64,000 bases of DNA from an uncultured Fibrobacter sp. (GTDB lineage: Bacteria > Fibrobacterota > Fibrobacteria > Fibrobacterales > Fibrobacteraceae): NCBI GenBank assembly GCA_946186895.1, contig CAMHOW010000006.1, forward strand, positions 1-64,000, written 5' to 3'. Below, one piece after another: positions 1 through 64,000 of the stretch. The notes below the pieces were generated by a model that was given only the letters and a program-made list of their open reading frames with translations, searched no databases and was not told the origin of the DNA. The first letter of the stretch is position 1; each line of letters opens with the position of its first letter. A program made the position numbers and the translations under genes.

Positions 1-1362
1 AAGGCGTTTGAAATCACGAGGAAAGGACGTCCTTTTTTTGAATATTTTTTCTTCCATAATTCTTTTATATTTGACAGAACGTTTACTTGGTAACATATTT
101 ATTTCAAAGAAAAGCATTTTTAGAGTGTTGTGTAACCCAGAAGCGCTTTTCTTCCCGTTCTCTGCCATATATGTATCAAACCCTTCAATAGAAGGCTGCG
201 TGTTATTGCCTAATCTAGGAATCATTTCGTCATTTAATTTTTTTATTTCTCTAATATATTCCAGCATTGATGGAATAAGTGAGCTTTCGATGTACAATCG
301 TTTTTTGTTTAAAAAAGCGAGTAGACTTATAAAATCTTCAAATTTCCCCTCTTTTTTCATTTCGTCGTCTTTTTGATATAGGCATCCTTTGTCTTTCCTT
401 TGCATTAAACGTAAAAAAGCACGGTGTGTTTCGTACAATTTTTTTAGACAAAGAAAAAAAACACTGCAGTCGTCCGCATCCATAGACCAAATTTCATCAT
501 TGAATTCTGTGTTAGGAAAATTTGCAGCAATTTTATCAAACTTGGTTTGATTTAAGTTTGTTATGTCTTCATGCCGCCTAAACTGTTCAACAATATTAAT
601 ATTGCTTAATTCTCTTGAAATCATTTCAAAATTATCTTTGCAAATAATCCAATCATTGTATTCCTGATCAGAGGAATCGGAATCAGAATTTTCATTAATC
701 CTGGGCTTAATATCAGTAATAATTTCGTAGCTGATATGCTTGTCTTTGATCCAATCGCTAAACTTTTTTTTCTCAAAGTAGTCGGAGCGTTTTCGGTTAT
801 TCACTTCAAATTCTGTAGATGTGTCTACGAATACAATTTTTTGTGGATTTAATTTTTCAACAATTGTAACGAGCGCTTTAAAATATTTGTTAAAGTCACC
901 ACCACAGGGAATTTCATTTCTCTTTATGGTTCCATTCTTAATTCGGTCAAATCTATCATAAACAAAATTACAGTACGAAATTTTTTTAAGACTTGATCCT
1001 TTTAGATAAGTATGAATCTTTTGCGGATAGGCAAATGTTGGTCGTTCTTTTTTATCATCCAAATTCATTTCATTTTTTATTTCATCTCGAATTTTCCTTT
1101 TAGTTGTATCTCTATTGCAGTAAGAAATGATTTGGGTGCAATAATTTACTTTAGGAAAAACTTCTGTTTCTTCTAAAAACCGTTTATCAAGAGGAAGTTT
1201 ACAATCGCCAATGAAAAGAATTTTCTCCTTTGCTTCTCCGTATCCATCTCCGATATACGGAGTGTAAGATGCTTTTTCAAAAATCCCGGTCTCTAAGAGA
1301 GTTTTTTTGATTTTAACGTTTTTCTTCGGGTCCATTTCCAACTTTTCTTCGATATTGGCCAT
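1..1362 (-). CDS. AT-rich hypothetical protein, 3' end outside window
   Basis: An uninterrupted minus-strand frame of 454 codons begins with ATG at 1362 and runs off the left edge without a stop. An AGGAG ribosome-binding site lies about ten bases before the ATG. The product is rich in Lys, Asn, Ile and Phe. It has a hydrophobic strand KILFIGDCK near residue 48 and another, KIVFVDTSTEF, near residue 175. I do not recognise the family. The first strand loosely recalls the start of uracil-DNA-glycosylase-like folds, but no catalytic motif can be confirmed. The gene is clearly AT-richer than those to its right, which suggests acquisition by transfer. The neighbouring WYL regulator would fit an accessory or defence setting, but that is only inference. 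Confidence 0.75.
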   Translation of the reverse strand, partial: MANIEEKLEMDPKKNVKIKKTLLETGIFEKASYTPYIGDGYGEAKEKILFIGDCKLPLDKRFLEETEVFPKVNYCTQIISYCNRDTTKRKIRDEIKNEMNLDDKKERPTFAYPQKIHTYLKGSSLKKISYCNFVYDRFDRIKNGTIKRNEIPCGGDFNKYFKALVTIVEKLNPQKIVFVDTSTEFEVNNRKRSDYFEKKKFSDWIKDKHISYEIITDIKPRINENSDSDSSDQEYNDWIICKDNFEMISRELSNINIVEQFRRHEDITNLNQTKFDKIAANFPNTEFNDEIWSMDADDCSVFFLCLKKLYETHRAFLRLMQRKDKGCLYQKDDEMKKEGKFEDFISLLAFLNKKRLYIESSLIPSMLEYIREIKKLNDEMIPRLGNNTQPSIEGFDTYMAENGKKSASGLHNTLKMLFFEINMLPSKRSVKYKRIMEEKIFKKRTSFPRDFKRL

Positions 1363-1639
1363 AATTCTATTACTCCTATTTTCTTGTCAATATAGTATTC
1401 TATTTCAATAAGCTGGAAAAACCTGATTTGTTTTTCTCAATTTTTAGTTGTTAAACAACTTAAAAACTAAAGAATCCTTCAAAAAATTATTGAAGCTGCG
1501 CCTTGCAAAAATTATATTCCTTTCTAGAGCCGTTTTGAAACGCTCAGCCGCTTGCTTCCTCCCACCTCGAAGTGAGCAGCCAAATAACAAGGGGGTGGGG
1601 CAACAGAACAGGGTGGTTCGCCGCTCAAAGGATTGAAAA

Positions 1640-1744
1640 ATGACAAATAGAGAAGAAGCAGAACTCCGTGAATATGCCGCCGGCTTTTTTGACGGCTGCG
1701 ATCGCGACGATATGGAAGATTGGTTCGAGAAAGACAATGACTAA
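1640..1744 (+). CDS. Possible 34-residue acidic small protein
   Basis: A short frame starts at ATG 1640 and ends with TAA at 1742-1744. A weak AAAGGA ribosome-binding site lies just upstream. The product is strongly acidic, with many Asp and Glu residues, one Cys and aromatic residues in the second half (GFFDGCDRDDMEDWFEKDND). The composition looks like a real small protein rather than random sequence, but there is no domain to identify and no operon partner. The rest of 1363-1843 holds no other convincing gene. The stretch around 1560-1600 contains CCCACC and GGTGGG, which could pair in RNA. Confidence 0.3.
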   Translation: MTNREEAELREYAAGFFDGCDRDDMEDWFEKDND

Positions 1745-1843
1745 CCAGCTTCCAAACGACTAAACATCAAAAGGAGGTTAACCGACCCAAAAAGATGCTT
1801 CTGATTTACTATTGTGACTTGTGTCAGGTTTTGACTAGAATTT

Positions 1844-2908
1844 CTAGATATTTTTAGTATATATGGTCAATTCAACCGTGTTGTGGCTTAGGGAAGGTGG
1901 CTCCAGGTATGGGGCCACTAATTTTTTATGGCCTCCTATACACCCCCGCGCCTTCTCGAACTGCTCCATAAACCAGAGGCGCAGTTGTCGCGGTTCCAAG
2001 ATTTCGGCTTCGCCTAAGAATTGCGGAAAGTACACCTTGGCAAGCTTCTCGGAGCATTCGAAGGTGTAATCTCCGGCTCCGTCCACCCCGACGCATTCTA
2101 ATCGTGCATCTTTCTTCGCTGGCATCTTGCTGCCGGCGCTATCTACCTCGGTGGCGCGGTTCCCGGCAATCACCTTCGGGCGGTTGGTTGTCAGCCTGTC
2201 GTACCGGGCGGCGCCTTCTTCGGTGAGCCGTACCTTCACCTGCTGCCCGTAACAGAGGAAGGGGTCAAAGTGCTCGCGGAATGTTTCGGCCTGGTGCGAA
2301 AGCTCAAAGTTTTCGCAATGGTAGGCGGAACTCCCTAAATCGGCGGCCACGCCCCTGATATGGCATAGACGCAGGGAGTGGAACCTTGTGGCAGCGAGGG
2401 CGTCGACACGGTCGTCGCACACCACGACATAGGCCCGCACCTGCGACGGCGAAAAGGCTAGAAAGCAGGGGGACACATGCTTCGCTTGCCCACGGTAGGT
2501 GAGGTTCACGTTTTCACGGGCCTCCATGGCACTCGTCAGCTTGTCCAGGTTTTCACGGAATATGAAGCATTCCCGTTTACCTCGGGGCAGGTTCACATAG
2601 CTTTCGAAATAGTAGCGGCAGAGGGTGGCGATTTTGATGCCTGCACTCCTGGCCAGGGAATTCGCGTAGTTCGAAAAGCTTTCGCAATGCTGGTTCAGCG
2701 TGAACTGCAGTGGGGCCACGTTCTTGTACAGCGTGTCGTCTGCCCCGAGCTTTGTGGGGTCGGGTGGCGTAAACTCGCCATAGCGGGCAAGTATTCTGTT
2801 GCAAAGGTCACTTAGGCTTTTTATGCCGTAGTCTTCTACATCCAATTCCAACTGCGAACGCAGCAGGTTCGATGCGGCCACCTTTATTTTCTGGGATACG
2901 CTAATCAT
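1844..2908 (-). CDS. WYL-domain transcriptional regulator
   Basis: The 354-residue protein resembles WYL-domain regulators, which bind DNA through an N-terminal helix-turn-helix and sense a ligand, often a nucleic acid or nucleotide, through the WYL domain. Here residues about 75-105 are helical and could be a divergent DNA-binding part. Residues about 115-190 look like the WYL beta-sandwich (segments VNLTYRG and VRAYVVVCDD). Residues about 235-320 match the C-terminal extension (WCX) ending FLGEAEILEPRQLRLWF. The start is ATG 2908. WYL proteins often control defence or DNA-damage genes, and the AT-rich gene next door is a possible target, though nothing in the sequence proves it. The family call is moderate because the N-terminus is atypical. 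Confidence 0.6.
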   Translation of the reverse strand: MISVSQKIKVAASNLLRSQLELDVEDYGIKSLSDLCNRILARYGEFTPPDPTKLGADDTLYKNVAPLQFTLNQHCESFSNYANSLARSAGIKIATLCRYYFESYVNLPRGKRECFIFRENLDKLTSAMEARENVNLTYRGQAKHVSPCFLAFSPSQVRAYVVVCDDRVDALAATRFHSLRLCHIRGVAADLGSSAYHCENFELSHQAETFREHFDPFLCYGQQVKVRLTEEGAARYDRLTTNRPKVIAGNRATEVDSAGSKMPAKKDARLECVGVDGAGDYTFECSEKLAKVYFPQFLGEAEILEPRQLRLWFMEQFEKARGCIGGHKKLVAPYLEPPSLSHNTVELTIYTKNI

Positions 2909-3094
2909 ACCTTAAAGATAGTTTTCGCAGCAGAAGATGGGGAGGTTCGGCTTCAAAATCGAAAGTTCCGTTTTAATGGCGCCAATTTGCATTATCGGGC
3001 TAAAAACGGCAAAAGTGAAAAAACGGAAGTTCCTGTACGTAGAACGCAAAAATAATGCCTATTTGAGCAAGCGACGCTTGTGGTTAAATTACTA

Positions 3095-3122
3095 GAGATT
3101 CCCGGTCAAGCCGGGAATGACG
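3095..3122. repeat. Dispersed palindromic repeat (REP-like), copy 1
   Basis: Contains TTCCCGG-tcaag-CCGGGAA followed by TGACG, a perfect 7-bp hairpin with a short loop. It belongs to the dispersed family also seen at 7208, 20015, 51715 and 52884. Here it sits just upstream of the ribosome-binding site of the gene at 3142, so it would be part of that gene's leader or its promoter region. Confidence 0.7.
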
Positions 3123-3141
3123 ATATGTAAAGGAGTTCATT

Positions 3142-3492
3142 ATGTCTAATAACACAAAAGGCAAACCGGCAGAAATTGAAGAGGTCGAAGAAGAATCCGA
3201 GGGCATGCTGTTCGGCATTCTCGACGACATCTATGACTTGGCACACGACCTGTTCCCCGCAGCCACCGAAAAGTTCCACAAGAAGGTGGGCGATGCCCTT
3301 GAGCATGCCGCAGACTTTGTGGAAAACATCACCCCCTCGTGGGAGGCGGGTTGCGACCGTATCTACAACAAGGTGATGAACTTTCTGGACGGCGCCGAGG
3401 AATCGACCATAAAGGCGGTCGACAGGGTGCAGCATAGCCCGGTAGGTGCGGCTATCGACCAGATTTACAAGAGGAACCACCGCGAGTCCTAA
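3142..3492 (+). CDS. Hypothetical acidic helical protein
   Basis: A 116-residue protein with an AAAGGAG ribosome-binding site nine bases before the ATG. It is mostly acidic at the N-terminus (EIEEVEEESEG) and predicted to be alpha-helical and soluble. There is no signal peptide or membrane segment. The middle part alternates hydrophobic and charged residues in a way that suggests amphipathic helices, for example in a small helical bundle or coiled coil. I do not recognise a family. It stands alone between the WYL gene and batA, with a palindromic repeat in its upstream region. Confidence 0.75.
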   Translation: MSNNTKGKPAEIEEVEEESEGMLFGILDDIYDLAHDLFPAATEKFHKKVGDALEHAADFVENITPSWEAGCDRIYNKVMNFLDGAEESTIKAVDRVQHSPVGAAIDQIYKRNHRES

Positions 3493-3559
3493 TTGGGCCT
3501 TGTGGTCTCCCGTTCTGTAAAATTGTATATTGTCTCCGGAAAGTTTTTTCGGAGTCAAG

Positions 3560-4663
3560 ATGGATATTGGTAGTCTGCATTTTCAGAATCCTGAGGCCTT
3601 CTGGCTGCTCGTTCTTGTTCCTGTCCTTATCGCGTTATACGTCTACCGTCAGCAGCGCCGCAAGAGTACCATCAAGTTCCCGGCCCTGGCCATAGCCAAG
3701 AAGGCATCCCCCAGCCATCGGGTGCGTATGCGCCATATTGTGCCGGCCTTGCGTTTGGCCGCTCTCTGCTGCTTTATTGTGGCTCTTGCACGCCCCCAGA
3801 ACGCCACCGAGGTGGAATACACCAATACCGATGGCGTAGACATTATGCTGGTGCTAGACGTTTCGGGTTCCATGGGCACGCTGGATATGTTGACCCGTGC
3901 AGAGCAGGCAAAGCTTGGGATCATGAATGCCGAAAGGATTCTCAAGTCCGGCGACTACTGGAAATACAGCCGCATGGGTTATGCCCAGCAGGTCATTGCC
4001 GAGTTCATCCAGAAACGTCATAGCGACCGCATAGGGCTTTCTGCATTTGGCGCCCGAGCGGTAACCCAGTGCCCACTGACGCTGGATTACGGCAGCCTAC
4101 TTGAAATTCTCGGGGCCACGGACGACTTGGCTCAGGATTCTATCATGGGGAGCCGTACCGCTATCGGTGACGGTCTTATGAACGCCCTGGCCCGTCTACA
4201 AAAATCCGAGGCCAAGTCCCGCGTGGTGGTGCTTTTGACCGACGGCAAGGACAACGCCAGCGTCATTTCTCCTGTTCGTGCGGCTGAGGTGGCTCAGTCT
4301 TTGGGCGTGAAGGTTTATACGGTAGGCGTGGGCAAGCGCAAGGGCAAGATCCTTTCGTTCCAGCAGAACCCCTGGACCGGCGAAATCTCCTGGGGCGAGC
4401 GTGATATCACTCCCGAAGAAGGCATTGATGAGAATACCCTCAAGGCTGTTGCACAAAAGACCGGCGGCAAGTTCTACCGGGCCGAGAACAAGGAACAGCT
4501 CGAAGAAATCTACTCCGAAATTGACCAGCTAGAAAAGACCGAAATCGAGACGGTGGCCTACGCCCGCTACGCCGAAAAATTCTACCCCTGGCTTTTGGTG
4601 GGTGCGCTCCTCATTCTGCTGGAGCTGATTCTTGCCAACACCCGCTTTGTGCGGATTCCGTAG
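3560..4663 (+). CDS. batA: BatA-like von Willebrand factor A membrane protein
   Basis: Aerotolerance-type (Bat) protein: an inner-membrane protein with a von Willebrand A domain facing the periplasm, thought to act in envelope stress or assembly. The predicted order is a membrane helix near residues 10-28, a second near 57-75, a VWA domain at about 80-330 and a C-terminal helix at about 340-360. The metal-binding site is intact: DVSGSMG, then a Thr in GSRTAIGDG, then LTDGKDN. The start at ATG 3560 is preferred over an upstream codon at 3530 because GGAG lies eight bases before it and the family normally begins just before the first helix. A -10 box TATATT lies at 3525-3530. The VWA domain carries a roughly 25-residue insertion after the first motif. 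Its usual partner, BatB, follows after an opposite-strand gene. Confidence 0.88.
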   Translation: MDIGSLHFQNPEAFWLLVLVPVLIALYVYRQQRRKSTIKFPALAIAKKASPSHRVRMRHIVPALRLAALCCFIVALARPQNATEVEYTNTDGVDIMLVLDVSGSMGTLDMLTRAEQAKLGIMNAERILKSGDYWKYSRMGYAQQVIAEFIQKRHSDRIGLSAFGARAVTQCPLTLDYGSLLEILGATDDLAQDSIMGSRTAIGDGLMNALARLQKSEAKSRVVVLLTDGKDNASVISPVRAAEVAQSLGVKVYTVGVGKRKGKILSFQQNPWTGEISWGERDITPEEGIDENTLKAVAQKTGGKFYRAENKEQLEEIYSEIDQLEKTEIETVAYARYAEKFYPWLLVGALLILLELILANTRFVRIP

Positions 4664-4664
4664 G

Positions 4665-5783
4665 CTACTCCCCATCTACAGAAGGCTTGTAGCAGTTCCT
4701 GGTGCAGTTTTCGATCAGCTCGTCGACGGTTCTTGTAGTGGGCGTGCCAAATTCGGACCAGTAGATGGAGAAGGTGATGGGCCACGGGCCCTGGGCAAGC
4801 TCTTCGCTAGTGGCGCTGGTGGCAATCAGCCTGTTCATTAGGGTCTCAAGCTCAGAAAGGCTAGTGCATTCGGTAACAATGGCGAATGCAGACTTGTTCA
4901 GGTGGGCGATAAAGGACCCGCGGTTGATGCATTGACGCCGCAGGAATGTGGCCATTTTTTGCAAGGCCTCCATAGCGGCCGTTTTCCCATGTTTTTTTCG
5001 CATGGCCATGAAGTTATCAATCTCAATCTTGACGAAGAACAGTCTCTTGGCTGGGTTCTGGTTCTGTGTGATGTTATCCAGATAAGAGGCCAGCTTGTTT
5101 GCGTTGTTGAGTCCGGTTACGGAATTGGACGTGATCCGGCGTTCCTTGTAGAAAAAGAAGATGAAAAGGATGACGACAACGAAAGAGGGCGAGGTGATGG
5201 GCATCTCGTAAAATTTGGCCTGCAGAATGAGCGATAGCAGCGGGAGTGCCATTACGAATGTGATAAGGTATAGCTTCTGCCGAATGAACCGGTTTGTGCA
5301 TTTGCGGGCCTTGGCCAGGCAAATAAGTGAAGCCGAAACGATGTAAAGGATTGTGAGTACGTTCAGCAAAACCCATACGAGGGGTTTCATGTCTAGGGGT
5401 TCAACGGAAATATTTGTGAATGTGTCTACAATAGCGATTACGCTGACAATGATGCTGGGCAGAATGATGGGGATGAACCATTTGCGGAGATTGTAGGCGC
5501 TCGCGGATGTGGTGAAAAATACTGCAAGGAACCAGGAACATCCCATACAAATGCAGGTGATGATTTTAAGGCAGTTGATAATCTTGATTACGGGGATGTT
5601 TGCGGCAGGGATGCATTGGCCTGTGGAATTGAGGAGGCAGAACAGGATGGAAAAATCCACAAGCCGGCGGAACGCACTGATAGCCCTGTCCTGGATGGCG
5701 TACTCCGAAATGCCGAATCGAACTATCAAGAGCGCGGCGACGCTGATGATATCAATCTCAAGTATGAAGGGGTTGAAATCCAT
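4665..5783 (-). CDS. Membrane protein with degenerate GGDEF domain
   Basis: The 372-residue protein has about seven hydrophobic segments in residues 10-230 and a C-terminal GGDEF-like domain in about 235-370. Fold landmarks of diguanylate cyclases are present: SVTGLNNANKL (normally LTGLxNR) and VKIEIDNFMAMRKKHGKTAA (normally the ID-FK-IND-GH region). The signature loop that should read GGDEF is HLNKSAF, so both the substrate-binding glycines and the catalytic acids are gone. I infer that it does not make cyclic-di-GMP and may act as a sensor or effector. ATG 5783 has an AGGTG ribosome-binding site. It converges on batA, ending two bases from its stop, and is divergent from batB. Confidence 0.75.
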   Translation of the reverse strand: MDFNPFILEIDIISVAALLIVRFGISEYAIQDRAISAFRRLVDFSILFCLLNSTGQCIPAANIPVIKIINCLKIITCICMGCSWFLAVFFTTSASAYNLRKWFIPIILPSIIVSVIAIVDTFTNISVEPLDMKPLVWVLLNVLTILYIVSASLICLAKARKCTNRFIRQKLYLITFVMALPLLSLILQAKFYEMPITSPSFVVVILFIFFFYKERRITSNSVTGLNNANKLASYLDNITQNQNPAKRLFFVKIEIDNFMAMRKKHGKTAAMEALQKMATFLRRQCINRGSFIAHLNKSAFAIVTECTSLSELETLMNRLIATSATSEELAQGPWPITFSIYWSEFGTPTTRTVDELIENCTRNCYKPSVDGE

Positions 5784-5887
5784 AAATCACCTCTCATAAG
5801 GAAAATATAATTTTTTTTTAACAATAAAGACGCTTTTTCGTAAAAAAGTAGAAAATCCTGTTTTGGGGGGCCAAAAATACAAAAAAA

Positions 5888-5920
5888 TGGGCGAAAAAAC
5901 GGTTTTTTTGTATATTCTGA
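5888..5920 (+). promoter_or_regulatory. Putative batB promoter
   Basis: The run of T at 5903-5909 is followed by GTATATTCTG, giving a -10 box TATATT at 5911-5916. That is the commonest -10 form in this window. No good -35 box is visible. The rest of 5784-5967 is AT-rich spacer between the divergent GGDEF-like gene and batB. Confidence 0.45.
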
Positions 5921-5967
5921 GTGTTATGGGGGTTGTTTCCCCGGGTTAGCTTTTTTGGAGTCTTTTC

Positions 5968-6996
5968 ATGCGATTTGCGGAACCGAGCTTTTTGTGGGGG
6001 CTTTTCACCCTGCCCTTGTTCGCGCTCTTGTTCTATTACGCCTTTTACCGCCGCAAGAAGCTTGCGGAGCGTTTTGTGTCCCTTTCTATGTTGCCCAAGC
6101 TTGCCACCAGCGTTTCCCCCTGGCGTAGGCTTGCCAAGGTGCTTTTGCTGCTGCTGGCCATCGCCTTCTTGTTCGTGGCGTTGGCAAGGCCCCAGTGGGG
6201 CCACAAGCTGGAACACGTGGAACGTCGGGGCCTGGATCTGGTGCTTTTGCAGGATGTTTCCCTTTCCATGCTGGCCGAAGATATCAAGCCCAACCGACTG
6301 ATCCGCAGCCGTCATGAGATTTCCTCTTTCTTGGAATCCCTGACCGGGGACCGGGTGGGCCTGGTGGCGTTCAGTGGAGAGGCTCAGGTGATGGTTCCGT
6401 TGACTCTGGACTACGGTACCGTGCAGATGATGCTTCGGGAAATGGAGCCTGGTTGGCTTATGCCTGGTACTAACCTAGAAAAGGCCATTCGCAAGGGAAT
6501 GGACCTATTCAGGAATTCCGGTGGGGCGGGCAAGTATTCGGTGATGGTTTTGATGAGTGACGGCGAAGAGCTTGAAGATGCCGCCGTCAATGCGGCGAAG
6601 GAAGCTGCCGAGATGGGAATCCGCATCTATACGGTAGGTATCGGTTCTCGTGAGGGCGTGCCCATTCCCGTTAAGACAAAGAATGGCGAGGTGGCCTACA
6701 AGAAAGATATGCAGGGCAACATCGTGACCACCCGCCTAGAAGACGGGACCTTGCAAGAAATTGCCAGTGTTACGGGCGGCCTGTACTTTTACGCTAGCCC
6801 TGGCGAGTTCCAGCTGCAGAAGGTGCTTACAGAAATCGCCTCCCTCGAGAAGAAGGACCAGGCTAGCGACCGTTTTGAGAACTATCAGGATAGATACCAG
6901 CTGTTCCTTGGGATTGCGGCTCTGTTGTTCTTGATCGAGGCCGTGGTGTCTGAACGTGGGCGCCGTCGCAAGCAGGTGGCAGGACGGTTCAGTTAA
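5968..6996 (+). CDS. batB: BatB-like von Willebrand factor A membrane protein
   Basis: Second aerotolerance-type protein, 342 residues. It has membrane helices near residues 8-26 and 55-72, a VWA domain at about 85-300 and a C-terminal helix near 310-328. The metal site reads DVSLSM, then GTNLEKAI, then MSDGEE, so the key Asp, Ser, Ser, Thr and Asp are kept. The segment ALARPQWG just before the domain is typical of Bat proteins and is shared with BatA (ALARPQN). In Bacteroides-like operons BatA and BatB are adjacent and probably form a complex in the inner membrane. Here they share orientation but are split by an opposite-strand gene, and batB has its own promoter-like region. Confidence 0.88.
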   Translation: MRFAEPSFLWGLFTLPLFALLFYYAFYRRKKLAERFVSLSMLPKLATSVSPWRRLAKVLLLLLAIAFLFVALARPQWGHKLEHVERRGLDLVLLQDVSLSMLAEDIKPNRLIRSRHEISSFLESLTGDRVGLVAFSGEAQVMVPLTLDYGTVQMMLREMEPGWLMPGTNLEKAIRKGMDLFRNSGGAGKYSVMVLMSDGEELEDAAVNAAKEAAEMGIRIYTVGIGSREGVPIPVKTKNGEVAYKKDMQGNIVTTRLEDGTLQEIASVTGGLYFYASPGEFQLQKVLTEIASLEKKDQASDRFENYQDRYQLFLGIAALLFLIEAVVSERGRRRKQVAGRFS

Positions 6997-7007
6997 AAAC
7001 CGGGTAC

Positions 7008-7093
7008 AAAAAAAGCCTTTCGGGTGGGTATGTCTCTCTTGGAGACGGGCGGCGCTCCATGGGAGGCCGAACTTAAGATCCACCGGAAAGGCT
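7008..7093 (-). ncRNA. Candidate structured small RNA with intrinsic terminator
   Basis: The ends pair over 14 positions (7014-7027 with 7080-7093), with 13 matches. Inside are two hairpins: GTCTC/GAGAC at 7032-7036 and 7042-7046, and GGC-CTCC/GGAG-GCC at 7051-7068 with one bulged G. Together these form a closed three-way junction. Read on the minus strand, the closing stem is followed by a run of T, as in an intrinsic terminator; on the plus strand it is not. A promoter lies directly upstream on the minus strand, with a -10 TATATT that places the transcription start within about two bases of the stem. The sequence does not match SRP, 6S, tmRNA or hammerhead cores that I know. Its function is unknown. 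Confidence 0.55.
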
Positions 7094-7101
7094 ATGAGTA
7101 T

Positions 7102-7131
7102 AATATACAATCAAAAACGACGATAATCCAA
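7102..7131 (-). promoter_or_regulatory. Putative promoter of the structured RNA
   Basis: On the minus strand, TTGGAT (7131-7126) and TATATT (7107-7102) are separated by 18 bp. Transcription would begin near 7095, just before the first base of the paired RNA element. The -10 box is the same form seen before several protein genes here. The -35 box matches the usual consensus only in TTG. Confidence 0.45.
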
Positions 7132-7189
7132 ATAATTTTGAAAAACCTTAGTCCAATTTGGAATGAGGGTTTAGCTATATTGTCCGGTA

Positions 7190-8770
7190 ATGAGTAAGAT
7201 TGATATGAGATTCCGGGTCAAGCCCGGAATGACGGCTTTGGGTGTTGTAATGGCAACAGCTGCGGTGCTGCTTGTTGCGGCCTGTTCCAGTGCGCCGGCT
7301 CCGGCTGTAGAAAAGGCTCCTGCGGCTGTTACCCCCAAGGATTCGGTGGCTGTGCCTGAACAGTCTGCTGCGGCCCCTGCGTCGTCTAGCGTTCCTGCCA
7401 GTTACAAGGACATCCAGTTTCCGGAATACAAGTACGTGGCGCCTTACCCCAAGGACTACCGGGTAGAAATTGCCGATGGAATTTCGGGCTATATCGTGAG
7501 TGACCGTCGCTTGCCTCTGGTAAACTTTACGGTGTATTTTGAGAACCCCCGTGTTCCGGCCTCCATCAAGGACGAGGCCGCTTTTGAGATGCTTGGCTCC
7601 ATGCTTAGGCGTGGCGGCGGTGGCGGGATTTCCCCTACGGTTTTGGAAGACTCCCTGGAGTTCATCAGTGCAGGCGTGGGTTCTTCTGCCGGTATCTGGA
7701 CGGCCTCTTTTGACATAGACTGCCTGACCAAGGATTTTGTTTCGGTGCTGGAGCTGACCAAGAAGGTGCTGCTTGCACCCGCCTTTGACAAGGACCAGTT
7801 GGAAATTGTCAAGACCAAGTCCGCCACCTCTTACGAGCAGCGTTACGATACACCCGCCAAGGTGCTTTCGGCTCTGCGGTCCAAGGTGAACTATGCGCCT
7901 AATAACCGCCTGTGGGATGCCACTGGTGATGAGTACAAGAAGGTTACCGAGGCTGACTTGAAACGGCTCGCCCGTGGCGTGTTCCAGTCCAAGCGGATTA
8001 TCTTTGCCCTTTCGGGTGATGTAGACAGGGATTCCTCGGTGCAGCTTCTGAAGGACTTTTTTGCCGGCTGGACCAAGGACACTTCTGCTGTTTCTCTCAA
8101 GCCTGCAGATTCCGCCTTTGTGGCGCCGCAGCCTCTTGCCTACCTGCGTAAGCCCGGAACCTACGTGGTGGACAAAGATATTACGCAAGCGAACATCGCC
8201 ATTAACCAGCCCTTCGTGAAGCGGCCCCATCCGGATTACTACCCGGCGGCGGTGGCGAGCTTTATCCTTGGTGGCGGAAGCTTTACCAGCAGGCTCATGA
8301 ACCGCGTCCGTAGCGACGAGGGCCTGGCCTATAGCGTCTACAGTACCGTCGGTAACGATTACCGGGATACCGCCATGACTACCATCGCCTTGCAGACCAA
8401 GGTGGAGTCTGTGGATTTTGCCCTGAAGCTTATTTTTGAGGAAGTGGAGAAGTTGGCGAAGGAAGGCCCCACGGCCGAAGAGCTTGAACAGGCCAAGAAG
8501 GCTCTGATCGAAAGCTTGCCCAGCCTCTTTGATTCCCCGTCGGCAACGGCTACCATCTTTGCCAAGGGCGAACTTCTTGGGAAGACCTACGACCATTATC
8601 TGGATTACGTAAAAGAGATAAACGCCGTGAATGCCGACCAGGTGAAGGCCATGATCGCCAAGTACTTTGCCCGTGACAAGATGACTATCTCTATTGTAGG
8701 CCCCGTATCGAAATTCGATGCCCTGAAACCCTTTACCGTGATTCCGCAGGATAGCCTGGATTTCAGGTAG
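7190..8770 (+). CDS. M16-family peptidase-like lipoprotein, zinc motif lost
   Basis: The 526-residue protein has the two-domain plan of M16 metallopeptidases (domain 1 about 100-300, domain 2 about 325-515). Landmarks include LGGGSFTSRLMNRVRSDEGL in the second half, the usual substrate-binding region. The HxxEH zinc motif expected near residue 125 reads DEAAFEM, so this copy is probably not a peptidase. It may be a partner or chaperone-like subunit. Residues 22-32 (ATAAVLLVAAC) form a lipobox with Cys32. The positive n-region of this signal (MRFRVKPGMT) is encoded by a dispersed palindromic repeat. The -10 box TATATT at 7176-7181 lies so close to ATG 7190 that the mRNA may be leaderless. In-frame alternative starts are ATG 7205 and ATG 7250. 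Confidence 0.85.
   Translation: MSKIDMRFRVKPGMTALGVVMATAAVLLVAACSSAPAPAVEKAPAAVTPKDSVAVPEQSAAAPASSSVPASYKDIQFPEYKYVAPYPKDYRVEIADGISGYIVSDRRLPLVNFTVYFENPRVPASIKDEAAFEMLGSMLRRGGGGGISPTVLEDSLEFISAGVGSSAGIWTASFDIDCLTKDFVSVLELTKKVLLAPAFDKDQLEIVKTKSATSYEQRYDTPAKVLSALRSKVNYAPNNRLWDATGDEYKKVTEADLKRLARGVFQSKRIIFALSGDVDRDSSVQLLKDFFAGWTKDTSAVSLKPADSAFVAPQPLAYLRKPGTYVVDKDITQANIAINQPFVKRPHPDYYPAAVASFILGGGSFTSRLMNRVRSDEGLAYSVYSTVGNDYRDTAMTTIALQTKVESVDFALKLIFEEVEKLAKEGPTAEELEQAKKALIESLPSLFDSPSATATIFAKGELLGKTYDHYLDYVKEINAVNADQVKAMIAKYFARDKMTISIVGPVSKFDALKPFTVIPQDSLDFR
7208..7234. repeat. Dispersed palindromic repeat, copy 2, inside coding sequence
   Basis: TTCCGGG-tcaag-CCCGGAA followed by TGACG. The same element as at 3095, here translated as part of the lipoprotein signal peptide of the M16-like protein. 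Confidence 0.75.
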
Positions 8771-8788
8771 CAGACAAAGGTTCTTATT

Positions 8789-9802
8789 GTGGGTAGGTCG
8801 CTCCTTGCTTTCTTGATGCTTGTAGCTTTCGTGTGTACGGAAGCTGTCGCTCAAGATACACCTGCGGCCAAGCGCGAAGCCCTAATGAAGGAAGCTGGCC
8901 GTAAGCGCATGATTGAGAAGGCCGGTGGCGACGAGGGTTTCCGTTCCCTTTGTTCCGGTGTAAAGAAATGCCTGAACATAGATTACGGATTCTGTGCCGA
9001 AAACGATCAGAAACCCTGGCCCAAAGTCAAGTATAACGACGAGTTCTGCGCCCCCTTTATCGAGATCACCAAGCGTGGCCTGCCCGCTGATCCGAATATT
9101 ACGGGGGCTACGGAAATCTATTCCAGGCTGGGGCGGCAGTACCGTGCCATCTACGAGAATCGTGGAGCGCTCCCTGCGAACGAACGGATACTTAGTTTTC
9201 TCTTTGACAATATGCCCTTTACGGCACAACTGATAAACGCCTACCTGGGAACGAACTACCAGTTGGAATACACCAGCAAGAACCGCAGGTTCTTTAGCGG
9301 TAGCAATGGCCGGAGCCTTTCGGGTGAGTTCTATTGGGCCTTGCAGGATAGTGCCGGCCAGAAGCTTGGCATGAGGAACGTGTTTTTTGGCTATGGACAT
9401 GCACAAGTTCTCAAGTGGGCCTTGCATGGGACTGCTGTTGCGTATTTGGACTTTTATCCGGTTTCGGAAACGGAAATTAGGTATAAGTTAACGGCTATCG
9501 TTTTCCCGGGAAATTCCGTCCTCAATTCCATTATGCAGATGCGGGTTTTCAAGAGTGTGGTGAGCGACAAGATAGACCATATCGTATCGGACATCAAGAA
9601 ATCTTCGGGTGAGTATTTCAAGGGTAACAAGGAGCCCATGCTCAAGAGTGCCGCCCTCAAGTCCATGGAGAATGTGCAGTACATTTTGGATTTCGAGAAC
9701 GTGGTGAATGGGGCACCCTGGAAATTGGGAGACTTTGAAAAGCTTCAGGAACAGCGGCGCCATGCCAAGGAAGTGCCCATACCGCTACAGGTGAAGGAGT
9801 AG
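8789..9802 (+). CDS. Secreted hypothetical protein
   Basis: The 337-residue protein starts at GTG 8789, with AAAGG eight bases upstream and the M16-like gene ending 18 bases before it. A signal peptide covers about residues 1-22 (hydrophobic core LLAFLMLVAFV, cleavage after AVA). The mature part has four Cys residues in the first half, within FRSLCSGVKKC, YGFCAEN and DEFCAPF, which could form disulfides in the periplasm. There are no membrane segments. I recognise no domain. Its position suggests co-transcription with the M16-like lipoprotein and an envelope role. Confidence 0.75.
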   Translation: MGRSLLAFLMLVAFVCTEAVAQDTPAAKREALMKEAGRKRMIEKAGGDEGFRSLCSGVKKCLNIDYGFCAENDQKPWPKVKYNDEFCAPFIEITKRGLPADPNITGATEIYSRLGRQYRAIYENRGALPANERILSFLFDNMPFTAQLINAYLGTNYQLEYTSKNRRFFSGSNGRSLSGEFYWALQDSAGQKLGMRNVFFGYGHAQVLKWALHGTAVAYLDFYPVSETEIRYKLTAIVFPGNSVLNSIMQMRVFKSVVSDKIDHIVSDIKKSSGEYFKGNKEPMLKSAALKSMENVQYILDFENVVNGAPWKLGDFEKLQEQRRHAKEVPIPLQVKE

Positions 9803-9810
9803 AAGAAATT

Positions 9811-10464
9811 ATGAGTGAAAAGGAAAGTTTGGAAAGCTTGCTGTCCCGCGTGACAGACCGTCGCAAGGAACTTTTGACCGGAGTGGTAAACCGCCGGACC
9901 CGCCATTTCTGCATGGTGCTGGAAGACCTGTTCGACCCTCACAATATTTCGGCTGTTATTCGTACCGCTGAAGTGTTCGGCCTGCAAGATGTTCACGTTA
10001 TTGAAGAAGATAACGCCTACAGCGTGAACAAGTCTATTCTGAAGGGCTCCTACAAGTGGATGTCCATATACCTGTACAAGAAGCGCATGCTCTGCATGGA
10101 AAAGCTCCGTGCCAAGGGTTACCGGATTGCGGTGGCCAGCACCAACACCACCAACTCTGTTCTGGACCTGGACTTGAGCGTGCCTACGGCCTTTTACCTG
10201 GGGAGCGAGTTCCATGGGAACCACCCCGACACCCTGGCCCATGCAGATTACGAGTTCAAGCTGCCCCAGTACGGCATCACGGAATCCATGAACGTGTCCG
10301 TGGCCGGAGGGGTGCTCATGACCTACCTGGACGTGTTCATGCAGCGGGAAGGGCGCGAAAAATTCCTGCTCCCCCAGGCGGAAAGGGACGCTTTGCTCTA
10401 TGATTTCCTGGATAGGCACGTAAATGGCATTGAAAATAACAGCCCCATTATACGGGTCGAGTAG
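9811..10464 (+). CDS. trmH: TrmH-type tRNA 2'-O-methyltransferase (SpoU family)
   Basis: SPOUT-class methyltransferase that probably adds a 2'-O-methyl group to guanosine 18 in the tRNA D-loop, using S-adenosylmethionine. All three SpoU motifs are visible: motif 1 DPHNISAVIRTAEVFG near residue 48 with the catalytic Arg, motif 2 YLGSEFHGNH near 130, and motif 3 QYGITESMNVSVAGGVLMT near 155, which forms the knot and binds the cofactor. The 217-residue length and C-terminal helical extension fit TrmH rather than rRNA-modifying relatives. ATG 9811 follows the preceding stop by eight bases, so the gene is probably co-transcribed with the secreted protein upstream. Confidence 0.88.
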   Translation: MSEKESLESLLSRVTDRRKELLTGVVNRRTRHFCMVLEDLFDPHNISAVIRTAEVFGLQDVHVIEEDNAYSVNKSILKGSYKWMSIYLYKKRMLCMEKLRAKGYRIAVASTNTTNSVLDLDLSVPTAFYLGSEFHGNHPDTLAHADYEFKLPQYGITESMNVSVAGGVLMTYLDVFMQREGREKFLLPQAERDALLYDFLDRHVNGIENNSPIIRVE

Positions 10465-10499
10465 GCGAAAACTGACAAAAATGCTATTTTAGAGCCAAA

Positions 10500-11408
10500 A
10501 TGAAGAAGAATACAACACTATACTTCTCTGTCGGTCTTGTCGTCCTGCTGGCTATTGTCATCTTGGTTTTTGGCATGTTCTTCTTGAACGAGAAAGACCC
10601 GAGAGAGACGTTTAACACCTTCCACCTGCGCTTTACGCAGGTCAGTACCCTGGTTCTGGATGACCCGGTGAAGGTCAACGGCGTCAAGCTGGGTAAGGTG
10701 GAAAGGATCGAGCTTGCCGGGCACAGGGTGGTGGTGACTATCCGCCTGCGTACCGACGTGATGATTCCCAAGGATTCCGAAATTCGCGTCCAGAATATCG
10801 GTATCATGGGCGAACGCCAGATTGGCATGATTCTCGGGGACTCCGAGGAGTATTTTGAGCCGGGCGACACCATTACGGGTCAGTTTGATGCCGGTATCGC
10901 CGAGGCCCTCGGTCTGGCGGGTGAAGTTTGCGACAGCACCAAGGTATTGCTGGAATCGGTGAAGCGGGCTTTGAAGGGTACCATCGCCAGTGAGGATTTC
11001 CAGGATAGGTTCAATACCCTGCTTGTAAAGGCGGAAACTCTGGAAGACCGCCTGATGGAACTTGTGAACTCTACGGACCCCGAGCTCAAGAAGAGTCTTG
11101 CCGGTCTGAATGATGTGACAATCAAGGTGGGCAACCTGGTAGAGGGCGTCAAGCCGCCTATCGACAACCTGTTTGCCAATACCGATGCGGTTATCGGGAA
11201 TGCCAACAACCTGATTGCGGAACTAGAAGGCGTCACCAAGCACTTGGACGAGCTCATTGCCAAGGTCCAGTCTAAGGAAAATACGGTGGGCGCCCTGCTT
11301 TCTGACCGCACGCTGCACGACGACCTGGTGAAGACGGTCCATTCCGCCGACAGCCTGTTCAGGGTCATCTTGCACGATGGGCTTGATGTCAACGTGGATA
11401 TTTTCTGA
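10500..11408 (+). CDS. MCE/MlaD-family lipid-transport protein
   Basis: The 302-residue protein has an N-terminal membrane anchor (residues 6-28) and an MCE domain at about 40-120, recognisable from VKVNGVKLGKVERIEL and IPKDSEIRVQNIGIMGERQI. A long helical tail to the end follows. MCE proteins form periplasmic hexamers that carry phospholipids between inner and outer membranes, together with the ABC proteins MlaE and MlaF. Neither partner is in the window, although their genes are usually adjacent. A -10-like TATTTT at 10485-10490 lies only ten bases before the ATG, so the message may be nearly leaderless. HPr follows after a six-base gap. Confidence 0.85.
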   Translation: MKKNTTLYFSVGLVVLLAIVILVFGMFFLNEKDPRETFNTFHLRFTQVSTLVLDDPVKVNGVKLGKVERIELAGHRVVVTIRLRTDVMIPKDSEIRVQNIGIMGERQIGMILGDSEEYFEPGDTITGQFDAGIAEALGLAGEVCDSTKVLLESVKRALKGTIASEDFQDRFNTLLVKAETLEDRLMELVNSTDPELKKSLAGLNDVTIKVGNLVEGVKPPIDNLFANTDAVIGNANNLIAELEGVTKHLDELIAKVQSKENTVGALLSDRTLHDDLVKTVHSADSLFRVILHDGLDVNVDIF

Positions 11409-11414
11409 GGATTT

Positions 11415-11687
11415 ATGATTGTAAAGACTCTTAAGGTTACCAACAAGCTTGGCGTCCATGCTCGCCCCGCGGGGATGATTGTGGACATTACGGGCCCGGC
11501 CAAGAGTGACGTCGCCATTATTTTCGAAGGCTCCAAGGCTAACGCCAAGAGCATTCTGAACGTGATGATGCTCGCCATTCCCCTGGGTTCCGAGGTGAAG
11601 TTTGAGGTAGACGGCGAAGACGAAGAACTGGTCGTGCAGAAGTTGGAGCAGTTGTTCCATGACAACTTCAACGAAGAAGCAGGCTAA
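11415..11687 (+). CDS. ptsH: Phosphocarrier protein HPr
   Basis: Small phosphocarrier of the phosphotransferase system, 90 residues. It receives phosphate from enzyme I on His15, which lies in GVHARPAGM. The regulatory Ser46 is also present (AKSILNVMMLAIPLG), the site used by HPr kinase in organisms that have it. An ATG with GAGGA upstream starts the gene. The enzyme I gene overlaps the last 29 bases, so the two are translationally linked. No sugar-specific EII component is in the window. A regulatory role is therefore as likely as sugar uptake, but that is inference. Confidence 0.95.
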   Translation: MIVKTLKVTNKLGVHARPAGMIVDITGPAKSDVAIIFEGSKANAKSILNVMMLAIPLGSEVKFEVDGEDEELVVQKLEQLFHDNFNEEAG

Positions 11688-13494
11688 GGGGTCTTCTAGC
11701 TCCAAGACTTCCAAAAAACCATTACGCATTGTATTGGTGGGCGTTCCTGCGTCGCCGGGCTTTGCCATGGGCAAGGTCTTCCCGATCACCAACAGGGAAA
11801 TCTCCGTCGTAGAGGAGACCATCCCCGAAAGTCGGGTCACCACCGAAGAACAGCTGTTCTTGAAGGCCGTCAGCAAGACGGCCAAGGAAATCGGCCAGAT
11901 CAAGGAGATTTCCGAGACCCGTACGGGAATCCACGATAGCCTGATTTTTGCCACCCACCTGATGATTTTGCAGGACCCGGGACTGGTAAACGGCGTCTTG
12001 GACATGGTCAAGAAAAAGCACAAGACGGCCCGCTGGTCGGTGCACGTGGTGCTGGGCAGCTACATTGAAAAGTTTGAGAAGATCAATTCTCCCGCCATGC
12101 GCGACAAGGCGGCAGACCTGCGGGACCTGTATAACCGCCTGATGGCAGCCTTGGACGACTCCGGTCCGGTACTGGAGGACGTGGCGCTGGAGCAGGGCGT
12201 GGTCCTTGCGGCCCACGAGATCATGCCCAGCATGCTTATCGCCATCAAGCCGGGCCAGGTGAGCGCCCTGGTGATGGATACCGGCGGACGCACGAGCCAT
12301 GTGGCCATCTTGGCCAGGTCGTTGCAGATTCCGGCGGTGTCGGGCCTTAGGAACGTGGCCGCCCAGGTCAAAGTCGGCGATACCATCATTGTGGATGGTA
12401 CCGGCGGTATGGTCATCGTCAATCCTGACGAAGAAGATATCCGCAAGTTCCACGAACGGCAAGAAGTTTTCGAACGCCAGCGTCGGGAACTGTTCACCAT
12501 GCGCCGTCTGGAGCCCATGACCCGAGACGGCAAGTACATTACGCTCCACGCCAACATCGAACTCCCGTCGGAGTCCTCCAAGGTGATGGACTTCGGGGCT
12601 ACGGGTATTGGCCTGTACCGTTCGGAATTCTTGTTCTTCCAGAAAGAAGCTCCTACCGAAAGCGAGCAGGAAGCTGCTTACGGCGAGATTCTTGAAACCA
12701 TGTCGCCCTGCCCGGTGACTATCCGTACCTTGGATGCCGGTGGCGACAAGCTGGTGGCGGGGCTTACCGCCGTGAATGAGGCCAACCCCTTTATGGGCTG
12801 GCGTTCTATTCGCGTGTGCCTCAGTCGCGAAGACATTTTTTGTACGCAGTTGCGCGCTCTGCTCCGTGCCAACAAGACTGGCAACCTGCGAATCCTGTTG
12901 CCCATGATTTCTGGGCTGAACGAACTGCGTAAGGCGAAGGCCTGCATTAAGCGCTGTGCCGAAGAGCTTAGAGACGAAGGTGTCCAGGTTGGCGACATCA
13001 AGATTGGCGCCATGATCGAGGTTCCCGCGGCGGTAATGCTTGTAGACCTGATTGCTAGGGAAGTGGATTTCTTCAGCATCGGTACCAACGACCTTATCCA
13101 GTTTACTTTGGCGGTGGACCGTACCAACGAACTTATTACCGATATGTTCCAGCCTCACCATCCGGCTATCTTGCACATGATCAACCGTGTGGTGATGGCT
13201 GCCCACCGTGAGGGAATCCCTGTGGCGGTTTGCGGTGAAATGAGTGCGGACCCCATGAGCGTGCTTTTGCTTGTGGGGCTTGGCGTGGACGAACTTTCCA
13301 TGACACCCTGGAGTGTCATGGCCACCAAGAAGATTATCCGTTCCATCAACTACGAAGACGTTCGCGAGTCGGCCCTGACGGTGCTGCAGATGGACGATTC
13401 CGACAATGTGAACGAGTACATGCACAAGAAGTATGCCCAGACTATTTCGGACTTGGGTATTTCCAGCTTCGTGGGTCAGGTGGATGGTAAATAA
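11659..13494 (+). CDS. ptsI: PTS enzyme I (PEP-protein phosphotransferase)
   Basis: Transfers phosphate from phosphoenolpyruvate to HPr. At 611 residues it is slightly longer than usual because of a Lys/Ser-rich N-terminal extension of about 22 residues. The phosphohistidine domain carries the active His214 in GGRTSHVAILAR. The C-terminal PEP-binding barrel has TGIGLYRSEFLF, GTNDLIQFTLAVDR and the catalytic Cys in VAVCGEMSADP. All key residues are kept, so the protein should be active. It starts inside ptsH, with GGAG about ten bases upstream, and its last 11 bases overlap the start of the Slt gene. Confidence 0.95.
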   Translation: MTTSTKKQAKGSSSSKTSKKPLRIVLVGVPASPGFAMGKVFPITNREISVVEETIPESRVTTEEQLFLKAVSKTAKEIGQIKEISETRTGIHDSLIFATHLMILQDPGLVNGVLDMVKKKHKTARWSVHVVLGSYIEKFEKINSPAMRDKAADLRDLYNRLMAALDDSGPVLEDVALEQGVVLAAHEIMPSMLIAIKPGQVSALVMDTGGRTSHVAILARSLQIPAVSGLRNVAAQVKVGDTIIVDGTGGMVIVNPDEEDIRKFHERQEVFERQRRELFTMRRLEPMTRDGKYITLHANIELPSESSKVMDFGATGIGLYRSEFLFFQKEAPTESEQEAAYGEILETMSPCPVTIRTLDAGGDKLVAGLTAVNEANPFMGWRSIRVCLSREDIFCTQLRALLRANKTGNLRILLPMISGLNELRKAKACIKRCAEELRDEGVQVGDIKIGAMIEVPAAVMLVDLIAREVDFFSIGTNDLIQFTLAVDRTNELITDMFQPHHPAILHMINRVVMAAHREGIPVAVCGEMSADPMSVLLLVGLGVDELSMTPWSVMATKKIIRSINYEDVRESALTVLQMDDSDNVNEYMHKKYAQTISDLGISSFVGQVDGK

Positions 13495-15874
13495 GTTTTT
13501 AGCAGTCCTTTTAGTTTGTTGTGCCCTCGCATTTGCGGACTCTACCGCTGTATCTTCTGCTACTATCTCTTCGGCTGTTGCCTCTTCGAGTTCGGCGACA
13601 GTCGCTGTATCGTCCAGTGTGGTTGCGACTTTTGCCGCTACGGATAGCTTGATTGCCACAGTATCTTTGAACGACCCCTTCTCGGAACAGGAAAAGATTC
13701 TGCCTAAGGATTTCCAGAATTTGGTGGTTCGCGCGGAACGTTCCAAGCGGGCCTCTATGGATTTTGGCGTCTCGAAAAACGTCCAGGATTTTGCGAAGGC
13801 TGCCTACTACTATTACAAGGAACTTTGGGATAGCGCCTACGTTGCCTACGATTCTCTGCGGGGTAGGGATTCTGTTCTGGATAAGAGTGTTATCTTGCGT
13901 ATGGCCCGCACCTGCTTTATGCTGGGCGATTACAACAAGATGCGCACTACCCTTGCTCTTGGGGACAAGTACGCCAAGGATTCCGACTTTGACAAGTCCG
14001 CCTCCCGTATGCGTATCGAGGCCGCCATGGCGGACACCAGCCTTACCGATGCGGCCCACGCGGATTCTCTGAAGGTATTCCTAGAAAAATACCCGAAGGG
14101 TGAAGATGCTGCTGCTCTGAAGTACCGCTACGCGCTGTACCTGGAACAGTTCAAGCAGCCGGCTCAGGCCAAGAAACTCTACATTCAGCTACTGGCCAGC
14201 TCTACGGCTTATAAGGATTCCGCCTTTGCCGCTATCCGGCGCTTGCGCAAGGTTCAGGGCACTCCCGAAAGCCTGCCCGAAAAAATCGCCTATGCCAAGA
14301 TGGCCTGTGCCAAGGATGAGGCATCGGCTTGCCTTGTACTGTTGGATTCCATCGCCATTATGGATTCGATCCAGTTGGCAAAAAATCCTGCCTTGGCGGT
14401 GGCTCCGTCGGAAGATTCCCTGCAGAAGCTTTTGCCGCCCAGTACGCTAGATATGGATACCCGCATCACCTTGTGGGAAAAGCGTGCCGTGACCCTTCGC
14501 AACCTTAAGCGTGACGACGAATCCATTGCGCAGTTCAAGTTCCTGCTGGATTCTGTGGAGGCAAAACCGTTGTGGATGCAGTCTATCTTGAAGCTGTACC
14601 GCAATAATGCCAAGAAATACGCCAAGGAAATCAAGACCACAGATTCCCTGTTGCAAGACGCGAGCCAGTTCAGCAAGGAAAACGCCAACAACCTCTGGAT
14701 AAAAGGCTTTGAGTACGAGCAGAACGAAAAGTACGATAGTGCTATCGTGTGCTTCAAGAAACTTTCTCACCGTAGGTTCAAGAACAACGTGAAGCGTCAG
14801 TGGGCAAAGTTCCGCATAGGTTTCGTCTACTTTAAGCAGGAAAAATGGCAGGAGGCCGTAGACGCCTTTATCGATGCGGCTAAGGAACCGTTCCTCTGGA
14901 GTGGTAGCGGCGCCCGTATGTTCCTGGGAGACGCTTACATGAAGCTGGGCAAGGATTCTCTGGCCCGTGAAGCCTATCTGGATTGTATTAGGGATTTCCC
15001 GCTGGCCTACTACGCCCACCGTAGCCGTCTGAAGCTTGCAGAATATAAGCTGATGGAAGAGAAGGATATTCCGTATGCTCACGGAGCTTCCATGTCTCCC
15101 GAAGAGACTCTGGCCTGGATTCGTGCCTCCCAGAAGATCGGCAAGCCGGACACCACCTACAATCCGGCACGTTACAATCGTATTCGTGAACTGTTCCTTT
15201 ATGGTTTCAGCGACGAGGCTTTTGCCTTATACGACGAAGTGCGCCGCAAGAACTACAAGCGCTTGGATTTCTTGTACGAGTACGGGATGCTCTTCTACGA
15301 GATGGGAGAGGTGGCTGCCGGCTACAGGCTTGCAAGGCAGTTCCAGAACAATATCGACCGTCGCCGTCTGATGGCGCCGCCCATCGGTGTGTTGCATTAC
15401 CTGTACCCGATTCCTTTCAAGGAACAGGTGAAGTTCCACTCTGGCGATCGCATCGACCCCTTCTTTGTTTACAGTGTCATGCGTCAGGAATCCATCTTCA
15501 ATTTCGAAATCGCCTCTCCGGTAGGCGCCCGCGGGCTCTTGCAGATTATGCCTGCCACAGGTAAGATGGTGGCTGCGAAGGAAGGGATTCCCGATTTTGA
15601 TCCGCTGTTCCTTTTCAACCCCTACATGAATATCCGCCTGGGAATACGTTACCTGGTGGATTTGAAGGCCGAATATAGCGACGATTACATGTACGTGCTG
15701 GGGAACTACAATGCTGGCCCTAAGCCCACCAAACGCTGGCAGACGGCAGGTCAGGGCAAACACTGGGATATTCGCGCCGAAGAAATTAGCTACTGGGAAA
15801 CCCGCGACTACGTAAAGCGCGTCATGGGGAATTACTGGATTTATCAGGAAATTTATGATAGTTCTGATTTCTGA
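13484..15874 (+). CDS. slt: Soluble lytic transglycosylase with TPR-like region
   Basis: Cleaves peptidoglycan glycan strands in the periplasm to give 1,6-anhydromuropeptides. From ATG 13484 the protein has a signal peptide (about 1-18, NKFLAVLLVCCALAFA), a Ser/Ala-rich linker, a long helical TPR-like superhelix (about 90-600) and a C-terminal SLT domain (about 640-790). The catalytic Glu lies in VMRQESIF. Supporting motifs are GARGLLQIMPATG, LGNYNAGP and RDYVKRVMGNYWIY. This plan matches the Slt70 family. The start at 13484 is preferred over 13433 because it begins the signal peptide; it overlaps ptsI by 11 bases. The last codons and stop fall inside a heptamer repeat array. Confidence 0.9.
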   Translation: MVNKFLAVLLVCCALAFADSTAVSSATISSAVASSSSATVAVSSSVVATFAATDSLIATVSLNDPFSEQEKILPKDFQNLVVRAERSKRASMDFGVSKNVQDFAKAAYYYYKELWDSAYVAYDSLRGRDSVLDKSVILRMARTCFMLGDYNKMRTTLALGDKYAKDSDFDKSASRMRIEAAMADTSLTDAAHADSLKVFLEKYPKGEDAAALKYRYALYLEQFKQPAQAKKLYIQLLASSTAYKDSAFAAIRRLRKVQGTPESLPEKIAYAKMACAKDEASACLVLLDSIAIMDSIQLAKNPALAVAPSEDSLQKLLPPSTLDMDTRITLWEKRAVTLRNLKRDDESIAQFKFLLDSVEAKPLWMQSILKLYRNNAKKYAKEIKTTDSLLQDASQFSKENANNLWIKGFEYEQNEKYDSAIVCFKKLSHRRFKNNVKRQWAKFRIGFVYFKQEKWQEAVDAFIDAAKEPFLWSGSGARMFLGDAYMKLGKDSLAREAYLDCIRDFPLAYYAHRSRLKLAEYKLMEEKDIPYAHGASMSPEETLAWIRASQKIGKPDTTYNPARYNRIRELFLYGFSDEAFALYDEVRRKNYKRLDFLYEYGMLFYEMGEVAAGYRLARQFQNNIDRRRLMAPPIGVLHYLYPIPFKEQVKFHSGDRIDPFFVYSVMRQESIFNFEIASPVGARGLLQIMPATGKMVAAKEGIPDFDPLFLFNPYMNIRLGIRYLVDLKAEYSDDYMYVLGNYNAGPKPTKRWQTAGQGKHWDIRAEEISYWETRDYVKRVMGNYWIYQEIYDSSDF

Positions 15875-15891
15875 TTTCAGATTTCGGATTT
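15864..15891 (+). repeat. Heptamer array, left of the S23-like gene
   Basis: Four tandem 7-mers of the form CNGATTT (CTGATTT twice, CAGATTT, CGGATTT). The slt stop codon lies in the second unit. The array is roughly the inverse complement of the array at 16292. Confidence 0.75.
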
Positions 15892-15910
15892 ATTGAAGTT
15901 TGGAGAAGAA

Positions 15911-16363
15911 ATGGAAAGAAATTACCTGCAGAACAAAAGCATGGATTTTTCTATTAGAATGGTAGAGCTTTGTCAAAAACTTTCTGATGAAAAACATGAG
16001 TACGTTATGTCCAAGCAGGTTCTTAGAAGTGGAACTAGTATTGGCGCTAATGTGCGGGAGGCTAAGAGAGCGCAGTCTACGCCTGATTTTTATTCAAAAC
16101 TCACAATTTCATTGAAAGAGGCAGACGAAACGCAATATTGGCTAGAATTGTTGCATAGAACAGGCTATGTTAATGAGGAAACATTTAAAAGTTATAATTC
16201 AGATTGTGAAGAATTAATTAGGTTACTCGTATCAATCACAAAAACACTACGTAATAAGATTTTGAAACGAAAAAGCTTAAAACAATTTTCTAACTCTGAA
16301 CTCCGAACTCTGAATTCCGAATTAAAAACAACTCCGAACTCCGAACTCCGAATTCCGAATTAA
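15911..16363 (+). CDS. Four-helix bundle protein (23S rRNA intervening-sequence / S23 family)
   Basis: The 150-residue protein matches the S23-type four-helix bundle family, first noticed as frames inside 23S rRNA intervening sequences and related to Avd proteins of diversity-generating retroelements. Signature parts are VMSKQVLRSGTSIGANVREA and YWLELLHRTGY. The start is ATG 15911, with GGAG upstream, rather than TTG 15893. The last 25 residues (repeats of NSELRTLNSEL type) are translated from a heptamer repeat array, not from a conserved domain. No reverse transcriptase or rRNA gene is nearby. The precise function of stand-alone members is not known. Confidence 0.85.
   Translation: MERNYLQNKSMDFSIRMVELCQKLSDEKHEYVMSKQVLRSGTSIGANVREAKRAQSTPDFYSKLTISLKEADETQYWLELLHRTGYVNEETFKSYNSDCEELIRLLVSITKTLRNKILKRKSLKQFSNSELRTLNSELKTTPNSELRIPN
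16292..16361 (+). repeat. Heptamer array, right end of the S23-like gene
   Basis: Two blocks of four 7-mers, AANTCNG (AACTCTG, AACTCCG, AACTCTG, AATTCCG; then AACTCCG three times, AATTCCG), separated by a short A-rich spacer at 16320-16329. The array encodes the C-terminal tail of the S23-like protein. Inverted, the units resemble the CNGATTT array before the gene. Confidence 0.8.
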
Positions 16364-16365
16364 CA

Positions 16366-17214
16366 ATGCTCTTCCTTCTTCTCACCATCGGCCCCGCCTT
16401 CTTATTTGCCTGCGGAAACATCCTGGAAAAATCCGGGGTTTCTACCGTGGGCAAGCGTACCGGCGGCACTTCTAAACCTTGGGAGTTTTTCAAGGGCGTT
16501 ATTACTAATAAGTTTTGGTGGCTTGGTATCAGTTGCTCGGGCCTTGCTACGGTGGGCTACTACATTGCCATGGCCCAGTATGACTTGAGCCAGGTCCAGC
16601 CTATGATGGTGTTGAACCCCGTGCTCACGGCACTGATGGGCTTTTGCATCTTGAAGGAGGCCCTGACCAAGCGTATTGTGGTGGCTATCTGTTTTGTAGT
16701 GGCTGGCCTCTTGTATTCTGTGGAAAACCTGGGCGAGTCTACGGCTATGCAGAACATCGGTATGCTTTGGGCATATGCGGGTGGGCTTTGCTTAGTGACT
16801 TTGTTTGCGCACCTGTTCGTGAAGGACCGCGAGATGGTGGATTCCCTCATTATGGGTGTGGGCTTTGGGCTTTCGGCGGCGTTCTACAAAAGCTTGGCCA
16901 TGGACTTTGACCTGGACCACATTGAGCTTTCTTCGGTGGCAAGCCTACTTTTGGACTTTAGAACCCTCGGCTATATTGCCACCTACGGCATAGCGTTCCT
17001 TTATTCCCAGATTTCGTTCTCCCGTGGGCGGGCCCTGTTCATTATCCCCTTCAGTGCTGCCGTGGGTGCGGCTGTCCCCACCCTTGCTGGGGCCTTGGTG
17101 TTCTCGGAAGCTTTCTCCTTGGGAAAGGCCATTTCGGTGACCTTGGTGCTTATAGGTGCCTGTCTATTCATTGTCCGCAGGCCCCGCCGTAAGGCAAAAC
17201 CGCAGGTAGAGTAA
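16366..17214 (+). CDS. DMT-superfamily transporter (EamA-like)
   Basis: The 282-residue integral membrane protein has about nine to ten hydrophobic helices, a drug/metabolite transporter pattern. It ends in a short basic cytoplasmic tail (RRPRRKAKPQ). Two halves can be seen: the first includes LNPVLTALMGFCILKEALT and the second SAAVGAAVPTLAGALVFSEA, each the PxxxxxxxxxxxxxE-type segment of EamA repeats. The substrate cannot be told from sequence. No Shine-Dalgarno is visible, and the ATG follows the S23-like stop by two bases, so translation is probably coupled to that gene. Confidence 0.85.
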   Translation: MLFLLLTIGPAFLFACGNILEKSGVSTVGKRTGGTSKPWEFFKGVITNKFWWLGISCSGLATVGYYIAMAQYDLSQVQPMMVLNPVLTALMGFCILKEALTKRIVVAICFVVAGLLYSVENLGESTAMQNIGMLWAYAGGLCLVTLFAHLFVKDREMVDSLIMGVGFGLSAAFYKSLAMDFDLDHIELSSVASLLLDFRTLGYIATYGIAFLYSQISFSRGRALFIIPFSAAVGAAVPTLAGALVFSEAFSLGKAISVTLVLIGACLFIVRRPRRKAKPQVE

Positions 17215-17247
17215 CTACTTCTAAATTAATAATATATATTCCCTATT

Positions 17248-19971
17248 ATGGTGCGGTATATATATCCCTTTTTTACGCTTTTGCTGGCGCTGTCTTTTGT
17301 GGCGTGCTCTTCGGAAAATTCGACAAAGACGGAGGAGCAGTGTCTGGATTGTGACGCAAGAGGCCCGGTTGTTATTTCCGAGGTGGACCCCGTCAATACG
17401 GTCTACAAGGATCACGAAGGTGATGACGCCGGCTGGATTGAAATCATGAACCAGTCTCAGGAGCCTGTGAACCTGTCCGGGATGTCCCTGACAGATGCGA
17501 TAGATAATCCTTCCAAGTGGACTTTCGGGAATGTGTCTATACCACCTGGCGGCACCATGGTCGTATTCCTTTCGGGCAAGGATATTCCTGATTACGAGGC
17601 TCCTCATGATACGGCAAACTTGATAGGCAGTGGCTGCTGGACTTGGACGGATTCTCAAAATACCCCTGTTGCGGGCCAGAGTACGGTGAAATTCCTTAAG
17701 GGGTCGTCGACCTGTTTTAATGAAGATGGTATTCGCAAGTTCGGTGGAACCATGCAGTTCGGTGAAAATACAGCGCTTGGCTGGCATTCTATTTCGTTCT
17801 TTGTGGGCACCGGGAGCTCTTCTAAGACCGACCCCACGGACTTGAGCAAGACTAACGAGATTTTGCTTACAGGCTATATCGAAAAGGATAGGCAACTTCA
17901 GTTGCGCCTGGCTCAGCCCGATGTGGACGATTGGAAGGGATGGGCCAAGACACTCAAGGGAACGGGGGATTCGTCCTATACTTACCGCATTCCGCTTCCA
18001 GTAGGCACGACCATGCCGGATCTTGCCCACATTTACGGGACTCGCTTTAGCCCTGAAGACCAGGAACTGCATTCCTTGACGTTCAAGGTGAGTTCTTATA
18101 TTGCCCGGAATCGCGGTCATGAACCCCATGCGAATTTCAAGCTGAAAAAGTCCGGCGGGTCACTTTTCCTGATGCGTGCCGACGGCTCCGTTTCCGATTC
18201 TGTTACCTATCCAGAACTGCCTATAGGAAAAAGTTGGAGCCATGATGCCGAGAAGGGTTGGGGCTACGCCGAGCCGACTCCGTACGGCTACATGCAAAGC
18301 CCGGTGGTGACCACTCGGGAACCTGATATTGAACAGCAGGTCACGTTCCCTGCCTCGGGCTTTTATAGCACACCTTTTACCATCAGTTTCGAGAATCTTC
18401 CCAATGTCCGTTGTGAAATCGGTGGGGGGCTTCCTACGGAGCGGTTAGCCCATCGAGGTAATATTCTAGTTGAAAAGACTACCGTACTTCGCTGCGCCAA
18501 TATTGCCCAGGGAAGTATTCCCGGAAACGTGGTGACCAGGACCTATGTCTTTGAAAACCGCCCGCAGGTTCCTGTGGTATTCCTGACCGCTAATCCAAAT
18601 TCCCTATTCGATCCGGATACGGGAATCTACATGACCGGTAAAAACGCCCAGGCCAAGGAACCCCATTACGGAGCCAACTATTGGGAGGATCGTGAAATCC
18701 CGGTGTTCGTGGAACTGCTGGAGAAAGAAGGGAAAGCTCCGGCCTTTGCCAAGAATGCTGGGCTCCAGATATTTGGAAACTACAGCAGGGCCAATCCCAA
18801 GAAGTCCGTGGCTATCACCTTCCGCGAGAAGTATGGTGACAAGCGCCTGGAATACTCGCTGTTCCCGGATTTTCCAAATCTTAAGAAGTTCAAGGTATTC
18901 CTGTTGCGTAGCAACGGCAGTAATTACGGGCAGGATTACATCCGCGATAGGCTCTGCAGTTCTGTAACAGAAGGGCTAGGAGTGGACTATCAGCGTGGCC
19001 GTGGAGTCGTGGTCTATTACAACGGTGAATATTATGGTATCCATAACATTCGGGAACGCAGCACCCAGTACTATTTCGAGACTCATTACGGCCTTGACCC
19101 GGATCAGGTTGACTTGTTGAAGGCTGACAATTCGGCAACGGCAGGCTCGTCTACGGAATACGTGGCCATGATGGATTGGCTTGAGACGAACCACTTGGAT
19201 AACGCCAAGAACTACGCTTACGTAGAATCCCAGATGGATGTTAGCAACTTCATCAATTACGTGCAGGCGGAGATGTTCATGAATAATCGTGACTGGCCAT
19301 CTAACAACTTGAAAAAATGGAGAGGTACCAATCCTAAGACCAAGTGGAAGTGGTTCATTTACGATATGGATTTTGGATTCGGCAATGAGTACAGCGAATT
19401 CAAGAACAACATATTTGAATTTGCGACTGCAGAAGATGGCCCTGATTGGCCCAATGGTCCGGCTTCTACGCTGTTGCTTCGTCGCTTGCTTGAGAATGCG
19501 GAATTTAAGTCGGCGTTTATCAACCGTATGCCCGTTCTGCTTGCCACCAATTTCGAGAAGTCTAGACTGCTAGCCCGTATCAGTACCATGATGTCGGAAA
19601 TCCAGTCGGAAGTAGCCAAAGACCAGAAACGCTGGAGCTTGAATGCCTCTCATATGAGCAGTCAGTTGGAAAAGATGAAGACCTTTGCAGGGGCTCGCCA
19701 GTCGGTTATCATGTCTGAACTTTCGGAATACTTTGGGCTTGGGGCTGTTGTAAATGTGACGCTTTCTGTCAGTGGCTCCGGGACAATTTTGGTCCACGAT
19801 TTGCCGCTGGATCGTAACTCGGTAACGGTGTCGTTCTTTACGGGAACCCCCGTTAAGTTGACGGCAAAATCCAATGGTGGCACCTTTGACGGATGGAGCG
19901 ACGGCGTCAAGGACGAGACCAGAGTTATCAACCCCGAAAAGATAACGGCCTTGACTGCAAAATTTAAGTAG
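17248..19971 (+). CDS. CotH-kinase lipoprotein with lamin-tail domain
   Basis: The 907-residue outer-surface lipoprotein has a lipobox LSFVAC (Cys about 20). Its parts in order: a lamin-tail-like beta domain (about 38-125), a middle beta region (about 170-350), a short chitobiase/hexosaminidase C-terminal-like module (about 358-430, VTFPASGFYSTPFTISF), a CotH domain (about 440-760) and a beta tail ending in a WSDG-type repeat. CotH proteins are atypical kinases that phosphorylate spore-coat proteins in Bacillus; DMDFGFG looks like the metal-binding motif and NIRERS like the preceding conserved segment. The target here is unknown. A -10 box TATATT at 17235-17240 is only eight bases from the ATG, which suggests a leaderless message. 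It stands next to the polysaccharide locus. Confidence 0.85.
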   Translation: MVRYIYPFFTLLLALSFVACSSENSTKTEEQCLDCDARGPVVISEVDPVNTVYKDHEGDDAGWIEIMNQSQEPVNLSGMSLTDAIDNPSKWTFGNVSIPPGGTMVVFLSGKDIPDYEAPHDTANLIGSGCWTWTDSQNTPVAGQSTVKFLKGSSTCFNEDGIRKFGGTMQFGENTALGWHSISFFVGTGSSSKTDPTDLSKTNEILLTGYIEKDRQLQLRLAQPDVDDWKGWAKTLKGTGDSSYTYRIPLPVGTTMPDLAHIYGTRFSPEDQELHSLTFKVSSYIARNRGHEPHANFKLKKSGGSLFLMRADGSVSDSVTYPELPIGKSWSHDAEKGWGYAEPTPYGYMQSPVVTTREPDIEQQVTFPASGFYSTPFTISFENLPNVRCEIGGGLPTERLAHRGNILVEKTTVLRCANIAQGSIPGNVVTRTYVFENRPQVPVVFLTANPNSLFDPDTGIYMTGKNAQAKEPHYGANYWEDREIPVFVELLEKEGKAPAFAKNAGLQIFGNYSRANPKKSVAITFREKYGDKRLEYSLFPDFPNLKKFKVFLLRSNGSNYGQDYIRDRLCSSVTEGLGVDYQRGRGVVVYYNGEYYGIHNIRERSTQYYFETHYGLDPDQVDLLKADNSATAGSSTEYVAMMDWLETNHLDNAKNYAYVESQMDVSNFINYVQAEMFMNNRDWPSNNLKKWRGTNPKTKWKWFIYDMDFGFGNEYSEFKNNIFEFATAEDGPDWPNGPASTLLLRRLLENAEFKSAFINRMPVLLATNFEKSRLLARISTMMSEIQSEVAKDQKRWSLNASHMSSQLEKMKTFAGARQSVIMSELSEYFGLGAVVNVTLSVSGSGTILVHDLPLDRNSVTVSFFTGTPVKLTAKSNGGTFDGWSDGVKDETRVINPEKITALTAKFK

Positions 19972-20014
19972 AATAGCAGTCTATTCCGCTATATGAGCGG
20001 GCTTTGCCTGTAAA

Positions 20015-20052
20015 CGTCATGGCGGACTTGATCCGCCATCTGGCCTTTTTTC
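20015..20052 (+). terminator. Palindromic repeat acting as terminator after the CotH gene
   Basis: Stem ATGGCGGA (20019-20026) pairs perfectly with TCCGCCAT (20032-20039) around a 5-base loop, and a run of six T follows at 20046. It is a member of the dispersed repeat family that also fits an intrinsic terminator. It separates the CotH gene from ugd. Confidence 0.65.
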
Positions 20053-20067
20053 TACATTATAACTACT

Positions 20068-21438
20068 ATGAGCTTCAATACGAAAATTCTCTGTATTGGC
20101 GCGGGCTACGTCGGTGGCCCCACCATGACCGTTATTGCCGACAAGTGCCCCGATGTGAAGGTGACCGTGGTTGATATCAACCAGGCCCGAATAGACGCTT
20201 GGAATAGCGACAATCTTCCGATTTTTGAACCCGGCCTCGACGATGTGGTAAAGCGTGCCCGTGGCCGCAACCTCTTCTTTAGCACGGACATTCCCGCCGC
20301 CATCAAAGAAGCGGACATTATCTTTGTTTCTGTGAACACGCCTACGAAGACCTTTGGTCATGGCGCCGGCAAGGCTTCTGACCTGCAGTACTGGGAAAAG
20401 ACGGCCCGCAACATTTTGGACGTTGCAAACGAAGGCAAGATCATTGTGGAAAAGTCTACGCTTCCGGTACGTACCGCTGCCGCTATGGAACGGATTTTGA
20501 ACAGCAACGACAAGGGCCTGCATTTTGAGGTGCTTTCTAACCCCGAGTTCCTGGCCGAAGGTACCGCCATCAAGGACCTCTTCGAGCCGGACCGCGTGCT
20601 TATCGGGTCTCACCAGACGGAGTCTGGCCTGGCTGCCTGCCAGAAGCTGGTGGACGTTTATGCCCACTGGGTTCCCCATGACCGCATCTTGACCACGAAC
20701 CTCTGGAGCTCCGAGCTTACCAAGCTTACCGCCAACGCCTTCTTGGCTCAGCGTATCAGCTCTATCAACTCTATCAGCGCCCTCTGCGAAAAGACCGGTG
20801 CCGACGTAGACGAGGTGGCCTATGTGATGGGTAAAGATACCCGCATTGGCTCGAAGTTCCTCAAGGCCTCTATCGGCTTTGGCGGTAGCTGCTTCAAGAA
20901 AGACATTCTGAACTTGGTGTACCTGTGCGGCTACTACGGACTGCCCGAGGTGGCGGCCTACTGGGAAAGCGTAGTGAAGATTAACGAATGGCAGACCCAC
21001 CGCGTGGTGGACCGCATGCTGGAAACCATGTTCAACACTATCGCGAGCAAGAAGATTGCGGTGTTCGGCTTTGCCTTCAAGGCCAATACGGGCGATACCC
21101 GTGAAAGCCCGGCCAACCTGGTGGTACGCGATCTGCTCAACGAGCATGCCCAGCCGGTGGTGACCGACCCGAAGGCCATTCCCGATGCCAAGCGCGACCT
21201 GAAGGACGTGCTGGACCAGGTGCAGTTCGAGGAAGACCCCTACAAGGCTGCCGAAGGCGCCCATGCCGTGGTGGTCTGCACCGAATGGAAGTGCTTTGCC
21301 GAGCTGGACTGGAAACGTATCTACAAGGGCATGGCCAAGCCGGCCTTCGTATTTGACGGACGTAACATCCTGGATGCCGATGCTCTCCGTGAGATCGGCT
21401 TCGAGGTGTCCAGCATCGGAAAGGGAAAGGCTGAGTAA
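20068..21438 (+). CDS. ugd: UDP-glucose 6-dehydrogenase
   Basis: Oxidises UDP-glucose to UDP-glucuronate with two NAD+, supplying a precursor for surface polysaccharides. The 456-residue length and sequence resemble the larger, animal-like class. The Rossmann motif is [10 protein letters not shown] near residue 11. The central domain carries [11 protein letters not shown] and the catalytic Cys sits in [11 protein letters not shown] near residue 275. The C-terminal domain includes [17 protein letters not shown]. All catalytic residues are present. It opens the polysaccharide locus after a terminator-like repeat. A -10-like sequence at 20053-20062 lies within a few bases of the ATG, so the leader would be very short. 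Confidence 0.95.
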
Positions 21439-21453
21439 GGCTCATATCTTGTT

Positions 21454-22719
21454 ATGAGAAAAGGCTTACTTGTATTCTTTGCCTTGATGGCTTGGATTGT
21501 GGGCTGTGATGACGCGACAAGCTCATCAAGCGAGTCCACATTGGTGAGTACAAAAGACACTCTCGTTATAAAAGACACCATGATCGTATCAAAACTGGAT
21601 ACGGTGGTTTTGTCAAAACAGGATACCGTTGTTCTTTCGAAACAGGATACCTTAGTCCATAAGGATACTTTGGTTCAGAAAGACACCTTGATCGTAGTCC
21701 CGCAAGATACGGGGACGGGTATACTGGACTTTAACCCAGAATCTTCAATGATTCCAAAATTGGAGAACCTGGTGCATCAAAAAAGAGACGGTACCTTTGC
21801 CCTTCGGGAAAAGCAAATAGTGCTTTTACATTTTACGGATATTCATGGTTATGCCGAGAATCTAAAACGTATCAAGGAATTTTACGACCACTATTCCAAG
21901 TATATCGATGTTGTGATTCATACAGGGGATGCCCTCTATACCCGGTGGACGGATTCTTATGATTTTTGGGATGAAAGTGGAGCTTCCGGCTTTCTTAATT
22001 TGATCGGAAATCACGACATTTACATTGTCGATGAAGCTGGCGATAGGCTTGATGTTACTTTGCAACAGGAATATGAGAGATTTTTTGCCCCATACGTCTC
22101 GGAATGGGACGTTGTGCTCCCTCAGAACGCTGCCGAAGAGGGCCTCATGTATTACTACAAGGACATTGACAAGGGCGAGGGAACTCAAAGGGCAAAACTG
22201 AGGCTGGTCTTTCTTGACGAGTATCATTGGACGGACGGGCAGAAAGAATGGTTAGAAGGTGTTCTTGATGACGCGAAGGCCAATGATTTTGCGGTAATTA
22301 TTTGCCGCCATCAAATATCTGCTGTAGACAAGTATGTCAACTGTCCCTTTGTTTCTTTAGAGACGTTTACCACCAAGTCGCTGACTGAAGCCGAAACAGC
22401 CGTTGATGATTTTATAGCTGCTGGTGGTGAGTTTGTGATGTGGCTTGGTGGGCACATCCATCAGGATGTTGTTGGCACAATCCAGGACCATCCGCACCAG
22501 ATTGTGTTCAATGGCGAAACGGCAAGTTTGAATCATCCGGGGTACAATGATGCCTGGCGGAAGAAGGGTACAAAGTCTCAAGATAGCTTTACGTTGATTG
22601 GGGTAGACCGGTTTGAAAAAGTTATTCGCTTTATTCGCGTTGGTGCTGATGTAGACCGGTATGAACGTAAAAAAGAAACAATGTCGATCAATTACGCGAC
22701 AACGGAAATGATATATTAA
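21454..22719 (+). CDS. Metallophosphoesterase lipoprotein with KDT repeats
   Basis: Calcineurin-like phosphoesterase anchored by a lipobox (AWIVGC, Cys about 18). Residues about 33-85 are a tandem repeat of 7-8 residues such as VLSKQDT and LVHKDT, a probable spacer between membrane and enzyme. The catalytic domain (about 125-400) shows the full metal-binding set in order: FTDIHG, HTGDA, IGNHD, CRHQ and GGHIHQD. The substrate is unknown; a phosphate ester in or near the polysaccharide is possible because the gene lies 15 bases after ugd and 18 bases before a glycosyltransferase. It should sit in the outer membrane, facing the periplasm or surface. Confidence 0.85.
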   Translation: MRKGLLVFFALMAWIVGCDDATSSSSESTLVSTKDTLVIKDTMIVSKLDTVVLSKQDTVVLSKQDTLVHKDTLVQKDTLIVVPQDTGTGILDFNPESSMIPKLENLVHQKRDGTFALREKQIVLLHFTDIHGYAENLKRIKEFYDHYSKYIDVVIHTGDALYTRWTDSYDFWDESGASGFLNLIGNHDIYIVDEAGDRLDVTLQQEYERFFAPYVSEWDVVLPQNAAEEGLMYYYKDIDKGEGTQRAKLRLVFLDEYHWTDGQKEWLEGVLDDAKANDFAVIICRHQISAVDKYVNCPFVSLETFTTKSLTEAETAVDDFIAAGGEFVMWLGGHIHQDVVGTIQDHPHQIVFNGETASLNHPGYNDAWRKKGTKSQDSFTLIGVDRFEKVIRFIRVGADVDRYERKKETMSINYATTEMIY

Positions 22720-22737
22720 AAGTTGGAGTAGACGGCT

Positions 22738-23838
22738 TTGAAGATAGCGGTTGTAGGCACTCGTGGAATACCTGACATTATGGGTGGAATAGAAACCCAT
22801 TGTCAGGAGCTGTACCCGCGTTTAGTGTCGAGAGGGGCCGAAGTCGTCATTTTTGGTCGCAAAGGCTACACAAAGCAGGACTCCCCCTATGAGTATCGCG
22901 GGGTAAAGATTGTTCCTGTAGCAACCCCCCGAAGTGCCGGGATGGAGGCTTTTGTCCATACCTTCCGTTGTCTGCCAAAGGTTTGGCGGATGCACCCCGA
23001 CATAGTTCACCTCCATGCCATAGGCCCTGCATTTGCCGCTCCTTTTTACCGTTTGATTGGCTGTAAGGTTATCTATACCCATCATGGGCAAGATTATAAT
23101 CGTGCCAAGTGGGGGCATCTGGCCAAAACAGTACTTCGGCTTAGCGAAAGGGTCGGCACGTTATTTTCAAATCGGGTAATCGTCATCTCGAAATATCTGG
23201 AACAGTGGCTGCAGAAAAAGTACGGTTGCAAAAAAACGGTATTTATCCGCAATGGCGTGAATGTTTCGGAGCGCTTGAATGAGGAAACCTCGCGCAAATG
23301 GCTAGAAAAGCATGGCTTGCAAGGCAAGAAATATATCTTTGCCCTGGGCCGCTTTGTTGAAGAAAAAGGGTTCCATGATCTGATTGATGCGTACCAAAAG
23401 GCCGACATGCCCGATGTTTCCCTTGTTATTGCGGGAACCGCCGACCAGGAAAGCGCCTATTCGAGGGGCCTTCGCGAAAAGGCGAAAGCAGCAGGTGTCA
23501 TTATGCCGGGCTTTATTTTTGGCGAAGAATTACAGGCTGTTTTTGAAAACGCGTCGTTGTTTGTTATTCCCAGCTATCATGAGGGCTTGCCCATTGCCCT
23601 TTTAGAGGCCTTGAGCTACAATTTAGATGTGATTGCAAGCGATATTCCCGCAAATACAGAAGTCCCATTGCCGGAATACAGCTTCTACAAGACTGGAGAC
23701 GTGGAGGCTCTTGCCGAAAAACTCAAAGACCACCTCAAGGCTTCGGGTTCCCAGAACTACAAGAAGATTGTGGAAGAGTATTATAACTGGGATGTGATAG
23801 CGGACCAGACTATGGAAGCATATAGGGCTATGCTGTAA
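22738..23838 (+). CDS. Family 4 glycosyltransferase with DUF1972-type start
   Basis: A GT-B glycosyltransferase of 366 residues. The N-terminus KIAVVGTRGIPDIMGGIETH is typical of the DUF1972 / rhamnosyltransferase-like branch. The C-terminal nucleotide-sugar domain has FALGRFVEEKGFHDLI and the E(x7)E motif in SYHEGLPIALLEALS. It probably transfers a sugar, often rhamnose or a hexose, to a lipid-linked intermediate at the inner membrane. The start is TTG 22738, because the conserved first strand begins right there and no ATG precedes it in frame. The predicted donor sugar is not certain. Confidence 0.88.
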   Translation: MKIAVVGTRGIPDIMGGIETHCQELYPRLVSRGAEVVIFGRKGYTKQDSPYEYRGVKIVPVATPRSAGMEAFVHTFRCLPKVWRMHPDIVHLHAIGPAFAAPFYRLIGCKVIYTHHGQDYNRAKWGHLAKTVLRLSERVGTLFSNRVIVISKYLEQWLQKKYGCKKTVFIRNGVNVSERLNEETSRKWLEKHGLQGKKYIFALGRFVEEKGFHDLIDAYQKADMPDVSLVIAGTADQESAYSRGLREKAKAAGVIMPGFIFGEELQAVFENASLFVIPSYHEGLPIALLEALSYNLDVIASDIPANTEVPLPEYSFYKTGDVEALAEKLKDHLKASGSQNYKKIVEEYYNWDVIADQTMEAYRAML

Positions 23839-23859
23839 TCTAATCAACTTAGGGGCGCT

Positions 23860-24894
23860 ATGAACGAAAGGCTGGAATCACTAGATGGAATAAGGGCGCT
23901 TGCTGCCATTGGCATTGTAGCTAGCCATGTGCTGGGCAATTTGCATTTGGACTTGCCCCGTAATTTTCTGTTTGACGTGTTGATTCCTTTTGGTGCCAAT
24001 TATGTCTTCTTGTTTATGATAATCAGCGCATTGTCTATGTGCTGTGGCTATTATCAAAAGTTTAAGGACCGTCAGGTTGATTTGAACACCTTCTACAAGA
24101 GACGGTATTCTAGAATATGGCCCTTTTTTGCCTTGCTCGTTTTAATTGATCTCGTTGTAAGTTTCTCTGCATCGAGCGCAATAGAGGCCTTTGCAGACCT
24201 GACTCTGCTTTTTGGCTTTTTGCCAAACCCCGATATTCAGGTTATTGGGATGGGGTGGTTTTTGGGATTGATTTTTGTCTTTTATACGATTTTCCCGTTC
24301 TTTGTCTTTATGATAAATGACAAAAAGAGGGCGTGGTTTTCTTTTGCCGTGTCCATAGCGATGTGTGTCTTTGCTTCGTCGTATTTTTCAAGGCCGGAAT
24401 TGGTTGTTCGTGCCGTTGGGAAATGGAATATCCTTTACAGCATGCCGATGTTTGTGTGCGGGGGAATCCTTTTCTTGTATCTCAAGGATTTGAAAAAACT
24501 GTCGTCAAGATGGCAAATCCCTCTGGTTTTGGCTGTACTGGCCTCTATCTTGTTTTTCTGCACGGGTCAGCAAAACAGTTTTGCCAAGCTGGCCCTGTTC
24601 GCTTTTTGGGTGGTGTTCGCTATTGCCGATAGTGGTAGGGGAGCGAAGTGGACGCTTTTGAACAACAAAATAATGGCATATATCAGCGGAATCTCTATGG
24701 AAATATATTTGTGCCATATGATGATTTTTAGAGCTGTAGAAAAGACGAACATTTTGAATGGTGTGGGTTCCGGAGTCGTGCGCTACATATTGTATTTCGT
24801 AGTCACCTTGATTGGTGCGGCCGTATTCTCCCATGTTGTGAAAATGGACCTTTTCCCTTTGCTTGCAAAGGTAAAAGAGCGCATAATAAAATGA
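23860..24894 (+). CDS. Acyltransferase-3 membrane protein (module copy A)
   Basis: The 344-residue protein has about ten membrane helices and belongs to the acyltransferase-3 family, which moves acyl groups (often acetyl) across the membrane onto sugars. The conserved start LDGIRALAAIGIVASHV carries the active His. RRYSRIWPFF is the Arg motif of the second conserved region. It overlaps the SGNH lipoprotein gene by four bases (ATGA), which in turn overlaps the beta-barrel gene by four. The three are therefore one translational unit, paralogous to the set at 43.1-45.4 kb. Confidence 0.87.
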   Translation: MNERLESLDGIRALAAIGIVASHVLGNLHLDLPRNFLFDVLIPFGANYVFLFMIISALSMCCGYYQKFKDRQVDLNTFYKRRYSRIWPFFALLVLIDLVVSFSASSAIEAFADLTLLFGFLPNPDIQVIGMGWFLGLIFVFYTIFPFFVFMINDKKRAWFSFAVSIAMCVFASSYFSRPELVVRAVGKWNILYSMPMFVCGGILFLYLKDLKKLSSRWQIPLVLAVLASILFFCTGQQNSFAKLALFAFWVVFAIADSGRGAKWTLLNNKIMAYISGISMEIYLCHMMIFRAVEKTNILNGVGSGVVRYILYFVVTLIGAAVFSHVVKMDLFPLLAKVKERIIK

Positions 24895-25490
24895 CCCGGA
24901 ATGCGTTGTTTTTGGCGTTAGGTTTTTTCTTTTGTTCCTGTTCTTTTGACGCAGAAGAACAGGAGTTGTGCTTTATAGGCGATTCAATTACATACCTGTG
25001 GGATGTTGAATATTACTTCCCCAATTACGTCATTACAAAGTATGCTGTGAGTGGCGCGGGGCTGGCTCATGTCAACAAGTGGAATGTAGAGGATTGTAGC
25101 AAAAAAACCACAGTTTTGCTTATAGGCACCAACGACATCGGTTATTGGAAATCTACAGAAAAAAATATTGAATATTTTAGATCTGAATTTACGAGTGAAT
25201 TCTTGAAAACGGCGCAGCGGATAGATGCAGAGCCGTTAATTGTGATATCTATCTTGCCAAGAAACGAGTGGGGTAAGCAAGATACTTTGGTGACCGCCAA
25301 TATTAAGGAGCAAAACAGAGAATTACGCCAGATGCTGAGTCGTGAAATGCCGAACAGTTTGTTTATTGACGTGTATGATCAGTTTATCTACAAGGGAAAT
25401 CGGATAAGGGAAGACCTGTTCAAGGACGGCTTGCATCCAAACGAAGCAGGGTACGAGATTTTAGCTAGGGAAGTGCACAAGAAACTATGA
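24891..25490 (+). CDS. SGNH-hydrolase lipoprotein (module copy A)
   Basis: The 199-residue protein has a short signal sequence with a lipobox-like FFFCSC. The SGNH/GDSL catalytic blocks are complete: GDSIT with the nucleophile Ser near residue 32, GAGL for the Gly, GTND for the Asn near 80, and DGLHPN with the Asp and His near 178. Such enzymes remove or transfer acyl groups on sugars. The partner acyltransferase just upstream makes O-acyl editing of a polysaccharide the likely job. It shares long identical stretches with the protein at 43127, for example CFIGDSITY, DPLIV(I/V)SILPRN-type and DLFKDGLHPN. Confidence 0.85.
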   Translation: MTRNALFLALGFFFCSCSFDAEEQELCFIGDSITYLWDVEYYFPNYVITKYAVSGAGLAHVNKWNVEDCSKKTTVLLIGTNDIGYWKSTEKNIEYFRSEFTSEFLKTAQRIDAEPLIVISILPRNEWGKQDTLVTANIKEQNRELRQMLSREMPNSLFIDVYDQFIYKGNRIREDLFKDGLHPNEAGYEILAREVHKKL

Positions 25491-26083
25491 AAAAAGTAAT
25501 TGCCGTATTGCTGTTTTTAATGGTGTCGGCTTATGCCGATTCCGGATTCTCTTTCTTGTTGGGTATGCGGAATAATCACTATGCCTTCATCGGTGCGGAG
25601 TATGCAAGTAAAATTGGATTGGCTGTAGAAAATTCTGTTTTTACACAGGGCGTTGAAAAGCAATATGTTCGAGTCTGCCCCTATTACCGCTGGACACTTG
25701 GGAACAGTGTGTCGGGTGTTTATAGTCTTTTCTCTGGCATGCGCTATGATCAGGAATACTACGATTTTGGCGCTCGGCTAGACCTTTTGTGGTCTCCCAG
25801 CCAGTACTTCCAGGTAGGCGGGACTTTTATGCCGTATTATGACAGTTTCTTCGAAAATACTGTTGGTTATAAAGCGTATGTCCAGAGCTTTATATTGGAA
25901 GAAGTGGGGCTCTTTGCCGGGGTGAAAAACTTGCCCGATTTTAGGGCGGTTGAACGCCGGTATATCGGGGGACTTGTGCTGAAATCGGGCCATATTATGG
26001 TAAGGCCTGAACTTTCAACCCCCATGAATGGAGATACCCATTTGATTAGGGCGTCCGTTTTCTTTATCTACAATAGCAAATAG
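25487..26083 (+). CDS. Small beta-barrel-like envelope protein (module copy A)
   Basis: The 198-residue protein has a signal peptide (about 1-17, ending AYA) and a mature part rich in alternating aromatic and polar residues (YYRWTLG, GMRYDQEYYDFGARLDLLW). This pattern is typical of an 8-stranded outer-membrane barrel, and the C-terminus ends in an aromatic strand (ASVFFIYNSK). I recognise no named family. A clear paralog lies at 43711; both share GMRN near the start, YD..YYD.G, GVKNLPD/GLKNMPD, VERR..GG and STP. ATG overlaps the SGNH stop by four bases. Role inference: an outer-membrane partner of the acyl-editing pair. Confidence 0.75.
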   Translation: MKKVIAVLLFLMVSAYADSGFSFLLGMRNNHYAFIGAEYASKIGLAVENSVFTQGVEKQYVRVCPYYRWTLGNSVSGVYSLFSGMRYDQEYYDFGARLDLLWSPSQYFQVGGTFMPYYDSFFENTVGYKAYVQSFILEEVGLFAGVKNLPDFRAVERRYIGGLVLKSGHIMVRPELSTPMNGDTHLIRASVFFIYNSK

Positions 26084-26161
26084 CTTTATTTTGGGGCGGA
26101 AAACCGCTTGTCTTCCCCTTAAAATGTTATTTTTGAGGTGAAAGTCGAAGATTGTTGTAGT

Positions 26162-26180
26162 GGCAGCGCCGGTCGCTGCC
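26162..26180 (+). promoter_or_regulatory. Hairpin upstream of the radical-SAM gene
   Basis: GGCAGCG and CGCTGCC form a perfect 7-bp stem with a 5-base loop, 21 bases before ATG 26202. No U-run follows, so it is not a standard terminator. It may stabilise the message or mark the end of the preceding operon. Confidence 0.5.
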
Positions 26181-26201
26181 ATGTAAAAAAGGAATGCTGA
26201 A

Positions 26202-27296
26202 ATGGGTTGTGCAAGTTGTAATTGCGGCTCTAGCAAGATTCAGATGCCGACAGATGTGTCGGTGATTACGACGTATCGTTGTCAGATGCGTTGTAAAATG
26301 TGCAATATTTGGAAAAATCCCACCAAGAAAAGCGAAGAAATTCAGGCGAAGGACCTGGAAATCTTGCCGCAACTCAAGTTCGCCAATGTGACAGGCGGTG
26401 AGCCGTTTATCCGCCAAGACCTAGAAGATATCGTAGAGGTCCTTTATACCAAGGCTCCCCGTATTGTGATCAGCACCAGCGGTTGGTGGGTAGACCGCGT
26501 TATCAAGCTTGCCGAACGGTTCCCGAATATAGGTATCCGTGTGAGTATCGAAGGGCTTGAAGGCACCAACAACTTCTTGCGTGGTCGCGACGACGGCTTT
26601 GAACGCGGTATGCGAACGCTTAAAACACTCCATGAAATGGGCGTAAAGGACATCGGCTTTGGCCAGACTCTTAGCAACTGGAACAGCAACGACCTGATCC
26701 CCCTCTACGAATTGGCCCTTTCGATGAATTTTGAGTTCGCTACGGCGGCCTTCCATAACAGCTACTACTTCCATAAAGAAGACAACCAGATTAGCAATAA
26801 AGAAGAACTTTGCGAAAACATCGGGAAGCTGGTGAATCGGCTGCTTAAGGAAAACCACCCCAAGTCCTGGTTCCGTGCGTTCTTCAACCTTGGCCTTATC
26901 AAGTACATCCAGGGCGGCAAGCGTATGCTGCCCTGTGAGGCTGGCTCCGTGAACTTCTTTACGGACCCTTGGGGCGAGGTCTACCCCTGCAATGGCCTCG
27001 AACCGCGTTACTGGCAAGAGAGCATGGGTAATATCCACACCGCCAAGAATTTCGAGGAGATTTGGTTCAGCGAACAGGCCCAGAAGGTGCGTGAAAAGGT
27101 CCGTACCTGCCCCAAGAACTGCTGGATGGTGGGTACCGCTGCCCCGGTGATGAAGAAATACATTGCGCACGTTGCACCTTGGGTGCTTAAGGCAAAACTC
27201 AAGAGTCTGTTCGGAAAAGAGATTGATTGTTCCTGTTTCCCGACGTTTGATGTAGGTCAAGATCCCCGCCAGGGGGACTTGAGAATTGAACGGTAA
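26202..27296 (+). CDS. Radical SAM / SPASM protein
   Basis: The 364-residue radical S-adenosylmethionine enzyme has its first [4Fe-4S] cluster on CQMRCKMC (near residues 28-35), with VTGGEPFIR as the SAM-binding GGE motif. A Cys-rich C-terminal part (CEAG, YPCNG, CPKNCW) looks like a SPASM-type auxiliary cluster domain. Additional Cys lie at the extreme N-terminus (GCASCNCGS) and near the C-terminus (CSCF). Such enzymes modify peptides or sugars by radical chemistry. Its place between the barrel gene and a glycosyltransferase suggests a sugar or surface modification, but the substrate is unknown. AAGGA lies eight bases before the ATG. Confidence 0.85.
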   Translation: MGCASCNCGSSKIQMPTDVSVITTYRCQMRCKMCNIWKNPTKKSEEIQAKDLEILPQLKFANVTGGEPFIRQDLEDIVEVLYTKAPRIVISTSGWWVDRVIKLAERFPNIGIRVSIEGLEGTNNFLRGRDDGFERGMRTLKTLHEMGVKDIGFGQTLSNWNSNDLIPLYELALSMNFEFATAAFHNSYYFHKEDNQISNKEELCENIGKLVNRLLKENHPKSWFRAFFNLGLIKYIQGGKRMLPCEAGSVNFFTDPWGEVYPCNGLEPRYWQESMGNIHTAKNFEEIWFSEQAQKVREKVRTCPKNCWMVGTAAPVMKKYIAHVAPWVLKAKLKSLFGKEIDCSCFPTFDVGQDPRQGDLRIER

Positions 27297-27306
27297 GGGG
27301 TGCGCA

Positions 27307-28485
27307 GTGCGGATATTGCTTGCGAACAAGTTCTACTATAGGCGCGGTGGCGACTGCGTATACTCCATTGAATTGGAGAACCTGCTCAAGTCGGCCGGCC
27401 ATGAAGTAGCTTTTTTCGCAATGGATTATCCTGAAAACTTGCCCAGCCCATGGAAACCCTTTTGGCCTGGCGAAATCGCTTTTTCCCCAAAGAAGCCTGG
27501 GGCTTTCTTTAAGGCGTTCCGCCGGCCCTTTGGTGATGGGGAAACGGTAACCAAGTTTAAGGCCCTGTTGGACCATTTTAAGCCCGATGTAGTTCACCTG
27601 AATAACATCCATACGCAGCTGTCCCCCGTGATTGCTGAAATTGCCCATTCCCGCGGTATCAAGGTGGTGTGGACGTTGCACGACTATAAGCTGGTGTGCC
27701 CCGCCTACACTTGTTATTGCAACGGTAAAATTTGCGAGGAATGCATTACGGGCAAAAAAAGTGCGTGTACCTCTAAAAAATGCCTCAAGAACAACTGGCT
27801 GGCTAGCAAAATTGCCGAGAAAGAAGCTCTGTGCTGGAACCGTGAACGCTTGGAAAAGTGCGTTGACGTGTTTATTTGCCCCAGTCGTTTCATGAAGTCT
27901 AAGATGGAGCAGGGCGGTTTTACGGCGTCTAAACTTGTTGCCATTCACAACTTTGTGGACGGAGTCAAGTTTGTGCACCAGCCCGTGGAGCGCGAAAACG
28001 CCTACTGTTATGTAGGGCGTTTGTCTAGCGAGAAGGGTGTTGAGACCCTGCTGCGGGTGGCGTCTAATATAGAAGCCCCGCTATATGTGCTTGGCACCGG
28101 GCCTCTTGAAGCAGAACTCAAATCGAAGTTCGCCCAATCAGGTCATATCCATTTTATGGGACATTGCGGTTGGGATGAATGCAAGTCGGTTCTCTTAAAG
28201 TCTAAATTCAGCGTGGTACCAAGCGAGTGGTACGAGAACAACCCCTTTTCCGTAATTGAGCCCCTTTGCTTGGGAACCCCCGTTTTGGGCGCCAATGTAG
28301 GTGGAATTCCTGAGCTGATTGAACCGGGAAAGTCTGGCGAACTTTTTGAGATGGGCGTAGCAGAAGATCTTGAAGCAAAAATCAGGTTGATGCTTGGAAG
28401 GGATTATTCCTTTGATGTGGCTCCTCTCTGGGAACATTTTTCTAAGGTGAACTACCTAGAACAAATGATGTCTGTGTACGGGTGA
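27307..28485 (+). CDS. Family 4 glycosyltransferase
   Basis: The 392-residue GT-B enzyme begins at GTG 27307 (VRILLANKFYYRRGGDC), with AAGGGG about eight bases upstream. TTG 27286 is an alternative that would overlap the radical-SAM gene. The N-terminal domain carries VHLNNIHTQLSP and a Cys-rich insertion (CPAYTCYCNGKICEEC and CTSKKC) common in this branch and possibly zinc-binding. The donor domain has YVGRLSSEKGVETLL and SEWYENNPFSVIEPL with the E(x7)E-type pair. It is probably one of the enzymes assembling the repeat unit. Confidence 0.87.
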   Translation: MRILLANKFYYRRGGDCVYSIELENLLKSAGHEVAFFAMDYPENLPSPWKPFWPGEIAFSPKKPGAFFKAFRRPFGDGETVTKFKALLDHFKPDVVHLNNIHTQLSPVIAEIAHSRGIKVVWTLHDYKLVCPAYTCYCNGKICEECITGKKSACTSKKCLKNNWLASKIAEKEALCWNRERLEKCVDVFICPSRFMKSKMEQGGFTASKLVAIHNFVDGVKFVHQPVERENAYCYVGRLSSEKGVETLLRVASNIEAPLYVLGTGPLEAELKSKFAQSGHIHFMGHCGWDECKSVLLKSKFSVVPSEWYENNPFSVIEPLCLGTPVLGANVGGIPELIEPGKSGELFEMGVAEDLEAKIRLMLGRDYSFDVAPLWEHFSKVNYLEQMMSVYG

Positions 28486-28490
28486 CGAGA

Positions 28491-29471
28491 ATGATTCAGA
28501 ACCAGCCTTTGATATCGGTGATCGTCCCTGTTTATAAGGTCGAAGCATACTTGGGCCCGTGTGTTGAATGCATTATCGCTCAAACTTATAGGAACCTGGA
28601 AATTATTCTGATCGATGACGGCTCGCCAGACCGTTGTCCTGAAATGTGCGACGCTTGGGCACAGAAAGATTCCCGTATCAAGGTGATCCACAAAGAAAAC
28701 GGTGGGGTCTCCTTAGCGCGTAATGTGGGCCTTGATGCCGCTACAGGTGATTATGTTATGTTCGTCGATTCTGACGATTTGATAGTATCGAACATAGTAG
28801 AAACCCTGTTGGACAGTTGCCAAAGAAATAATGTCTTGCTCGCCATGTGCCCCTTGCAAAATTTTACGGGCGAGGCTCCCTCTTTAGAAAAAAAGGTGGC
28901 CAAAGAAAAGGTGTTGACAGGGCGTTATATCTGCCAGTATTTTTTTGATTACTACGCCTCGGGGCCTGTGGCTAAGCTTTATGAAAAATCATTACTTGCT
29001 AAGTCAAGGTTCGTCTTGAACCGGCGGGCAGGTGAAGATGCCGCCTTCAATTACCCCATTTTTTATGGATTAGACAATGTGGCGTTTGTGTTTGCGCCCA
29101 TGTATTATTACCGGCATTATGCAGATAGCACGACAGGAACTTACAATGCCCATCTATTAGATGAGCTGGCCACCTTCGAAGAGATGCTGTCTTTTTACAA
29201 GTCCCATAATGACAAGCTTTTGTACAGGGCGATGGCAAAAGAATACTATGCAAGAATACTGGCTCACCAGCAAAAAGTGGGACGGTTCCTTGCTGAAAAC
29301 AAGGCCCTTGTAGGTGAACTTGCCACCAAAAGGCGCAATTTTATGAACCTTGATTTGGGAGTGGCACAAAGAATTTTCTATTCCGTCGCAAATGCTTTTC
29401 CAAGGCTGTTCTTGAAAATCTTTTTTACTGAACGGGATTTTCGGCAAAATCGAATAAGGGGACAATTATGA
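28491..29471 (+). CDS. Family 2 glycosyltransferase
   Basis: A GT-A enzyme of about 326 residues. The N-terminal domain shows the usual order: ISVIVPVYKVEAYL, IILIDDGSPDRC, NGGVSLARNVGLDAATGDYV and MFVDSDD, the metal-binding DxD. Acceptor specificity lies in the C-terminal half and cannot be read from sequence. ATG 28491 is chosen. GTG 28482 is equally possible and would give a 4-base overlap with the upstream stop. The stop overlaps the next gene by four bases (ATGA). Confidence 0.9.
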   Translation: MIQNQPLISVIVPVYKVEAYLGPCVECIIAQTYRNLEIILIDDGSPDRCPEMCDAWAQKDSRIKVIHKENGGVSLARNVGLDAATGDYVMFVDSDDLIVSNIVETLLDSCQRNNVLLAMCPLQNFTGEAPSLEKKVAKEKVLTGRYICQYFFDYYASGPVAKLYEKSLLAKSRFVLNRRAGEDAAFNYPIFYGLDNVAFVFAPMYYYRHYADSTTGTYNAHLLDELATFEEMLSFYKSHNDKLLYRAMAKEYYARILAHQQKVGRFLAENKALVGELATKRRNFMNLDLGVAQRIFYSVANAFPRLFLKIFFTERDFRQNRIRGQL

Positions 29472-30772
29472 CCTATCTCATATTGGGTTCTTGTGCTCTT
29501 TTGATATTTGTCTTTTTTAGGACGCACGATGCAAATGTGAAGATTGCTTCGTTACTTGGCTCTATTGTTTTGTTCTCTGGGGGCTTTTATTTTATTTCGC
29601 AACCTTGGATTGCCCCGATGCATATTCCGCTCTATTGTAGCTTGCTGTCGTTTGCTCTGTTTTACAATGAAGATCGGCGTGCTATCATGAGGGAATATCC
29701 GATAAAAAAGTGGACGCTGTTTCTTTTTCTTTCTTTTTTAGCATCTGGTTTTTTTGGTGATGAAGGCCAGATTTATGGGTGCTATACGGCAACCAGATTC
29801 TTTTTAGATTCGTATGGTTTTTTCCTTGTTGCCTTTGTTCTTGGCTCTAAATGCGAATATGAGGAATTGGCTAATCTTTTGTTTTGGCCGGTGATATTCT
29901 ATTGCGCCTTTGGCTTTTTAGAGGCGGCAATGGGCTACAACTACATCTATTCGTGGATGATAGACTCTTTCCCGCTGTACGAAGGGTATTTGGGAAAGAT
30001 GTCGTCGGAAATGAATTATTTTGATACGTGGCGCATTCGTACCAGCATAACCACCATACACCCAACGACATTGGGCGCGTTACTTACGGTACTTTTCATT
30101 TTCTATTTACCTATGGTAAAGAGAAAGGAAGCTAAGTTTTTATGCCTATTTGGGATTCTTTGCGTGATGATTTTCTTGTCGGGTTCCCGTACGGCATGGG
30201 TGTGTTCGGCACTTTATGGTCTGTATTATTTTATAAAAGACAGGAAATTGATGGTGAAAATGTGCTTTTATGCTTTGTGCGTAGGGGCGGTCTTTTATGT
30301 TGGTAACGAAATTTTGTCTTCATTTACTGCCGAGGATAGGGGCAGCTCAATTGATATGAGGCAAAGAAACCTTCTGGTGTGTTATTTGGCGTTTATTGAT
30401 AAGCCTTTAACAGGGCACGGATTTAACTACATAGGCACGTTGATTGATCGCAATGACAGCGGATATGCTGTTGATGGGGCTATGGAGTCCGTAGTATATA
30501 ACACGATGGTGGAACAGGGAATTTTGGGGATGGCTACATACCTGTTGTTTGTTTTTGCGAATCTGTTCGCCTTCAGAAAGTTGAGAAAGAGGGATGAAGA
30601 TGTTGCCGACATTGGAGCTGGTATAACGGTGATGATCACGTTGTTCTCGCTCATGTCAGGGACGTTAGGAAACTTGCACTCTATGGCCTACATTATGCAA
30701 GGAACATGCCTTGGTATTCTGTGCTACAAAAAGGATCCAGAAGAAGGTGAAAATGAAAAAGATTCTGTTTGA
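29468..30772 (+). CDS. O-antigen polymerase/ligase-like membrane protein (Wzy-like)
   Basis: The 434-residue protein has about ten to twelve hydrophobic segments and a large periplasmic loop (about 285-340). The pattern LSGSRTAWVCSALYGLYYF followed by a loop with DMRQRNLLVCYLAF and KPLTGHGFNYIGT is typical of the Wzy/WaaL O-antigen polymerase-ligase superfamily. In a Wzx/Wzy system it would join repeat units on the periplasmic side, and the flippase at 35499 supports this. A ligase role cannot be excluded. It is AT-rich and overlaps genes on both sides. Confidence 0.8.
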   Translation: MTYLILGSCALLIFVFFRTHDANVKIASLLGSIVLFSGGFYFISQPWIAPMHIPLYCSLLSFALFYNEDRRAIMREYPIKKWTLFLFLSFLASGFFGDEGQIYGCYTATRFFLDSYGFFLVAFVLGSKCEYEELANLLFWPVIFYCAFGFLEAAMGYNYIYSWMIDSFPLYEGYLGKMSSEMNYFDTWRIRTSITTIHPTTLGALLTVLFIFYLPMVKRKEAKFLCLFGILCVMIFLSGSRTAWVCSALYGLYYFIKDRKLMVKMCFYALCVGAVFYVGNEILSSFTAEDRGSSIDMRQRNLLVCYLAFIDKPLTGHGFNYIGTLIDRNDSGYAVDGAMESVVYNTMVEQGILGMATYLLFVFANLFAFRKLRKRDEDVADIGAGITVMITLFSLMSGTLGNLHSMAYIMQGTCLGILCYKKDPEEGENEKDSV

Positions 30773-31886
30773 TCTGCTGGCAACACAGCCTAACGATTCG
30801 GGTAAGCGCCATGGTGGTGGAAAATATGGCGAAATCGTATTTAAGAAAATAGTGGAGTTAGGCTACCCTGTCCTGTGCTATTATGATTCATCTTTGTGGA
30901 TTAATCCAGAAGTGATGGACTTGATAAAAGAAAAAAACATCCCCTTGTTTGACATAAGGGAAAAGTCTTTGAAGGATATTGTAGCTACCGAGCAGGTGGA
31001 CGCAATCTATTCGCCCCTACCTGGAGATCTTCGCTATTTTAAGGAATGCGATGTATACGGGACGATTCACGGGATGAGGAGCCTGGAACTGCCTCTAGAT
31101 TGGTTCTTCTTTAAGTATAAAAGTTCTATCAAGGCAAAAATCAAGTTTCTGCTACAGAAATATGTTCCGTCAATCGGATTCAAAAAAGACAGAACCCGAT
31201 ATAGGGATTTGCTGAACAATCCAAGATTTCATTTTGTGATGGTTTCTAATCATTCGGTTTATGCACTGAATGCCTATTGCCCTTGTTTTAAGGGTGTTGA
31301 TGTCAAGGCTTTTTATAGCCCGTCTACCTCGGTCTTGCAAATAGAAGAAACCCATTTCTCTGATAAGTTCTTTTTGGTTGTCAGTGCCAATCGCTGGGAA
31401 AAGAATAATCTAAGGGCCCTCATGGCCATGGATTCTCTGTTTTCGCAGGGCTTCTTGAAAGATTACAGGGTTAGGGTTACTGGAATCACCTCGATGAAGG
31501 GGATTAAGTACAAGTTCAAAAATCCCGAAAGATTTGAACTGATGGGCTATGTAGATGAGCAGATGCTAGACCAATTGTATCACGATGCCTATGCGTTGGT
31601 TTACCCTTCTTTGAACGAAGGCTTTGGTTATCCTCCGGTGGAGGCTATGCATTACGGGACGCCGGTTATTGCCTCTCCTTTTTCGTCTATACCCGAAGTA
31701 TGCGGTGGTGCCGTGCTTTATACAAACCCCTATTCTGTCGAAGAAATAATGTCCAGATTGCTTCAGATATCGGAGCCGCAGGAGCGGGAAAAATATTCCA
31801 AATGGGCATATGAACGCTATTTGGAAATAAAAGAAAAGCAGGAAGCCGATTTGTTGGGACTGATTAATTATATTTACGGCAATTAG
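30753..31886 (+). CDS. Family 4-like glycosyltransferase
   Basis: The 377-residue product starts at ATG 30753 with GAAGGTG upstream, overlapping the Wzy-like gene by 20 bases. The C-terminal domain has the family-4 landmarks VVSANRWEKNNLRALMAM, LMGYVDEQMLDQLYHDA and SLNEGFGYPPVEAMHYGTPV, which includes the catalytic Glu pair. The N-terminal half is less conserved and contains a probable acceptor-binding helical insertion (about 125-165). It is probably another repeat-unit transferase. Confidence 0.82.
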   Translation: MKKILFDLLATQPNDSGKRHGGGKYGEIVFKKIVELGYPVLCYYDSSLWINPEVMDLIKEKNIPLFDIREKSLKDIVATEQVDAIYSPLPGDLRYFKECDVYGTIHGMRSLELPLDWFFFKYKSSIKAKIKFLLQKYVPSIGFKKDRTRYRDLLNNPRFHFVMVSNHSVYALNAYCPCFKGVDVKAFYSPSTSVLQIEETHFSDKFFLVVSANRWEKNNLRALMAMDSLFSQGFLKDYRVRVTGITSMKGIKYKFKNPERFELMGYVDEQMLDQLYHDAYALVYPSLNEGFGYPPVEAMHYGTPVIASPFSSIPEVCGGAVLYTNPYSVEEIMSRLLQISEPQEREKYSKWAYERYLEIKEKQEADLLGLINYIYGN

Positions 31887-31898
31887 AACGAGTTCCTT

Positions 31899-32297
31899 AT
31901 GAAAAAGATTCTGACAGTTGGCGTGTACGATTATCTGCATATTGGCCATGTAAACTTGTTCCGCCGGGCTAAGGAACTGGGGGACTACTTGATTGTCGCT
32001 GTTCAGGATTCAAACTTTATCTTAAAATACAAGCCCAACACAAAGATTTTATACAATACGGATGAACGAATGTATATGGTTCGTTCTATTAGGTATGTGG
32101 ATGAGGTGGTGGTTTACACCGACGTAGACCGTATTGTTAAAGAAGTCGATTTTGACGTTTTTGTAACAGGCCCTGACCAAGTCCACGAAGGCTTTCAGCG
32201 AGCGATGCAGTGGTGCAGGGATAACGGAAAAGAGACCGTTGTTTTGCCTAGAACAGAGGGCATTTCTTCGTCCCAACTGAAAGGCGAAACGAAGTAA
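31899..32297 (+). CDS. Cytidylyltransferase, glycerol-3-phosphate type (TagD-like)
   Basis: The 132-residue nucleotidyltransferase is the size of TagD. It transfers CMP from CTP to a phosphorylated alcohol to give CDP-glycerol or a related CDP-polyol. The HxGH motif is YDYLHIGHVNLF near residue 15, and the RTEGISSS motif near residue 120 supplies the other nucleotide-binding part. A LicD protein and a CDP-glycerol glycerophosphotransferase follow immediately, so CDP-glycerol is the best guess for the product. Phosphocholine or phosphoethanolamine are alternatives. Confidence 0.87.
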   Translation: MKKILTVGVYDYLHIGHVNLFRRAKELGDYLIVAVQDSNFILKYKPNTKILYNTDERMYMVRSIRYVDEVVVYTDVDRIVKEVDFDVFVTGPDQVHEGFQRAMQWCRDNGKETVVLPRTEGISSSQLKGETK

Positions 32298-33101
32298 TCA
32301 TTTTTTCCAGTACGGCACAAAAGTGTGGTGATTCACCCTTTTTTCTACCGGGGGCAGCTCCATATACTTGCCGTATGCCGCTTTTAAGTAGTCGTCATAC
32401 CCCTGCATGCCCTTAAATACGCTGTTTTCAAAGGGCATGTCAATAACCTCTTGCATGGACTGTCGTAGAAAAGGATTCTTGACCCTCCAACCCTGAATGC
32501 ATTCGAATACAAATGGTGACTCAGTGTTGTTGTACCTTTGGGAGTACTTGTTGATAATCTCGGCTAATTTTCTAAGACTTACGGGGAACAATAAAAGCTT
32601 AGCGGCGATGTGGAATAGGTTTTTTAAGAGGGGCCGTTCTTTATCGAATTTCAGGAATTTTACATAATAGGCTTTATGGATGATTTTTCGCTTTAGATTG
32701 TAGCGTTTCCATTGGCTTTTGTCTTCTGGAACTCTGTCTATAGGATAGACATCAATGTTGACTCCTATGGGCTTGTTTACAACGGCGGTTTCCTTTACAA
32801 ACGTTCTTTCGTCGTAAGCCTTGGCATAGGCGTATTCCCACGAAGGGTCTCTACTTAAGGAGGCGATTTTGATATTGTCGAGCTGCTCGGGGAACTGCGA
32901 TATTAATTTTTCGTAATCTTCTCTTAGAAGGTATATGTCAATGTCGTCGTCCCATGGAATGTAGCCCTTGTGCCTAACTGCACCCAGTAGTGTCCCGCAG
33001 GCCATGCTATACCGAATACCATTCTTTTCGCAAAAATCGTGAATGACCTGAAGAATGTTGATTTGCACAGACCTCATTTCATCGAAAGACATCGGGGTCA
33101 T
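32298..33101 (-). CDS. LicD-family phosphotransferase
   Basis: LicD proteins transfer phosphocholine or similar phospho-alcohols from a CDP donor onto glycans. The 267-residue protein starts at ATG 33101 (GGAG upstream) and shows the family core: NGIRYSMACGTLLGAVRHKG and IPWDDDIDIYL, with the acidic metal-binding residues, then VNIDVYPIDRVPED. A longer upstream frame to 33203 lacks a ribosome-binding site. Its stop abuts that of the cytidylyltransferase on the other strand, so the two converge. Together with that gene and the next, it suggests phospho-alcohol decoration of the polysaccharide. Confidence 0.87.
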   Translation of the reverse strand: MTPMSFDEMRSVQINILQVIHDFCEKNGIRYSMACGTLLGAVRHKGYIPWDDDIDIYLLREDYEKLISQFPEQLDNIKIASLSRDPSWEYAYAKAYDERTFVKETAVVNKPIGVNIDVYPIDRVPEDKSQWKRYNLKRKIIHKAYYVKFLKFDKERPLLKNLFHIAAKLLLFPVSLRKLAEIINKYSQRYNNTESPFVFECIQGWRVKNPFLRQSMQEVIDMPFENSVFKGMQGYDDYLKAAYGKYMELPPVEKRVNHHTFVPYWKK

Positions 33102-33251
33102 TTTTGTTCTCCATAGAATTACGTAATCAAAAATGTAGTAAAAATGCAAAATATAGGCTGTCAAAACAGTCCGTATGGCGTTCAGGGGGATATCACTTAA
33201 CAAGAAAAAGGTATTTTTTAACTAGACAGTTAATGAATATGGTTTTTTAAC

Positions 33252-34448
33252 ATGAATCCCTCTACTTCAATCACATCAAAAGTATTTTATCTGCTAATGT
33301 ATTTGGTGGGGTTGTTTTTAAAAAGGAATGTTATTCTGTTTGAATCTTATCCGGAACTCGATGGGTCCCCCTGGATGGTTTATCTTGAATTGAAAAAAAG
33401 GGGGTTCGCCAAAAAATATCGACTTGTGTGGGCCGTTGACGCTTCGTTTTCTGCGCCCAAAGATGTTGACTGTGTCCCCTTTTTCGGCAAAATATCCCTT
33501 AAACAAAAAATAGTGCGGAAAATTTACGCGTTAAGAGCCAAATTGATTTTAGATAGTAATAGGCCCTTGTACAAAAAGAATCCTTACACCGTGCGAATGT
33601 TTATGCGCCATGGTGGACCCTTAAAAAAGTGCACGGATTATATTCACTCTATTGGTAAGACGGATTACATTCCAACGCTGTCGCAAGATATTCAAAAAAT
33701 TGATTTTGCGGATTTTAAGGGCGCATGCGTTAAAAAACAGGAGAATCTTGTGCCGCTTGGCCTTCCTGCAAATGATCGAATCTTTGAAAATGTGGATTTG
33801 TTTGAAAACGGGTTTTATCCGTCTTTGTGTACTTCTTATACTGGGAACCGCTTTAAGAAGGTAATAGGCTGGCTTCCTACCTATCGCCAGCATCGCTCCG
33901 GAACACGTGTTAATTCTGAAATCGTTTTTCCTTTTGGCGTTCCCTTGATAAGAACAAAAGAAGATTTATTTCGCCTAAATACAGTTCTTGGTGAAAAAGA
34001 TACATTGCTTGCAATTCAGATGCATCATGCCCAGATGTTGAATTTTGCAAAGGAAAAGTTCTCTAATATTGTTCTTATAGACCAGAACCTAAAGTACCAA
34101 ATGGGAGTTTCAACTGCAAACTTGATGCATTCATTTGACGCCCTGATTACCGACTATTCTGCAGCATACCATGAATATGTTATGCTGAATAGGCCTATAG
34201 CGCTATCCATAGATGACTATGAACAGTATGCTTCTAAAACTGGATTTGTATTTGACTTTTTTGATTGGATTAAAGGCGTGTATCTTAAAGATGTAGCCGA
34301 CTTGATTAATTTTGTCGACGATGTGGCAAATGGGGTGGATTCGGCAAAAAAAGAGCGTGAAAAAGCGATGTACCGAATCCATAAGCACGTCGATAACAGG
34401 TCTACGCAAAGAGTGGTGGATTTTCTTGTCGAAAACGCAAAACTATAA
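33252..34448 (+). CDS. CDP-glycerol glycerophosphotransferase family protein
   Basis: The 398-residue protein resembles TagB/TagF-like enzymes that transfer glycerol phosphate from CDP-glycerol in Gram-positive wall teichoic acid synthesis. Landmarks are VILFESYPELDGSPWMVYLE near residue 28, GWLPTYRQHRSG near 210, and HSFDALITDYSAAYHEYVML near 295 with the catalytic His/Asp region. The N-terminus has a short hydrophobic, amphipathic segment that would associate with the inner membrane. In a Gram-negative-type polysaccharide locus, it probably adds a phosphoglycerol (or phosphoribitol-like) substituent. It is AT-rich and followed by an acyltransferase ten bases on. Confidence 0.85.
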   Translation: MNPSTSITSKVFYLLMYLVGLFLKRNVILFESYPELDGSPWMVYLELKKRGFAKKYRLVWAVDASFSAPKDVDCVPFFGKISLKQKIVRKIYALRAKLILDSNRPLYKKNPYTVRMFMRHGGPLKKCTDYIHSIGKTDYIPTLSQDIQKIDFADFKGACVKKQENLVPLGLPANDRIFENVDLFENGFYPSLCTSYTGNRFKKVIGWLPTYRQHRSGTRVNSEIVFPFGVPLIRTKEDLFRLNTVLGEKDTLLAIQMHHAQMLNFAKEKFSNIVLIDQNLKYQMGVSTANLMHSFDALITDYSAAYHEYVMLNRPIALSIDDYEQYASKTGFVFDFFDWIKGVYLKDVADLINFVDDVANGVDSAKKEREKAMYRIHKHVDNRSTQRVVDFLVENAKL

Positions 34449-34457
34449 GGCCTTTGC

Positions 34458-35486
34458 ATGATTGTTGTTCTTTTTTTAGTAGCTTTTCTGATTGCCCTTT
34501 CTTTGAAAATATCAAAAGACAATTCAGCGTGCGCCTTGTCAAAAGAGCAAACCCAAACAATCAAGGGAATATTTGTTATTACCATATTTTTTTCACACTT
34601 CTGCAGTTATGTTGTTTTTGACAATTGGTTCGATATGCCAATGAAAACATATTGTAGTTGGTTAGGCCAGTTGATGGTTGTCCCTTTTCTATTCTATTCT
34701 GGTTATGGGATTTTTGAATCGGTCAAAAAGAAAGGGATGGGCTATGTAGGTACTTTCCCTAAAAAAAGAATTATAAAAACACTGGTCCATTTTGACTTGG
34801 CGATTTTGTTGTTTCTTGTCTTTGATTTTTTCTTTGCACCGGAATACCTATCTTTAACAAAAATTCTCTTCTCGCTCGTTGCATGGAACGATATAGGGAA
34901 TTCAAACTGGTTTATTTTTGCAATACTATGCGCCTATGCATTTAGTTATTTAAGCTTGCGTTTTACCAGGGGAAATTTGGTAAAAGGCTTTATTTTGATA
35001 ACGGTTCTTTGCCTCGTTTATATCGCTGCTGTTTCCAGATTTAGGGGTAGTTACTGGTACGATACAATATTGTCATTCCCTCTAGGATGCCTCCTTTCGC
35101 TGAACAAAGAAAAAATAATGCTATGGGGCCACAAATGGGGCTTGTGGATATCATTGACCCTGCTTTCTCTGCTGTTGCTTATTCTGGCAAAAACAACGAC
35201 TTTCCCTATTCCCCTCGCTAATTCGCAAATCGCCATGCTTGGCCTTGTTTTGCTAATCGTTTTCGTTTCTATGAAAGTTAAGATAAGCAGTAAAATCCTT
35301 ACTTGGTTTGGAGCGCAGGTCTTTGGAATTTATATACTTCAGAGATTGCCTATGAATTTTGGGAAATATATGCAATGGAATGATCAAAATATTTATTTGT
35401 ATTTCTTGTTCTGCTTTTTCGTAACGGTGCTGTTGGCGGTTTGTTTTAACAAAGTCACTGATTGGATTGATTCAAAACTTTTTTAG
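34458..35486 (+). CDS. Acyltransferase-3-like membrane protein
   Basis: The 342-residue protein has about ten membrane helices and the acyltransferase-3 layout. The conserved start is shifted: after a first helix, IKGIFVITIFFSHF carries the expected His, and the Arg motif is FPKKRIIKTLV. It resembles the protein at 44317, which also begins with an extra helix before the motif. It would add an acyl group to the polysaccharide or a precursor. The gene is markedly AT-rich, like its neighbours. Confidence 0.82.
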   Translation: MIVVLFLVAFLIALSLKISKDNSACALSKEQTQTIKGIFVITIFFSHFCSYVVFDNWFDMPMKTYCSWLGQLMVVPFLFYSGYGIFESVKKKGMGYVGTFPKKRIIKTLVHFDLAILLFLVFDFFFAPEYLSLTKILFSLVAWNDIGNSNWFIFAILCAYAFSYLSLRFTRGNLVKGFILITVLCLVYIAAVSRFRGSYWYDTILSFPLGCLLSLNKEKIMLWGHKWGLWISLTLLSLLLLILAKTTTFPIPLANSQIAMLGLVLLIVFVSMKVKISSKILTWFGAQVFGIYILQRLPMNFGKYMQWNDQNIYLYFLFCFFVTVLLAVCFNKVTDWIDSKLF

Positions 35487-35498
35487 GTTGTTTAATAC

Positions 35499-36941
35499 AT
35501 GTCGTCGGTCGCCTCAAAATCAATTTATGGCATCATCTGGAGTGCAATAGAGCGCTTTTCACTGCAAGGCGTTAATTTCGTAATTGGAATTATCTTAGCG
35601 CGTCTGCTGTTCCCTTCTGATTTTGGAATGATCGGCATGCTCTCTATTTTCTTGAGCGTGTCGCAAACGTTCATTGATTGTGGCTTTTCAAATGCGCTTA
35701 TCCGTCAAAAAGAAACATCTGCGGAGGATTATGGTACCGCATTTATCATTAATTTTGCAATAAGCGTAGTGGCGTTTGTCGTTTTGTTTTTCTCTGCTCC
35801 GTATGTGGCGGCATTTTACAACATGCCGGACTTGCAGCCTGTAATGAGGGTGGTCTCTACGACATTGATCATAAATGCCCTATATACGGTACACAAGGTA
35901 AAGCTTACAAGAAATGTTGATTTCAAAACGCAGGCAAAGGCCTCGCTGTGTGCGGCGCTGCTTTCGGGTGTTTTAGGCATTGCCCTTGCGTATAATGGTT
36001 TCGGTGTCTGGAGCCTGGTATACCAAACCGTCTGCAATTCTGTCTTGAATCTTATTTTGATGGTTGTCTTGTTAAAATGGTTCCCTAAGCCCTTGTTTGC
36101 AAAAAAATCATTTCATTCGCTGTTTGGCTTTGGCTCTAAAATTTTAATAGCAAGTATCATATCGTCCATTTACTCAAATCTTTACAATATTGTTATCGGA
36201 AAATGCTTTTCTGCCAGTAGCCTAGGGTTTTATTCACGGGCCGATCAACTGGGCAAGTTCCCCTCTAATAATGTTGCCGGAATTTTGTCGAGGGTGACAT
36301 ATCCGATTTTATCGCAACTGCAGGACGAGCCTGAAAGGCTAAAGGGGATCTATATAAAGTATTTGCAGATGTCCTGCTTTATCGTGTTCCCCTTAATGAT
36401 GGGATTGGCGGCACTCGCGAAACCCCTAGTTGTGTTGATGCTTGGTGAAAAATGGCTCCCGTCAGTCATATTGCTGCAAATATTATGCTTCGGCATGATG
36501 CTTGACCCCGTTTGTAATATCAACTTAAATTTGCTTTATGTAAAAGGCCGCTCGGATTTAGTCTTAAAACTTGAAATCATCAAGAAAACCATTGCGGTAG
36601 CCATACTTCTTGTTTCCCTCCCCTTCGGGCTTGAAGGTCTTTGCATTGGGCGCTCTAGCTATGGTGTCATTGCCACAGTATTGAATATGGTCTATACAAG
36701 AAAATTCCTAAATCTCTCTATTTGGGGCCAGTTGAAAATAATTATGCCCTCCTTATCGCTGTCTTTGCTGATGGCGGCTTGTTCATATGGGATAACGTTA
36801 CTCCAGTTTAACAATGGGATACAGCTTGTACTTGGGGTCATTGTTGGAATGTTGCTTTATATTGGGGTTGCGTTCATGCTGAAGATGGACTCTATCAACT
36901 ATTTGTTAGAAATGGTAAAAACTAAAGTTTTCAAGAAATAG
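35499..36941 (+). CDS. Wzx/WzxC-type polysaccharide flippase
   Basis: The 480-residue member of the MOP flippase family has about twelve to fourteen membrane helices. It moves lipid-linked repeat units from the cytoplasmic to the periplasmic face. Landmarks are the N-terminal GIIWSAIERFSLQGVNFVIG, RLLFPSDFGMIGML and, in the middle, FYSRADQLGKFPSNNVAGIL, all typical of the WzxC-like branch. Together with the Wzy-like and Wzc-like proteins it defines a Wzx/Wzy-type pathway. Confidence 0.92.
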   Translation: MSSVASKSIYGIIWSAIERFSLQGVNFVIGIILARLLFPSDFGMIGMLSIFLSVSQTFIDCGFSNALIRQKETSAEDYGTAFIINFAISVVAFVVLFFSAPYVAAFYNMPDLQPVMRVVSTTLIINALYTVHKVKLTRNVDFKTQAKASLCAALLSGVLGIALAYNGFGVWSLVYQTVCNSVLNLILMVVLLKWFPKPLFAKKSFHSLFGFGSKILIASIISSIYSNLYNIVIGKCFSASSLGFYSRADQLGKFPSNNVAGILSRVTYPILSQLQDEPERLKGIYIKYLQMSCFIVFPLMMGLAALAKPLVVLMLGEKWLPSVILLQILCFGMMLDPVCNINLNLLYVKGRSDLVLKLEIIKKTIAVAILLVSLPFGLEGLCIGRSSYGVIATVLNMVYTRKFLNLSIWGQLKIIMPSLSLSLLMAACSYGITLLQFNNGIQLVLGVIVGMLLYIGVAFMLKMDSINYLLEMVKTKVFKK

Positions 36942-36991
36942 TGCGAAATAGGGTATCGTAATATTTTTATATATGTAACGGAGATGGTTAA

Positions 36992-38098
36992 ATGGATAGA
37001 TTCGGAATAGTCAGCTACAATATTTACTGTAATTTCACTAATTATGGTTCCGCCCTCCAATCGTGGGCACTGTCCCAAGCTATTGGCAAGCTAGGGTACC
37101 ACGCGAAGCTGGTTGACTATTGTCCGGACGTACTTGCAGATAAAGACCCCTTAAACCCCTTTGCGAATATGTGGGATAAAGATGAGGAATCTCGCAGAAT
37201 GTGCGAACTCACCATGCCTGCCATACGCGTCAATTATGAGAAATTCAATCGGTTTTATAATAATCGGTTTGATAAGACTAAAGGTAAGTACACATCTCGG
37301 AATTTTAACGATGCCGTAAATGAGGTGGAATCCTTTGTATGCGGTAGCGATACGATTTTCTGCCCTGATGAATTTGGGATTGATGACGGTTATTATGCAA
37401 ATTATGATTGCATGAAGGGCAATTCCGTTGCCTATGCCGCAAGCTTCGGCGACCCGCATTTTACAGAGGAGTCGTACCAAGTCCTTAACGCAAGACTCAA
37501 AAATTTTAAGGCCTTTGGCCTGCGTGAGAATCTCATGATTCCTTACGTAAAAGAACATACGGACGTTCCTGTGCAGAAAGTGGTTGATCCTACTCTTTTG
37601 CTTACTTCTGAGGACTATGACTCAATTGCCGAGGACAGGATAGTTCCCGAAAAATATCTACTGCTGTATGCGCGTCGCTATAACCCTGCAATGACGGATT
37701 ATGCCGAACAGCTTGCCAGGGAAAACGGCTGGAAGATTGTTGATATCAGCCTTCGTGCGACAAATGCGGAACGGGGGCATCGGATGTTTTACGAGGCGGG
37801 AGTGGAAGAATTCATTTCTCTTGTCAAACATGCTGAATATGTCGTAACTAATTCCTTTCACGGAATGATTTTCAGCGTTCAGTACAGGCGTCAGTTTGTC
37901 ATATTTTCACGGGAACAGTGCGACACCAAGATAGAGGAATTGCTTGAACTGTTTGGCCTTTCTGACAGAAAGCTTGTTTCTGGCAGGGAGTCTTTCAGGG
38001 AAGAAATAAATTATGATGGGGTTCATGGCAACATCAGTGGCGCAAGAGAACTTTCAAAAAAATTCCTGAAAATGGAGCTTGAGACGCTTTCCAAATAG
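36992..38098 (+). CDS. Polysaccharide pyruvyl transferase family protein
   Basis: The 368-residue GT-B-like protein transfers pyruvate from phosphoenolpyruvate as a ketal onto a sugar, adding negative charge. Landmarks: NFTNYGSALQSWAL near residue 15, FVCGSDTIFCPDEFG near 110, VDPTLLLTSEDY near 200 and VVTNSFHGMIFSVQY near 285, where the TxSFHG motif is diagnostic. GGAG lies before the ATG and a small gap of 50 bases follows the flippase. The base composition rises here compared with the preceding AT-rich block. In many rumen-type loci this gene pairs with the iron-sulfur protein that follows. Confidence 0.9.
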   Translation: MDRFGIVSYNIYCNFTNYGSALQSWALSQAIGKLGYHAKLVDYCPDVLADKDPLNPFANMWDKDEESRRMCELTMPAIRVNYEKFNRFYNNRFDKTKGKYTSRNFNDAVNEVESFVCGSDTIFCPDEFGIDDGYYANYDCMKGNSVAYAASFGDPHFTEESYQVLNARLKNFKAFGLRENLMIPYVKEHTDVPVQKVVDPTLLLTSEDYDSIAEDRIVPEKYLLLYARRYNPAMTDYAEQLARENGWKIVDISLRATNAERGHRMFYEAGVEEFISLVKHAEYVVTNSFHGMIFSVQYRRQFVIFSREQCDTKIEELLELFGLSDRKLVSGRESFREEINYDGVHGNISGARELSKKFLKMELETLSK

Positions 38099-38111
38099 GG
38101 CCGGCAAGTTT

Positions 38112-39344
38112 ATGGATTACTTAAGAACAAAAGTAAAAAACGAATGCTTTGGCTGCGAAGCGTGTGTTCAAGCTTGCCCGAAGAAGGCTCTCGCCATGCA
38201 GGAAGATTCGGAAGGGTTCCGGTACCCGCAAGTTAATGAAGACTTGTGCATACACTGCGACCTGTGCCACCGAGTCTGCCCGGCTAATAATATGCCGGAA
38301 TGTTCTCATGATCAAAAATACGCATATGGTGGTTATCACAAAGACATCGAGATCCGCCGAACGAGTACGTCTGGCGGCGCGTTTACCGCAATAGCCCAGG
38401 CCTTTTGTGATGAAAACTACGTTGTTTATGGCGCGGCGTCTGAGGGCCTGGACGTGTTCCATAAGGGCATTGTTGACATCCGTGATTTACAGACGCTCTG
38501 CAAGTCGAAATATTCCCAGAGTCGTATTGGTGATACATTCCGGGATGTGAAGTCGTGCTTAAAGGCCGGGAAAAAAGTACTGTTTGCAGGAACCCCATGC
38601 CAGGTTGCAGGATTAAAGTCTTTTTTGCAGAGTGCCGATATTTCAAATCTGCTCCTTGTCGAGGTTGTCTGCGAGGGAGTCCCCAGCCCACTTTATGTCC
38701 GTAAGCTAGATGACCATGTAGAACGTAAGTATGGCGCGCGTATCCAAACATTGGATTATCGGAGCAAGGGATTCAAATCCACACCATCTTCATTCAAGTG
38801 GGATTTCCAGAGGATGCGCCTGGATCTGAAAAACGGCAAGATTCTGGATAAGGATCGCTGGTTTAATCCCTATTGGTCAATTTGGCTCAAGCATCTGATG
38901 AGCCGTCCGTCGTGCTATCAGTGCCCATTTGCCAATACGGAACGCCAAGCAGATATCACGCTGGGCGATCTCTGGGGCGTGCACCTCTATTGTCCTGAAT
39001 TGTACGGTAAAAATGGCGGAGCGTCGCTGATCGTATGTAATACGGAAAAGGGCCGAAAGTTTTGGGCTAAAGCCGCGGAATATTTTATCGGGCATGAACT
39101 TGATTTTAATACCGCGTTGAAGTATCAGGCCCCCTTGCGTAAACACATTGACGACAACCCGGATCGTGAAGCCTGTATGCGCGACCTGATGGATCCGGAA
39201 ACGAAGTACACGGAAATTTGCCGAAAATGGGCTAGTCCGCCAACGGCAAAGCTTCTGTTTCAGAAATATATCTGGGGCAATCGTCAAAAAGTCTTTATTT
39301 GGAACCTAAAACATAATGACAAAGAAAGGAATAAAAATGCTTAA
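38112..39344 (+). CDS. F420-hydrogenase beta-like iron-sulfur protein
   Basis: The 410-residue protein has two N-terminal [4Fe-4S] motifs of ferredoxin type, [12 protein letters not shown] near residue 13 and [12 protein letters not shown] near 47. The F420 hydrogenase/dehydrogenase beta-subunit domains follow ([13 protein letters not shown] near 165, CEGVPSP near 190, CYQCPFA near 270, DITLGDLWG). Members in polysaccharide loci are thought to serve as reductases for a sugar or a pyruvyl-type modification, but biochemical evidence is thin. It starts at ATG 38112 rather than 38079, and the next gene overlaps it by eight bases. It probably acts with the pyruvyltransferase. Confidence 0.87.
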
Positions 39345-40410
39345 TTTCACTGTTGGGCCTGTCATGTGCAGCGACGAGGTTTGCGCCGTAGGTGGCGAGC
39401 AGGTTCCGTATTTCAGAACTCCTGATTTTTCAAAGCTTATGCTTGAAAATGAGCAGTTTATGCTGAAGTTTGCAAAAGCACCGAAGGGCTCGAGAGTCGC
39501 CTTCATGACGAATTCTTCCACGGGCTCAATGGAAGCGTCTGTAATGAACTGTCTTACTGCTTCTGATAAGGTGCTGGTCATTAACGGCGGTAGCTTCGGT
39601 CAGCGTTTCGAGGAGCTTTGCGAGATCCATGAAATCCCTCACGATGTCCTGCATCTGAACCCCGGACAGAAGCTGACAAGGGACCATTTGTACGAGTATG
39701 ACGGCAAGGGGTATACCGGACTGCTTGTCAACATTGACGAAACATCGACCGGCGTGCTTTACGATTCTGAAATGCTCGGTGAGTTTTGCAAGAAGAACCG
39801 GATGTTCTATATCTGTGACTGCGTTTCCGCTTTTCTTGCAGATCCATTTGATATGGAACACTGCGGTGCAGATGTCATGATTACAGGGTCGCAGAAGGTG
39901 CTTGCGTGCCCTCCTGGCGTGTCGATGATAGTTCTTGGACCTCGGGCGGTTGAACGTGTTATGAACGCAAAGGTGAAATCCATGTATTTTGATCTTGCCG
40001 ACGTGCTGAAAAACATGGATCGTGGTCAGACTCCTTTCACACCTGCTGTTGGCATACTCCGCCAGATCAACAAGAGGCTGAAGGAGATCGAAGCGGCTGG
40101 CGGTGCAGATGCGGAAATAGCCCGGGTTGCCGCTCAGGCACAGGATTTCCGCAACAAGATCAAGGAATTGCCGTTTGAGTTTGTTTCTGAATCACCGGCA
40201 AATGGTGTAACAGCTGTTCATCCTGTCAACGCGGACGCTTACGATATTTTCATGGAGCTCCAGGACCACTATAATATTTGGATTTGCCCGAATGGAGGCG
40301 ATATGAAAAGCACCGTTTTCAGGGTCGGACATATCGGGTATCTATCTCATGAAGACAATACCACATTGATAGAAGCATTGAAAGATATGCAGAGCAAAGG
40401 AAAAATCTAG
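39337..40410 (+). CDS. Class V aminotransferase (AEP/alanine-glyoxylate type)
   Basis: The 357-residue PLP enzyme of fold type I, class V, looks like alanine-glyoxylate or 2-aminoethylphosphonate transaminases. Landmarks are [10 protein letters not shown] at the start, [15 protein letters not shown] near residue 60, [13 protein letters not shown] near 135, [14 protein letters not shown] near 165, and the PLP Lys in [13 protein letters not shown] near 190. ATG 39337 has AAAGGA seven bases upstream. It is paired with the cytidylyltransferase fusion that follows and may supply an aminated substituent. The exact amine donor and acceptor are unknown. 2-Aminoethylphosphonate is one candidate, because such groups are known on Fibrobacter surface glycans as far as I recall. 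Confidence 0.83.
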
Positions 40411-40434
40411 GCGTCAATAGGAAGGCTGGTCATA

Positions 40435-41775
40435 ATGACAAAGGTAATCACATACGGAACATATGACATGCTTCATTACGGCCATGTCAAGTTGCTGGAG
40501 CGAGCCAAGGCTTTAGGTGACTATCTGATTGTTGGCGTAACCTCTGATGACTATGACAAAACAAGAGGCAAGATCAACAACCAGCAGTCCCTTATGGAAA
40601 GGATTGCCGCTGTCAAGGCTACCGGAATTGCCGACGAGATTATTGTCGAAGAATACGATGGTCAAAAAATAGACGATATCCGCCGGCTCGGCGTTGATAT
40701 TTTCACAGTCGGTTCCGATTGGACGGGAACGTTTGATTACCTTAACGAATATTGCAAGGTCGTGTATCTTCCAAGAACAGAAGGCGTTTCGAGCACTGAA
40801 GTCAGGGCCGAAAAGAGAAAGCTGAGAATTGGCCTTGTTGGCACGGCCGTATTCCGGACAAAATTCGTAAAAGAGGCACGCTATGTGAATGGCGTAGAAA
40901 TCGCAGGCATATGCGCATCGAAGCCCAACGAGGAAACCGAACTCAAGGACTTGTTCTATACAGATGATTTCGATCAGCTGCTAAATTGCGTCGATGCGGT
41001 TTATATTATTTCAAAGCCGGAGAACCATTATTCAGACTGTAAAAAGGCCCTTCTTGCCGGCAAGCATGTCCTTTGCGAGTCTCCAATAGCCTACTCCATA
41101 GAACAGTGTAGGGAATTGTACAAGCTTGCGAAAGAACGCGACCTTATCCTTATGGATGCCATCAAAACGGCATATTCAACTGCATATGAACGCCTGATTT
41201 TGATGGCCAAGGGCGGAAAGATTGGAAACGTGATATCCGTTGATTCGGTTTGTACAAGCCTTCGCGATGGAATTTCCATTGAAGGAACCGACCTTTCCAT
41301 GAAGTGGAACAGTATGTGCGGCTGGGCTCCCGCGGCCATGCTTCCCATTTTCCAGATGTTTGGAACGGAATATACGGATAAAACCTTCTATACAAAATTT
41401 CAGAGCAAAAAGGACAATATCGACGCCTTTACAAAGATAAATTTTGTATATCCCTCCGGAGTTGCTTCTGTCAAAGTTGCCAAAGGTGCTAAATCAGAAG
41501 GCGAACTGATCATTACAGGAACAAAGGGATACATCTATGTTCCCGCCCCTTGGTGGAAAACGGACTATTTCGAAGTGCGGTACGAGAATCCCGAAGAAAA
41601 CAAAAGGTTCTTTTACCAGCTGGATGGCGAAGGAATCCGGTATGAAATCGTTGCATTCTCCAAGGCTATCGAATCAAAGAGAAATATGAGCTATATCTCT
41701 GAAAAGATTTCAGAAGCCATATCTGGAGTGATTGACGATTTTAACAATCGTAAAAACATGATCGAAATACAGTAA
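40435..41775 (+). CDS. Cytidylyltransferase fused to Gfo/Idh/MocA-type oxidoreductase
   Basis: Residues 1-130 are a TagD-like cytidylyltransferase (HYGH in TYDMLHYGHVKLL, RTEGVSST near 118). Residues about 134-446 form a Gfo/Idh/MocA oxidoreductase with the NAD motif GLVGTAVFRTKF near 137 and CESPIAYSIEQ near 218; EKP, the usual family triplet with the catalytic Lys, is replaced by ESP. The architecture recalls CDP-ribitol synthases, where a reductase makes the alcohol and a cytidylyltransferase activates it. The product could therefore be a CDP-linked polyol or amino-alcohol made with the aminotransferase upstream. The fusion is full length with no break. AAGG-type ribosome-binding bases precede ATG 40435. 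Confidence 0.85.
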   Translation: MTKVITYGTYDMLHYGHVKLLERAKALGDYLIVGVTSDDYDKTRGKINNQQSLMERIAAVKATGIADEIIVEEYDGQKIDDIRRLGVDIFTVGSDWTGTFDYLNEYCKVVYLPRTEGVSSTEVRAEKRKLRIGLVGTAVFRTKFVKEARYVNGVEIAGICASKPNEETELKDLFYTDDFDQLLNCVDAVYIISKPENHYSDCKKALLAGKHVLCESPIAYSIEQCRELYKLAKERDLILMDAIKTAYSTAYERLILMAKGGKIGNVISVDSVCTSLRDGISIEGTDLSMKWNSMCGWAPAAMLPIFQMFGTEYTDKTFYTKFQSKKDNIDAFTKINFVYPSGVASVKVAKGAKSEGELIITGTKGYIYVPAPWWKTDYFEVRYENPEENKRFFYQLDGEGIRYEIVAFSKAIESKRNMSYISEKISEAISGVIDDFNNRKNMIEIQ

Positions 41776-41801
41776 TTCCTCAAAAGCTCGGAAATGTAGG
41801 G

Positions 41802-43040
41802 CTACTTAATGCCCTTTAGGCTTTTGTCGATCCATTCAATTCTTTGGTTTATCCAGCTGTTTAACGAGTCTATAGCTTCGTCGTAGCTGTTGTACGCTTC
41901 TTTATAGGTCCAGTTTTCGGTGTTTTGAAGTACCGGCCAACGCTTGAATTCGTTTTTTGTAGCGGGCGATATTTCTTTTGCGTATTTGGTAATGGAGTCG
42001 GGGAAGGTCGTTAAAAAATCATAATGCTTGTACCAGTAGTTTTTTGCCTCTTGCCAATGGGCTTCGTTCTTGAAAATAAGCCCGTTCCAGCCGCTTCCAC
42101 GGATATACCAGTTGTTGGGTTGTGTCAGAGAGCCTTCTTGCCAATTTCCGTAGGCAACGTCAAAATCCCAGATAGGGCCGAACTGGATAAGGCTGTCTTG
42201 CTGCCAGGTTAGGTAGATGCTCCGCTTGAAAGCCCCGTCCATATTTTTTGAAAGTTCCTGAATCCAGTAGAAACGAAGGTAACTTTCAAGATCAAGATAA
42301 TCATGGATTGTTTTATCTGGGGCTTCACCGTTCAAGAAATTTTCAAAATCGCTCAGTACATTCTTGATTTGTGTAATGTCGTTGTAGTTAGGCTCTTTGG
42401 GGGATACAATGCAGAAGGTTGTTCCTTTTTCTGTTATAACAAAATGCTCGTCCCCATATTCTGTAGGGCCTCTTTCCAATAAAAAAGAGCCTTCTGTTTT
42501 GGGAATGTTGACACGGTGATACCCGACTTTGATGGTCTCGGTAAGGAGATAAACGCCTTGGTATTGCCGATTGAGGTATAATTCTACAAAGGTTCCCCTA
42601 GGGGAGTATTTTGCCCCGAGCCACCTGGCGAGTTTGTATGTTATAAAATTTTTCAGAAGAGTCTTGTCGGCGGAATTTGCAATGAGGGCCCAATTTTTGT
42701 CTTTGGGCATTCCGAACATTTCCTGCTTTTTTTGAAATTCTATGGAGTAGCTCGGTTTTGGCATCCCTGTAAAGCTGGAGTTTCCACGGCCCCTGATTGT
42801 GAGGTCAAGAATCTCACTTTCAGGGGACTTTTCCCCATATATTTGCATCTTTGCTGGCAACTCGGTTTTTCGGTCTCGAATTTGGGCAAAGTCCTCGGTC
42901 TCGATGACCATCCTCGGCAAGTTGGCGTAGGGGTATTCCGAATCGTCGATAGTCAAGTAATCTGGGCTGTCGTCGGAATTTGTCCAGACGCAGGAACAGA
43001 TTAGAAGGGCGATGAACGTGGCGACGAGTCGGATGAACAT
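41802..43040 (-). CDS. CotH-kinase lipoprotein
   Basis: The 412-residue lipoprotein (lipobox LLICSC, Cys near 17) is made mostly of one CotH domain. Conserved parts are LTIRGRGNSSF near residue 90, GVYLLTETIKVGYHR near 165, FLLERGP and the metal motif IWDFDVAYGNW near 285. It is shorter than the other CotH protein at 17248 and lacks its lamin-tail and chitobiase-like modules. CotH proteins are atypical ATP-dependent kinases in spore-formers; on a bacterial outer surface the phosphate donor and target are unknown. It converges with the fusion gene and is divergent from the SGNH lipoprotein. Confidence 0.87.
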   Translation of the reverse strand: MFIRLVATFIALLICSCVWTNSDDSPDYLTIDDSEYPYANLPRMVIETEDFAQIRDRKTELPAKMQIYGEKSPESEILDLTIRGRGNSSFTGMPKPSYSIEFQKKQEMFGMPKDKNWALIANSADKTLLKNFITYKLARWLGAKYSPRGTFVELYLNRQYQGVYLLTETIKVGYHRVNIPKTEGSFLLERGPTEYGDEHFVITEKGTTFCIVSPKEPNYNDITQIKNVLSDFENFLNGEAPDKTIHDYLDLESYLRFYWIQELSKNMDGAFKRSIYLTWQQDSLIQFGPIWDFDVAYGNWQEGSLTQPNNWYIRGSGWNGLIFKNEAHWQEAKNYWYKHYDFLTTFPDSITKYAKEISPATKNEFKRWPVLQNTENWTYKEAYNSYDEAIDSLNSWINQRIEWIDKSLKGIK

Positions 43041-43126
43041 GCATCAAATTTAAGAATTTGAACGGAGTGGCTTGGGAATGGTGCATGGCGAAGAATGTTT
43101 TTTTGCTAGATTTCGTGTAGATTGCG

Positions 43127-43714
43127 ATGATGAAAAAGTGGCTGATTTTATTCGGGGTCTTTTTTTTATGGGCGTGTGATTTTGAAGAAAGTGACACGCG
43201 TGTTTGTTTTATAGGCGATTCGATTACCTATCAATGGGACCTTGAGTATTTTTTCCCGCAATATACTCCCTTGAAACATGCAAAAAATGGTGCAAGGATT
43301 CGAGATATCGACGGTTGGAACCTGGAGGAATGTAGGGGGATTCCATCGGTCATATTGATGGGCACCAATAACCATGCTGAATTTTTTGATGAAAAACGAA
43401 GGGATTCGTTCTTGCAGGATTTCTTTACCCGAATCGAGAGGATCCAGGCGGATCCGTTAATTGTGGTTTCGATTCTTCCGCGAAATTACCAGCGACAGCA
43501 AAAACCGCAAACGAACAAGCTTATTCACGATGTCAACGTGCTTGTAGAAAATGGGCTAGATTCCTTGAAAGGGCGCTTTGTGTATTTAGATGTGTTCCCG
43601 CTGTTTGCCCAAAATGAATTTGAAGCCAGAATGGACCTGTTTAAGGATGGCTTGCACCCGAATGTGGCCGGCCAAGAGATTTTGACGTCAGAAGTTCAGA
43701 AGGTATTAAAATGA
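43127..43714 (+). CDS. SGNH-hydrolase lipoprotein (module copy B)
   Basis: The 195-residue paralog of the protein at 24891 has a lipobox FFLWAC with Cys near 17. The catalytic set is GDSIT near residue 30, GTNN near 80 and DGLHPN near 174; the third block reads GTNN instead of GTND but keeps the essential Asn. About every second residue matches copy A over the whole length, including CFIGDSITY and VSILPRN. ATG 43127 and 43130 are both possible, and a -10-like TAGATT lies at 43118-43123, so the message could be nearly leaderless. The next gene overlaps by four bases. Confidence 0.85.
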   Translation: MMKKWLILFGVFFLWACDFEESDTRVCFIGDSITYQWDLEYFFPQYTPLKHAKNGARIRDIDGWNLEECRGIPSVILMGTNNHAEFFDEKRRDSFLQDFFTRIERIQADPLIVVSILPRNYQRQQKPQTNKLIHDVNVLVENGLDSLKGRFVYLDVFPLFAQNEFEARMDLFKDGLHPNVAGQEILTSEVQKVLK

Positions 43715-44307
43715 AAATAAGAATCGTTGCCTTTTTACTGGCTTCGGCTACGCTACTTTTCGCCAATAGCCAGTTTTTTATGGGAATGCGTAATCAGAGG
43801 TTCCTGTTTGCCGGTATTCAGTACGGGGCGTACGGGGTTGCCTATGAACAGTCTCTGTTCAATCAAGACCCGGACCAGCAGCATGGAAGCTTGGGCCTGT
43901 TTGCGGAATATACGTTGCCGTTGTCGGTGACGCTTTGGTATGCCGTGTATGGCGGCATGCAATATGATGCAGATTATTATGACTATGGTGGAGAAGTTGG
44001 CTTGGTCTGGGATGCCTTTGATTATTTTGGGCTGAAGGCTCGCTACCGGCCTTTTTACGATAGCGATCTTGGAACCCATTACGGATACCTGGTGCAGTTG
44101 CAGACATTCCCATTTAAGGAAGTCGGATTCTATGCGGGGCTTAAGAATATGCCAGATTACCGCGATGTGGAGCGCCGCGTTTTTGGAGGAATGCTTTTTG
44201 ATGTAGGCCGCCTAGAGGTCTACCCCGAAATTTCGACACCGGTTCACGGCAGTTTTGAATGGACCCGCGTGCAACTTAATTTTATCTATCATTGCGATTT
44301 TCATTAA
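43711..44307 (+). CDS. Small beta-barrel-like envelope protein (module copy B)
   Basis: The 198-residue protein is the same length as its paralog at 25487. It has a signal peptide (about 1-18, ending LFA) and aromatic strand-like segments such as FFMGMRNQRFLFAG, YDADYYDYGGEVGLVW and GLKNMPDYRDVERRVFGGML. Strand periodicity suggests an outer-membrane beta-barrel of about eight strands. Its ATG overlaps the SGNH stop by four bases, as in copy A. The acyltransferase follows here after nine bases instead of preceding. Confidence 0.75.
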   Translation: MKIRIVAFLLASATLLFANSQFFMGMRNQRFLFAGIQYGAYGVAYEQSLFNQDPDQQHGSLGLFAEYTLPLSVTLWYAVYGGMQYDADYYDYGGEVGLVWDAFDYFGLKARYRPFYDSDLGTHYGYLVQLQTFPFKEVGFYAGLKNMPDYRDVERRVFGGMLFDVGRLEVYPEISTPVHGSFEWTRVQLNFIYHCDFH

Positions 44308-44316
44308 GGGTAAAGA

Positions 44317-45357
44317 ATGAAAGTAGACCTGATATTGACTTTTTTACTGATGGCGCTGTTGTTTGCGGCCATTATGTGGAAAAGTACTCCCAAGGATGGC
44401 CCGTTTTCGTTTGACAAGAACTTTACGGGAGTGCTCAAGGGGGTGAGCGCCATCATTGTCGTTTTTGTGCATGTTCCGGAACTTTACCATAATGCCGTCC
44501 AGAGAATGGTGATGAGCTTTGGCTTTGTGGCCGTAACGGTGTTCTTTATGATATCGGCTTACGGCATGCAGTTTTCGGCAAATCGTTCCGGAGAAAAATA
44601 CCTGTCGCATTTTTGGCGAAACCGCCTTGCAAGCCTGTTGATTCCTTGTTTGTTGGTGAATCTTTTTTGTGTCTTGTTTAATGTTTGTACTGGGCGGGAC
44701 TTTTCGCCGCTAAAAGCCCTTGTAAATATGCCTGGCTACGTGTGGGTCTTGTTGCAGTACTGCATTCTCTTTTTTGTTGTAATGTTCTGCCAGCTGAAGC
44801 TCAAGATAAAGCCTTCCATATGCTACGTTATCATGGTCGCTGCGGTTGTGGGGTCAAGCCTGTTTTTGTACCTATCTTCGCCAGATGCGAACAATTCCGC
44901 TGAAATGGGATGGTGTTACGAACGCATGGGACTTGTCTGGGGCCTGTTGCTGTTTTTGTTCTTTGCAAAAATTGCCGATTTCATGAATTCCCGCTGGCTT
45001 GTGAAAACGCTCGCCCTGGGATTTTTTTCGCTGACTTTGGGAGTGGCCTATTTGATGACCAAAACCGTCTGGTTTTACGGGGAATACCTTCTGAAAATTG
45101 TGCTTGGCCTTGTGATTATCGCCTTTGTGCTGTTCTTGTCGCGAAAGAGATCTTTGGGGAATGCGGTCATCAACCATTTGGGAGCGATATCCTACGAGAT
45201 TTACTTGTCTCACGAGTTGATGATGCGGGTTGTTGCGTATTTGTTACCGAGCGTTTCGAGTGGCGTGTTCCTTGTCTTGACCATGACGGCTACAATCGCC
45301 TTTAGTACGGTTGTCCATATGGTGTCTTCAAGACTAGTGTCGCGGGTGCGCGTATAG
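44317..45357 (+). CDS. Acyltransferase-3-like membrane protein (module copy B)
   Basis: The 346-residue protein has about ten membrane helices. After a first helix the conserved motif reads LKGVSAIIVVFVHV with the catalytic-type His; HFWRNRLASLLIPC is the Arg-containing region. It is closer to the protein at 34458 (also with the extra first helix and KG..I..FF-H pattern) than to module copy A at 23860. So the same three gene types recur but the acyltransferase partner differs in subfamily. It ends four bases from the convergent acyltransferase gene at 45361. Confidence 0.84.
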   Translation: MKVDLILTFLLMALLFAAIMWKSTPKDGPFSFDKNFTGVLKGVSAIIVVFVHVPELYHNAVQRMVMSFGFVAVTVFFMISAYGMQFSANRSGEKYLSHFWRNRLASLLIPCLLVNLFCVLFNVCTGRDFSPLKALVNMPGYVWVLLQYCILFFVVMFCQLKLKIKPSICYVIMVAAVVGSSLFLYLSSPDANNSAEMGWCYERMGLVWGLLLFLFFAKIADFMNSRWLVKTLALGFFSLTLGVAYLMTKTVWFYGEYLLKIVLGLVIIAFVLFLSRKRSLGNAVINHLGAISYEIYLSHELMMRVVAYLLPSVSSGVFLVLTMTATIAFSTVVHMVSSRLVSRVRV

Positions 45358-45360
45358 GCC

Positions 45361-46398
45361 TTATTTTAGCCCGAAAATTATGCGGGTTACCTGGAATCGC
45401 CTGATTACGTAGAACAATATGACCGGCCCGACGATTCCGGCCAAGATGCAGACGATTGCCCCGAGAATAAATCCCGTATCTGAACCTGCGAAAAGCGGGG
45501 CCTTCTGGGCGATAGACTTGGCAAGCCCTTCGAATGTAGTATGGAATAGGTAGATGATGTAGCTGGCCGACCCGATAACCAAAAGGGGGCCGGTGAATCG
45601 CGCCAGTCGGATATCGGCAACCCAGGTGGATATGGACATTGTCGCTGCGATTCCAATCCAGGAAAGGACTTCGTTGGTATATGGCGTTCCTTGTAAAAAC
45701 AGGATGCTCGTTGCAATGAAGAGAATGAGGATTAGGGCTTTCAGGATGTTATTGTACTTTTCCCAGAGTTTGTGGGTAAAAACGGCCTTGCCGTAATCAC
45801 ATGCGCTTGTACCGACTACGAACCAGAGCAGATTGCGAGATGTTTCGTTGATGGCGAATAGTTCGATGCTTTTAAGTGTGAACAGGTAATGCAAGAGAAT
45901 AGCAACGCCGAGCAAGATGAGCCTTGCCTTGGGTGTCTTAAAGAAGGGGATGATTAAAAAACAAGTGAATAATGACCAGATAAACCACAAGAAGTAACCG
46001 GCTGCCGGAAGGTATAGAATGTGTATGTACGCCTCCGGCGTGACGGGGTTCTCGACATGCATATTTTGCTGGGTCAACAGCTTTATTGAAATGATGATGA
46101 TTGAAACAATAAAATAGGGGACAAGTAAGCGTCTAAACTTTTTCTTGATAAAAGCAAAGTACCCTTCGTCTTTTTTGAAGGAAAGGTAGATGTAGCCGCT
46201 TGCGAACATAAAAAGCGGCATGTGGAATGTGTAAATCCAGGAATGCAGGGCCCGGTACCATTCAGGGGCATTTTCGGGATAATAATGTCCGATGACAACG
46301 AGTATGATTGCGATTGCCTTGGCAATGTCGAAGTTAACGAGTCTTGTCATGGAGCTAAATAGGGTTGTTTTGAATAGCTGGGCAAGCGAAATATACAT
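45361..46398 (-). CDS. Acyltransferase-3 membrane protein
   Basis: The 345-residue acyltransferase-3 protein has FDIAKAIAIILVVIGHYYP as motif 1 with its His, and KKFRRLLVPYFIVS as the Arg motif. About ten membrane helices are visible. It resembles the exopolysaccharide acyltransferase branch that includes bacterial O-acetyltransferases. The start is uncertain: ATG 46398 gives an N-terminal extension of 16 residues; ATG 46350 starts just before motif 1, which is usual for the family. Neither has a clear Shine-Dalgarno. It is divergent from the Wzc-like gene. Confidence 0.83.
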   Translation of the reverse strand: MYISLAQLFKTTLFSSMTRLVNFDIAKAIAIILVVIGHYYPENAPEWYRALHSWIYTFHMPLFMFASGYIYLSFKKDEGYFAFIKKKFRRLLVPYFIVSIIIISIKLLTQQNMHVENPVTPEAYIHILYLPAAGYFLWFIWSLFTCFLIIPFFKTPKARLILLGVAILLHYLFTLKSIELFAINETSRNLLWFVVGTSACDYGKAVFTHKLWEKYNNILKALILILFIATSILFLQGTPYTNEVLSWIGIAATMSISTWVADIRLARFTGPLLVIGSASYIIYLFHTTFEGLAKSIAQKAPLFAGSDTGFILGAIVCILAGIVGPVILFYVIRRFQVTRIIFGLK

Positions 46399-46448
46399 AT
46401 GTTTCTACCCGTACTTTTTTATATTTCCTCAAAATCGTAGGTCTCAAT

Positions 46449-48542
46449 ATGGCTAGCAAGAAAAAAGAAGATAAGGATTTACTTGATTTAGTGCAGAACC
46501 TAGTCAAGAACTGGTTTATTGTTCTTCCGTGCATGGTTTTTGCTGGGGCGGTAGGTGTTTTTGTCGCGATGTGGATTAGGCCTGTTTACCAGGTAGATGC
46601 CTTGTTGCAAATAGAAACGAAAAGCAGCAAGAGCTCTTCTATGATGGGGGATATGGCTGCATTTTTTGCAACGACTAGCCCTGCAGAAACCGAAATTGAG
46701 CTGATAAAGAGCCGCAAGGTCCTTGGGGCGACCATTGAGTTGAAGCGCCTGCAGTATTATGCCACCCCCCTAAGCAAGTGGGATCGACTGTTCCATCGTG
46801 AAGGTCGTATGGAACTGATGAATTTTGATGTGCCTTGGGAAGGGGTGCCTCTGGAAAGCCGTGAAAAACCTTGGATGGCCAGGGTTTTGGATTCGGTGAA
46901 CTTTGCACTATACGATCATAACAATCAGCGTGTGCTTGTTGGCACTGTTGGCCAGACTTATCATTTCCCCTATGCCGGTGATACGGCCTCTTTCGGCATT
47001 TACCGAATGGTGGCAAAGAAGGGCCAGCGTTTTGCGGTAGGTAAAAAGAGCTATTTGGACGCCGTGGAAAGTTTCCGCTCTAGCTTCAACGTAAAAGAAA
47101 AGGGAAAACGCACGGGTATTTTGGAATTCTCGTATCAAGACGTGTATCCTGACCGCGCTGTAGAGGTCTTGAATGAGGTGGCAACGTCTTACCTGCGCCA
47201 GAATGTCGAAGAGAGAAACGCAGAGGCCCAGCAGACCCTGGACTTCTTGGAAAAACAGTTGCCAGACCTGAAGTCTAGGTTGGATTCCTCCCTGATGAAC
47301 ATGAACGCCTACCAGAATAGGGTAGGTTCCGTGGACGTGGCCGCTGAAACCCAGATTGTGCTCCAGAAGCGCATGCAGTTGGAACAGAAGATCTTGGAAA
47401 TCCAGCAAAAGAAGCAAGAAGCCATCCGCTTGTTCCATGCCGAACACCCCACGGTCAAGACTCTTGAAGACCAAGAAAGGACCCTCCGCAGGGAACTGGC
47501 CGCTACATCTAGGGATGTAAAGGACTTGCCGGAAACCCAGCAAGAAGTCTTGAAGTTGACCAGTGAGGTGGAACTGAACAAGGTTCTTTACACCAATATG
47601 CTGAACAGTGTGCAGCAGTTGCGTCTGGTGTCGGCTGGTGAGGTCGGCTCTGTACGTATAGTGGATTTTGCTGAACAGACGACAAGGCCGGTAAAGCCCA
47701 AGAAGAAGATAATCTTTATGATCTTCTTGTTCCTGGGAATACTGCTGGGCGCGGCTATTGTTTCTTTGCGCGACATGTTTAGGGGCGGCGTAAAGAGTGC
47801 CACCTTCATTGAAAAGGAAACGGGATACACGGTTTATGCCAAGGTGCCCAAGGGCAACCCCAAGGGTACTAAGGGAACCCGTCCGCTGGCTGTGGTGGAG
47901 CCTGACGATGTGGCCGTGGAATCGCTGCGTGCGTTGCGTTCTTCTCTGGAATTCTCCATGATGGAATCGGACCAGCCGGTAATCGGCGTGAGTGGCCTTA
48001 TTCCTGGTGTGGGCAAGAGCTTTATCTCGGTGAACTTGGCGGCATTGTATGCGGGTCTTGGCAAGAAGGTCTTGCTTATCGATGCAGACCTGCGTAAGGG
48101 CCGTTTGCACAAGGAATTTGGCATTAAGCGTGGCAACGGATTCTCTCAGGTGCTTTTGCGTGAAATTACCGAAGACAAGGTGATTTTCCCGACAGAGGTA
48201 GAAAACCTGTTTGTGATTCCCTGCGGCAATGTGCCCCCCAATCCCGCCGAATTGTTGGGTTCCAAGCACTATATTGAACTGATTGAAAAGTTCAAGACAC
48301 AGTACGACCTGATTATCATCGATACGCCGCCGATTATGCTGGTGACCGATGCTGCCCTTGCTTGCCGTGTGGCTGCCCAGGTTGTGATGGTCATTGAGTA
48401 CAATAAGCATTCTATCGAGGCTATCCAAGACGGAATGGCTCAGATTCTCAAGGGCAACCCCAACGCCCATGCTTCTATTGTTATCAACAAGTATGAACAT
48501 GGTAGCCAGGATGGCTACGGCTACAAGTACGGCAAGTACTAG
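46449..48542 (+). CDS. wzc: Wzc-type chain-length determinant and BY tyrosine kinase
   Basis: The 697-residue bacterial tyrosine autokinase controls polysaccharide polymerisation and export. It has an N-terminal Wzz domain with a membrane helix at about 22-42, a long periplasmic coiled-coil part (about 240-400), a second helix at about 422-440 and a C-terminal cytoplasmic kinase domain. Walker A is GLIPGVGKSFIS near residue 518, Walker A' is KVLLIDADLRKGR and Walker B is YDLIIIDTPP. The C-terminus ends in a Tyr cluster (YEHGSQDGYGYKYGKY), the usual autophosphorylation site. A -10-like TATATT precedes the gene. The last 44 bases also encode the start of the next gene in another frame. Confidence 0.92.
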   Translation: MASKKKEDKDLLDLVQNLVKNWFIVLPCMVFAGAVGVFVAMWIRPVYQVDALLQIETKSSKSSSMMGDMAAFFATTSPAETEIELIKSRKVLGATIELKRLQYYATPLSKWDRLFHREGRMELMNFDVPWEGVPLESREKPWMARVLDSVNFALYDHNNQRVLVGTVGQTYHFPYAGDTASFGIYRMVAKKGQRFAVGKKSYLDAVESFRSSFNVKEKGKRTGILEFSYQDVYPDRAVEVLNEVATSYLRQNVEERNAEAQQTLDFLEKQLPDLKSRLDSSLMNMNAYQNRVGSVDVAAETQIVLQKRMQLEQKILEIQQKKQEAIRLFHAEHPTVKTLEDQERTLRRELAATSRDVKDLPETQQEVLKLTSEVELNKVLYTNMLNSVQQLRLVSAGEVGSVRIVDFAEQTTRPVKPKKKIIFMIFLFLGILLGAAIVSLRDMFRGGVKSATFIEKETGYTVYAKVPKGNPKGTKGTRPLAVVEPDDVAVESLRALRSSLEFSMMESDQPVIGVSGLIPGVGKSFISVNLAALYAGLGKKVLLIDADLRKGRLHKEFGIKRGNGFSQVLLREITEDKVIFPTEVENLFVIPCGNVPPNPAELLGSKHYIELIEKFKTQYDLIIIDTPPIMLVTDAALACRVAAQVVMVIEYNKHSIEAIQDGMAQILKGNPNAHASIVINKYEHGSQDGYGYKYGKY

Positions 48543-49371
48543 TTTGCGATTGCCGGGCCTTTGGTGCCTGGCACTTTCGCTGCTTTATCTGGTTGTTCCT
48601 GCTTTTGCGACGGAGCCTTTGAAGCCTGTTTTGCCGCCCCAGAATGCCATTGCGGTTGGTGGCGTGGGCGAACTCCGTGACGACATCTACAGTGCCGACC
48701 TGAAATGGTCTGTGGAAGTGGCGCCCTGTAACTGCCTGAGCTTTTATACCGACATGTCGTACCGGTTTGTCAGCTACGAGTGGCAGACCATGTTGCACGA
48801 CCAGATTCACGAGCTGGTGAACCTGCGGGTGAACGGGCTCAACGAATCTTACGTGGGCATGAAGTTCTTCCCGCTAGACTATTTCGGCCTGAATGTAAGC
48901 TGGCGCTTTAAGCCCGGCGACGGGAGCCGTGTGGAGCGCTTTGAACGCCTGGGGATTGAGCCTATGGGCGTGTACCGCTTTAGCCCGAACATGGTTGTTG
49001 GGCTTTCGGGACAGTACTACTCCTTTATTGAAGACAAGAATTATCAGCCTGGTGACGAGCTTGGGGTAAAGACTTCGTTTGTCTGGAATGCCTTCTGGGA
49101 TAAGCGCGCCCGGACAGGTTGGCAGCTGGGATATGTGTTCCTTTACCGCTGGCGCATTCAGGAATCTGAAAACCACAATCTGGCAGAGGACTACCAGAAG
49201 ATGGACGATCTTTACCGGGGATTTCGGATGCGGGGTGATATTGCCCGCTATGTGGGGTGGTTCCCGTTCCCCTTCGGTATAGGCTTGGCCTACGAGATGA
49301 ATCGCGGAAACCTGTTTGGCTTCGAGACGGGCCACAGGGTGGAGTTATATTTAAGGGCAGAGTTCCCGTAA
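48499..49371 (+). CDS. Outer-membrane beta-barrel-like protein
   Basis: The 290-residue protein (from ATG 48499; ATG 48511 and TTG 48544 are alternatives) has a signal peptide ending VVPAFA. The mature part has repeated amphipathic beta strands with many Tyr, Phe and Trp, for example SFYTDMSYRFVSYEW, GLNVSWRFKPGD and VVGLSGQYYSF, and a terminal strand ending in Phe-Pro. I infer an outer-membrane barrel. It could serve polysaccharide export, since it overlaps wzc, but it lacks recognisable Wza features. The following SppA-like gene starts 18 bases on. Confidence 0.75.
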   Translation: MVARMATATSTASTSLRLPGLWCLALSLLYLVVPAFATEPLKPVLPPQNAIAVGGVGELRDDIYSADLKWSVEVAPCNCLSFYTDMSYRFVSYEWQTMLHDQIHELVNLRVNGLNESYVGMKFFPLDYFGLNVSWRFKPGDGSRVERFERLGIEPMGVYRFSPNMVVGLSGQYYSFIEDKNYQPGDELGVKTSFVWNAFWDKRARTGWQLGYVFLYRWRIQESENHNLAEDYQKMDDLYRGFRMRGDIARYVGWFPFPFGIGLAYEMNRGNLFGFETGHRVELYLRAEFP

Positions 49372-49389
49372 ACTATAGGACGGTAAAGA

Positions 49390-51711
49390 ATGCGACTGGT
49401 GTCATTTCGCAACCTACTTGGGTGTCTTATCCTCCTGCTGGCCCCTGCTTTTGCCTACCTGCCTGGCGAATCTGGCTTTGTTTCCCTAGAAGGGGACCAT
49501 GGGCTGTTCGGCAACCCGGCTGGGCTTAGGGCCTTTGATTCCTGGGGAACTTTGGTAGACTACCAGTACGACGACGAGATTTCCAGGTTCCGCGTCGGCG
49601 GGAATCTCGACCACCTGGGAGCAAGCTTTGAGTACCGCTTTGCGGATCAGGGCCTGGACGAATCCCGCTGGCATTTGACTTATTCTACCGACCTGCTTCG
49701 GCGCTACTTTTTCTGGGGCAGCCGCCTGACGGCTTTCCGTAGCGCCGCTTTCGAGGGTACGGAATGGTCCTACACTCAGGGCGTGATGCTTCGGCCTTTC
49801 AGGTTCCTCTCTCTGGCGTACTCTTGCGAGAACCTTCTTTATGCTGGCCCCACTTCTATGGACCGCATTCACAATGCGGGCGCCACCCTTCGGCTCGGGC
49901 GGAACCTGAGCGTGAGCTATGATGTGGAGGACTGGGAAGAACACCGCCTGCTTTTCGAGCTGGAACTGTACGGCACCCGCTACGGCTTCAAGATGCCTAT
50001 CTACGGTGACGATGACGAATACACCCTCACCATGTCTATGTCTTTCGGCGGGTACAACAACCTGGCTGTGAAATTCTACGACGACTACCTGCCTAAGGGT
50101 GTGACTTGGGGCTACCATGCCGCTCGGAATCCAAACGCTTCAATGTTCGCCCAGATTGTCCGTGTGCCTTTGGACATGGAAGTCTCCGAAGTGGAAGGGC
50201 CTCTCTCTTTTATACGGCCCCAGTCCATCGGCATTATGAAGGTGCGTACTCTATTTGAGCATCTGCTTCGTGACCCTTCGGCGGGTATCGTGATGCTGGA
50301 CTTTTCTGGCTACAAGGGTAACGTGGGAATCTCTAATGAGATTAACCGGGGCGTTATGAAGTTGAAGGCTAGCGGTGCGAAGGTCATTGCCTACATGGAC
50401 GACGTGCGGCTCTCTGTGTTGTTGGCGGCAGCTTCGGTAGACCGGATTGTAGTGGAGCCCTCCGCTCACTTTTCTTGGCGTGGCATTGGCGGCAATACGC
50501 TTTACTACAAGGGCCTGCTGGATAAGCTTGGCGTGAAGGTGGAATTCTTGCGGCATGGCGCCTACAAGTCGGCGGTGGAGCCCTATATTGCAGATTCCAT
50601 GTCGGTAGAGGCACGGGAAAACCGGCTTGAACTTTTCAGCGACTTCTGGAAGATGATGAACGCCTACGTGGCGACCCGCATGGCCTTTCGCAAGCATGTC
50701 CCGGTGGAGCGGGCGGCGTCTACGCTAGATTCCCTGGCGAAGGTTCCGGTGGTAAGTGCCAAGGCTGCGTTGCAGGCTGGCGTTATCGATTCTATTCTTT
50801 ACATAGACCAGGTGCCGTCTTATGCGCTGAAGACCTTCTTTGATTTGGATGCTCCTTACGCAAGTTATTCCACCTGGAAACCTACCGACCGCAAGATATT
50901 TAACGAGAGCTGGTCGCACCGTGCCCGCATAGGCCTGTTGAATATTGACGGCTCTATCGACGGCTCCATGGAAAAAGAAGTCTCGGGAATCTTGCGCCGC
51001 TTGGCGGGTGGGGGAGTGTCTGCCTTGGTGGTGCGCATTTCTTCGCCGGGCGGTTCTGCCATCGCTTCTGACAAGATTTGGGCAGCTCTCAAGAACCTGC
51101 GTAAGCAGGGGCTGCCTATCGTGGCGAGCATCGGGAACATGGGCGCCTCCGGAGCCTACTACATTGCCTGTGGCGCCGACAAGATTGTGGCGGAACCCTT
51201 CGCCTTCGTGGGGAGTATTGGCATCTATGGCGGCAAGGTAGATGCCTCCGGTTTGCTTTCAAAGCTTGGGCTGAAGGCGGAGACGGTCAAGACTCACGAC
51301 CACGCCGACGCGGAAACCTTTATGCGGCCCTGGACTGATGAGGAGAAGCAGGCCCTGCAGAACTACATGGACGAATTCTATGATCGGTTCGTTGGGGTGG
51401 TGTCTGAGGCGACCGGCGTAGACAAGAAGAAGATTGACAGCGAATACGGCGGTGGCCGGGTCTTTGTAGGCTGGAAGGCCATGGAGGCGGGGCTGGTTCA
51501 CAAGGTGGGTGGCCTGGATGTCGCCCTCGCCGAGGCCAAGGCTCTTGCCGGCATCGGGGAATCTACCGACGTGGAACTGGTACAGCTTTCTGCCGGTAAA
51601 TCTTTCTTGGTACCGGTTCCTAGCTCCAAGATGCTTGTGGACTTTATGAAAGAGGCGGAACGCACCCAATTCTTTGCCATTGAACCTGATTTGCTAAACT
51701 TTGAACCGTAA
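49390..51711 (+). CDS. sppA: SppA-type protease with N-terminal beta-barrel-like domain
   Basis: The 773-residue protein has a signal peptide (about 1-22), then roughly 240 residues of alternating strand-like sequence ([38 protein letters not shown]) that look like an outer-membrane barrel. A full SppA protease follows (about 270-740). SppA has two repeats: the first supplies the catalytic Lys ([10 protein letters not shown]), the second the nucleophile Ser ([12 protein letters not shown]). Both are kept. SppA normally cleaves leftover signal peptides at the inner membrane. With this N-terminus the enzyme would instead be anchored in the outer membrane, facing the periplasm. That location is inference. 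Confidence 0.85.
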
Positions 51712-51714
51712 ATA

Positions 51715-51778
51715 CTAGATCCCGGCTCAAGGCCGGGATGACGTGTGTATGTCATGGCGGGCTTGACCCGCCATCTAG
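51715..51778. repeat. Inverted pair of dispersed palindromic repeats
   Basis: CCCGGCTCAAGGCCGGGATGAC (51721-51742 in two short parts) and the opposite-facing copy GTCATGGCGGGCTTGACC (from 51751), each able to form a hairpin, face each other across ten bases. They sit between sppA and the CNNM gene, where they could terminate transcription from either side. Confidence 0.75.
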
Positions 51779-51813
51779 AATGATTCTTATTTTTGTGGGG
51801 TTGGAACTTTTTT

Positions 51814-52875
51814 ATGCTAGCTATCGTTATTACAGTTCTTTGCTGCTTGTTCTTTTCTGCCTTCTGTTCGGTGACAGAGGCGTCGTTCTATAGCGTGCCC
51901 CCTAGCACGGTGGAATCGTTGCAACGCCGCAAGGCCTTTACCGCCAAGTACCTGACCCACGTAAAAGAAAACATCGACCGCTATATCGCCTCGGTGCTGG
52001 TGGTGAACACCATCGCGAACACCATAGGCGCCTCTTTGGCTACGGCCCTTGCTGTGCGGCGCCTGCCTGAATCGGGGCAGTTCGCGCTCCCTATTGCTCT
52101 TACCATCCTCATCTTGCTCTTTGGCGAAATCACTCCCAAGACTTTGGGCGTAAAACAGGCCAAGGTGATGGCCCCTATTGTAGCGGTGCCGTTCTATTAC
52201 ATCACCAAGCTTTTAAGTTGGACTGGGATCATCTGGCTCTGCCTCACGCTGACCAAGCACTGGACTCACGAAGACGAAGAGAAGAAAGAGGTGAGCATCG
52301 AGGACATCAACAGTCTGGTGAGCCTCGGCCTTCGTGAAGAAGTGATTGACAAGCACCAGGCCGCTGTCATCAAGAACATTCTGGCCCTGAAATCTGTAAC
52401 AGCCCGTAAGGTGATGACGCCAAGGCATGTGGTGTTCAGCCTGCCTGCCGATACGACCATCGGGGAGACTCTAGATGAGCGTGGTAACTGGCCCTTCTCT
52501 CGTGTGCCCCTGTACGGCAAGAAAAAGGACGAATGGATTGGCATTGTGCTTCGCCGTGATGCCTACAACTGCCTGGCCGAAGGCAAGCGCGACGTGAAGC
52601 TCCGCCAGTTGATGCGTCCGCTCCAGTTGATCCCGGACAGTGTGTCTTTGGAAAAACTGCTGCTTCGGTTCTTGAAGCAGCGCGGCCATATGGTAGGGGT
52701 GGTGGACGAGTTTGGCGCCATCGCGGGTATCGTGAGCCTGGAAGACGTGCTGGAAGAGATCCTCGGTCGCGAGATTGTGGACGAGTACGACGAGTCCGTG
52801 AACCTGCAAGAGACCGCCCGCCGTAGATCCAAGGCCTTGGCGTTCATGCGAAAGGCCGCTTCCGAGAGAAAGTAG
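51814..52875 (+). CDS. CNNM/CBS-domain transporter-like protein (hemolysin-C type)
   Basis: The 353-residue protein has an N-terminal DUF21/CNNM membrane domain (about residues 1-140, four helices, with SVTEASFYSVPPST and FGEITPKTLGV) and two CBS domains (about 190-310) with VMTPRHVVF and GIVSLEDVLEEILG. Such proteins export or regulate magnesium or other divalent cations; CBS domains bind adenosine nucleotides. The short C-terminal part lacks the corC/HlyC transporter-associated domain. ATG 51814 is used because the sequence before it (from 51793, TTG) is not conserved. Confidence 0.87.
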   Translation: MLAIVITVLCCLFFSAFCSVTEASFYSVPPSTVESLQRRKAFTAKYLTHVKENIDRYIASVLVVNTIANTIGASLATALAVRRLPESGQFALPIALTILILLFGEITPKTLGVKQAKVMAPIVAVPFYYITKLLSWTGIIWLCLTLTKHWTHEDEEKKEVSIEDINSLVSLGLREEVIDKHQAAVIKNILALKSVTARKVMTPRHVVFSLPADTTIGETLDERGNWPFSRVPLYGKKKDEWIGIVLRRDAYNCLAEGKRDVKLRQLMRPLQLIPDSVSLEKLLLRFLKQRGHMVGVVDEFGAIAGIVSLEDVLEEILGREIVDEYDESVNLQETARRRSKALAFMRKAASERK

Positions 52876-52883
52876 CGGCCAGC

Positions 52884-52993
52884 ACGTCATGGCGGACTTG
52901 ATCACAATAGCCACTTGCGGCTTGCCGCTTAGTGGATATGATCCTCGGCAACGGGGACGCTATCTAGATTCCGGCTCAAGGCCGGAATGACGT
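52884..52993. repeat. Split and re-joined dispersed repeats
   Basis: A left half copy (GTCATGGCGGACTTGATC at 52887-52904) breaks off, followed about 60 bases later by a complete copy in the opposite direction (ATTCCGGCTCAAGGCCGGAAT, 52968-52988 read in short parts, then GACGT). The intervening sequence shows no gene. The rest of 52876-53228 (353 bases) is an AT-rich stretch with a 12-bp palindrome TATCAATTGATA at 53060 and the rplM promoter and leader. Confidence 0.6.
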
Positions 52994-53143
52994 ACAGCTC
53001 TATGGCATCCCTGGCTGTAAAAAGTCCATCGTGGCGTTATGATAAGGGTCAAAATAATATATCAATTGATACAATTAATATAATTAATAGATCTACAAAG
53101 CCCTATATTTCAAGGATTTTTATAAAAAACGACTTTTTTACCC

Positions 53144-53172
53144 TTGTAGGCGGGGCCGGAACCTTCTATATT
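53144..53172 (+). promoter_or_regulatory. Putative rplM-rpsI promoter
   Basis: TTGTAG at 53144-53149 and TATATT at 53167-53172 with a 17-bp spacer. The start would be near 53179, giving a leader of about 50 bases containing a hairpin. Confidence 0.55.
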
Positions 53173-53186
53173 TAGCCTGCATTTCT

Positions 53187-53204
53187 CGGGACGCCTTTGT
53201 CCCG
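53187..53204 (+). promoter_or_regulatory. Leader hairpin before rplM
   Basis: CGGGAC/GTCCCG stem of six base pairs with the loop GCCTTT, 24 bases before the start codon and just ahead of the ribosome-binding site. Ribosomal protein leaders often carry such hairpins for feedback control, but nothing here proves it. Confidence 0.5.
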
Positions 53205-53228
53205 GAATCATCTAACTAGAGGATTTAC

Positions 53229-53657
53229 ATGAAGACCATTACGGTAAACCCCAAGTCCGTTACCCGCAAGTGGAAGCTTGTGGATGCAGCGGGCAAGCCT
53301 ATGGGTCGCGTCGCAAGCGAAGTTGCCCGCCTCCTCATGGGTAAGCACAAGGCCATCTATTCCCCCAACGTCGATACCGGCGATTTCGTGGTTGTCATCA
53401 ACGCTGAAAAGGTTGCTGTCACTGGCAACAAGAACCTTCAGAAGCAGTACTTCCACCACACCGGTCACATCGCTGGCGAACGCTGGATCAACTTTGCCGA
53501 CCTTCTGGCAAAGAACCCCACCGCTCCGCTGGAAGCTGCCATCTGGGGCATGCTCCCTCACAGCGCTCTGGGCCACAAGATGGTCAAGAAACTCAAAATC
53601 TATGCCGGCGCTGAACATCCGCACGCGGCACAAAACCCCGAAGTCGTTGACTTCTAA
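53229..53657 (+). CDS. rplM: 50S ribosomal protein L13
   Basis: The 142-residue ribosomal protein L13 is among the first to bind 23S rRNA. It shows the family segments KWKLVDAAGKPMGRVASEVA, KHKAIYSPNVDTGDFVVVIN and the conserved GMLPHSALGHKMVKKLKIYAG. An AGAGGA ribosome-binding site precedes the ATG. The usual partner rpsI follows after 23 bases. The leader has a hairpin and a promoter with a TATATT -10 box. Confidence 0.97.
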   Translation: MKTITVNPKSVTRKWKLVDAAGKPMGRVASEVARLLMGKHKAIYSPNVDTGDFVVVINAEKVAVTGNKNLQKQYFHHTGHIAGERWINFADLLAKNPTAPLEAAIWGMLPHSALGHKMVKKLKIYAGAEHPHAAQNPEVVDF

Positions 53658-53680
53658 TCTTTAGAACGGAGGATACCTCT

Positions 53681-54085
53681 ATCGCTACCGCAAAGAACAA
53701 GAAGATCTACCGTGGCACGGGCCGCCGCAAGAACGCCATCGCCGCTGTGATCCTGAAGCCGGGTTCCGGCAAGCGCACTATCAATGGTCGTGATTTCAAG
53801 GATTACTTCCATTCCGAAGTGCAGAACATGATCGCCAACCTCCCGTTCGCCATCCTCGGCAATGCCGAAGAATGGGACGTGGAAGTCACCGCCCGTGGCG
53901 GTGGAATCGCCGGTCAGATGGGTGCTGTCCGTCTGGGCATCGCTCGCGCCCTCGTCGCTAACAACGCCGAAGACAAGCCTGCCCTCAAGAAGGAAGGCCT
54001 CATGACTCGCGACTCTCGTGCCGTTGAACGTAAGAAGTTCGGCCGCAAGAAGGCTCGTAAGCACTTCCAGTTCAGCAAGCGCTAA
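53681..54085 (+). CDS. rpsI: 30S ribosomal protein S9, apparent ATC start codon
   Basis: The 134-residue S9 protein has its C-terminal tail reaching the ribosomal P site, ending KHFQFSKR as usual. The N-terminal sequence expected for the family (ATAKNKKIYRGTGRRKNA) is complete, but it is preceded by ATC, not ATG, at 53681-53683. A GGAGG ribosome-binding site lies at the proper eight-base spacing. No ATG, GTG, TTG or CTG lies in frame between this codon and the upstream in-frame stop (TGA, within the end of rplM). The next in-frame ATG-like start at 53747 would delete 22 conserved residues. So either translation starts at ATC or the sequence holds an error at that base. Confidence 0.9.
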   Translation: MATAKNKKIYRGTGRRKNAIAAVILKPGSGKRTINGRDFKDYFHSEVQNMIANLPFAILGNAEEWDVEVTARGGGIAGQMGAVRLGIARALVANNAEDKPALKKEGLMTRDSRAVERKKFGRKKARKHFQFSKR

Positions 54086-54101
54086 TCTGCGAAAATGCTA
54101 T

Positions 54102-54140
54102 CAAGAAAGACCTCCGTTTTACGGAGGCCTTTCTTTTTTT
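54102..54140 (+). terminator. Intrinsic terminator after rpsI
   Basis: AAGAAAG-ACCTCCGT, a short loop, then ACGGAGG-CCTTTCTT followed by a run of T ending at 54140. It is strong and ends the rplM-rpsI operon. Confidence 0.9.
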
Positions 54141-54170
54141 ACCAACCAGATTTTTTGAGTTATTTTTGCT

Positions 54171-54265
54171 CACCGAAGGTGAGCCCGCGAAAATAATCTG
54201 CATAGCCCAAGGAATGTGTCCAGAATGTAGCAGATTATTGAGCGCGGGGAGGGTCTTAGGGAGGG
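54171..54265 (+). repeat. 95-nt palindromic element, copy 1
   Basis: Two nested structures. A hairpin from GCTCACC-GAA-GGTGAGC opens it. Then CCCGCG..AATAATCTGC pairs with GCAGATTATT..CGCGGG, over sixteen base pairs with a small internal loop, around a central 28-base loop. It ends GGAGGGTCTTAGGGAGGG. Copy 2 lies 129 bases downstream. Confidence 0.8.
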
Positions 54266-54299
54266 GCCCGGAGGGCGCCCGCCCTATTCGTTATATTCA

Positions 54300-54394
54300 C
54301 ACCGAAGGTGAGCCCGCGAAAATAATCTGCATCGTCCAAGGATTGTGTCCAGAATGTAGCAGATTATTGAGCGCGGGGAGGGTCTTAGGGAGGG
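54300..54394 (+). repeat. 95-nt palindromic element, copy 2
   Basis: Matches copy 1 over 95 bases with three substitutions, all in the loop, so both stems stay intact. It ends 20 bases from the stop of the sigma-like gene, where it might end transcription coming from the right. Confidence 0.8.
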
Positions 54395-54414
54395 CGGAGC
54401 CTTCCCTAGTTGTA

Positions 54415-55203
54415 TTAAGCAGCGCGGGAGAGGTATACGGTGCGGAATTCCTCGATGCGGTCCGTGTAATCGGCGAAGGAGCGGTACACCTCGCGGCATT
54501 CCTCGTCGAGGCCGGCTTCCTCCAGCACGTTACGGAGCTTCCGGCGGAGCGGGCCGATGTTGGCGCGGGTGTAGCCCAACTTTGCGGCCACGTCGCTGTC
54601 CGTGTAGCTGCCGGTTTCCTCGCAGACTTCGCGGCATGCTTCCCAGAACTGGAGCAGCTTCGGGCAGTTCTTCTTCAGGTAGCGCCCGACACCCTCGAAG
54701 AAGTCCCTGATTTCGACATCTTCGAGTTCCTGGCAGGTCGTGCAGTCGGCCTTGTTCAGGATGGACATGTCACGGAGCGTCTGCGGGTTGTCGCCGTACT
54801 TCTCCCTGCTGAAGGTCCCGGAGAAGTCGACGGTGATTTCCCTGTTGGTGCGCTTGGCGTTTTCGCGCTTCACGGTCTTCTGCTGGAACCTGCTGTTAGT
54901 GGCCACGTAGGCCATGAACGAGTCGTTCCGGTTAGGGTTGTAGCTCAGGACAGACTTCCGGAACATCACGAACGTGTTGGACAGGATCCGCTGTTGACGT
55001 TCGTCAGGACTCAGACCGCGGAGATCCCAGTCGGCATCTTCCTTGTACGAGTTCTTGTTGTCGATGCCCGCGACCATTGGACCGTGGATGTTCCAGAGCC
55101 TCTGCACAGCATCTTCGCGCTCGCGCCTTGTCTTGGCGTTCTGTGCGATGCTGACCAGGCTGAGGGTCATCAGGTCGGTCTTCTGGTTGGTCTTCTTCTG
55201 CAT
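54415..55203 (-). CDS. Sigma-70-like / helix-turn-helix protein
   Basis: The 262-residue protein from ATG 55203 has AAGGAGC at good spacing. Residues about 25-125 resemble sigma-factor region 2 (a helical core including DAVQRLWNIHGPMV and VLSYNPNRNDSFMAYVATN). The C-terminal part about 195-235 has a helix-turn-helix (SYTDSDVAAKLGYTRANIGPL) as in region 4. A pair of Cys (DCTTC) lies between. I call it a probable sigma-like or phage-type transcription factor. I cannot name a target, but two homologous promoter boxes lie nearby (57447 and 61610). The longer start at 55269 would remove the ribosome-binding site. Confidence 0.6.
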   Translation of the reverse strand: MQKKTNQKTDLMTLSLVSIAQNAKTRREREDAVQRLWNIHGPMVAGIDNKNSYKEDADWDLRGLSPDERQQRILSNTFVMFRKSVLSYNPNRNDSFMAYVATNSRFQQKTVKRENAKRTNREITVDFSGTFSREKYGDNPQTLRDMSILNKADCTTCQELEDVEIRDFFEGVGRYLKKNCPKLLQFWEACREVCEETGSYTDSDVAAKLGYTRANIGPLRRKLRNVLEEAGLDEECREVYRSFADYTDRIEEFRTVYLSRAA

Positions 55204-55276
55204 AAGCAGCTCCTTGGTTTTGGGTTTCGCCGGAGTCCGGCGTCGGCACACACCCCTTAAGAGTTTCAAAAGGGGT
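55204..55276 (-). promoter_or_regulatory. 5' leader with two hairpins before the sigma-like gene
   Basis: Read on the minus strand, the leader contains ACCCCTT/AAGGGGT (7 bp, 55252-55276) and CGCCGG/CCGGCG (6 bp, 55228-55242) before the ribosome-binding site. A -10-like box lies near 55275-55300. The remainder of 55277-55711 (about 430 bases) has no gene I can support. It carries one more palindrome, TCCCCG/CGGGGA at about 55557-55577, and the promoter of the next gene. Confidence 0.4.
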
Positions 55277-55672
55277 CGCCATTTATATGGTAATATGAGT
55301 TGAAAAGGTGATCGAAAAACGAAAAAACGAGAATCGAAACAGAAAAGCGGGGGCGTGGCTTCGGGAGAAGCGTCTATAAATATAGATTCACTACCATGAC
55401 AAAAAGTGTCAATTCGGGTCTGGCGGGGAATTTGGGTGCAAAAAAGTTTGTAAAATGAAATTTACAATGGAAGGGGGGTAAAATTACAAACATCAAAAAA
55501 ATGGGTCGCGAATATAGAAAAAACTTCTCGCATTGGCAAGAGAATTGTTTCGAAATCCCCGGAGCTCCCGGGGAAGTCATCCGGAGCCCGTTAGTATACG
55601 CTTGTTTGACTTTGTGTCTACGATGATATTTCACCGGGTGCCTAAACCTTTTTTTTACAAAGATGGCCTTTG

Positions 55673-55690
55673 TTGCGATATAATATATAG
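55673..55690 (+). promoter_or_regulatory. Promoter box 1, TTGCGATATAAT type
   Basis: TTGCGATATAATATATAG at 55673-55690, 21 bases before ATG 55712. It resembles the boxes at 57495 and 61660 (TTGCGATAATATAGAT and TTGCGATAAATAATATAG), but here the longer upstream homology is not seen. Confidence 0.5.
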
Positions 55691-55711
55691 TATGTATCGA
55701 AGGAGGGTACG

Positions 55712-56251
55712 ATGGAGGTGAGCGAAGGGACGGTTTCTCTGGTGCAGGTGGCAGAAAAGGCCAAGCGGGGTGAAGCCTGGGCTATCGACGAGGCGCTCCG
55801 GCATCCGGAGAACGTGTTTTGCGGTGACGCCATAACCAGGCTGGTCATGCAGGGCAACGACAAGGTGCAGGCCGCCCTTTTCAGCCGGATGGACAACGAG
55901 GCTTGCCTTGACCTGGTGCTGGACCTGGCATCTGGCAGGCATGCCAAGGCCACGGAGGCCGTGATACGGCATGCCGACAACCCGAAATGCTGGGAGGCCC
56001 TCCAGTTTTTTGCGAAGAGGCACAACGAAAAGGCCATCGACTTTATTCTGGAAAGTACCCTCAGGGAGGGCGGGCTGCGGTGCGCCATTACCCTAGCGGA
56101 ACTGCCATGCCCTAGGGCCAGGGACTACATCCGTGATTTGGCCGGTCTGATCAGGCTTGCCGATAGGGGCACCCCCTTCGCAAAGGAGGCCCTGCAGGCC
56201 CACAAGGACTACGGCCCGGAATGCCGTGAACGGATTTTGAGGCTGGGGTAG
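55712..56251 (+). CDS. Helical-repeat hypothetical protein
   Basis: The 179-residue soluble protein is built of short amphipathic helices, a pattern resembling HEAT or Armadillo-like alpha solenoids: AKRGEAWAIDEALRHPENV, then NDKVQAALFSRMDNE, then CWEALQFFAKRHNEKAIDFI, each about 25-30 residues. It has no signal peptide. A strong AAGGAGGG ribosome-binding site lies seven bases before the ATG. No catalytic motif is visible; such proteins usually act as binding scaffolds. The following RhuM-PLD gene is on the other strand. Confidence 0.75.
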   Translation: MEVSEGTVSLVQVAEKAKRGEAWAIDEALRHPENVFCGDAITRLVMQGNDKVQAALFSRMDNEACLDLVLDLASGRHAKATEAVIRHADNPKCWEALQFFAKRHNEKAIDFILESTLREGGLRCAITLAELPCPRARDYIRDLAGLIRLADRGTPFAKEALQAHKDYGPECRERILRLG

Positions 56252-56307
56252 GGATATGTGCAAAATTTGCACATGTGGTATCCTTTGCCGATTCGCCTCT
56301 ATTGTCT

Positions 56308-56323
56308 CCCCCGACTAGTTCGG
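56308..56323. repeat. Palindromic repeat half-copy at the end of the RhuM-PLD gene
   Basis: CCCCCGACTAGTTCGG, closely matching the complete element at 57264. Read on the minus strand, the TAG within it is the stop codon of the RhuM-PLD gene. Confidence 0.6.
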
Positions 56324-57307
56324 TGTTTTTTTCATGCTTTCCTGGATTTTTTCGATGACCTCTGCGGGGGTTATGAAGTCCAGGACGCTGAAAGCAGTCA
56401 TCTCGTTGCCCATATCCTTAAAACTTGCCCCGAAGTGATAGACGGTATCGTCTACCAGCAGGAAACGGTCATGAATTGATCGCATTGTTTTCGGTTCCAG
56501 GCCGGGATATTGCTTGTTATGCAATGCCACCGCCGCCTTGAATTCCGGAGTAATACGTGCGGAATATACAACTGCCTGCACACCCTTTGCCCGCATCGCT
56601 GCGAATTTCAGCACCTCGATGGTGGCGAATGGATCGATGAATATGACCGAACGCTTGGCAGACTTTACTAAGTCTGCGATGAGAACAAACCCGTCAAAAC
56701 GAGTCCCGGTCGTCAGAATGCCACTAGTTGGAGTCTGAGCCGCTTTGACAAAAAAGTCAATGCGCTGCTCAACTGCGGAAAGACGTTTTTCCGTTTCGCC
56801 CCTAAATTCCTCAATCTCTGTTTGTTGTTTCTCGATGAGTTGCCTTTGTTCGTGCAATCTGTCTACTATTTGCAAGTCTGTCGCTATTTTGCGTTGGTTC
56901 ACGGCATAGCCCTTGAGCATGAAGTCTTTCAGGACTTGGTTCGCCCAGCGACGGAATTTTACACCATTGGCCGATTTTACACGATAACCGATGGAAAGAA
57001 TCATGTCCAGATTGTAGTGCTCTACCATTCTGGAAACAGAACGAGAGCCCTCTTTCTGAACTGTCGCAAAATTTGCGACAGTTGCCAGGTTCTTCAATTC
57101 CTCGTTTAGGGCATTTGCGATGTGTTTGCCGATGGTCTTAACATCTCGGTTGAACAACACGGCCAATTGTTGGCGATTCAGCCACACAGTCTCGTTCTCT
57201 ACCCGTACCTCCAGCCGGACTTCACCCTCCGGCTGGTAAAGCACGATTTCGCCCCTGTTGTCATCCCCGACTAGTTCGGGGATCGCCTTTTTTGCCTTTT
57301 CCTTCAT
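56315..57307 (-). CDS. RhuM-family protein with phospholipase-D-like C-terminus
   Basis: The 330-residue protein starts at ATG 57307, with AGGAGG six bases upstream. The N-terminal 60-190 region is RhuM-like (virulence RhuM / ORF6N type): VWLNRQQLAVLFNRDVKTIG, then YNLDMILSIGYRVKSANGVK and FRRWANQVL. A coiled coil about 195-240 follows, then a PLD-like domain (about 245-330) with HDRFLLVDD, where the usual HxKxxxxD reads HxRxxxxD, and a FGASFKDMG segment. RhuM proteins lie in pathogenicity and defence regions but their role is unclear. The N-terminal residues 9-16 (IPELVGDD) are encoded by a palindromic repeat. Confidence 0.8.
   Translation of the reverse strand: MKEKAKKAIPELVGDDNRGEIVLYQPEGEVRLEVRVENETVWLNRQQLAVLFNRDVKTIGKHIANALNEELKNLATVANFATVQKEGSRSVSRMVEHYNLDMILSIGYRVKSANGVKFRRWANQVLKDFMLKGYAVNQRKIATDLQIVDRLHEQRQLIEKQQTEIEEFRGETEKRLSAVEQRIDFFVKAAQTPTSGILTTGTRFDGFVLIADLVKSAKRSVIFIDPFATIEVLKFAAMRAKGVQAVVYSARITPEFKAAVALHNKQYPGLEPKTMRSIHDRFLLVDDTVYHFGASFKDMGNEMTAFSVLDFITPAEVIEKIQESMKKTPN
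57264..57283. repeat. Palindromic repeat inside the RhuM-PLD coding sequence
   Basis: TCCCCGA-ctagt-TCGGGGA type palindrome within the first twenty codons of the gene. Similar to the half-copy at 56308. Confidence 0.65.
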
Positions 57308-57326
57308 TTTTTCCTCCTTTTGGGGT

Positions 57327-57386
57327 AAAAAAAAGACCGCCCCGCTTATGCGGATAGCGATCTTTTTAATACCACCTTTTCTGGTG
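57327..57386 (-). promoter_or_regulatory. Leader with attenuator-like hairpin before the RhuM-PLD gene (type A)
   Basis: On the minus strand the leader has hairpin 1, CACC-AGAAAA-GGTG (57386-57373), then hairpin 2, AAAGATCG..CCGC-ataa-GCGG..CGGTCTTT (57365-57332), followed by T8. The second is a good intrinsic terminator between promoter and start codon. The -10 box TATATT lies at 57400-57395, so the message would begin near 57388. The same arrangement with compensatory changes precedes the gene at 63815. Confidence 0.65.
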
Positions 57387-57446
57387 CAAGGGGAAATATA
57401 CAAAAATCTATTCGAACTTGCCCAGGTCGGCTTCAAAGATTTTGCC

Positions 57447-57510
57447 GAGAAAAAAGCAATGCGCTTAATTTTTCGTTTACAGGTATAAATTTTTTTGCGA
57501 TAATATAGAT
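57447..57510 (+). promoter_or_regulatory. Promoter region 2, homologous to that of rmuC
   Basis: A run of about 64 bases that aligns with 61610-61677: GAGAAAAAA, CAATGNGCTT, TTTAC..GTATA, TTTTTTTGCGATAA, TATAGAT. It ends 46 bases before ATG 57556. A divergent minus-strand promoter lies at 57395-57400. Confidence 0.6.
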
Positions 57511-57511
57511 A

Positions 57512-57530
57512 GAAGATGTAAAACATCTTC
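57512..57530 (+). promoter_or_regulatory. Leader hairpin before 57556
   Basis: GAAGATG-taaaa-CATCTTC, a perfect seven-bp stem in the 5' leader of the following gene, just downstream of the promoter. Confidence 0.55.
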
Positions 57531-57555
57531 ATAGTCAAATAAAGGAGATTGACTT

Positions 57556-57939
57556 ATGGAAACAATCGGTATCGTGGTCATCGTAATGGCGGCGATTGCA
57601 TCCCTCACCAAGATTATCGACGTAGTGACGACTATCTTGCGAGTGGATGTCCACACGGAAATTAACCCCATCGGTCGCGTCCTTTTCAGGCGCCTTGGTG
57701 TGAAGGGCGGATGCTGGGCTACGTTCGTGCTCTGGACGGTCGCATGTATGGGGGTTGCCTGGCCTTTTGCGACTTGTGGAGATATTGTTGATTGCGTTTG
57801 TGCCATTATTATATATAGTGTACTTACGTATCTGAACATCTCGACTGGTCTTTTTAATATGAGGGGGATTGCCATTCCGTTCACGCGGACCTTTATCAAG
57901 TTCTACGGCTGGCTTGGCCGCAAGCTGGGTGTTCACTAG
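57556..57939 (+). CDS. Small membrane protein of unknown function
   Basis: The 127-residue protein has four hydrophobic segments (about 4-24, 46-66, 68-90, 92-106). Between the first and second is a polar stretch DVHTEINPIGRVLFRRLGVK, followed by WATFVLWTVACMGVAWPF. No family is recognised. The segment with paired Asp-His-Glu-Asn-Pro resembles the loop of some small integral membrane proteins (DUF5658-like), but I cannot confirm this. The next gene follows after eight bases, so the two are one operon. AAAGGAG precedes the ATG. Confidence 0.75.
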   Translation: METIGIVVIVMAAIASLTKIIDVVTTILRVDVHTEINPIGRVLFRRLGVKGGCWATFVLWTVACMGVAWPFATCGDIVDCVCAIIIYSVLTYLNISTGLFNMRGIAIPFTRTFIKFYGWLGRKLGVH

Positions 57940-57947
57940 GAGAAAAT

Positions 57948-59354
57948 ATGGAACAGCTGGATTACCTCTACAACAACTACCGGGAACCGACCCCGGATTG
58001 GCTTATGGCAATTGACGAGAATTCCGAGATTCCCTGGAAGCAGTTCTTTGAATCGCGCACCGTGTTTTACCCGGGTGCAGGGATGGACCCCCATACGGTC
58101 AACTTGTTCGGTGGTGCACATTGTGCGCACTGCTTTATCAATGTAGACTATTTGGGCATGAGGACTGCTATCGAGTTCAAGACGCAGGAACGCACGTATT
58201 CTGAAAGGCTTCTAAGAACTGATGAGGATTTTCGTCAGGCGCATGAGTATTATAACCTGAGGTGGCCTCTTTTCCCGGACTATACGCTTATCTATTCGCG
58301 TTCGCTGAGCGAGGGCGAGTTCTTTGCCATGTTCGATAACCCGTATTCGTACCACAGGGACCCCGATCTGAAGCGTTTCAATGCACGGAGCGGGTTTGAC
58401 AAGTATGGGCACTTTGTCAAGTTCTACGTGTTCGAGCGCAATGCGGAATGTACTAACCCCCGCGCCGTCGAGCGTTTTGCCCTGCTGTATCTTGGAGCGG
58501 ATGCCTTCCCCGTGTTCAATGCGGTCTACGTGCAGGGCCACGCGAACCTGTTTGCCACCATCATCGAGGATTATGGTTTTGGCTGCCAGTACGAGCGCTT
58601 TGGCAACCGGGAGCTTCTTCACGAGATGGCGAAGAAGGCGAATATTTTCCCGGAATTCATTCTGTCGGAACGTCCGTATTGTGTCTGGAAACATTATGTT
58701 CCAATCGAAGGTATGGAACTGTCAAGTTGCGGGACCAGGGGCCGTTGGCTCCACAAGATAGACAAGGAAGCCATATGTCTAGAAGCGGAATTCAGGGACT
58801 ACCAGTATAAGCTTTTTTCGCATGACTTTGCGAAAAGGTTCAAGGTTGAACGCCGTGCCGGTGAGAAGGGCGTAAACTTTGTAGACGGCGAATTCGGCCG
58901 TTGTGTGCCAGAACAGAACATAAGGAGTGGAGATTCGCAGGGGCTCAATTTCGCGGCCGCGTGCTTCTTCAATTTCCTTATCCCGCAGATTTTTGGGGAA
59001 CTCGGAGGGCAGTCCGCCTATTACGATTATGCCCGTGCAACGGGATGGCCGGTCTTGGAATACGGGCGCCTCTCCGAACTGTCTAGCGCACAGGTCCTTT
59101 TCAGGGCGGGACTGATTCCCGCGGAAAACGATACCGCGAAATTCTGCAAGATTCTTGAGACACTGAAGGAATACTTTGCCGAAGATCTTGACGACTTTTT
59201 CTGTAGAAAGTTGAATACGCTTGACAACGCCGCCTATACCCGGCTTCTCCGTAATAATGAAATCCACGAACGTCCGTTAAATGACCGGCTTTATTCACGT
59301 ACGGACGAGTTCGTGCAGTCGTTGAAGGATATGAAAAAGGGAGATGCCACATGA
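57948..59354 (+). CDS. Large hypothetical protein
   Basis: The 468-residue soluble protein has no signal peptide. The most striking segment is FYPGAGMDPHTVNLFGGAHC near residue 40, followed by AHCFINVDYLG; this kind of YPGxGxD motif is seen in some uncharacterised families. The C-terminal third (about 340-460) is helical. Cys and His residues are frequent in the first half. I do not recognise the family. It is translationally coupled to a 29-residue peptide after it (ATGA overlap) and follows the small membrane protein, which suggests a three-gene unit with a terminator at 59452. Confidence 0.8.
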   Translation: MEQLDYLYNNYREPTPDWLMAIDENSEIPWKQFFESRTVFYPGAGMDPHTVNLFGGAHCAHCFINVDYLGMRTAIEFKTQERTYSERLLRTDEDFRQAHEYYNLRWPLFPDYTLIYSRSLSEGEFFAMFDNPYSYHRDPDLKRFNARSGFDKYGHFVKFYVFERNAECTNPRAVERFALLYLGADAFPVFNAVYVQGHANLFATIIEDYGFGCQYERFGNRELLHEMAKKANIFPEFILSERPYCVWKHYVPIEGMELSSCGTRGRWLHKIDKEAICLEAEFRDYQYKLFSHDFAKRFKVERRAGEKGVNFVDGEFGRCVPEQNIRSGDSQGLNFAAACFFNFLIPQIFGELGGQSAYYDYARATGWPVLEYGRLSELSSAQVLFRAGLIPAENDTAKFCKILETLKEYFAEDLDDFFCRKLNTLDNAAYTRLLRNNEIHERPLNDRLYSRTDEFVQSLKDMKKGDAT

Positions 59355-59440
59355 CAGAAAAGGTGAAAGCTACGAACGAAACAATCCGGGATTTGGTCCG
59401 CGAAACCATCGGTCGGCTCCCGCAGTGGTACAAGGGATGA
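59351..59440 (+). CDS. Candidate 29-residue peptide, coupled to the upstream gene
   Basis: ATG overlaps the stop of the 57948 gene (ATGA). The peptide MTEKVKATNETIRDLVRE and so on is amphipathic and ends LPQWYKG. A terminator follows at 59452. It is too short to identify. The tight overlap and the terminator placement support translation. Confidence 0.5.
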   Translation: MTEKVKATNETIRDLVRETIGRLPQWYKG

Positions 59441-59451
59441 ATCTAATACAA

Positions 59452-59486
59452 TAAAGGGTTCCCTGCCTAGCGGGGAACCCTTTTGT
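59452..59486 (+). terminator. Intrinsic terminator
   Basis: AAAGGGTTCCC (59453-59463) pairs with GGGAACCCTTT (59473-59483) over eleven base pairs, and a T run follows. It ends the operon that begins at 57556 and may also serve the convergent Rpn gene in part. Confidence 0.85.
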
Positions 59487-59516
59487 ATAAATTTTGTATA
59501 AAGCTAGTTGAATGCG

Positions 59517-60515
59517 CTAATTGCCCTGTGCGGTGGGCTTTGCCTGGACAGCAAGAACTTCGCTTTCGGAAAGCTTGAAGATACGGGTGACCTTCTCGAT
59601 GGAATCGCCCTCTGCAAGCGAGGCTCTGGCCATCTCAAGGCGTTCTTCGTTAGCCTTCTTGCGTTCTTCTGCGGCACCTTCGGTCTTCCCTTCAGAAAAA
59701 CCCTGGGCGCGGCCCTCGGCACGGCCTTCAGAAAAACCGATTTCGTGTTCAGCCTTCAAGTCCGTCATGTTTTTCGCCTCGCAGTTGAAAAGTTCCTCTA
59801 CAAAGTTAATCAATTTAACGGAATCAAGCAAGTGCCGGAACGTTTCGTTCTGCATCATCTTTTCGGGAACGGGTTCCTCCTTGACAATCACCTTGATGGC
59901 ACGGAGCCACTGAGCCGCCTCAGAATTGTCGCTTGCGGTGACGCCCGCCTTTTCGAGCTCGAAGAACTTATCGATTTCCACGAAAATCTTCTGGATCTTG
60001 GGGAAAAACTTCCTCCCGTTGCACATTTCGTCAACGTGATGGATGTACTTCTGCGGTTCCTCGGGGAAAAGCTCGAAATCCAGAAGCCCGAGGAAGTAGA
60101 TGCGCGGCAGCTCGTACTTCTCGCTGGTATGCACCTGGTTCTCGATGACGCGTGAGATGTAGTATTCCACGCGGTCGCGGAAGAAGTCGTCGCCCTGCTG
60201 CTGGACTTCCACCAGCACCTTTTCGCCTGCATTCGTGGTACCGATGATGTCAAGGATGCAGTCCTTCTTGTTGAAAACGCCCGGAAATTCCTGCATTTCG
60301 AGGGTGATGTCCTTGATGGCGTCGTCGCCCTGCAGACCCAGCATCGCGTTCACGAGCGAGATGAGGAGCGAGTGGTCCTTTTCCTCGGCGAAGACAATCT
60401 TGAAGATGCCGTCACTAAGGATATAGGCGTACTTGTAAAGTTCCTGGTACTTGAGGAGGTTGCTTTTGTCGATTTCCATCGCCTTGAGCAAGGAGTAATG
60501 TTGCGTGCGGTTCAT
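59517..60515 (-). CDS. Rpn-family PD-(D/E)XK nuclease / putative transposase
   Basis: Recombination-promoting-nuclease type protein, 332 residues. The N-terminal nuclease domain (about 1-200) has ILDIIGTTNAGEKVLVEVQQ, with Asp in the first part and the E-x-Q pair of the PD-(D/E)XK core (VEVQQQ). DRVEYYISRVI follows, and the usual RVxYY-type helix is kept. The C-terminus has a Gly/Glu-rich repeat (FSEGRAEGRAQGFSEGKTEG) typical of this family and a helical tail. Such proteins nick DNA and occur as many dispersed copies in genomes. ATG 60515 is preferred over TTG 60554. Confidence 0.87.
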   Translation of the reverse strand: MNRTQHYSLLKAMEIDKSNLLKYQELYKYAYILSDGIFKIVFAEEKDHSLLISLVNAMLGLQGDDAIKDITLEMQEFPGVFNKKDCILDIIGTTNAGEKVLVEVQQQGDDFFRDRVEYYISRVIENQVHTSEKYELPRIYFLGLLDFELFPEEPQKYIHHVDEMCNGRKFFPKIQKIFVEIDKFFELEKAGVTASDNSEAAQWLRAIKVIVKEEPVPEKMMQNETFRHLLDSVKLINFVEELFNCEAKNMTDLKAEHEIGFSEGRAEGRAQGFSEGKTEGAAEERKKANEERLEMARASLAEGDSIEKVTRIFKLSESEVLAVQAKPTAQGN

Positions 60516-60860
60516 TTTTTTTCCGTTTGTTGAAGTTGCGGTTTTGGCTTGCAAACGGAAAATGCTGGGACGTAGAACACCTGCGGCACCAGACGGTTGC
60601 CGCTCGCAAACCAGTTGAATGACTGATTTTTACGTCCGCCTTTACGGCAGACGGTGCTCTACGTTGATAGCCACAGGGCCGGTTCCCTGCAGGGCAACTG
60701 TCGCGATTTGCGGATTGTCAAGTCCGCAAAGGGCAACGACCTCAAGCAGATAGTGAAACTTCCTCCCCGAATCGAATACGCTGTCAGGAGGATTGTCGGA
60801 ATCTACTGAAATGAATATACATTCTTTTGCGGAAGATGGCAATAGGGCGGCTTTGCCTTG
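60516..60860. other. Intergenic region between Rpn and retropepsin genes
   Basis: I see no convincing gene here (345 bases). A minus-strand frame of 66 codons (60642-60842) has only a weak TTG start and no ribosome-binding site. ACGTAGAACACC (60570-60581) and GGTGCTCTACGT (60653-60664) are near-perfect inverted repeats 95 bases apart. A minus-strand TATATT lies at about 60815-60820 and may be the promoter of the Rpn gene. Confidence 0.4.

Positions 60861-64000: not shown

Follow-up and report, generated by a model that had tools for sequence, protein, structure and literature searches.

A conserved pair of SGNH lipoprotein and small barrel genes, often beside acyltransferases, suggests an outer-membrane device for editing surface polysaccharide in Fibrobacter

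The window (the whole 64-kb stretch of Fibrobacter DNA that was analysed) contains two sets of acyltransferase, SGNH lipoprotein and small barrel genes, at 23860-26083 and 43127-45357, where the earlier note had placed them. All six genes are on the forward strand. Set 1 runs from an AT3 acyltransferase (23860..24894) through the SGNH lipoprotein of dyad 1 (24891..25490, lipid Cys 15 residues N-terminal of the catalytic Ser) to a barrel protein of no known family (25487..26083), with 4-base overlaps at both gene junctions, the second being an ATGA stop/start overlap at 25487..25490. Set 2 begins with the SGNH lipoprotein of dyad 2 (43127..43714) and its barrel protein (43711..44307), joined by an ATGA overlap (43711..43714), and the AT3 gene follows 9 bases downstream (44317..45357). 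The earlier note had already recorded a 4-base overlap for both SGNH/barrel pairs. An additional AT3 (PF01757, 45361..46398, reverse strand) is convergent with this set, and its relatives also adjoin related dyads in L003, L004 and L005. In Pfam, both set AT3s belong to PF01757 (125.5 and 78.8 bits, against a gathering score of 31) and both SGNH proteins to PF13472 (E 1.3e-15 and 5.4e-11, above the cut-off). The motifs singled out earlier, CFIGDSITY, SILPRN and DLFKDGLHPN in the SGNH proteins and GMRN, YYD, VERR and STP in the barrels, occur in both copies; the dyad-1 barrel also displays YDS and PDFRAVERR.

The surroundings are those of a surface polysaccharide cluster, biosynthetic and not catabolic. 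On the forward strand they include a UDP-glucose/GDP-mannose dehydrogenase (20068..21438), a Wzy_C/O-antigen ligase type polymerase (29468..30772), a polysaccharide flippase (Polysacc_synt_3, 35499..36941) and a Wzc-type chain-length kinase with Wzz, GNVR and AAA_31 domains (46449..48542). The UDP-sugar dehydrogenase, together with pyruvyl transferase and phosphate-adding genes in the same locus, suggests that the polymer is acidic.

The earlier note had read the two sets as a paralogous three-gene module. The SGNH proteins are identical at 79 of 199 positions (40%, E 1e-49) and the barrels at 75 of 197 (38%, E 7e-48), both far above chance. The two AT3s align over 73 columns only (34%, E 4e-7), which makes them remote relatives within a single large family rather than near copies. 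What is repeated is therefore the SGNH/barrel dyad, set beside different acyltransferases, and not a three-gene block.

The 167 genomes of the window's phylum yielded 26 barrels, each encoded directly after an SGNH gene (26/26), and Bacteroidales, some of them gut members, contributed seven more dyads in which barrel and SGNH again occur together (7/7). In all 33 dyads the two proteins are encoded by separate genes that overlap by 4 bases (32 ATGA, 1 GTGA). Protein trees and residue counts cover 32 of the 33 dyads, L005 being left out because its SGNH gene is cut by a contig end. The SGNH and barrel trees largely agree and their pairwise distances correlate (Pearson 0.93, Spearman 0.75; 32 dyads), with mismatches at some nodes, deep as well as shallow (L012, L010, L007); the trees are midpoint-rooted for drawing only, and long branches, chiefly that of L016, drew a warning from the program. 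Among the alignments used, A3 has 25 barrels, and A5 (SGNH) and A6 (barrel) have 17 and 18 chosen rows; L024, a near-duplicate of L023, was left out of A3 and A4, and L005 was left out of A4.

Dyads 1 and 2 of the window fall into different clades, and both clades are also present in G061, G133 and G110, the cut copy L005 being the second dyad of G110 that is missing from the trees. A recent duplication of the three-gene block was rejected, since the AT3s are too unlike and the two dyads belong to different clades. Recent transfer between Fibrobacter and Bacteroidales found no support, the two groups forming separate clades in both trees, and a tblastn search with the dyad-1 barrel gave no match among 72,556 plasmid records. 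The dyad occurs in at least one of 395 genomes in a sample across the phylum Bacteroidota, namely the genome on which the search was centred, and in at least 6 of 393 genomes of that genome's order, centre included; both are lower bounds drawn from up to eight scored candidates per genome among the matches shown.

A query with a single barrel retrieved no relative from the genome collection, and a scan of it with the SGNH alignment A5 was followed through the best 80 of 249 relatives. One strong SGNH relative, in G094 (L075), is without a barrel. Three weaker ones (L076-L078) have no convincing member of the barrel family behind them. L076, from another family of the phylum, has the same 4-base arrangement, and the protein behind it matches 37 columns of the barrel profile at E 0.0013, the probability being no higher than 18% (HMMER E 0.09); the neighbour of the SGNH gene in L077 does not match the barrel family, and a different kind of gene follows in L078. 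In the genomes searched we found neither the barrel in many unrelated contexts nor a barrel family lacking a conserved SGNH or acyltransferase neighbourhood, either of which would have spoken against the original proposal. Among the literature matches listed, no paper presents, in its title or the opening of its abstract, a small barrel dedicated to an SGNH lipoprotein.

The earlier note had suggested asking whether the barrel always accompanies both an SGNH protein and an acyltransferase. The first association is without exception, and the second is frequent. An AT3 or MBOAT domain lies within 600 bases of at least 22 of the phylum's 26 dyads, and one further dyad has an MBOAT piece; in 12 of those 22 the adjoining acyltransferase is the only one within 10 kb among the matches listed. 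The acyltransferase counts are lower bounds, as some contigs end less than 10 kb from the dyad. Three of the 26 dyads (G150, G127 and G092) have no acyltransferase nearby among the matches listed, and those of G150 and G092 lie, by eye, outside polysaccharide loci. In Bacteroidales, five of the seven dyads close the run MBOAT (PF03062), AlgJ-like, SGNH, barrel, the AlgJ-like gene standing directly upstream of the dyad. Of the other two, L172 has no adjoining acyltransferase and L175 an MBOAT remnant only, identified by eye (Pfam matches PF19040 there, below the cut-off). The AlgJ-like label is based on gene position and protein size, together with a GSS motif and a D..H pair; Pfam matches of these proteins, all below the cut-off, are to PF13472 (L088, L171, L089), PF19040 (L173) and ALGX PF16822 (L174), with nothing relevant for L086 and L185. 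The seven MBOATs examined end in FIYFQF (5) or FLYANF (2). These termini fit the C-terminal Tyr hexapeptide described in PMC12148441, so a transferase partner is already present at the MBOAT loci. The window's AT3s have no SGNH domain, and the remaining adjoining AT3 open frames, of 337-391 residues, are too short for an AT3-SGNH fusion; AT3 and SGNH are separate genes and not one chain. The obligate unit is thus the SGNH/barrel dyad, and the acyltransferase is a frequent, exchangeable neighbour, which can be one of several AT3 types or an MBOAT with an AlgJ-like protein. Acyltransferases are plentiful in polysaccharide loci, however, and mere adjacency therefore counts for less than it might seem.

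The SGNH proteins have the features of SGNH/GDSL hydrolases: the Ser of the GDS motif, the block II Gly, the block III Asn, and the Asp and His of block V. Catalytic Ser32, Asn81, Asp174 and His177 are kept in 32/32, and block II Gly55 in 31/32, with Ala in the remaining one. According to PMC12148441, loss of this Gly, with Ser or Asn in its place, marks PatB and the OatA of S. pneumoniae; no such replacement occurs in the 32 dyad proteins (0/32), a comparison that draws on few known transferases. The closest fold to the modelled dyad-2 protein is a sialate O-acetylesterase (Z 20.0, rmsd 2.5, 168 aligned), and the OatA catalytic domain is also close (Z 18.2, rmsd 2.0, 143 aligned), so that a transferase role is still conceivable. 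With the catalytic residues and the block II Gly kept, unlike in PatB and one OatA, we infer that the protein is probably an esterase rather than a transferase. A lipobox Cys stands 14 to 16 residues ahead of the catalytic Ser in 32/32, followed in each by an acidic stretch (2 to 5 D/E within +2..+9, mean 3.66, against a mean of 1.8 in 14 lipoprotein-like control frames, a crude pattern with at least one false member). PMC5080379 describes an acidic lipoprotein surface-export signal at +2 to +6 in Bacteroidetes, and the stretch differs from the exact motif given there.

Neither window copy of the barrel has a Pfam or NCBIfam match at E <= 1; a Pfam scan of 17 of the 33 barrels gave no porin family and nothing above the cut-off, the only matches below it being to OMP_b-brl, at E 0.00093 for L088 and E 0.0049 for L010; six barrels scanned had no NCBIfam match; and the best sequence match in the PDB (E 0.075) is unrelated. 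The model of the dyad-2 barrel (pLDDT 89.3) has 12 strands, which the dyad-1 copy is expected to share by homology. In this one modelled copy a signal helix (2-17) is followed immediately by strand 1, from residue 20, and about 180 residues remain once the signal is removed. Its best fold match is KdgM (Z 17.4, rmsd 2.9, 161 aligned), with NanC (Z 14.7) and EstA (3kvn; Z 13.6, rmsd 3.4, 170 aligned) among the others; the small 12-stranded fold is that of the KdgM/NanC porins, but their sequence profile is not matched in the 17 of 33 barrels scanned. LpxR and OMPLA are 12-stranded enzymatic barrels with a conserved catalytic His. No His stands in a column that is invariant or nearly so in A3 (25 barrels) or A6 (18 barrels), and a lipid A or phospholipid deacylase of either type was rejected on this ground and on weaker fold matches (Z 13.2 and 10.4). 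An invariant ring of Arg, Asp and Glu (residues 91, 117, 154, 156 and 186) faces the lumen at the presumed extracellular mouth, the barrel being oriented by the usual rule for outer-membrane proteins, and in the model it hints at a channel for acidic oligosaccharides, though it is suggestive only. Lumen-facing Arg residues stand at 60, 156 and 186. This conserved face is opposite to the periplasmic side. Of the earlier suggestion that periplasmic acyl editing is tied to the outer membrane, the outer-membrane link is retained in our best reading, whereas the editing itself may happen at the cell surface and not in the periplasm.

From the gene overlap, the shared inheritance, the predicted folds, the conserved residues and the gene neighbourhood described above, we give an even chance to the reading that the dyad is a two-protein outer-membrane device for editing the acyl groups of the polysaccharide on the cell's own surface. 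The writer would be the membrane acyltransferase, either a stand-alone AT3 or else an MBOAT together with its AlgJ-like protein, and it would O-acylate the glycan at the periplasmic face. The eraser would be the SGNH lipoprotein, an esterase with its active site about 15 residues from the lipid anchor, paired with a dedicated 12-stranded barrel whose fixed Arg/Asp/Glu ring lies at the outer mouth of the lumen. The barrel would probably bind or guide the acidic glycan to the enzyme, or dock the enzyme at the surface. A more specific version is doubtful: the lipid-anchored esterase would clasp its own barrel at the outer mouth, the lumen ring would grip emerging or back-folding acidic polysaccharide, and the acylation pattern would be fixed at the surface after export, by one inherited unit that serves AT3 and MBOAT writers in two phyla.

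The scheme would follow the logic of the PatA/PatB/Ape1 operon, with the eraser shifted to the outer membrane. According to PMC12148441, this peptidoglycan O-acetylation operon encodes two separate SGNH proteins beside its membrane acyltransferase, one a transferase and the other a de-O-acetylase; a membrane acyltransferase and SGNH proteins share one neighbourhood there as here, but the extra SGNH protein of the dyad carries a lipid anchor, its gene overlaps that of a dedicated barrel, most dyads lie in polysaccharide loci, and the writer is an AT3 or MBOAT. OafA, OafB and OatA, covering stand-alone AT3s and AT3-SGNH fusions in PMC9558356, likewise bring AT3 and SGNH activity to surface glycans, whereas the SGNH protein of the dyad stands apart from the AT3 as a lipoprotein, has a barrel of its own and accompanies MBOAT systems too.

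It is unlikely that the SGNH protein is instead a terminal O-acyltransferase, the partner of the stand-alone AT3, with the barrel linking the transfer step to export of the polymer, in the manner of AlgX, AlgK and AlgE in alginate. This would suit AT3 neighbours that have no SGNH domain and are too short for a fusion, as well as the OatA fold match, and PMC9558356 raises the question of a required partner for stand-alone AT3s and reports that an AT3-only protein could function together with the separate SGNH protein PatB; the same review, however, holds that stand-alone AT3s can probably act alone. AlgE-AlgK-AlgX does unite an SGNH transferase, a lipoprotein and an outer-membrane porin for acyl modification of an exopolysaccharide (PMC9734138), but the window sets have no separate TPR lipoprotein, the SGNH protein being the lipoprotein itself, and their barrel is small, with 12 strands. 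The block II Gly, unlike in PatB and S. pneumoniae OatA, the retention of the dyad at MBOAT loci that already hold an AlgJ-like partner, and the separation of an inner-membrane acyltransferase from a dyad most likely in the outer membrane all argue against transfer.

Quite unlikely, in turn, is a barrel that serves mainly as a poly- or oligosaccharide pore of the KdgM/NanC kind, with the SGNH protein as an accessory that trims acyl groups for passage of the glycan. Small size, 12 strands and a charged lumen are shared with these porins, the top match, KdgM, is an oligogalacturonate porin, and the lumen-facing Arg residues, with Asp/Glu, would suit the acidic polymer suggested by the locus. The dyad barrel differs in having no sequence match to the family, a conserved ring at the outer mouth and an obligate SGNH partner; moreover, 12 strands would be narrow for polymer export, the ring may close the pore, and the window's locus is biosynthetic. 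In EstA a single chain comprises an SGNH esterase, a linker helix and then the 12 strands of a barrel. That the dyad is its split counterpart, the barrel carrying or holding the SGNH lipoprotein at the cell surface, is improbable. The EstA fold match, the conserved face at the presumed extracellular mouth and the acidic residues after the lipid Cys, reminiscent of the Bacteroidetes export signal, favour it, yet the dyad is two genes, its enzyme is lipid-anchored, and strand 1 of the one modelled barrel stands right behind the signal helix, with no space for an autotransporter linker helix. Other surface lipoproteins of Bacteroidales are not known to need a private barrel for their export.

The reading of the dyad as an acyl-editing device bears on questions posed in the AT3 review, namely the need of stand-alone AT3s for partners and the contribution of SGNH proteins (PMC9558356). 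A barrel that has no Pfam family in the 17 of 33 scanned, that never occurred without SGNH in our searches and that mostly stands beside an acyltransferase offers a concrete genetic handle on glycan acylation and its editing. Fibrobacter is a rumen fibre degrader, for which the coat matters in attachment and in contact with phage. The dyad and its acyltransferase neighbour suggest that the sugar coat of the cell is trimmed or tuned by a device in the outer membrane and, if this is true, one acyl-editing step would take place at the outer membrane of Fibrobacter.

Both gene sets that the earlier note had described as a repeated three-gene module are in place. The first comprises a PF01757 acyltransferase (AT3, 23860-24894), an SGNH lipoprotein (24891-25490) and a small barrel (25487-26083), and the second an SGNH lipoprotein (43127-43714), a barrel (43711-44307) and an AT3 (44317-45357). 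The 4-base overlap of the SGNH and barrel genes is confirmed in both, and in the first set the AT3 gene additionally overlaps the SGNH gene by 4 bases. Pfam assigns the SGNH proteins to GDSL/SGNH hydrolases and the acyltransferases to Acyl_transf_3, and neither of the two barrels matches a family in Pfam or NCBIfam at E ≤ 1. Identity is 40% between the SGNH proteins and 38% between the barrels, but the AT3 alignment spans just 73 columns. It is thus the SGNH/barrel dyad (24891-26083 and 43127-44307, both forward strand) that recurs, not the whole module.

The dyads lie in a surface polysaccharide cluster that encodes a UDP-sugar dehydrogenase, several glycosyltransferases, a Wzy_C polymerase, a flippase and a Wzc-type kinase, together with pyruvyl transferase, LicD and CDP-glycerol glycerophosphotransferase. 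Aminotransferase class V, cytidylyltransferase, LicD and CDP-glycerol glycerophosphotransferase genes (39316-40410 and 31899-34448) suggest a polymer with phosphate-linked decorations. One gene (40435-41775) fuses cytidylyltransferase and GFO_IDH_MocA oxidoreductase domains. CotH-kinase-like genes adjoin many dyads, both in the window (17248-19971 and 41802-43040, PF08757) and, assigned by eye, at L003, L004, L006, L015, L017, L020 and L179, the last with three in tandem; their product is a possible further partner. A radical SAM/SPASM gene (26202-27296) follows dyad 1, and such genes, by eye, follow the related dyads L008, L009, L011 and L023-L025. A similar one occurs in the Bacteroidales locus L173 (3326-4345), accompanied there by a glycosyltransferase that is likewise similar and by a UDP-sugar dehydrogenase-like gene.

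Across 167 genomes of the window's phylum, 26 barrels turned up, spread over 21 genomes and confined to two genera of one family. A profile search recovered the identical 26, plus a 27-residue piece in genome G070 that looks like a decayed copy. The earlier note had tied the barrel to an SGNH partner, and this holds: barrels lacking one were looked for and none was found, an SGNH gene lying directly upstream in 26 of 26 in the phylum. With the SGNH profile, 25 of the 167 genomes gave 30 matches, of which 27 are strong (E 5e-52 or better) and three weaker (L076-L078); 26 of the strong matches are in dyads and one (G094, locus L075) has no barrel behind it. At L076 (815-2244), from another family of the phylum, the SGNH gene overlaps a 226-residue barrel-like gene by four bases beside glycosyltransferase-like genes, possibly a distant member.

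Among named genomes scanned with the SGNH alignment, a barrel of this family follows the SGNH gene in 6 of the best 80 of 249 relatives. Four (L084-L087) are Fibrobacter or Fibrobacteraceae contigs already in the phylum search; L088 (Muribaculaceae) and L089 (Bacteroidales) are new. These loci come from metagenome assemblies, two with titles naming rumen or cecum and two more with RUG names, which we take to denote rumen assemblies. The barrel occurs in at least six of 393 genomes of L088's order, its own included, and in at least one, L088's genome only, of 395 drawn across its phylum; both are lower bounds, as few candidates were scored per genome. The six from the order and L089 make seven Bacteroidales dyads. 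From these counts the dyad is, as far as sampled, patchy in distribution and restricted to a single Fibrobacter family plus some Bacteroidales.

Within these lineages the two genes are tightly coupled. The SGNH stop and barrel start overlap in all 33 dyads (ATGA in 32, GTGA in one). Maximum-likelihood trees of 32 dyads agree in their main groups; Bacteroidales are separate in both, small clades elsewhere mostly match, and the few disagreements concern L012, L010 and L007. Pairwise distances correlate (Pearson 0.93, Spearman 0.75), and the two genes appear to be passed on together, as one unit.

The earlier note's third member, the acyltransferase, is retained in part. With domain positions in 23 genomes, an AT3 or MBOAT (PF03062) domain lies within 600 bases of at least 22 of the 26 phylum dyads; among the matches listed, it is the only acyltransferase within 10 kb in 12 of the 22. 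These are minimum counts, and some contigs end less than 10 kb from the dyad. The 22 fall into seven groups differing in acyltransferase and orientation. Four dyads (G124, G150, G127, which is near a contig end, and G092) have no intact acyltransferase neighbor among the matches listed, although G124 has an MBOAT piece alongside (E 7.7e-4, below cut-off). Five of the seven Bacteroidales dyads (L088, L089, L171, L173, L174) end a run of MBOAT, AlgJ-like (our label, from position, size, GSS motif and D..H pair), SGNH and barrel genes; L175 has only an upstream remnant, and L172 an AT3 ~2 kb away. All five MBOATs pass the PF03062 cut-off and end in FIYFQF (FLYANF in the related loci L086 and L185), and the AlgJ-like proteins have the GSS and D..H pair in common. 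On these features, the seven MBOAT loci look as if they already contain a complete writer, to which the dyad is an addition. Acyltransferase genes abound in polysaccharide loci, so a chance rate taken genome-wide would make the association look stronger than it is; more telling is that direct contact recurs across groups, strands and two phyla. Other genes also abut dyads: a polysaccharide deacetylase gene overlaps the barrel gene end in L173 (9002-9862, PF01522 E 5.6e-12) and L174 (196-1065, 2.3e-11), and in L021 and L026, upstream of SGNH, and in L182 (8880-9746, PF03372 E 3.8e-13) an endonuclease/exonuclease/phosphatase family gene shares four bases with the SGNH gene.

The modeled SGNH protein of dyad 2 (pLDDT 89.7) resembles sialate O-acetylesterase (Z 20.0, rmsd 2.5, 168 aligned), the OatA catalytic domain (Z 18.2, rmsd 2.0, 143 aligned) and PatB (Z 17.0, rmsd 2.5, 168 aligned). 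Active-site Ser, Asn, Asp and His are kept in 32 of 32 proteins and the block II Gly in 31. Replacement of this Gly is described as characteristic of PatB and S. pneumoniae OatA (PMC12148441), so its retention makes the dyad enzyme look like an esterase, by a criterion built on few enzymes. That the SGNH protein is instead a terminal transferase is unlikely. The lipobox Cys, present in all 32, lies 14 to 16 residues ahead of the catalytic Ser, which puts the active site near the membrane anchor. The following stretch is rich in acidic residues, with on average 3.66 D/E of 8; 14 lipoprotein-like frames, drawn from the window and fetched loci with a crude pattern and including at least one false one, average 1.8. 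The stretch resembles the Bacteroidetes surface lipoprotein export signal (PMC5080379), although the motif itself is unmatched.

The modeled barrel of dyad 2 (pLDDT 89.3) consists of a signal helix followed by twelve strands. Its top Foldseek match is KdgM (E 6.5e-6), which by VIA-align (Z 17.4, rmsd 2.9, 161 aligned) ties for first with the autotransporter BrkA (Z 17.4), ahead of NanC, EstA, LpxR and OMPLA. None of 17 barrels of the 33 exceeded the Pfam cut-off; the general OMP_b-brl model appeared below it in those of L088 and L010 only. Both chain ends of outer-membrane barrels are usually periplasmic, and this orientation was assumed. Conservation then peaks in the extracellular third of the strands (3.02 bits) and is lowest in the periplasmic third (1.94) and turns (1.71), and the presumed extracellular end contains 13 of the 15 polar residues whose weighted conservation exceeds 85%. 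R60 (28 of 32; Ser in the window's second barrel), D91, D117, E154, R156 and R186 (32 of 32 each) face the lumen, as judged from the side-chain pattern; Q57 and R151 (32 of 32 each) are in outer loops. As outer loops of such proteins are variable as a rule, the fixed mouth of the modeled barrel suggests a particular ligand or partner at that face. That the barrel is a porin with the SGNH protein as esterase helper seems somewhat less probable than a terminal transferase, and a split surface-display pair is the least probable of these alternatives.

Of known systems, PatA/PatB/Ape1 is closest in logic to dyad plus acyltransferase, AlgE/AlgK/AlgX in architecture and EstA in its pairing of domains; the tests made placed the dyad in none of them. 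The earlier note's link between acyl editing and the outer membrane stands as our favored reading, drawn from folds, conserved residues and gene neighborhood, and we hold it with about even confidence. At the inner membrane, the acyltransferase would add O-acyl groups to the polysaccharide; the dyad would then remove some of these at the outer membrane, where the charged barrel mouth may bind the acidic glycan or dock the enzyme.
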